Shown one piece after another: positions 1 to 21,483 of a stretch of DNA of 21,483 nt (position 1 is the first letter of the stretch; every line of letters starts with the position of its first letter). A program made the position numbers and the translations under genes. Source of the stretch: a virus; IMG/VR virus record IMGVR_UViG_3300007735_000468, positions 1 to 21,483 of that record. One strand, 5' to 3'. Under the pieces are notes generated by a model that did not search any database, was not told the origin of the DNA, and saw only the letters and a program-made list of their open reading frames with translations.

Positions 1-65
1 ATGGCCGATGTCCATGTGAGCAGGGCGTAGGACTTGCCGTCGTGCTGGAAGCGTGGTGAGTGCAT
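1..65 (-). CDS. Partial leftward gene, N-terminus only (unknown)
   Basis: An ATG at 65-63 opens a leftward frame that stays open to the window edge, giving 21 residues that begin MHSPRFQHDGKSYALL. It is preceded by CGGAGAC with a 4-5 nt spacer, the same ribosome binding site used by several other genes of this arm, which is the main reason for calling it. The start lies about 20 nt beyond the terminator that follows the DUF932-like gene. Too little is visible to assign a function. Confidence 0.6.
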   Translation of the reverse strand, partial: MHSPRFQHDGKSYALLTWTSA

Positions 66-83
66 GCGTTGTCTCCGTTGGGG

Positions 84-114
84 TGAAAGAAAGCCCGGCG
101 GTCGCATCGCCGGG
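84..114 (-). terminator. Intrinsic terminator after the DUF932-like gene
   Basis: On the leftward strand a perfect 7-bp stem (CCCGGCG at 94-100 with CGCCGGG at 108-114) is followed by CTTTCTTTC. The T-rich, C-interrupted tail matches those of the terminators near 2441, 3074 and 3511. Confidence 0.75.
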
Positions 115-127
115 TGTGAAGGGGCAT

Positions 128-137
128 CAGTGGGGGT
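128..137 (+). repeat. Dispersed 10-mer CAGTGGGGGT, copy 1
   Basis: Exact copy lying between the stop codon (140-142) of the leftward DUF932-like gene and its terminator. This is the only copy in the left 5 kb and the only one clearly outside coding sequence. Confidence 0.9.
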
Positions 138-139
138 GC

Positions 140-955
140 TCAGTCGACGAGGTGGTCGTTCCAGTCGTTCTCACGGGCGTCATCGATGGCGTGGCAGGTG
201 CCGTCGAGGATCGTGGAGAGGCGGGCGGTCCGCCGTTGGGACTCGGCGGGAGAGTCGCTGGTCTTCTCGACCTCGGTGAAGGCGTTGTAGAGGGACCAGA
301 GGTTGTCACCCTTGAGGCAGGAGTGACCGCCGGGTCCGTCCTCGCGGTTGAACTCGCGCCAGACATGGGGCAGGAGCCGACCGTTGGTGGCGCCCTTGGT
401 GAGGGCGGTCATGCAGAGGTCGGCGGCGTTGCGACGGACCGTGAGCGGGTCGGTGCCGAGGTGGGTGTTCTTCCAGCGGTCGACCTGCTGCTCGGTCGAG
501 TCGAAGTATCCGGGGAGCTCGGCGACCTTGTCCATGCAGATGCGGGGGAAGTCACGGAGGATGAACGCGGTGTGCTTGCGGGAGAACTTGACGATGGCGT
601 CGTCGGCACGGAAGGCGAGGTTGTCGCAGACGAAGACGCGGGTTCCGAGCACGGCCTGTGCGGAGAACTTCTTGCGGTGCGAGTTGCGGAGACCGAGGAC
701 ATGGGCGAAGTCGCCGAGGGTGGAGGTGCGGTTGAGGGTGAGGACGCCGAAGTAGTCCTCCCCGGCCTTGCCCATGAGACCGTGCTTCTGATCGACGACC
801 TCGTACCCGTGGTAGGCGAGGGCCTCGAGCACCATCTCGAGGAAGTAGCGGTGCGAGATGGGGTAGTGCGAGTCGGTGGGGCGGGGCGTGAAGACGTTGG
901 TGATGTCGGCGAGGGAGGCCGAGTAGCCTCCGGCGTGGAGCATGAGGTTGCTCAT
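140..955 (-). CDS. DUF932-like protein, 271 aa
   Basis: This resembles the DUF932 family found in phages and plasmids, whose biochemical role is not established. The recognisable core is at residues 87-115, where LGLRNSHRKKF is followed by GTRVFVCDNLAF; this matches the LGxRNSHxK...GxRVFVCDNLxF pattern I recall for the family. A C-terminal segment near 218-235 (DNLWSLYNAFTEVEK) also looks family-like. The ATG at 955 is chosen because CGGAGAC lies 8 nt upstream and because it overlaps the stop of the preceding gene as ATGA. A longer upstream extension in the same frame has no such support. It is the last gene before a terminator and is larger than its neighbours. Identification is by memory of the motif, without a search. 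Confidence 0.75.
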   Translation of the reverse strand: MSNLMLHAGGYSASLADITNVFTPRPTDSHYPISHRYFLEMVLEALAYHGYEVVDQKHGLMGKAGEDYFGVLTLNRTSTLGDFAHVLGLRNSHRKKFSAQAVLGTRVFVCDNLAFRADDAIVKFSRKHTAFILRDFPRICMDKVAELPGYFDSTEQQVDRWKNTHLGTDPLTVRRNAADLCMTALTKGATNGRLLPHVWREFNREDGPGGHSCLKGDNLWSLYNAFTEVEKTSDSPAESQRRTARLSTILDGTCHAIDDARENDWNDHLVD

Positions 956-1206
956 CGGGTCGTGTCTCCGAAGGGTTGATTGGGGAACCATATCCGCTGA
1001 CCCTTGAAGCAGCCGGAGATGGCGACGGCCTCGACGAGCGCACATGGCCCGGCGAGGAGTATCTCGAAGTCGAAGTTGTCGCCCTTGTCCTCGATGACGG
1101 AGACAAGGTAGAAGTTGTCGGGCGGCATGTCGGGATCACCGAGGGATGCGACCCGCTGTGGGGTGAAGATCACGTAGTCGTTGGGGTGGAATCGTTGGTT
1201 GGGCAC
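952..1206 (-). CDS. Small hypothetical protein, 84 aa, GTG start
   Basis: I do not recognise this protein. The frame is open further upstream, but the upstream part is low-complexity Ser/Thr/Pro, typical of a shadow of the neighbouring gene. From the GTG at 1206 the composition becomes protein-like: VPNQRFHPNDYVIFTP, then hydrophobic and acidic strands suggesting a small beta-rich domain. GGAG lies 4 nt before this GTG. The stop overlaps the ATG of the DUF932-like gene as ATGA, which implies translational coupling. The exact start is the uncertain point. Confidence 0.6.
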   Translation of the reverse strand: MPNQRFHPNDYVIFTPQRVASLGDPDMPPDNFYLVSVIEDKGDNFDFEILLAGPCALVEAVAISGCFKGQRIWFPNQPFGDTTR

Positions 1207-1246
1207 GGCTCTCCATTGTACACAGGGTTGCGAAGTAGTAAAGCCC

Positions 1247-1591
1247 TTACGGGCGACGAATGGCGAGGTGATGTGGTCCCCATTTGTTGGACCACCAGTC
1301 AGGGATGACTCGGACGATCTCGTCGTCGGCGTGGAGGATGTCGGACGAGGAGCGGGAGTTCCGACGGGGCAGGAGCAGGAAGACGGGGGCATAGCCGGTG
1401 GTGATGCCGACCCGACCGCGTCGGATGTGGGTGGTTCCGTCGGAGTAGGTGGTGCGGACCTCGATGCGTGGTCCGTTGTAGTAGGGGCGGAAGGTGGAGG
1501 CCAGGCCTGCCTCCGTGAACTTGTCTCCGTGGATTTCACGGAGCAGGCGAAGCGCACCTGGAAGGGTTAGCCAATCGGTGTTGCGGACCAT
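1247..1591 (-). CDS. Hypothetical protein, 114 aa
   Basis: Unrecognised. It begins MVRNTDWLTLPGALRLLREI, followed by a basic, beta-rich middle (residues 35-75) and a C-terminus containing DWWSNKWGPHH. The start at 1591 has GAGGAC just upstream and overlaps the end of the preceding 69-aa gene by 25 nt, typical of tightly packed phage early genes. No transmembrane segment, metal-binding cluster or known catalytic motif is visible. It sits in a block of seven leftward genes (955 to 2420) with no terminator between them, so it is probably cotranscribed with them. Confidence 0.6.
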   Translation of the reverse strand: MVRNTDWLTLPGALRLLREIHGDKFTEAGLASTFRPYYNGPRIEVRTTYSDGTTHIRRGRVGITTGYAPVFLLLPRRNSRSSSDILHADDEIVRVIPDWWSNKWGPHHLAIRRP

Positions 1592-1776
1592 CCGTCCTCG
1601 CTTTCTGTGTCGATGAACTTGTCGTGGGTTGGTTCGATGTAGTTGCCTTGGTCGTCGTTGCGGGCGATGCAGAACTCGATGGCTTGTTCCTCGGAGTCTG
1701 CCTCGACCTCGAACTCGACACGGTGCAGGAGAGTTGCCCAGCAGGAGACGCGGTAGGTGAGCCGGGGTTGGTTCAT
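1567..1776 (-). CDS. Small hypothetical protein, 69 aa
   Basis: Unrecognised. The sequence has the alternating hydrophobic pattern of a small antiparallel beta/alpha domain: TYRVSCWATLLHRVEFEVEA, then an acidic helix (DSEEQAIEFCIARND). Its ATG overlaps the stop of the upstream 67-aa gene as ATGA, and its 3' end overlaps the next gene by 25 nt. No distinct ribosome binding site is visible, so translation probably depends on coupling to the gene before it. Confidence 0.6.
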   Translation of the reverse strand: MNQPRLTYRVSCWATLLHRVEFEVEADSEEQAIEFCIARNDDQGNYIEPTHDKFIDTESEDGWSATPIG

Positions 1777-1976
1777 GTGGTGGTTCCGGGGTCGGGTTCG
1801 GTGACGTCGTCGAGGTTGCAGGTGGACGGGTGGTCCATCACGAAGTGGAGAGCGGCTTTTACTTTGCGGGTGAGGCGGTCGGCGTACTGATCGGGGTCGA
1901 CGCCCTCGGATTCGCAGTCGTCGTCGTTGAAGTCGATGGTGATGGAGATGTGGGCGCGGTATGTGTTGTTAGTCAT
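1773..1976 (-). CDS. Small acidic hypothetical protein, 67 aa
   Basis: Unrecognised. It starts MTNNTYRAHISITIDFNDDD and is rich in Asp/Glu through residue 30, followed by a helix (YADRLTRKVKAALHFVMD) and an acidic tail. It overlaps the upstream zinc-ribbon-like gene by 8 nt and the downstream gene by 4 nt. Length and acidity would suit a small DNA-mimic or inhibitor protein, but nothing specific supports that. Confidence 0.55.
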   Translation of the reverse strand: MTNNTYRAHISITIDFNDDDCESEGVDPDQYADRLTRKVKAALHFVMDHPSTCNLDDVTEPDPGTTT

Positions 1977-2220
1977 GGGTGATGGCGTCGAAGCAGGAGG
2001 GGCAGATGCGGGAGATCAGGAGTTCCCGCCACTCGGGCTTGAGGTTGGGGAAGGCACGCTGCATGGTCTCGCACCTGCCGAGGGCTTCGAGGCCAGCGAA
2101 CCATTGGGCCTCGTCCATGTCGAACTGGACGGTGCTGTGGCAATCGCAGCAGGTGGTGGAGACGCGGACCTTGTCGATGTTGGTGGGGTGGGGTCGGAAG
2201 GTGCACATTTCGCGGATCAT
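1969..2220 (-). CDS. Zinc-ribbon-like small protein, 83 aa
   Basis: Two CxxC pairs are visible: C24-C-D-C27 (TTCCDCHST) and C73-P-S-C76 (RICPSCFD). They are separated by about 45 residues, including a helical stretch (MDEAQWFAGLEALGRCETMQ). This spacing fits a single zinc-binding site formed by two knuckles, as in zinc-ribbon proteins that bind nucleic acid or proteins. The function is otherwise unknown. The start at 2220 is preceded by CAACCC rather than a clear Shine-Dalgarno; a second Met at residue 5 is an alternative. It lies between two other tiny leftward genes. Confidence 0.6.
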   Translation of the reverse strand: MIREMCTFRPHPTNIDKVRVSTTCCDCHSTVQFDMDEAQWFAGLEALGRCETMQRAFPNLKPEWRELLISRICPSCFDAITHD

Positions 2221-2240
2221 GGGTTGCTCGGGGTTGGGGA

Positions 2241-2420
2241 TCAGGGATTGTCGATGGTCTCTTCGATGGTGGTGTGGACAGCCTCGAACTTGCAGTCGTA
2301 GAGGCTGTCGGCTTGGTCGTCGGTGAGGATGCGGTCGAAGACGAGGATGGTGGTCGAGCCACCGTGCTTGGACTTGAGTTGCTCGAGCATGGAGATGTAT
2401 TCGTCGATGGTGGTGATCAT
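2241..2420 (-). CDS. Small hypothetical protein, 59 aa
   Basis: A complete frame starts MITTIDEYISMLEQLKSKHG and ends EETIDNP before a TGA at 2243-2241. The N-terminal half is a likely amphipathic helix; the rest is acidic, with LVFDRILTDDQADSLYD. It exactly fills the space between the zinc-ribbon-like gene and the terminator of the upstream gene, and its codon use resembles its neighbours. The ATG is only about 20 nt beyond the terminator tail and has no Shine-Dalgarno, so it should be expressed mainly by read-through. Confidence 0.6.
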   Translation of the reverse strand: MITTIDEYISMLEQLKSKHGGSTTILVFDRILTDDQADSLYDCKFEAVHTTIEETIDNP

Positions 2421-2440
2421 GGGTTAGGCGGGGTGGGGGT

Positions 2441-2483
2441 GAAAGAGAAAGCCCCCTGCACCGAACGGCGTGGTGCAGGGGGC
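2441..2483 (-). terminator. Intrinsic terminator after the 166-aa gene
   Basis: A perfect 12-bp stem on the leftward strand (2483-2472 with 2462-2451, arms GCCCCCTGCACC) encloses a 9-nt loop and is followed by TTTCTCTTTC. It lies 24 nt after the stop codon at 2507. Confidence 0.88.
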
Positions 2484-2506
2484 CGGAGACAAATGGCGGG
2501 AGGTTG

Positions 2507-3007
2507 TCAGTCGGCGTCGCCGAGGATCGCGTTGAACAGTTGGGCCTCGACGTGGGAGACGGGCCTGGATCTCTCGCGGATCGGAGGCTTGGGGAGGGTG
2601 GCGTCGCGGTCGGCGTTGTGGTTCTCGACGCTGCCGGGGAGGGAATCGAGGTGGATGAGCTCGAACATGTCGTCGTTGGGGGGGAGCATGCGGATTTCGT
2701 CGAGGAGGATGCGGGTCTTCAGGAAGGAGAGGACTTCATCGTCGGTGAGGTGATCGGTGCCGTTGACGAAGATGTTCCAGCGGGACAGACCGACGATGAT
2801 GTCGGCGAGGGGTGCGGAGTCGGGGTCGATGCCGAGCATTTCGAGCATCTTCCAGTTGGTCGAGATGGGTGCCCGATCTCGGTCGTATCGCACGGCGGCG
2901 TCGATGCGACGCAGACGGTGGTTGGCGTCGAGGATGGAGGCGATCGCCTGTTCGCGATCGGCGATCAGGTTGGCGAAGATGAGGTTGATTTCGTTGTCGG
3001 TCTTCAT
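2507..3007 (-). CDS. Hypothetical protein, 166 aa
   Basis: Unrecognised, probably cytoplasmic. It begins MKTDNEINLIFANLIADREQ, an alpha-helical, charged N-terminus. The middle contains NIFVNGTDHLTDDEVLSFLK followed by an acidic patch, and the C-terminus is more extended and Pro/Arg-rich (TLPKPPIRERSRPVSH). The ATG at 3007 is chosen because CGGAGAC stands 7 nt upstream. The frame is open much further upstream, but that stretch is out-of-frame shadow of the neighbouring genes and contains their terminators and leaders. The gene is bounded by its own terminator downstream and by a terminator plus a roughly 65-nt leader upstream. Confidence 0.75.
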   Translation of the reverse strand: MKTDNEINLIFANLIADREQAIASILDANHRLRRIDAAVRYDRDRAPISTNWKMLEMLGIDPDSAPLADIIVGLSRWNIFVNGTDHLTDDEVLSFLKTRILLDEIRMLPPNDDMFELIHLDSLPGSVENHNADRDATLPKPPIRERSRPVSHVEAQLFNAILGDAD

Positions 3008-3059
3008 GGCTGTTGTCTCCGCATGGTTGGTTGGTTGGGTGATTGCCGCACCATGCAAG

Positions 3060-3070
3060 CGGGTCACCCG
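3060..3070. repeat. Palindrome in leader of the 166-aa gene
   Basis: CGGGTCACCCG is a perfect 11-nt palindrome with a central C. It sits between the upstream terminator and the ribosome binding site. It could be an operator or a leader hairpin; the leader of the 102-aa gene has a comparable dyad. Confidence 0.4.
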
Positions 3071-3073
3071 GGG

Positions 3074-3113
3074 TAAAGAGAAAGCCCCCCGTCTCGGGCA
3101 GGAGACGGAGGGC
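3074..3113 (-). terminator. Intrinsic terminator after the 102-aa gene
   Basis: A 12-bp stem with one mismatch (3113-3102 with 3095-3084) and a 6-nt loop precede the tail CTTTCTCTTTA on the leftward strand. It begins 22 nt after the stop codon of the 102-aa gene. Confidence 0.85.
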
Positions 3114-3135
3114 CAGGGGGAAAAGATGCGGGAGT

Positions 3136-3444
3136 TTAGACGGTGTCGGCGGGGACGCCGTCGTACTGGTCGGGGGTCTCGGTCGATGCGGTCAGCGCGG
3201 TCGGTGCGGTCGGTGCAGCCCGAGGGTTGGGTTGGACGATCTGCGGCCGATCGTCGCCCACCTCCATGAAGGCGTACGGCCGACCGTACTTGTCGGCGAG
3301 GAGCCTCGCGATCTCCGCCGCTTGGAAGTACCAGCGGACCACGGCGACGGGGCTGATGTGCCCCAAACTGTACAGGGCGAGTTCGTCGCCCTGCATCAGT
3401 CGTTCTGGGGGGGTGTAGGTTCCGACGATGAAGCGGGTTTCCAT
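3136..3444 (-). CDS. Hypothetical protein, 102 aa
   Basis: Unrecognised. The N-terminal 70 residues look like a compact domain: METRFIVGTYTPPERL, then YSLGHISPVAVVRWYFQAAE and a helix followed by KYGRPYAFMEVGDD. The last 30 residues are Pro/Ala/Thr-rich and probably disordered. The start at 3444 is set by AGAGAC 5 nt upstream; an in-frame upstream extension lacks a binding site and would run through the leader dyad. The leader (GAGAGACAAACC before ATG) is nearly identical to that of the adjacent Csx16-like gene, suggesting the two units share control. Confidence 0.7.
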   Translation of the reverse strand: METRFIVGTYTPPERLMQGDELALYSLGHISPVAVVRWYFQAAEIARLLADKYGRPYAFMEVGDDRPQIVQPNPRAAPTAPTALTASTETPDQYDGVPADTV

Positions 3445-3477
3445 GGTTTGTCTCTCGGCAGGATTGGTTGGATGACT

Positions 3478-3500
3478 GGTCGTTGACCTGCACAACGACC
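3478..3500 (-). promoter_or_regulatory. Leader inverted repeat of the 102-aa gene
   Basis: A perfect 8-bp inverted repeat (GGTCGTTG at 3478-3485, CAACGACC at 3493-3500) with a 7-nt spacer lies between the upstream terminator and the start codon. It could be a protein operator or a 5' mRNA hairpin. No confident -35/-10 pair fits in this short gap. Confidence 0.45.
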
Positions 3501-3510
3501 CGTCGTGGTG

Positions 3511-3550
3511 AAAGAGAAAGGCCCCGCTCCGCCGTCAAGCGGAGGGGGCC
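3511..3550 (-). terminator. Intrinsic terminator after the Csx16-like gene
   Basis: A long GC stem (arms 3550-3539 and 3532-3520, one bulge) with loop CGTCAA is followed by TTTCTCTTT on the leftward strand. It starts 20 nt after the stop codon. Confidence 0.83.
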
Positions 3551-3569
3551 CATGGAGGAGGCTGGTTGG

Positions 3570-3935
3570 TTAGCGGACGGGTTCCAGTTGGAGCCACATT
3601 CCGCCCTGCATGGCCCCCAAACAGTTGTGTTCAACGATGTCGTTGAACGTGTACACATCTCGAACGACGTAGGTTTCGATCCCCTTGTAGCAGGCCTTGA
3701 CCTGCTCGAGAGTGAGTTCCTTGCCCCGCAGTTCGGCGGGGACGTCGAGGTCGACCGATGTGACGCTCTCTGTGAGAGCGGCGAGGTGGAGGGGAAGTAC
3801 CCCCACCACGCGGCGGTTCCGCACTTGTTCGGCGGTGGCGTGGGGGACCACCTCACCCTCGATTCCGAGTTCCTCACGGAGGAACTCGACGAGCGCTTGG
3901 TGGCGGGTCACGATCAGGATGGGTTGATTGTTCAT
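3570..3935 (-). CDS. Csx16-like protein, candidate anti-CRISPR ring nuclease, 121 aa
   Basis: The protein matches my recollection of the Csx16 (Cas_VVA1548) family. It has TRH at residues 10-12 after a short hydrophobic strand, a PH pair at 31-32, GVLPLHLA at 45-52 and LDVPAELRGKELT at 63-75. The family signature is an N-terminal TRH, then GxLPxxLA and LDLPxxxRGxELs. Its roughly 120 aa is slightly longer than the core because of a C-terminal extension (91-121). Csx16 is normally encoded beside type III CRISPR-Cas genes and has been reported to act as a ring nuclease on cyclic tetra-adenylate. No cas genes are present here, so in a phage the inferred role is counter-defence by signal degradation. 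The ATG at 3935 has AGAGAC 5 nt upstream. Family assignment is moderate; activity is inference. Confidence 0.65.
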   Translation of the reverse strand: MNNQPILIVTRHQALVEFLREELGIEGEVVPHATAEQVRNRRVVGVLPLHLAALTESVTSVDLDVPAELRGKELTLEQVKACYKGIETYVVRDVYTFNDIVEHNCLGAMQGGMWLQLEPVR

Positions 3936-3995
3936 GGTTTGTCTCTGATTGGGGGTTGGATGGGTGGTGGGCGACGTTGCCCGCCACCTTGGAAC

Positions 3996-4032
3996 AAAAA
4001 AAAGGGGAGAGCGGTGGTGAGCCGCTCTCCCC
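3996..4032 (-). terminator. Strong intrinsic terminator after the 120-aa gene
   Basis: A perfect 11-bp stem (GGGGAGAGCGG at 4004-4014, CCGCTCTCCCC at 4022-4032) is followed on the leftward strand by eight T residues. It is the most canonical terminator in the left arm and sits 6 nt past the stop codon. Confidence 0.92.
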
Positions 4033-4038
4033 AGTCGT

Positions 4039-4401
4039 TCAGAAGGAGGGCTTCGCCTTGCCGCCCTTCGTGGTCTCCGAGACCGGACGGATGACCAGTC
4101 GGTCGGGCATGCCCTTCTTGCCCTTGATGACGCGGAACTTGCACTTCGTGCCGCCCACATCAACCACGTCGTCGAGGTTGATGCCGCCCATCTCGGAGTA
4201 GGTCACGGCCTCCTTCTCGCCCTCCGGGGTGAACCGGATCTGCTCAGCAGATCCAGCGAACATCGAGAGGCTGACGATGTAGGCGTCGCCCTTCGTGTTG
4301 AGAGACACATCGACGCAGTCGTACTCGCTCTGCGAGATCGACGGGTTCTCGATGAGGGTGGTCTCGGTCTTCGGCGCGGTCTTCGTGTTCATGCTGGCCA
4401 T
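4039..4401 (-). CDS. Hypothetical protein, 120 aa, first gene of the left arm
   Basis: Unrecognised. After a polar N-terminus (MASMNTKTAPKTETTLIENP) come beta-rich segments (YDCVDVSLNTKGDAYIVSLS, then KCKFRVIKGKKGMPDRLVI) and a basic tail ending KGGKAKPSF. The size and basic tail could suit a small nucleic-acid-binding protein, but no motif proves it. CGGAGAC lies 4 nt before the ATG at 4401 and 13 nt before the second ATG at 4392; the first is preferred. Its position at the head of the leftward arm, with a structured leader and a strong terminator of its own, suggests it is the most heavily or most separately controlled gene of the arm. Confidence 0.75.
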   Translation of the reverse strand: MASMNTKTAPKTETTLIENPSISQSEYDCVDVSLNTKGDAYIVSLSMFAGSAEQIRFTPEGEKEAVTYSEMGGINLDDVVDVGGTKCKFRVIKGKKGMPDRLVIRPVSETTKGGKAKPSF

Positions 4402-4407
4402 ATCGGT

Positions 4408-4467
4408 CTCCGTAAGAACCTAACTTCCAGCCTCACAACGAGGCCGGTCGCCTTGTCGCTTACGGAG
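4408..4467 (-). promoter_or_regulatory. Leader stem that sequesters the Shine-Dalgarno of the 120-aa gene
   Basis: CTCCGTAAG (4408-4416) and CTTACGGAG (4459-4467) form a perfect 9-bp inverted repeat. In the leftward transcript the downstream arm contains the GGAG of the ribosome binding site, 4 nt from the start codon. A second small stem (GCCTC/GAGGC, 4430-4444) lies inside the loop. Folding would block initiation, so this may be a translational switch. Confidence 0.45.
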
Positions 4468-4533
4468 GCTCGGACACCCCCCCTCCGGCTCGCCTAAACC
4501 CTTGTCGCAGCAGCACTTACGCGCTCCGAACGA

Positions 4534-4729
4534 CCGATAACCAGCCGAAGGCGCGGCATAGTCGGAGGGTAGTGCCGTCCGATAACACGCGACGGCGCGA
4601 CAGCCACCCCCCGTCAGCCCCCTCGGCAGCACGGCAATCGGTGGGGGAAAGACCACATTTGTCTGGGGATTTTTTCCCCAAACTGACAGGCTTCTGCAGG
4701 TCCACTGCCAGATGGGGGTCCCCGATAAC
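4534..4729 (+). repeat. Three direct repeats of CCGATAAC
   Basis: Exact copies occur at 4534-4541, 4579-4586 and 4722-4729, all in the same orientation and all inside the main noncoding region. Flanks differ. They could be iterons for replication initiation or operator sites for an early regulator. Confidence 0.5.
4664..4680. repeat. Inverted repeat TGGGGA-N5-TCCCCA
   Basis: Six-bp perfect arms flank five T residues. Because the T run is in the loop and not after the stem, it is not a standard terminator. It could be a protein site or extrude as a small hairpin. Confidence 0.45.
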
Positions 4730-4750
4730 CGCCCCTCACGGCCTCGGGAA

Positions 4751-4834
4751 CCCCCTTTCTCTCTCTCTTTTCTTCCTCCTGACAGACTGACAAGAAGAAT
4801 AGAAGAGATATAGGAGAGAGTATATAGAGAGATA
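4751..4834. other. Pyrimidine run followed by purine- and AT-rich tract
   Basis: Positions 4751-4780 are 30 consecutive pyrimidines. After CTGACAGACTGACA-like sequence comes a purine-rich, AT-rich stretch (4791-4834) with TATA-like steps, in striking contrast to the GC-rich surroundings. The CTCT and GAGA tracts are partly complementary. This composition suits an easily melted or structured control element such as an origin. Confidence 0.45.
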
Positions 4835-4867
4835 GTTGTGGCGAAAGGTCGTCAGTCCGCTCAGCTG

Positions 4868-6295
4868 TCAGCCGAGATCGTCGTCATGGTCCTTCTTCAG
4901 CGAAAGACCCCCCAACACGCGCGTTCCTTCAGCACCTTTCCTGATCCTGCTGAGATCCCAGCTACTTTCGGCCACAATCTTGATGAGCAGTTGGTTGTCA
5001 GCCACGTGCATCCGCACGTTATTGGACTTGCACCAGTCCTTCCACTCCCGTCTCACGAGCTCGTTGGCCACGAACCCTGTCTTGTTCTTCACGAACCGGG
5101 CCTCGAGGAAGTAATCGAACGGGTTATTGGCCAGGTGGTACTCCTTGACCACCCGGGTCCCACCATCAGTGGGGGTGAACTTCTCGTCGTCCTTCGCGGC
5201 CTCCAGCTTGATGGCTCCCCTCAGCGCCCAGACCGCGATCCCCGGCAGCTCGCCCTTCAGCACGTCCATGAGGTTGTGCTGTTCCTTGCCCTCGAAGCTC
5301 CTCTCGAACGGCAGCACCAGCATCTTCCCGCTCAGCCCCCGGCCCTTGTTCGGCAGCTGGGGGATCTCGTTCGCCTGGACCCATGGCGCCGCCTGCACGA
5401 CCACGTTCCGGACCTGCCGCTTGTACTTCGCGTTGATGGAGATCGGATCCCTTCCGAGCACGTTCTTCAGGACCCGGACCGCCACCTCTCCCTCCCTCGA
5501 GTCCAGCTCGCTGACCTCCGAGATGCACAGCACCCTCGCGAACTCCAGCCCATCCAGCCCGAAGCTGCCCGCGATCTCATCCAGGCTCGTACCGACGAAC
5601 CCGGTTCCACCCAGCAGCCACCGCATCACCGTGCCGATCGTGCCCTTTCCGGCCCTGATCTTCCCGTGGAACAGCATCCACTTCGCGTACCTCCGGTGGC
5701 TCATCATCGAGTAGCCCATCCACCGCTGCAGCAGCTCCTTCCACACCTCGTCCCCACCGCTCCACTCCTCGAGGCACCGCATCCACCGTGGGCACTCCGC
5801 ATCCGTGTCGAGATCCACGTCGACCACGCACGGATCGAACCACTCCGGCCCTCTCGGGACGCACACCATCGCCCCCGCATCCGCGCTGGCCTTCACGTCC
5901 ACGATCACGTCCCTGAACGCGATCGAGCAGTGGGGGTCGCTCAACCTGTCCCGGTAATCCGGACACAGCCACTGCGGCACATCGGTCCCTGCCACGCGGC
6001 ACAGCGCCTGCATCGCCCGCACGATCCCGGACACCTTGAACTCCGTGGGCCCGTACCGCTCGACCACGAGCCCGTCGTGATCGTCGCTCACGTACAGATC
6101 CTCGGCCCAGCGCCAAACCGCATCCTCGAGCCACTGCAGGTCCCTCTGCACCCACTTGCCGCCGTACCACTCGAACAGCCGTCCCTGCACCTCCCGCAGG
6201 CCCATCCCATCCTCGAAGCAGACCTTCAGCATCGCCCTCGCGACCTTCATCGGTTCGGTTGTCCGCAAAGGGTTTTGTTGTGTACCCAGAGTCAT
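4868..6295 (-). CDS. SF3 helicase (phage D5/P4-type primase-helicase C-terminal part), 475 aa
   Basis: This is a superfamily 3 AAA+ replicative helicase of the poxvirus D5/P4 alpha class, expected to unwind phage DNA at the fork as a hexamer. Walker A is at residues 211-219 (GKIRAGKGT). The hydrophobic strand ending in acidic residues at 255-260 (VLCISE) is Walker B, and QANEIPQL near 308-315 with its Asn is the SF3 sensor. PFERSF at 329-334 follows, as is usual. Residues from about 35 to 205 correspond to the D5-type N-terminal region. At 475 aa it lacks the archaeo-eukaryotic primase domain present in longer relatives, so primase must be supplied elsewhere. GAAAGGA stands about 7 nt upstream of the ATG at 6295. 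It is divergent from the rightward operon by 28 bp. Confidence 0.85.
   Translation of the reverse strand: MTLGTQQNPLRTTEPMKVARAMLKVCFEDGMGLREVQGRLFEWYGGKWVQRDLQWLEDAVWRWAEDLYVSDDHDGLVVERYGPTEFKVSGIVRAMQALCRVAGTDVPQWLCPDYRDRLSDPHCSIAFRDVIVDVKASADAGAMVCVPRGPEWFDPCVVDVDLDTDAECPRWMRCLEEWSGGDEVWKELLQRWMGYSMMSHRRYAKWMLFHGKIRAGKGTIGTVMRWLLGGTGFVGTSLDEIAGSFGLDGLEFARVLCISEVSELDSREGEVAVRVLKNVLGRDPISINAKYKRQVRNVVVQAAPWVQANEIPQLPNKGRGLSGKMLVLPFERSFEGKEQHNLMDVLKGELPGIAVWALRGAIKLEAAKDDEKFTPTDGGTRVVKEYHLANNPFDYFLEARFVKNKTGFVANELVRREWKDWCKSNNVRMHVADNQLLIKIVAESSWDLSRIRKGAEGTRVLGGLSLKKDHDDDLG
5167..5176 (+). repeat. Dispersed 10-mer CAGTGGGGGT, copy 2
   Basis: Exact copy within the helicase gene; read on the gene's strand it encodes part of FTPTDGG (near residue 375). 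Confidence 0.9.
5928..5937 (+). repeat. Dispersed 10-mer CAGTGGGGGT, copy 3
   Basis: Exact copy within the helicase gene; here the same bases encode SDPHCS (near residue 121), a different frame from copy 2. Confidence 0.9.
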
Positions 6296-6305
6296 CCGAT
6301 TATCC
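6278..6305 (+). promoter_or_regulatory. Possible rightward promoter at the divergence point
   Basis: TTGTGT (6278-6283) and TTATCC (6300-6305), 16 bp apart, are the best sigma70-like pair before the first rightward gene. They overlap the start of the divergent helicase gene. The match is weak, and a phage-specific promoter is equally possible. Confidence 0.25.
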
Positions 6306-6323
6306 TTTCAACAGGAGACCTTC

Positions 6324-8270
6324 ATGTCCCGACTCGTGAACCCGCTGCAGCTCGACCTGACCGACCCCTCGATGTTTATCGCAGACCTCGAAGCCCACAA
6401 GTATCGGCAGCGCGAGGAAGCGGCGACCAGTGGGGGTCAACCTAGGAAGCCAAAGCCACAGCAACAGGCGCCCGCCGAACCCACGGCTGGCGCTCAACCT
6501 CCGGCTGCTCCTGCTCCGACTGCTGCGACTCCTGCTGCTCCGACTCCGACTTCGACTGCTTTCGACGACTTCAAGGCTCAACGGGAAGCGGCCCTCCTCG
6601 CACACAACGAGGAGCTCAAGGCCCTGGCCGCCCAGGGGGTCCCTTCGGGGGACCTGAGCCGCAAGCGCTCCTACGAACGCTACCAGAACCGCCTCGGCCA
6701 GCTCCGGGCCCTCGAGAACCGCGCCATGCGCGAGGCCCAGCGTCCCGCCAAGCGGGCTGCCCGGATCGCCGCAGACGCCGAGCGCAAGCGACTCCTCGGG
6801 GAACGGCTTGCCGCCAGGGACGCCGCCCGTTCCGCCGAGCGCTCCGCCGCCGGAGACCGCTCGTACACCTCGGTCGAGGACATCCGCACCCGTCGTCCGC
6901 AGTCTACCCAAACTGACCAACCTGTCAACCCCTCCGAACAAGCACTTCGCGAGATGTCCCAGGTTCCGTACCGCACTCCGATCGCGGACGGATCCAACTG
7001 GCTCGACGACGCCATCCGAAAGCAGGCCGACCTGCTCCGGTCCCAGATGAAGCGCACCCCCACTGGTCAGCTCTCCGGGCTCACCGAGCTCTACGCCGAG
7101 CCCGGTAAGGTCGGGCCTCCGGCACCAGCACCCGAGCCTTCGGAACCATCGTTTGTGCCTCCGATGGGCAGGTTTCAATACGCAACCCCCGCGCCAGCTT
7201 CGGCCGCAGCTCCTGCACCGACCATGCCGCCGGAAGAACTCATTGCCTCTCTTCCTCCGGATCAGCAGAAGATGGTTCGCGACCAGCTGGCGCAGCGCAA
7301 GATGCTCGCCGAGATGGAACGCATGAGCACCTCCGGATACGGAGAGATCGCCAACCGTGGACTCGGGGAGAACCTGCTGCGTTCCGCCGACGACACCATC
7401 CGCATGCTCGAGAGCATCGGCGACATCCCCGTGGTCGGCACCGCGCTCCGCACCCTCTTCGGTCCGGCCGGAATCGCCGGAGCCCCGCTTCCGCAGGACC
7501 TTGCCCAGCGCGAGATCGAACGGGCCCGCACTCCGGAGGAACTCTCCGAGGCGCAGGCCCGTCAGTCCCGTGCCGCCATGCAGGGAGCCCTCCTCGACCT
7601 GCTCGGTGGAGCAGCCCAGGGAATACGCCCGCAGCCGAGCACGATTCCGACTCCCGCAGGCCGCCCGGTCATCGACAACCCTCAGGTCGTCGGACAGACC
7701 AAGCCACGTGCGGCTTACACCCCGGAAGGCGCAATCCGGGTGACTCCGGGACAAACTGGTCAAGTTGTAGACATGCCGCAGGTCCCCGGGCGTGGACCGT
7801 ACCAGGGGGGTCTTCCCGAAGCCACTGTCCCGACGTCCGGACCGATGGGCATGAAGGTGTCCGACACGGTGCCTCCGATCAACCAGTCCCGGAGTCCCAT
7901 CGGAACCGTCCGTCGTCCGTATCCCGCAACCGAGACCCTTGCGGACGGACAGGGACTTCTGCCTGGAATCCGGGCATCCGAGGCTCCGCGCGTGTCCACC
8001 CCGGATCAGTCTCCCGTGCTGTCCGAACTCGCGCAGCCTGCGAACCAGCCGCTGCTTCCCGGAATGCCTCGTCCGACCGTGACCCCGAAGGTTCCGGCGC
8101 AGATCCAGCAGGCCCGTGATCTCCAGCGTCGAGTCGCGCAGGGCCGTGCCGCCAACGCGCAGATCGCCCGCCAGCTCGAGGCGAGCCGCGCCGCCGATGC
8201 CGCGCGGTCCAGCCAGGACACGTTCCTCGACGCCCTCAATCAGATGCTGCAGGAGGCGTTGCTGCGATGA
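6324..8270 (+). CDS. Large Pro/Ala-rich hypothetical protein, 648 aa
   Basis: Unrecognised; probably structural or an internal virion protein, judged only from size, composition and position at the head of the late operon. Order along the chain: a short N-terminus; a Pro/Ala/Thr-rich linker (residues 45-80) encoded partly by two imperfect 21-bp tandem units at 6510-6551; a charged Arg/Ala-rich coiled-coil-like region (about 85-195); another Pro/Ala linker (about 265-310); a short hydrophobic segment (about 365-390, IGDIPVVGTALRTLFGPAGI); a Pro/Gly-rich extended part; and a C-terminal Arg/Ala/Gln helix. AGGAGA lies 6 nt before the ATG at 6324. An in-frame upstream extension would run antisense through the helicase gene and is rejected. 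The stop overlaps the next gene as ATGA. Confidence 0.75.
   Translation: MSRLVNPLQLDLTDPSMFIADLEAHKYRQREEAATSGGQPRKPKPQQQAPAEPTAGAQPPAAPAPTAATPAAPTPTSTAFDDFKAQREAALLAHNEELKALAAQGVPSGDLSRKRSYERYQNRLGQLRALENRAMREAQRPAKRAARIAADAERKRLLGERLAARDAARSAERSAAGDRSYTSVEDIRTRRPQSTQTDQPVNPSEQALREMSQVPYRTPIADGSNWLDDAIRKQADLLRSQMKRTPTGQLSGLTELYAEPGKVGPPAPAPEPSEPSFVPPMGRFQYATPAPASAAAPAPTMPPEELIASLPPDQQKMVRDQLAQRKMLAEMERMSTSGYGEIANRGLGENLLRSADDTIRMLESIGDIPVVGTALRTLFGPAGIAGAPLPQDLAQREIERARTPEELSEAQARQSRAAMQGALLDLLGGAAQGIRPQPSTIPTPAGRPVIDNPQVVGQTKPRAAYTPEGAIRVTPGQTGQVVDMPQVPGRGPYQGGLPEATVPTSGPMGMKVSDTVPPINQSRSPIGTVRRPYPATETLADGQGLLPGIRASEAPRVSTPDQSPVLSELAQPANQPLLPGMPRPTVTPKVPAQIQQARDLQRRVAQGRAANAQIARQLEASRAADAARSSQDTFLDALNQMLQEALLR
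6428..6437 (+). repeat. Dispersed 10-mer CAGTGGGGGT, copy 4
   Basis: Exact copy in the Pro/Ala-rich gene, 104 nt into it, encoding TSGG. Confidence 0.9.
7056..7065 (-). repeat. Dispersed 10-mer CAGTGGGGGT, copy 5
   Basis: Exact copy on the minus strand, in the same gene, read as ACCCCCACTG and encoding TPTG. Confidence 0.9.
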
Positions 8271-8710
8271 GCAAGACGCGCCGCAAGGGCATGTCGTTCA
8301 GCGTGGGCGGTGGCCTGCGGTGGGTGCACGAGTCGCGGTTCTGCGACGAGATGCAGCTCACCCCCACTGCCTTCAGGAAGCTGTGCCGGGCGCTCAACGT
8401 GCCGATGCTGCAGATCCACGGCGACTGGCTCGTCAACCTGCACATGTTCCGCATCGGCCTGTGGGCCGCCACGCGCTTCGGTCAGCCGGACTTCCTTGTG
8501 CCCGGGTGCGACAACATCCGCAAGTCCCGCAGGAACCAGACGTCGTCAACTTCGGTTTCCCGGGAGTACATCGAGCAGAATCTTCCGAAACTCATCGAAG
8601 AGGTCAACAAGGCCCGCATCATGGACGGCGTCGAGCTCGAGCAGCGCACCATCGACGAATCCCGCGACGCCGCCCGCCGCATGCTCAACCTCCTCAACCC
8701 AAGGACCTGA
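8267..8710 (+). CDS. Possible HTH DNA-binding protein, 147 aa
   Basis: Residues 20-60 (HESRFCDEMQLTPTAFRKLC followed by ALNVPMLQIHGDWLVN) resemble the helix-turn-helix plus wing of MerR/excisionase-type domains. There, a helix pair is followed by a hydrophobic residue, a short basic or polar turn and a W-L-V strand. The C-terminal half (98-147) is a charged helix suited to oligomerisation. A role in regulation or as a terminase-small-like DNA-binding subunit is possible, but it lies 5 kb from the large terminase and no specific motif decides. The start overlaps the previous stop as ATGA. Confidence 0.65.
   Translation: MSKTRRKGMSFSVGGGLRWVHESRFCDEMQLTPTAFRKLCRALNVPMLQIHGDWLVNLHMFRIGLWAATRFGQPDFLVPGCDNIRKSRRNQTSSTSVSREYIEQNLPKLIEEVNKARIMDGVELEQRTIDESRDAARRMLNLLNPRT
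8360..8369 (-). repeat. Dispersed 10-mer CAGTGGGGGT, copy 6
   Basis: Exact minus-strand copy in the possible HTH gene, encoding LTPTA inside the putative HTH. Confidence 0.9.
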
Positions 8711-8713
8711 CCC

Positions 8714-9115
8714 ATGGCAAAGTTCGTTTCTATAGCTGCAAAGGCCTTCAAGACACTTCTTTCTAAGGCCAGAAGCAATCGAGCTGACGATCTGGCTTAC
8801 ACCATTGAAAAGATGGCCAAGCCTGGAAAGGAAGGTCGAGTAATCGTGCCCAAGAACAAGTTCAACAGCTTGATGCGGGCGGCAGGACCACTCACCGAAA
8901 GCCAGTACAAACTCATGGGGAAGGCTGGCTCACGCAGTCAAAATGAAGTTCGGGCTTTGAGGGGTGGTAAGGCACGAACCACAGAAGAACTTGCGGCCAT
9001 CGGAAGGGTCAAGGCAGGACTTCCCGCCTATCCCGGTCGTCGTAGTAGGGGTAATCCAGACTTCAAGAGCGGGGAAGAGTACCTCCGTCAGCGGCAGAGC
9101 GAGGAGGGTTACTGA
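8714..9115 (+). CDS. Hypothetical protein, 133 aa, AT-richer paralogue A
   Basis: Unrecognised. It starts MAKFVSIAAKAFKTLLSKAR and contains GRVIVPKNKFNSLMR near residues 41-55. It is basic, mainly helical, with a polar C-terminus (YLRQRQSEEGY). Its DNA is visibly richer in A and T than its neighbours and uses codons such as TCT, AGA and CTT that are rare nearby. It is paralogous to the 222-aa gene at 9250, with the same first 16-residue pattern and a matching G(R/K)V(I/V)(V/I)PK motif. AAGGA lies 8-9 nt before the ATG. The base composition suggests later acquisition than the surrounding genes. Confidence 0.65.
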   Translation: MAKFVSIAAKAFKTLLSKARSNRADDLAYTIEKMAKPGKEGRVIVPKNKFNSLMRAAGPLTESQYKLMGKAGSRSQNEVRALRGGKARTTEELAAIGRVKAGLPAYPGRRSRGNPDFKSGEEYLRQRQSEEGY

Positions 9116-9116
9116 C

Positions 9117-9248
9117 ATGCCGTTCAAGTCGAAGGCGCAGCAGAAGTTCATGTTCGCGACGATGCCGAAGACCGCCAAGAAGTGGGCGGCCGAGACCAAG
9201 AGCATCAAGTCGCTCCCGAAGAAGGCGCCCAAGAAGCGGAGCAAGTGA
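9117..9248 (+). CDS. Small Lys-rich phage protein, 43 aa
   Basis: The protein begins MPFKSKAQQKFMFATMPKTA and ends in a Lys-rich tail. Short proteins of the form MPxKSKAQxxFMF...PKxAKKWAxET recur in many environmental phages as uncharacterised small proteins; this is recalled, not searched. A longer in-frame extension upstream is out-of-frame shadow of paralogue A, so the ATG at 9117, one base after the previous stop, is preferred. Its GC-rich codon use contrasts with the two AT-richer genes on either side. Confidence 0.7.
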   Translation: MPFKSKAQQKFMFATMPKTAKKWAAETKSIKSLPKKAPKKRSK

Positions 9249-9249
9249 G

Positions 9250-9918
9250 TTGGCCAAGTATCTTCTCATGGCAGAAAAAACTTTTACCTCCTTGTTGAAC
9301 AGGGTAGGTAAAGGTCGCCTTCCTGTTTCAGGAACAAGAGAAGCGATTGGCAAAGTGAAAAAAGGTGCTCGGGTGGTGAACTTGAGGATGTCCGATCTGA
9401 AGGAGCACTTTTCAAACTTCAGGGACGACTACAGGGCTCTGTACGAAAAAACAACTGGAAATCAGGTCCCAAAGGGAAAGGTGGTCATACCAAAAGACCT
9501 GCATGACAGGATAAAGGACTTTCTATCAAAGAAAAGTTCCTTTGAAAAACGTGCAGCCGCTATGACAGAGCTTGATCGTGCTTTGGTGACGGCAAGTAAG
9601 AAACCAGGTGGAAGACCTCCACCTCAGTTGGGGGAGAAGCACGCTAGAACCTTTCAAAATCCAGGCTTTATGCCAACCTACAAAGGCTCTAGAAGACTCC
9701 CCCCAAAAAGCGAAGTGAACAAGGCAAGAGAAATCGTTCAATCAGAACAGAGAGCGTGGGAAGAACTCCTTGCTCTCAGTGGGGAGAAAGCAAGGTTGCT
9801 GACTCCCGAACAGCGAGATCTGATTGATTATGACGAAGGGTCTAGAAGCCGTCTTCCATCTCTAGAAGAACTGGTTCGTCCGACCCCCTACAAACAACGC
9901 TACCGATTGAAAGGTTAG
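9250..9918 (+). CDS. Hypothetical protein, 222 aa, AT-richer paralogue B, TTG start
   Basis: Unrecognised. From a TTG at 9250 it reads MAKYLLMAEKTFTSLLNRVG, which aligns without gaps to the start of paralogue A (MAKFVSIAAKAFKTLLSKAR). This supports TTG over the ATG at 9268. GGAG lies about 9 nt upstream. A second shared motif is GKVVIPKDLHDRI near residue 76. The rest is charged and Lys/Arg-rich, ending KQRYRLKG. The DNA is markedly AT-richer than the window average, with many AGA/AGG arginine codons. The domain is unidentified; shared N-termini suggest a common targeting or interaction segment. Confidence 0.65.
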   Translation: MAKYLLMAEKTFTSLLNRVGKGRLPVSGTREAIGKVKKGARVVNLRMSDLKEHFSNFRDDYRALYEKTTGNQVPKGKVVIPKDLHDRIKDFLSKKSSFEKRAAAMTELDRALVTASKKPGGRPPPQLGEKHARTFQNPGFMPTYKGSRRLPPKSEVNKAREIVQSEQRAWEELLALSGEKARLLTPEQRDLIDYDEGSRSRLPSLEELVRPTPYKQRYRLKG

Positions 9919-9920
9919 TG

Positions 9921-10175
9921 ATGGCGGCGAAGAAGAAGCGCTTCAACTTCAAGGCGGTCCACAAGAATCCCGAGGGCGGGCTCAGCGAGGCCGGACGGCA
10001 GGCGTACAACCGCGCCACCGGAGGCAACCTGAAGAGGCCGCAGCCCGAGGGTGGCAAGAGGCGCAACAGCTTCTGCGCCCGGATGAAGGGGATGAAGAAG
10101 CGCCTCACCAGCGCGAAGACCGCGAACGATCCGAACTCCCGCATCAACAAGAGCCTCCGGGCCTGGAACTGCTGA
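9921..10175 (+). CDS. DUF6321-like small basic protein, 84 aa
   Basis: The pattern NPEGGLSEAGRQAYNRATGG (residues 16-35), then RRNSFCARMKGM and a C-terminal SLRAWNC, matches the DUF6321-type family as I remember it: NPKGGLSxxGRxxYNxxTGxNLKxP ... RRxSFCARMxGM ... LRxWxC. These are small basic proteins of unknown function found mostly in phages. The ATG at 9921 has AAAGG 6 nt upstream; a GTG at 9918 immediately before it is an alternative that adds one residue. It is high in GC, unlike the preceding gene. Confidence 0.8.
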   Translation: MAAKKKRFNFKAVHKNPEGGLSEAGRQAYNRATGGNLKRPQPEGGKRRNSFCARMKGMKKRLTSAKTANDPNSRINKSLRAWNC

Positions 10176-10176
10176 C

Positions 10177-10323
10177 ATGCCGAACATCCATGGACGCTAC
10201 GACCGACTGAAGGCGCACGAGGAGGCGAACACGCCTGCTTCGGATCCGCTGAAGCCCACGCCCGCCAAGAAGCGCAAGTCGGCCAAGAAGAAGATGGCCG
10301 ACATCAGGAAGAGAATGAAGTGA
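10177..10323 (+). CDS. Tiny Lys-rich protein, 48 aa
   Basis: A short complete frame begins MPNIHGRYDRLKAHEEANTP and ends in a Lys/Arg-rich tail (KKRKSAKKKMADIRKRMK). It starts one base after the DUF6321-like stop, and its own stop overlaps the next start as GTGA. The tight packing on both sides is the main argument that it is real. Very basic; no family recognised. Confidence 0.65.
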   Translation: MPNIHGRYDRLKAHEEANTPASDPLKPTPAKKRKSAKKKMADIRKRMK

Positions 10324-10724
10324 GCGAGGTCCGCCGCACCAACCCCGAGCGCTGGAAGGCGATCGTCTCCAGGTTCAAGGCGTCCTCCAAGGGCGGCGCC
10401 CCGGGCCAGTGGTCCGCCCGCAAGGCCCAGCTGGCGACCCAGGCCTACCAGTCCAGTGGGGGTGGCTACGTCGGACCCAAGAGCTCCGACAACAGCCTCT
10501 CGAAGTGGACGAGGCAGGACTGGACCACGAAGTCGGGCAAGCCCTCGACACAGGGTCCGAAGGCGACGGGCGAGCGGTACCTGCCGAGGAAGGCGATCGA
10601 GTCGATGTCGTCCGGGGAGTACGCCCGCACGAGCGCGGCCAAGCGGGCCGGACGCGCACAGGGAAGGCAGTTCGTGAAGCAGCCCGAGGACATCGCCCGC
10701 AAGACCAGGAAGTTCAGGAGCTGA
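10320..10724 (+). CDS. DUF5872-like protein, 134 aa, GTG start
   Basis: The order of motifs fits the DUF5872 family as I recall it. It has W near residue 12, then GGAPGQWSARKAQLA at about 25-39, GGGYVG near 47-52, SLSKWTRQDWTTKSGKPS at about 59-76, ERYLPRKA at 85-92, SSGEYARTSAAKR at about 97-109 and a final QFVKQPEDIARK. The family occurs in phages and large DNA viruses and has no known biochemical activity. The GTG at 10320 overlaps the previous TGA. The 134-aa length is about that of the family core, so it appears complete. Search confirmation would be simple because the motifs are strong. Confidence 0.82.
   Translation: MSEVRRTNPERWKAIVSRFKASSKGGAPGQWSARKAQLATQAYQSSGGGYVGPKSSDNSLSKWTRQDWTTKSGKPSTQGPKATGERYLPRKAIESMSSGEYARTSAAKRAGRAQGRQFVKQPEDIARKTRKFRS
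10454..10463 (+). repeat. Dispersed 10-mer CAGTGGGGGT, copy 7
   Basis: Exact copy in the DUF5872-like gene, encoding the family's Gly-rich SSGGG segment. Confidence 0.9.
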
Positions 10725-10727
10725 CCG

Positions 10728-10931
10728 ATGGCGAAGCAACCCATGCCACCATCTGCTATGCTTGGTAAGCCCTCCCGCAAGTCCAAGTACTCCAAGGCCG
10801 ACGAGGCCGAGATGGAGGACGAGGACGAGATGGAGGACGAAGGCTGTGGATGCGGCCACGGCGACGACGAAGGTGTCGTCATCAAGATCTCCCTGCTGCT
10901 GCCCGACATGCTGCAGCCGAAGTCGCGATAG
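10728..10931 (+). CDS. Small acidic Cys-containing protein, 67 aa
   Basis: Unrecognised. A Lys/Ser/Pro-rich N-terminus is followed by an acidic repeat (EMEDEDEMEDE, residues 28-38, encoded by a repeated ATGGAGGACGA unit), then CGCGHGDDEG and a hydrophobic C-terminus (VVIKISLLLPDML). The acidity stands out among the very basic neighbours and could let it pair with one of them. AGGAG lies 8 nt before the ATG. Confidence 0.65.
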   Translation: MAKQPMPPSAMLGKPSRKSKYSKADEAEMEDEDEMEDEGCGCGHGDDEGVVIKISLLLPDMLQPKSR

Positions 10932-10939
10932 GAGCGATC

Positions 10940-11059
10940 ATGCCCAAGGTCAACGGAAAGCGATTCCCCTACACCATCAAGGGGAAGGCGGCCGCGAAGA
11001 GCGCCGCGAAGAAGATGGCCGCAATCAAGACCGTCAACAAGACGGGAGGTAAGGTCTAA
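10940..11059 (+). CDS. Tiny Lys-rich protein, 39 aa
   Basis: It begins MPKVNGKRFPYTIKGKAAAK and continues with Lys/Ala repeats. Tiny proteins starting MPKVxGKxFPYTxKGxxAAKKAAK are common unannotated products in environmental phages (recalled). GGAG stands 5-6 nt before the ATG at 10940. The stop overlaps the next start as TAATG. The Lys/Ala composition resembles histone-H1-like tails. Confidence 0.72.
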   Translation: MPKVNGKRFPYTIKGKAAAKSAAKKMAAIKTVNKTGGKV

Positions 11060-11208
11060 TGGCTGCAAAGAAGAAGACGACGTCCTCCAAGATCAAGGCC
11101 GTGAACACGAAGCGCGGCGCCAAGATGAGCGCGGTCCGGGCCTTCGGCTCGAAGATGCGAGCTTCTGGCTCCATCGCTCCTGGTGGCGGTGGCAAGGGCG
11201 GCGACTGA
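11059..11208 (+). CDS. Tiny Lys-rich protein, 49 aa
   Basis: A complete frame begins MAAKKKTTSSKIKAVNTKRG and ends with a Gly-rich tail (PGGGGKGGD). It is coupled to the gene before it by a TAATG junction. Strongly basic in the first 35 residues; no family recognised. Together with the preceding tiny genes it forms a run of basic products. Confidence 0.65.
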   Translation: MAAKKKTTSSKIKAVNTKRGAKMSAVRAFGSKMRASGSIAPGGGGKGGD

Positions 11209-11223
11209 ACCACGAGGAACACG

Positions 11224-12639
11224 ATGGACCCCGATCCCCGAATGCTGGAGGCGATCAACGCCGCAGGCCTTGGCGACCCGGCATCGGGGACGGGGGTCCA
11301 GTTCCATCGTCCTCGCCGCGAGTTCCCGGTACCCCAACGCCCGTACCCCTTCCAGGGGGAGCTGCTGCAGCATCTCCGGCAGCTTTCGCCACGTGGGCGA
11401 CAGGGCTTCGAGATGCTGGACGAGGCGCTGAAGGGCGTCATCGAGCGCAACGACTACACCGAGAGATTCGAGGTGAGCCGGGCCCCGATCGGGCACGTCA
11501 TCGACCCGTTCATGACGGTGCAGCTGGAGCGTGACCTTCCGTTCGAGATGTCGACGGTGGCTCCGTTCTTCGGCGACAAGGCCACGAACGACGAGTTCCA
11601 GAGGCGACTTCGACCATACCTGGTCAAGGGCGGGAAGTATCCGGCGACCAGGGAGCAGATACGTCCCGTCGCCCACATCCTGAAGGAACTCAGTCTCAAC
11701 CAGCCGTTCCAGGTGCTGCTGCGCCAGGGCCTCGCCGAAGGACCAAGACGCGGGGCTCCGCTGATGCGCGATGCGTTCGTCGCGTCGTTGATCCTCGAGT
11801 CCATGGCGACGCAGGCCGATGCGCCCATGCCCGAGACCGCCGACCTCAAGAAACCCGGCGTGGTCCACGGTGTGCGGAGTCCGGCCAAGTGGTCCGCCGA
11901 CGTCTCGCCCACGCAGCGCAGCCTGGGCCGCAGCAACCGGATCTACGACCTCATGGCGGAGCTGGCGATCCTGGAAGGCAAGGGCGCCAGCGCCGGAGGC
12001 CCATTGCTTGCGGACACGTTCACGATGTTCGAGGAGCGCATTGGCCCGAGCGTCGGTCTCCGGAAGCAGCGCAGCATCCAGGCGCCTCCACTGATCCCGT
12101 ATGCGGGGGCGGAGTTCCCGCTCGTGGCGGACATCGAGAGACGCGGCATCAAGGACATCGGCGCGGAACGCGGCTACAAGATGCGTGGAAGCGCGTCGAA
12201 GGAGTTCAGGGCGTTGACGCCGGAAGAGGCGTACCGCCGCACCATCGGCACGATCCAGCGGATCATGACCCCCGAGGAGTTCGGCGAGTTCCGACGGACG
12301 GTCGGGGACATCTCCGGTCGGCCGATCGAGGAGAAGACGAAGCTCGTGATGCGGGCCATCAAGGACCTGCACGGTCAATCGGCCGTCGAGCGCGTCTCCG
12401 AGGAGGCCCGTGGCGTGGCGCAGGCCATGCGCGAGCGGGGGAAGGCACCGTCGCCGACGCGCGGAGGAACCGTGGCCCGCGAGTACAAGATCACCGCGAA
12501 GGAGCGCTCGATGCTCAAGAACGCCGAGAAGGCCATGGGCTTCAAGTCGCGCAACCCGCTCGCCACGATCGCGCTCGCGGCCATCCTGTCCGGCGCCATG
12601 CTGGCCTACGGATTCAAGGGGGAGGAGGAGACCGCATGA
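11224..12639 (+). CDS. Hypothetical protein, 471 aa, C-terminal membrane segment
   Basis: Unrecognised. The chain is mostly soluble, with many charged helices (for example near 365-425, which looks coiled-coil). It ends with a single likely transmembrane helix (NPLATIALAAILSGAMLAYG, about 445-464) and a short acidic tail. A tail-anchored arrangement would suit a virion-associated or membrane-associated late protein. AGGA lies about 6 nt before the ATG. The stop overlaps the next start as ATGA. No enzymatic motif is visible. Confidence 0.75.
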   Translation: MDPDPRMLEAINAAGLGDPASGTGVQFHRPRREFPVPQRPYPFQGELLQHLRQLSPRGRQGFEMLDEALKGVIERNDYTERFEVSRAPIGHVIDPFMTVQLERDLPFEMSTVAPFFGDKATNDEFQRRLRPYLVKGGKYPATREQIRPVAHILKELSLNQPFQVLLRQGLAEGPRRGAPLMRDAFVASLILESMATQADAPMPETADLKKPGVVHGVRSPAKWSADVSPTQRSLGRSNRIYDLMAELAILEGKGASAGGPLLADTFTMFEERIGPSVGLRKQRSIQAPPLIPYAGAEFPLVADIERRGIKDIGAERGYKMRGSASKEFRALTPEEAYRRTIGTIQRIMTPEEFGEFRRTVGDISGRPIEEKTKLVMRAIKDLHGQSAVERVSEEARGVAQAMRERGKAPSPTRGGTVAREYKITAKERSMLKNAEKAMGFKSRNPLATIALAAILSGAMLAYGFKGEEETA

Positions 12640-13058
12640 GCCGCAAGCCCAAGGAGACCATCGAGAACGGCGAGGACGTCATCAGGGCCATGTTCTCGAT
12701 CGACGGCGTGGCTGCCGCGATCCAGCGTTCAGGATTCGACGTCGAGGAGGAGGTCTCGATGTACATCGACATCGCCCGCAACTCGCTCGAGGACAACACG
12801 AGGCTTGCCGCACTTCAAAGATTGAACAGGCGTGTACGGGAAGTTGCGGAAGTGAATGGCATGATCTCCACCGGATCTGTTAGAATGGTGTCCCATGAAG
12901 AAGACGGAACCCTCGTCGAGCGCACCCGCTCCGAATCTCGCCTCCTCTCCCAGGTCCGAGGCCTCCCCCTCCCAGGTCCTTCACGCATCTCCTCGCGGGT
13001 CCTCCCTCCATCAGGATCAGATCCGAAGGGCGGAGCAGTCCCTGCGGACCCTGTCTGA
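12636..13058 (+). CDS. Hypothetical protein, 140 aa
   Basis: Unrecognised. The first 105 residues look like a genuine helical domain (MSRKPKETIENGEDVIRAMF, then an acidic helix EEEVSMYIDIARNSLEDNTR). The last 35 residues (LPLPGPSRISSRVLPPSG and beyond) are low complexity and overlap the following gene by 164 nt. The start is fixed by an ATGA overlap. Position, size and helical content would allow a small terminase subunit, but no HTH is evident, so I do not call it. Confidence 0.62.
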   Translation: MSRKPKETIENGEDVIRAMFSIDGVAAAIQRSGFDVEEEVSMYIDIARNSLEDNTRLAALQRLNRRVREVAEVNGMISTGSVRMVSHEEDGTLVERTRSESRLLSQVRGLPLPGPSRISSRVLPPSGSDPKGGAVPADPV

Positions 13059-13332
13059 CGAATCGCTCGCCCAGTGGGGAGGGATGGCCGTCGAGGACCT
13101 CGGCATCATCGACGTCGACCGCGCCGTCGGTGCGGTGAAGTCCTTCGGTGCCAACCTGCGCCGTGAGCTCTGCACGGAGTCCGGCGAACTGCGCCCCTCG
13201 TGGGCGGAGGTTTCGTCGCGACTGCTGATCCTGTCCCCGGCGACCTACAACCCAGGAAGCCTGATCGGGGCGCTCTGCGTCCTCGCCTGCGCGAAGCTCT
13301 TCACGGAGGGCCGTCTCAATGCCTCAGCCTGA
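12895..13332 (+). CDS. Hypothetical protein, 145 aa
   Basis: Unrecognised. The first 50 residues are Ser/Pro/Ala-rich; from about residue 60 a folded domain appears (MAVEDLGIIDVDRAVGAVKS, then LRRELCTESGELRPSWAEVS and a hydrophobic C-terminus NPGSLIGALCVLACAKLF). No Shine-Dalgarno precedes the ATG at 12895, and the region up to 13058 is shared with the preceding gene, so the true start may lie further downstream. The 3' end overlaps the next gene by 14 nt. Confidence 0.6.
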   Translation: MKKTEPSSSAPAPNLASSPRSEASPSQVLHASPRGSSLHQDQIRRAEQSLRTLSDESLAQWGGMAVEDLGIIDVDRAVGAVKSFGANLRRELCTESGELRPSWAEVSSRLLILSPATYNPGSLIGALCVLACAKLFTEGRLNASA

Positions 13333-13708
13333 CATCGAGCACCGCCTCTCGGAGATGCGGGAGTTCTATCCGTCCGACGAGCACCAGACGCTCGACGAGG
13401 CCATCGAGACGATCAAGGAGCTGCGGGAGCAGCTGCGCCGAGTCAAGTACGGCGAGCGGCTCAAGGACCACATCTCCGAGCTGAACCCGGACGCGCTGTT
13501 CATCGACAACATGGACGACGCCCTGATCGGCTACGCGGTTCAGTGGGGGTCTCCCGCGCTGGCCGTGTACGACGCCGACCGCATCATCGAGATCCTGTCG
13601 AAGGACATGGGCCTCGAGGACGCCTCCGAGTACTTCAGCTTCAACATCGAGTGCGCCTACCTCGGTCCGAACACTCCGATGATCCTGTACCGTCCGGAGC
13701 CGGACTGA
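13319..13708 (+). CDS. Widespread conserved phage hypothetical protein, 129 aa
   Basis: The C-terminal half (DALFIDNMDDALIGYAVQWG, then LAVYDADRIIEILSKDMG, EYFSFNIECAYLGPNTPMIL) matches a pattern I recall in many tailed phages: DxDxAxIG...VAYxxxKxIxIL...G...EAxEYxxxNIxxAYVGxxTPxF. Its function is unknown. The N-terminal half is a charged coiled-coil-like helix (TLDEAIETIKELREQLRRVK). It directly precedes the large terminase and shares an overlapping TGATG with it. Confidence 0.75.
   Translation: MPQPDIEHRLSEMREFYPSDEHQTLDEAIETIKELREQLRRVKYGERLKDHISELNPDALFIDNMDDALIGYAVQWGSPALAVYDADRIIEILSKDMGLEDASEYFSFNIECAYLGPNTPMILYRPEPD
13541..13550 (+). repeat. Dispersed 10-mer CAGTGGGGGT, copy 8
   Basis: Exact copy in the conserved 129-aa gene, encoding QWGS in a frame different from copies 4 and 7. 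Confidence 0.9.
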
Positions 13709-15669
13709 TGGAACTGAAGCGGATCCCGAACCGCGACCAGGGCAATCCCAACTATCCGCTTCCCCCGGACTACGACGAGCTCACCGACGACGGGCAGCGG
13801 CTGGCCCGGGTGAACGCATGCCGCCAGTGGCTGCTGCCCGAGGAGGATCCGTTGATGCGCGGCGACAACCTCGTCGCGTCGGTGTGGTGGTTCGACCGCT
13901 ACTACCTGGCGCCCGACGAGGACGCCGACTTCAACCCGCTGTTCTACGACGATCAGCCGCTGGAGACGCCGGAGTTCCACTGGGTCCTGCTGCGTCAGTG
14001 GGCCTCGTACCGCATGACGGCCGCCGTGGCTCCGCGTGGTTCCGCGAAGTCCTACCTCAACTGCAAGGACATGCTGCTCCGGCTGATCACGAGGCCTGCA
14101 TATTCGTTCGTATATGCAACCTCGACGCACCCGAACGCCCGCGAGGTCGGAGAGCGCATCAAGCGCCAGTTCATCCACAACGACCGGATCAACGACGACT
14201 TCGGTCCGGAGTTCGACGGACGAATCGTTCCCCGTCGCGGCGAGGGCTCGTTCAGCACGGAGCACATGATCCTCAACAACGGATCGTGGCTCCGGCTCCT
14301 GAGCGCATCGTCGAAGCAGCGCGGTGGCCGTCCCCGTCGGTACCGACTGGACGATCCCGAATACGACCCCAAGTCGTCCACACCGATGTCGGTGCTCCGG
14401 GCCTACATGGCCGAGCTCCTCTTCAAGATCGTGATCCCGATGGTCACTCGTCCGGACACGGGCGTCGACTGGGTCGGCACGTTCGTGTCGAAGCGCCACT
14501 ACCTCTGGCATGCGATGCAGCTGGAGGACACGCCCGAGGGACCCCGCGCGAAGGACCCGCGCTTCAACCGCTGGTCCCGTCTCGTGATCCCGGCTGCGAT
14601 CGAGGAGGACGGAGTCCTGTCGTCGTGCTGGCCGGACATGTGGCCGACCACCAAGGCCGAGCGCCTGGAGAAGGCGGTCACCCGTCCACGGTTCCGGGAG
14701 GCCCTGTCGCTGGAGGAGATCCGCGAGGCCATCGGCGCATCGAACTTCGCCTCCGAGTACCTGGCGTCCCCCGGCGACGGAGAGTCCGCGTTCTTCGGCG
14801 ACCTCGACGATCAGCTGCACGGCTGGCGCTACGAGGAGATCGACGACCGTCTCGACCAGCCGCTCGCGACCACGACCCACATCTGCTGGACCGAGCGCCG
14901 CGACAAGGAGCTGACGACGCAGCGCATGCCGCTGCCGGAGTTCCTGCGCGACTACGCCCGCACGTTCATCACCGCCGACACGTCGCACACGTCCGGCAAG
15001 GACTCGGACTTCAAGGTCTGCTGCCTGATGGCCGTGACCCCCCAGAACGACCTGTTCGTCCTCGACCTCTGGGCCCGGCAGGGCCAGGAGTCCGAGCTGG
15101 TGCGGGCGATCTTCGAGATGGCGGACCGATGGCGCTGCCCGACCGTGCACCCCGAGTCGATCCGCCAGGGCGTCTCGCTCTACAACGCGCTCTCCTCCAT
15201 CGTCTCGACCCGCGCCAACGACATGGCCGGGGTGTCGCATCTTCCGAAGATCGTCAAGCTGAACCCCGGTGTCTCCGAGAAGCAGGACAAGATCGCCGGA
15301 CTCCAGTTCCGGTTCGAGCACGGCAAGATCAAGTTCCCCCTGTGGCGGCGCGACCAGCTTCCCTGGCGTCACCTCTTCGACCAGATCGAGTCGTTCAACC
15401 CGGAGGCCCAGGACGGCGGCCTGGAGAAGGACGACTGCCTCGACGCGGTAGCCATGTCGCAGTTCGTCCTGAAGGGCCGCCTCTCCAAGGCCGGATCCCC
15501 GGCCGCGCAGCGGACGCTGTTCGAGCGCCTGCGGGACGGCGACTTCTTCGAGAACGGCACCCACATCGGCGAGGGCCTCGACATCAACCAGCTCTCCGCC
15601 TCCCAGATCAACGAGATCCTCGATGCACGAACCCCAGATCCACGACCGTCCGGCCGCTCCAAGATCTGA
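13708..15669 (+). CDS. terL: Terminase large subunit, 653 aa
   Basis: This is the packaging motor: an ATPase that translocates DNA into the prohead and a nuclease that cuts concatemers. The ATPase domain has a Walker A-like loop at residues 108-115 (APRGSAKS) and a probable Walker B at about 212-217 (YRLDDPE), preceded by an Arg-rich RGGRPRRYR stretch. The RNase H-like nuclease begins at about residue 426 with FITADTSHTSGKDSDF, and its last acidic motif is EKDDCLDAVA near 574-583. The length of 653 aa is above the typical 450-600 owing to an N-terminal extension of about 90 residues. The ATG at 13708 overlaps the previous stop as TGATG. The portal gene follows after a 305-nt gap. Confidence 0.9.
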   Translation: MELKRIPNRDQGNPNYPLPPDYDELTDDGQRLARVNACRQWLLPEEDPLMRGDNLVASVWWFDRYYLAPDEDADFNPLFYDDQPLETPEFHWVLLRQWASYRMTAAVAPRGSAKSYLNCKDMLLRLITRPAYSFVYATSTHPNAREVGERIKRQFIHNDRINDDFGPEFDGRIVPRRGEGSFSTEHMILNNGSWLRLLSASSKQRGGRPRRYRLDDPEYDPKSSTPMSVLRAYMAELLFKIVIPMVTRPDTGVDWVGTFVSKRHYLWHAMQLEDTPEGPRAKDPRFNRWSRLVIPAAIEEDGVLSSCWPDMWPTTKAERLEKAVTRPRFREALSLEEIREAIGASNFASEYLASPGDGESAFFGDLDDQLHGWRYEEIDDRLDQPLATTTHICWTERRDKELTTQRMPLPEFLRDYARTFITADTSHTSGKDSDFKVCCLMAVTPQNDLFVLDLWARQGQESELVRAIFEMADRWRCPTVHPESIRQGVSLYNALSSIVSTRANDMAGVSHLPKIVKLNPGVSEKQDKIAGLQFRFEHGKIKFPLWRRDQLPWRHLFDQIESFNPEAQDGGLEKDDCLDAVAMSQFVLKGRLSKAGSPAAQRTLFERLRDGDFFENGTHIGEGLDINQLSASQINEILDARTPDPRPSGRSKI

Positions 15670-16126
15670 ATCCCGGATCCCCCTCGGCCTGTTCGAGGCG
15701 ATGGCCCGCTGGTACTTCGGCGGCGCCCCCGAGAAAGAACCCCCACTGGATCGGCGGGCGGATCAGGAGGTCACAATCTCCGATGCTTGGATGGGACTGC
15801 TCTGCCTCTCCTACTTCGGTAACGGCCCCCGGCACCCATCCGTCGGAATCAGTGGGGGTGCACCCTACGCGGCCGATGTACCGACCAGGGAGACGGTGGT
15901 GCAGTATGCTCAGGTGAAGAAGAACGTCCAGATGGTCCCAGGCGGATTCGCCGCACGGAAAGCCCAGGTAAAGCATGGCAAACGACCCGATCAAGCTGAC
16001 GAAGGATCCTCTGGCGCTGGCCCGGATCATCGACAACCACTGCGAGCGGGAGACCAACCGCCTGGCGTACCGCAGGGCGACCTGGCTGGTGGCGCTGTAC
16101 TACCTGATGGGGGCCCGTCAGTTTGA
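15623..16126 (+). CDS. Doubtful hypothetical protein in the terminase-portal gap, up to 167 aa
   Basis: A frame starting at 15623 (alternatively ATG at 15701) covers the whole terminase-portal gap. The middle is protein-like (LGLFEAMARWYFGGAPEKEP, then ISDAWMGLLCLSYFGNG and VVQYAQVKKNVQMVPGGF). The last 50 residues overlap the portal start by 152 nt and look like shadow sequence, rich in Gly/Pro/Asp. No good Shine-Dalgarno is seen. If real, it is a small unknown protein; otherwise the gap is noncoding. It contains two 10-mer copies in opposite orientation. Confidence 0.4.
   Translation: MHEPQIHDRPAAPRSESRIPLGLFEAMARWYFGGAPEKEPPLDRRADQEVTISDAWMGLLCLSYFGNGPRHPSVGISGGAPYAADVPTRETVVQYAQVKKNVQMVPGGFAARKAQVKHGKRPDQADEGSSGAGPDHRQPLRAGDQPPGVPQGDLAGGAVLPDGGPSV
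15739..15748 (-). repeat. Dispersed 10-mer CAGTGGGGGT, copy 9
   Basis: Exact minus-strand copy in the terminase-portal gap, paired with copy 10 in opposite orientation 101 bp further on. Confidence 0.9.
15850..15859 (+). repeat. Dispersed 10-mer CAGTGGGGGT, copy 10
   Basis: Exact copy in the terminase-portal gap. With copy 9 it forms the closest pair in the window. Confidence 0.9.
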
Positions 16127-17996
16127 CGTGTTCGACCCCGAGAGCGGCACGGTCCGCTACTCGTACCTCGACGAGCAGGATCGCCTCGACTTCCAGTCGA
16201 GCGAACTGCTGAGCGCGGTCGACAAGATCTCCGGCCGCCTGAGCAGCCTGGACTTCCGGCCGCTCGTGCAGCGGGTCGGCTCGTCGCTGAGCTCGATCCG
16301 GCAGCGCTCGATCGCGCAGATCATGCTGGACCAGGTCGTGTCCGAGCACCAGCTGAACCGCGTGGTGCCGCAGTTCAACCACATCTTCACGCTCCTCGGC
16401 TCGTGCGGTATCACCGGGCACATGGTGAACCACCCGACCGTCGGCCTGACCGCCGATCTCGAGGTCGTGCACCCGATGGAGCTGTTCCCGTTCCCGAGCC
16501 TGACGCAGGACTACACGAAGCAGCGCGGCCTGCTGCGGCAGCGTGTCGTGTCGATGGACTTCCTGAAGACCGCGTTCGGTCCGAAGGTGGCCCGCAACAA
16601 GGAGCGGATGGAGTTCTACACCATCAAGCCCGGCGAGACCTTCGAGCAGCAGACCGCCAACGAGTACACGCTCGGATCGCAGGTCGTGTACTCCGACCAG
16701 AAGGTCGTGGGTCACGATGCCGAGGCGGACTCGATGCAGGTGGTCCGGGTGCGCGAGCTCTGGCTCATGGGCCCCCGCGACACGGTCAGCCGCTACGTCG
16801 TGACGAGCGGCGAGTACGTGATCCACGACGAGGACCTGGAGGGCCGCGAGGTCTACTGCCCGATCGGGTTCGCCCGCTTCATGGAGAACGGCTCGTTCCA
16901 CGGCGCGGGCGTGTTCGACCTGCTGTTCCCGCTGTGCCGCGAGGCCGAGCGCCTGCAGAAGTCGCTGTTCAACAACATCCGGGACATCGACAAGTACGGC
17001 GTCCTCGTGCTGCCGCACGGATCGTTCAACGCGAACACGATGCTCCGCGACGTCGGCCAGGGACTGCGGGTGTTCCCGTGGGAGCCCGATCCGATCAGCG
17101 AGGGGTTCCGTCCGTTCAACATCACGCCGTACAACTCGGGCGACGTGCCCGGGCGCGTGAGCGCGTTCGCGATCCAGCAGATCGACCGTCTCAACCCGAT
17201 CCGCGACCTGATCGCCGAGAAGGGCCGCGTCGACTCCGCGACCGGACTGCAGTTCCTGGACGAGCAGGTCAACCGCGCGATGAACACCCCCACTGCCGGG
17301 GTGCAGCAGGCGTGGGGCGACTGCTACCGGGCGGTGCTGGCGGGAACCGTCCGCGAGGTGGTCTTCAGCCCGAAGACGTTCACGGTGGACCAGCTGACGC
17401 TGGATCTCGCGGGCGTCGTGGTGGATCCGGAGACGATGGAGGTCAGCTTCGAGCGGAACCCGCTGCCGTCGCTGGCCCAGCTGTCGTTCAAGATCAAGGA
17501 CATCAACCCCCGGAGCAAGGTCGCCCGCAAGCAGGAGGCCCTCCAGCTCCAGCAGCAGTTCCAGCTGGACCAGGACACCTTCATGCTGTTCGCGCTGAAG
17601 GAGGGCCTGGACTTCGCGATGTGGACCGACGAGCACCAGTCGGCCTACGAGTCCGTGGTCCGCAACTGCCTGCTCCTGTTCGGCGACGGAAAGACCCCGG
17701 GCCAGGTCGTGCTCACGCCGCAGACCGCGAAGCCCGAGATGCAGATCCGGGTGCTCAACTCGTTCATGGCGAGCCCGACCATGTCGGTGGCGTCGGCCGA
17801 GGTGCAGGACGCCTTCATCAACTACCACAAGACGCTCATGAGCTTTATGGGCCTCGTGATGCCCAATGCCCTTCCCAATCCTGACGATGTGGCTATGCTG
17901 GGGCGGCTGGACCAGCAGATGGCCCAGATGCAGGGACTTCAGCAGGGGCCCCAAGTTCCGCAGCCCGGCATGATGCCCCAGATGCAAGGGATGTAA
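15975..17996 (+). CDS. Portal protein, 673 aa
   Basis: The portal forms the ring at the unique capsid vertex through which DNA enters and leaves and to which the tail attaches. It is identified from position between large terminase and scaffold/capsid, size and features typical of large podovirus-like portals. These include a helical N-terminus with WLVALYYLMGARQFDVFDPE, a beta-rich clip/wing region (about 140-310), a long stem-like segment (ERLQKSLFNNIRDIDKYGVL near 325), and GRVDSATGLQFLDEQVNRAM around 417-436. It ends with a helical crown and a Gln/Met/Pro-rich tail. AGG lies about 6 nt before the ATG. The stop is directly followed by the scaffold ATG. Confidence 0.82.
   Translation: MANDPIKLTKDPLALARIIDNHCERETNRLAYRRATWLVALYYLMGARQFDVFDPESGTVRYSYLDEQDRLDFQSSELLSAVDKISGRLSSLDFRPLVQRVGSSLSSIRQRSIAQIMLDQVVSEHQLNRVVPQFNHIFTLLGSCGITGHMVNHPTVGLTADLEVVHPMELFPFPSLTQDYTKQRGLLRQRVVSMDFLKTAFGPKVARNKERMEFYTIKPGETFEQQTANEYTLGSQVVYSDQKVVGHDAEADSMQVVRVRELWLMGPRDTVSRYVVTSGEYVIHDEDLEGREVYCPIGFARFMENGSFHGAGVFDLLFPLCREAERLQKSLFNNIRDIDKYGVLVLPHGSFNANTMLRDVGQGLRVFPWEPDPISEGFRPFNITPYNSGDVPGRVSAFAIQQIDRLNPIRDLIAEKGRVDSATGLQFLDEQVNRAMNTPTAGVQQAWGDCYRAVLAGTVREVVFSPKTFTVDQLTLDLAGVVVDPETMEVSFERNPLPSLAQLSFKIKDINPRSKVARKQEALQLQQQFQLDQDTFMLFALKEGLDFAMWTDEHQSAYESVVRNCLLLFGDGKTPGQVVLTPQTAKPEMQIRVLNSFMASPTMSVASAEVQDAFINYHKTLMSFMGLVMPNALPNPDDVAMLGRLDQQMAQMQGLQQGPQVPQPGMMPQMQGM
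17286..17295 (-). repeat. Dispersed 10-mer CAGTGGGGGT, copy 11
   Basis: Exact minus-strand copy in the portal gene, encoding NTPTA. Confidence 0.9.
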
Positions 17997-18932
17997 ATGG
18001 ACATCGACCCGAACATGATGATCACGCTGGACGACGGCACCGAGGTGTCGATCGCCGACCTGATCCAGAGCCGCAAGGACCTGAAGGACGCCATCGAGAT
18101 CAACGACACCCTGCAGAAGGATCTCGAGCAGGTGGGGACCCTGTTCCGGGCGGACGTCTCGTTCGACCAGCGCGAGGAGGCCACGCGCAACATCCTCGCC
18201 GACCTCGGCTACGAGGACGACCAGATCGACCAGTACCTGGGGGCGGTGCGCTCCCGGATGGAACAGCCGGATCCCGAGCCGGAACCGGAGCAGGAAGACG
18301 ACGAGGTCGAGGAGATCGACCTTCCGGACATCGACGAGGACCCCGACCTGGAGGACGACACCGATTCCAGTGGGGGTGACGAAAGGAAAGCCATGAGCAA
18401 CGAAGACGTTCTGCGCCAGGAACTCGAGGCCCAGCGGGCCGAACTCCACCGTATGCGGGTCCGCGAGCTCCGCGAGAACCTCAACAGCCAGCTCGACCGG
18501 GTGCTGGAAAATAACAAGGATTTCCAGAAGCTCATCGAGAGCGCCCGCTCTACACGGGGCGACGAAGGTGTGCAGCAGGCGAGGAACACCCTGCGCTCCC
18601 AGCTGGAGCAGCGGGCCCTCGAGCGCATGCAGGCCCGTCGTTCTGCGGCGGGAACCTTCGAGGACGCATGGATGTCCGAGGAGGTCGAGAAGGCGGTTGA
18701 CCCCGTCGTAGGTACTTTCCGGTCGGTAATCGGCGACATCGACAGGCTCGGTCGTTCGTCGGAAACGGTCACCGGACTCGATGCGGAGGAGATTCTCCGC
18801 AGCAAGCCAGTTCCCGAACCCGAATACAGGCCCGGAGCCACCATCAGCGACATCGAGTCGCAGGTCAAGAGCTTCGCGAGCGACACGATCAAGCGGGCGC
18901 TGGCATCGTCTCCAGGTGAGTCCGCAATCTGA
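17997..18932 (+). CDS. Scaffold protein, 311 aa
   Basis: It is expected to guide prohead assembly inside the capsid shell and then leave. Evidence: position between portal and major capsid protein, high acidity (EDDEVEEIDLPDIDEDPDLE around 100-120), long helical charged segments (about 133-215, EDVLRQELEAQRAELHRMRV) and an ordinary scaffold length. The start immediately follows the portal TAA. An in-frame ATG at 18393 (residue 133) has AAGGAAAG just upstream and would yield a 179-residue C-terminal form; the 10-mer copy 12 sits just before it. No protease motif is visible. Confidence 0.8.
   Translation: MDIDPNMMITLDDGTEVSIADLIQSRKDLKDAIEINDTLQKDLEQVGTLFRADVSFDQREEATRNILADLGYEDDQIDQYLGAVRSRMEQPDPEPEPEQEDDEVEEIDLPDIDEDPDLEDDTDSSGGDERKAMSNEDVLRQELEAQRAELHRMRVRELRENLNSQLDRVLENNKDFQKLIESARSTRGDEGVQQARNTLRSQLEQRALERMQARRSAAGTFEDAWMSEEVEKAVDPVVGTFRSVIGDIDRLGRSSETVTGLDAEEILRSKPVPEPEYRPGATISDIESQVKSFASDTIKRALASSPGESAI
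18368..18377 (+). repeat. Dispersed 10-mer CAGTGGGGGT, copy 12
   Basis: Exact copy in the scaffold gene, encoding SSGGD, about 15 nt before the internal start candidate at 18393. It is the last copy; none occur in the final 3.1 kb. Confidence 0.9.
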
Positions 18933-18949
18933 TCTGAAGGATCAACATC

Positions 18950-20611
18950 ATGCCATTCGCAACAACCGGGTCGATCTTCGACCGTCAGTCAAACCGCATT
19001 CAGGAAGTTCTCAACAAGTCGATGCGCGTGTTCCTCGCCGGACTCGATCCGGTGTGGCGCGACAACGTCGTCACCAGCCAGGGCATCGGCAACTCCGGCG
19101 ACCTCGGCCGCGACCTCAAGATCACGAAGCTCTTCATGGGCAGCCTCACGGGCGTGATCGAGTCCGGTCAGGGCTTCGGCGACAAGGACCTCTACGGTGA
19201 CACCACCGACGCCCTTGGACCGCTGATGCACACCCAGGCCGCCAACCAGGCGTACCCGAGCCCGCTCGATGGTCCGAACGCCACGGCGTACCGCCTCGCG
19301 ATCCCGATGCGCTCGCTCGTCACCAACCTGATGATCACCCTCGGTGAGAAGCAGGCCGACGCGACCCCGGCGCTCATCGACCAGGTCGTGGCCCCGAAGC
19401 TCACGGCGTTCGCCCGCAACATGGCGCACACCCTGTGCAACTACTGGTACCTCTCGCAGAACGAGTCGTACAAGCTCTGTTCCGTGACCAACGCCACCTC
19501 GGCCCAGGTTTCCGGCGGCATCTACCGGATCACGTTCGAGCCGAACAACTACGCGGTCCACCGCTTCAGCCGTGGTCAGCGCGTCGACCTGCTCTGGAAC
19601 TCCGGCGCGGCGTCGGGTGCCGTCACAGGCATGCGCTTGAACGACACGGCTGACCAGCTCGTGGGCACCACGCTCACGCTCACCGAGTCGAATCGCGGCA
19701 CCCGCATCCAGGTCGTGGTTGAGAACGTCGATCCGCTCACCAACAAGGTGACCCTGATCATCGACTGCGGTGCTGGCGGAAGCCCGACCTCGGTGCTCCG
19801 CAACGACAGCACCACGGCAGGCGTGATCTCGAACATCAACGAGCTCAACAACAACTGCGACGTCGTGTACGCGAACAGCCACCTCGTGAACAACGCGGGT
19901 GGAACGGCCTACACGGGCATCGCGGGCATCAACAGCTGGCTCAAGGCGGGCACCGAAGGCGGCAACCAGACCAAGCTCCTCGGCACCGAGGCGGATTCGA
20001 CCGACTTCATCGACGTTACGGACCGTCCGGAGTTCAAGAGCTTCAAGTACGCGGTCAACGGCGTCCTGACCGAGTACAACCTGAAGCGCTACCTCCAGCG
20101 CGTCCACTCGGCGTTCGAGCCGCTCGGTCACACGATCGACACGCTCATCGCGTCCGAGGGCGTGTGGAGCGCCTACGAGTCGCAGAAGATCGGCCAGTAC
20201 CGGATCGACCGCACCAACCGGGTCGCGTCGATCACGAACGAGGGCCAGCAGGAGGGCTTCACCTTCAGCTTCGAGGGCCACACCTACAAGGGCTACACCT
20301 CGCGGTTCGTCGAGTTGGGCACCCTGTACGGCATCAAGCTCGGTGGCAAGAACTGGAAGAAGTACGTTCCGCCGAGCCCGGCGGGAATGTCCAAGATGAG
20401 CCAGGCGGACGCCTACGTTCCGTTCGAGTTCGTCGCGGGCGCCATCACGGGTACCTCGACCAACCAGCTCCCGATCTACCAGACCGTGAGCAACCAGACG
20501 ATGGTCACCCAGGCCAGCCAGATGCCGGGCCGCATCCGCATGCAGCTCGTCCCCGACCAGGTCAACGGCATGAAGCTCACGGGCATCACCGAAGACCGCG
20601 TCTACATGTGA
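18950..20611 (+). CDS. Major capsid protein, 553 aa
   Basis: This is the shell subunit, expected to have the HK97 fold. Evidence: position after the scaffold, a large beta-rich protein with an N-terminal helical arm (TGSIFDRQSNRIQEVLNKSM), and a central insertion rich in Thr/Asn/Gly (about 180-340, e.g. RLNDTADQLVGTTLTLTESN) that probably forms a surface domain. The C-terminal part contains LKRYLQRVHSAFEPLGHTID and GKNWKKYVPPSPAG. It is longer than a minimal HK97-fold protein (about 300 aa) because of the insertion. AAGGA lies about 8 nt before the ATG. A terminator directly after the stop sets it apart for high expression. Confidence 0.82.
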   Translation: MPFATTGSIFDRQSNRIQEVLNKSMRVFLAGLDPVWRDNVVTSQGIGNSGDLGRDLKITKLFMGSLTGVIESGQGFGDKDLYGDTTDALGPLMHTQAANQAYPSPLDGPNATAYRLAIPMRSLVTNLMITLGEKQADATPALIDQVVAPKLTAFARNMAHTLCNYWYLSQNESYKLCSVTNATSAQVSGGIYRITFEPNNYAVHRFSRGQRVDLLWNSGAASGAVTGMRLNDTADQLVGTTLTLTESNRGTRIQVVVENVDPLTNKVTLIIDCGAGGSPTSVLRNDSTTAGVISNINELNNNCDVVYANSHLVNNAGGTAYTGIAGINSWLKAGTEGGNQTKLLGTEADSTDFIDVTDRPEFKSFKYAVNGVLTEYNLKRYLQRVHSAFEPLGHTIDTLIASEGVWSAYESQKIGQYRIDRTNRVASITNEGQQEGFTFSFEGHTYKGYTSRFVELGTLYGIKLGGKNWKKYVPPSPAGMSKMSQADAYVPFEFVAGAITGTSTNQLPIYQTVSNQTMVTQASQMPGRIRMQLVPDQVNGMKLTGITEDRVYM

Positions 20612-20636
20612 TCTCCGCCTGATCACACGGTACAAT

Positions 20637-20672
20637 GGGGCCACCTCGTAAATGGGGTGGCCCCTATTCTTT
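20637..20672 (+). terminator. Intrinsic terminator after the major capsid gene
   Basis: A perfect 9-bp stem (GGGGCCACC at 20637-20645, GGTGGCCCC at 20656-20664) with a 10-nt loop is followed by TATTCTTT. It lies 26 nt after the capsid stop. TACAAT (20631-20636) immediately upstream resembles a -10 box, but no good -35 is seen at the right distance. Confidence 0.85.
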
Positions 20673-20682
20673 GGAGAGTGCT

Positions 20683-21234
20683 ATGACGATGTCCGACGAC
20701 GAGATCACTGCGGCGCTCATGCTGGGCACCGAGTTCACGCCGGAGAGGTTCGAGCTGGTTCCGCCGTGCCCGTGGCTGGAGTCGCTGCGGCGCAAGACCA
20801 ACCTTCCCAATCTCTTCGTCTACCGTCATCGCAAGACGGGGAAGTTCGGGCTGGCCCAGTGGACCGTCAAGCCGAAGACGTTCGGGCAGGGCGTGGCGGC
20901 GGCCACCGAGATCTGCCTGTTCTCCGCGCCTCCCGGCGACAATCCGGACGATCTGCCGGACATGGAGTGGCTGATGTGGCGCTGCAGGCCGGAGCACGAG
21001 ATGGTCGACGAGATGCGACGCAATCGGCTGAACAAGATCAGCGAACGCCAGCTGGCCCTCCTGGAGCGCAAGGAGGTGCTGGACGACATGGAGAAGGTGC
21101 TTCGGAAGCGCAAGCTGGACGAGGCCGCCGACAATCTGAGTCTTGAGGACGTGCCGGACGACGGGCCGGAGCTGGATCAGATGCGGGAGCTCCTGCGCTG
21201 GGCCATGAACGAGAAGATCATCTCAACAGGCTGA
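20683..21234 (+). CDS. Hypothetical protein, 183 aa, post-capsid
   Basis: Unrecognised. The N-terminal half is compact with a short basic/aromatic motif (NLFVYRHRKTGKFGLAQWTV, about 43-62) and WLMWRCRPEHEMVDEMRRNR near 95-114. The C-terminal half is a charged coiled-coil (about 115-150) and an acidic tail. GGAGA lies 5 nt before the ATG at 20683; a second ATG six bases later is possible. It lies between the capsid gene and the connector, where head-completion or decoration-related proteins are often encoded; that is inference only. Confidence 0.7.
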   Translation: MTMSDDEITAALMLGTEFTPERFELVPPCPWLESLRRKTNLPNLFVYRHRKTGKFGLAQWTVKPKTFGQGVAAATEICLFSAPPGDNPDDLPDMEWLMWRCRPEHEMVDEMRRNRLNKISERQLALLERKEVLDDMEKVLRKRKLDEAADNLSLEDVPDDGPELDQMRELLRWAMNEKIISTG

Positions 21235-21237
21235 ACC

Positions 21238-21483
21238 ATGCACTCATCCGGATCCATCATCAAGACGTACTGCGAGAAGGTCCGCCACTACCTGGACGAC
21301 CCCGATCTCGACACGAAGTACGACGACAACTACCTGGTCCGGTTCTTCCTGTCGAGCGCGATGACCGACGTCGTCTCGCGCGTCTCGATGATGTCCGACG
21401 CCCAGATCGTGATGCCCCTGACGCTCACCGTCGCGGCGGGCACCCAGTACTACCGACTTCCGCCGATGGTCCGGCAGGTCCTG
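21238..21483 (+). CDS. Partial head-tail connector-like protein (82 codons visible)
   Basis: An ATG three bases after the previous stop opens a frame that runs off the window. It begins MHSSGSIIKTYCEKVRHYLD and continues with KYDDNYLVRFFLSSAMTDVV, a Ser/Met-rich helix, and a beta segment QYYRLPPMVRQV. N-terminal helix bundles of this kind after the capsid gene occur in gp6-like head-tail connectors of podovirus-type phages. The position and helical pattern support this, but the gene is incomplete and no signature motif is seen. Confidence 0.6.
   Translation, partial: MHSSGSIIKTYCEKVRHYLDDPDLDTKYDDNYLVRFFLSSAMTDVVSRVSMMSDAQIVMPLTLTVAAGTQYYRLPPMVRQVL

Follow-up and report, generated by a model that had tools for sequence, protein, structure and literature searches.

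Twelve exact copies of an asymmetric 10-bp word, CAGTGGGGGT, are scattered over both strands of the window, the 21.5-kb stretch of phage DNA analysed here, and we are highly confident that this word and its counterparts in related phages are a polar DNA signal under selection, read by a factor that the phage encodes. In close relatives the same word recurs, frequently at orthologous positions, and the wider family uses about ten lineage-specific words, mostly built on GTGGGG. No description of such a system was found in the open-access literature searched.

The window is part of the genome of a tailed phage, whose full length is put at about 50-55 kb; the genomes of its relatives are about 46-56 kb long. 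The late genes (portal, capsid and TerL) lie on one strand and the early genes on the opposite strand, among them genes for a family A polymerase, a DUF5906 helicase, a PD-(D/E)XK exonuclease, a Sak4-like protein, a uracil-DNA-glycosylase-like protein and a DUF932 protein. Pfam and PHROGs scans put names on few genes. Searches with the portal and capsid against 50,697 catalogued phages gave no match, and the matches of TerL and the polymerase among catalogued phages are remote. Five genes serve as landmarks, search queries or candidate readers of the word:

4868 to 6250, minus strand: DUF5906 helicase, with a predicted C-terminal winged helix; a candidate reader
8267 to 8710, plus strand: conserved protein of 147 amino acids, upstream of TerL in a small-terminase-like position; considered as a reader
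13708 to 15669, plus strand: TerL, landmark for the late direction
15975 to 17996, plus strand: portal, landmark and search query
18950 to 20611, plus strand: major capsid protein, landmark and search query

The coordinates and strands given for the word in the preliminary description are all correct, with eight copies on the plus strand and four on the minus strand:

128 to 137, plus strand: just beyond the end of the DUF932 gene; conserved in relative G002
5167 to 5176, plus strand: within the DUF5906 helicase gene; kept by most relatives, with CAGTGGGGGG in its place in L012, G006 and G008
5928 to 5937, plus strand: within the DUF5906 helicase gene; presence varies by relative
6428 to 6437, plus strand: no alignable relative in the ortholog comparison
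7056 to 7065, minus strand: included in the exact count and the ortholog comparison
8360 to 8369, minus strand: within the gene of the 147-residue protein
10454 to 10463, plus strand: included in the exact count and the ortholog comparison
13541 to 13550, plus strand: kept by nearly all clade A relatives
15739 to 15748, minus strand: between the TerL and portal genes; the minus member of a close minus-plus pair, with the copy at 15850
15850 to 15859, plus strand: between the TerL and portal genes
17286 to 17295, minus strand: within the portal gene; the residues NTPTA are constant and their codons alternate between word and non-word
18368 to 18377, plus strand: within the gene after the portal

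These twelve copies, roughly one per 2 kb, stand against an expectation of 0.08, and the largest count in any shuffled sequence was one. When all 10-mers of the window were counted, CAGTGGGGGT ranked first, the runner-up among independent 10-mers having five copies, and no copy with exactly one mismatch occurs in the window. Synonymous codon shuffling, the control that the preliminary description had called for, does not reproduce the twelve copies (mean 3.3, maximum 5, counts that include three copies outside called genes, which were never shuffled), and no other 10-mer rose above 6 in this test. Chance is rejected by the count and the shuffles.

The copies had also been described as lying in different frames, which is overstated: seven of the nine copies within called genes share one register, reading AGT GGG GGT (SGG) in sense and ACC CCC ACT (TPT) in antisense, and a similar skew of register is seen across the clade. 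The accompanying argument that protein conservation is not the cause holds, both in the codon shuffles and in a residue-matched test of orthologous 9-mers. When all residues are conserved in an ortholog comparison, the word 9-mer stays identical in 73% of cases (188 of 256); matched random 9-mers, taken in the same frame and likewise with conserved residues, do so in 37%. Codon and protein effects are rejected on these two lines of evidence. Insertion of a mobile piece, which the preliminary description had likewise discounted, is rejected because, with few exceptions, sequences that lack the word at an orthologous position align there without gaps.

Orthologous positions mostly show either a complete word or plainly none, and the flanks are free. 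The bases adjoining the word are an exception to the unconserved flanks claimed earlier, since the site in relatives extends to about RWY-CAGTGGGGGT-K. Counts, codon shuffles and ortholog comparisons all support the earlier reading of a signal at the level of DNA, and the comparisons show that the words are maintained by selection on the DNA itself.

To place the word in its family, relatives were collected by scanning IMG/VR with the portal, capsid, helicase and polymerase, yielding over 270 loci. In all relatives whose full length was analysed, G-rich 8-10-mers are over-represented. As the preliminary description had suggested examining, the same word recurs in close relatives and is replaced by other words in other lineages, among them CAGTGGGGGG, GAGTGGGGG, CGTGGGGGGAC, AGTGGGGGGA, TGGGGGGAG, TAGTGGGGAA, AGCGGGGAA, GGYTGGTGGGG and GCTGCGGTG. 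These words are asymmetric, G-rich and roughly 10-13 bp long, occur in 13-48 exact copies per near-complete genome of about 46-56 kb, and are enriched about a hundredfold or more. A word class could be assigned to 247 of 271 loci and records, which are not all independent, several loci lying on one contig, and each of the core gene trees recovers the classes as nearly monophyletic. The word can also change in concert: in relative L012 the last base is G rather than T in all ten copies, even where the window has a copy at the same position.

Both strands carry copies in these genomes, and 65-90% of them point with the late genes in well-sampled lineages; in the small classes and the G-ending subclass the orientation is not significant. 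Unique sites divide between the two directions as 236:118 in class A, 87:46 in class B, 202:58 in class C, 47:15 in class C2, 252:130 in class F and 18:2 in class G, and about a third of sites oppose the majority direction. The bias is the same in early and late regions (65:26 and 98:53, respectively, in class A), and thus follows the molecule and not transcription. At fourfold degenerate sites, with the coding effect removed, a residual G excess lies on the word-majority strand in 19 of 21 genomes, which suggests that this G-rich strand is the leading strand.

Orientation that is independent of transcription contradicts one option in the preliminary description, namely that the words are stoperator-like repressor sites that block transcription. 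The numbers do resemble those of cluster A mycobacteriophages, which carry 20-30 asymmetric sites of 13-14 bp per genome with variants by lineage (PMC6550527, PMC9283540) and by subcluster (PMC6550527). However, the orientation of stoperators follows transcription (PMC6550527, PMC9283540) and they sit mostly in short intergenic spaces, whereas the words here keep one genome direction through oppositely transcribed regions and lie mostly inside genes (in class A, 238 sites inside and 91 outside). Among the genes scanned, which form a subset of all genes, neither an integrase nor an immunity repressor was detected. We consider repressor sites extremely improbable.

Majority-strand sites are about 1.6-3.2 kb apart in most lineages, and in most class A genomes and several others, though not all, they are spaced more evenly than uniform random sites. 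Close minus-plus pairing occurs in classes A and B, where minority-strand sites tend to come a short distance ahead of a majority-strand site; it is not seen in classes C and E.

Another reading likens the words to the nick sites of T5, phiKMV-like phages and tf, with a phage nickase that would cut one strand within the word. Those interruptions share with the words described here an asymmetric 9-10-bp sequence that is dispersed over the genome of a lytic phage, lies in genes, has lineage variants and keeps its positions (PMC3517423, PMC11780129). Phage tf carries a 9-bp word at 14 sites over 46 kb, located within genes, varying by lineage and conserved in position among relatives (PMC3517423), and another motif-linked nick case has 60 relatives (PMC11780129). 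An ERCC4-type nuclease gene is present in classes A and C. However, the tf sites are strictly one-stranded (14 to 0), whereas the words here occupy both strands at a ratio of about 2:1 or more, and copies on opposite strands can be as close as 18 bp. These observations argue against one-strand nick sites, and we judge a nicking function unlikely.

A further possibility is that the word of each lineage is the Chi sequence used by the RecBCD or AddAB of its host. Like Chi, the words are G-rich, asymmetric, dispersed in coding DNA and polar, with the majority on the inferred leading strand; the class F word contains GCTGGTGG, and phages can over-represent Chi (PMC3784561). The extent differs, however: lambdoids have Chi at 0.2 per kb, an over-representation of about twofold (PMC3784561), and the enrichment of about a hundredfold or more seen here compares with a median of about 2 in that group. 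The words are also longer than Chi and specific to phage lineages, and in class F a GG nearly always follows the Chi octamer, making the conserved unit longer than Chi.

The preliminary description had proposed looking for the word in the host genome, and a 3.6-Mb Myxococcales metagenome bin that contains a related phage (three contigs, 48.6 kb in total) allowed such a comparison, the link to the host being by binning only. Of 36 copies of this phage's word, GTGGGGGGA, 29 are on the three phage contigs and 7 in the remaining approximately 3.55 Mb, so the bacterial contigs of this one bin are not enriched for it. If the Myxococcales bin is the host, the phage word is not a host word. We give the host's Chi a very slim chance. 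Among the Chi-like, replication and packaging options raised in the preliminary description, a mark for the phage's own machinery is the best reading, and the host's Chi is the part that is disfavoured.

For this phage machinery, we tentatively favour a Chi-like action of the phage's own DNA-end-processing or recombination complex at the word, on account of the polarity, spacing and strand of the sites and of a universal operon for an exonuclease, a helix-turn-helix (HTH) protein, a Sak4-like protein and an SSB-like protein. The word would be the recognition site for one phage-encoded factor acting on DNA in replication and recombination, and a complex arriving from one side would be stopped, switched or loaded there. 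Such a polar stop could cap loss from a broken or terminase-cut end, and the word could mark the restart point of recombination-dependent replication. Candidate parts are the four products of the universal operon, the PD-(D/E)XK exonuclease, the HTH protein, the Sak4-like recombinase and the SSB-like protein, whose genes sit together in all classes that show the region; the family A polymerase and the DUF5906 helicase are further candidates. Mosaic breakpoints between close relatives lend this role no support: they lie farther from words than random points do (median 703 versus 512 bp), in a test that is weak for distant effects.

Nearly as likely as this Chi-like role, if itself doubtful, is a function as dispersed replication sites, in which the winged helix of the DUF5906 helicase would bind the word like a dispersed P4-alpha or SaPI iteron, or the word would be a lagging-strand start site. 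The phages encode a helicase related to those that read such iterons, found wherever it was sought in complete genomes. Its core is modelled poorly; the predicted C-terminal winged helix matches RFX DNA-binding domains and the SaPI5 primase-helicase, and it differs by word class. P4 alpha binds its origin repeats through a winged helix (PMC4234260), and NrS-1 PrimPol and ORF904 recognise GTG (PMC8718748). The majority strand, with its sites every 1.6-3.2 kb, would be the lagging-strand template.

Known iterons, however, cluster at the origin, whereas the words are spread over the genome. The genes scanned, again a subset of the total, yielded no primase domain. The winged helix is practically identical in the window, whose word ends in T, and in relative L191, whose word ends in G. 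The DUF5906 helicase alone is rejected as the cause, as three phages that share only this helicase show local tandem repeats in one region and no dispersed words.

A reader of the word should be encoded by all word classes. Wherever the region of the exonuclease operon is seen, it encodes the HTH protein, which has a predicted three-helix fold; the identity of this protein is only about 27-29% between phages with the same word, and structure searches with it returned weak HTH matches alone. Classes C, C2 and F lack the tandem-HTH protein, another candidate. The 147-residue protein bears on another role, in which a DNA-binding protein of the virion, or one associated with the terminase, would bind the words as marks for packaging, condensation or partition. 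Whole-genome polarity and the position of its gene upstream of TerL fit such marks; the protein was not detected in class C2 genomes, however, and these have the word. We give packaging, condensation or partition marks a slim chance. In a search for the reader with gene trees, the core genes all fit the word classes about equally and none was singled out. The loci collected here include no polymerase operon from a phage with the CAGTGGGGGG word.

Nick words, stoperators, Chi and iterons are each matched in part by the words described here, and none is matched in full. Bacteria, too, have dispersed and over-represented words, some of them polar, such as KOPS, DUS/USS and HIP1, which are chromosomal and read by host proteins.

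The words may represent a previously undescribed class of genome signal, and we put this forward as a tentative proposal: each lineage of a large group of uncultivated lytic phages would evolve its own polar word together with a co-evolving phage-encoded reader, organising replication, end protection or recombination across the whole genome. Dispersed polar words are rare, and those that are understood (Chi, KOPS and stoperators), a group to which phage nick words do not yet belong, opened whole mechanisms. With hundreds of sites, about ten word classes and concerted switches between close relatives, this phage group provides a natural experiment on reader-site change, and its word classes form a collection that can be put to use at once in tracking down the reader.

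The window phage and the IMG/VR relatives L009-L120 and L187-L345 make up a large group of tailed phages, all uncultivated, with genomes of ~46-56 kb and with portal and capsid proteins that gave no matches among 50,697 catalogued phages. Within this group, the class A lineage carries the same dispersed G-rich word as the window. An inverted pair of words in the class A relative G010 has orthologues in G001, G002, G003, G004 and G009, and is kept across class A.

G010 32767-32785, inverted word pair, ACCCCCACTG followed by CAGTGGGGGT, starts 18 bp apart

Two minus-strand genes were annotated in the relative L135, one of which encodes a product that resembles a phage sigma factor, with a weak region 4 match.

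L135:1398-1934, minus strand, sigma-factor-like class A early gene
L135:3150-4048, minus strand, product carrying the N-terminal domain of a major tropism determinant (Mtd_N, E 3.7e-10)

Control runs on catalogued phages returned short in-register tandem repeats in a DUF2815 or SSB-like gene region.

L365 17774-18035
L366 17729-17948
L367 17612-17675

In the window, a 14-mer, AAAGAGAAAGCCCC, occurs in gaps between early genes as two exact copies and one with a single mismatch.

2442-2455, 14-mer copy
3075-3088, 14-mer copy
3511-3524, 14-mer copy

These copies lie ~20-70 bp upstream of minus-strand early-gene starts, and the 14-mer may serve as an early promoter or as a leader element.
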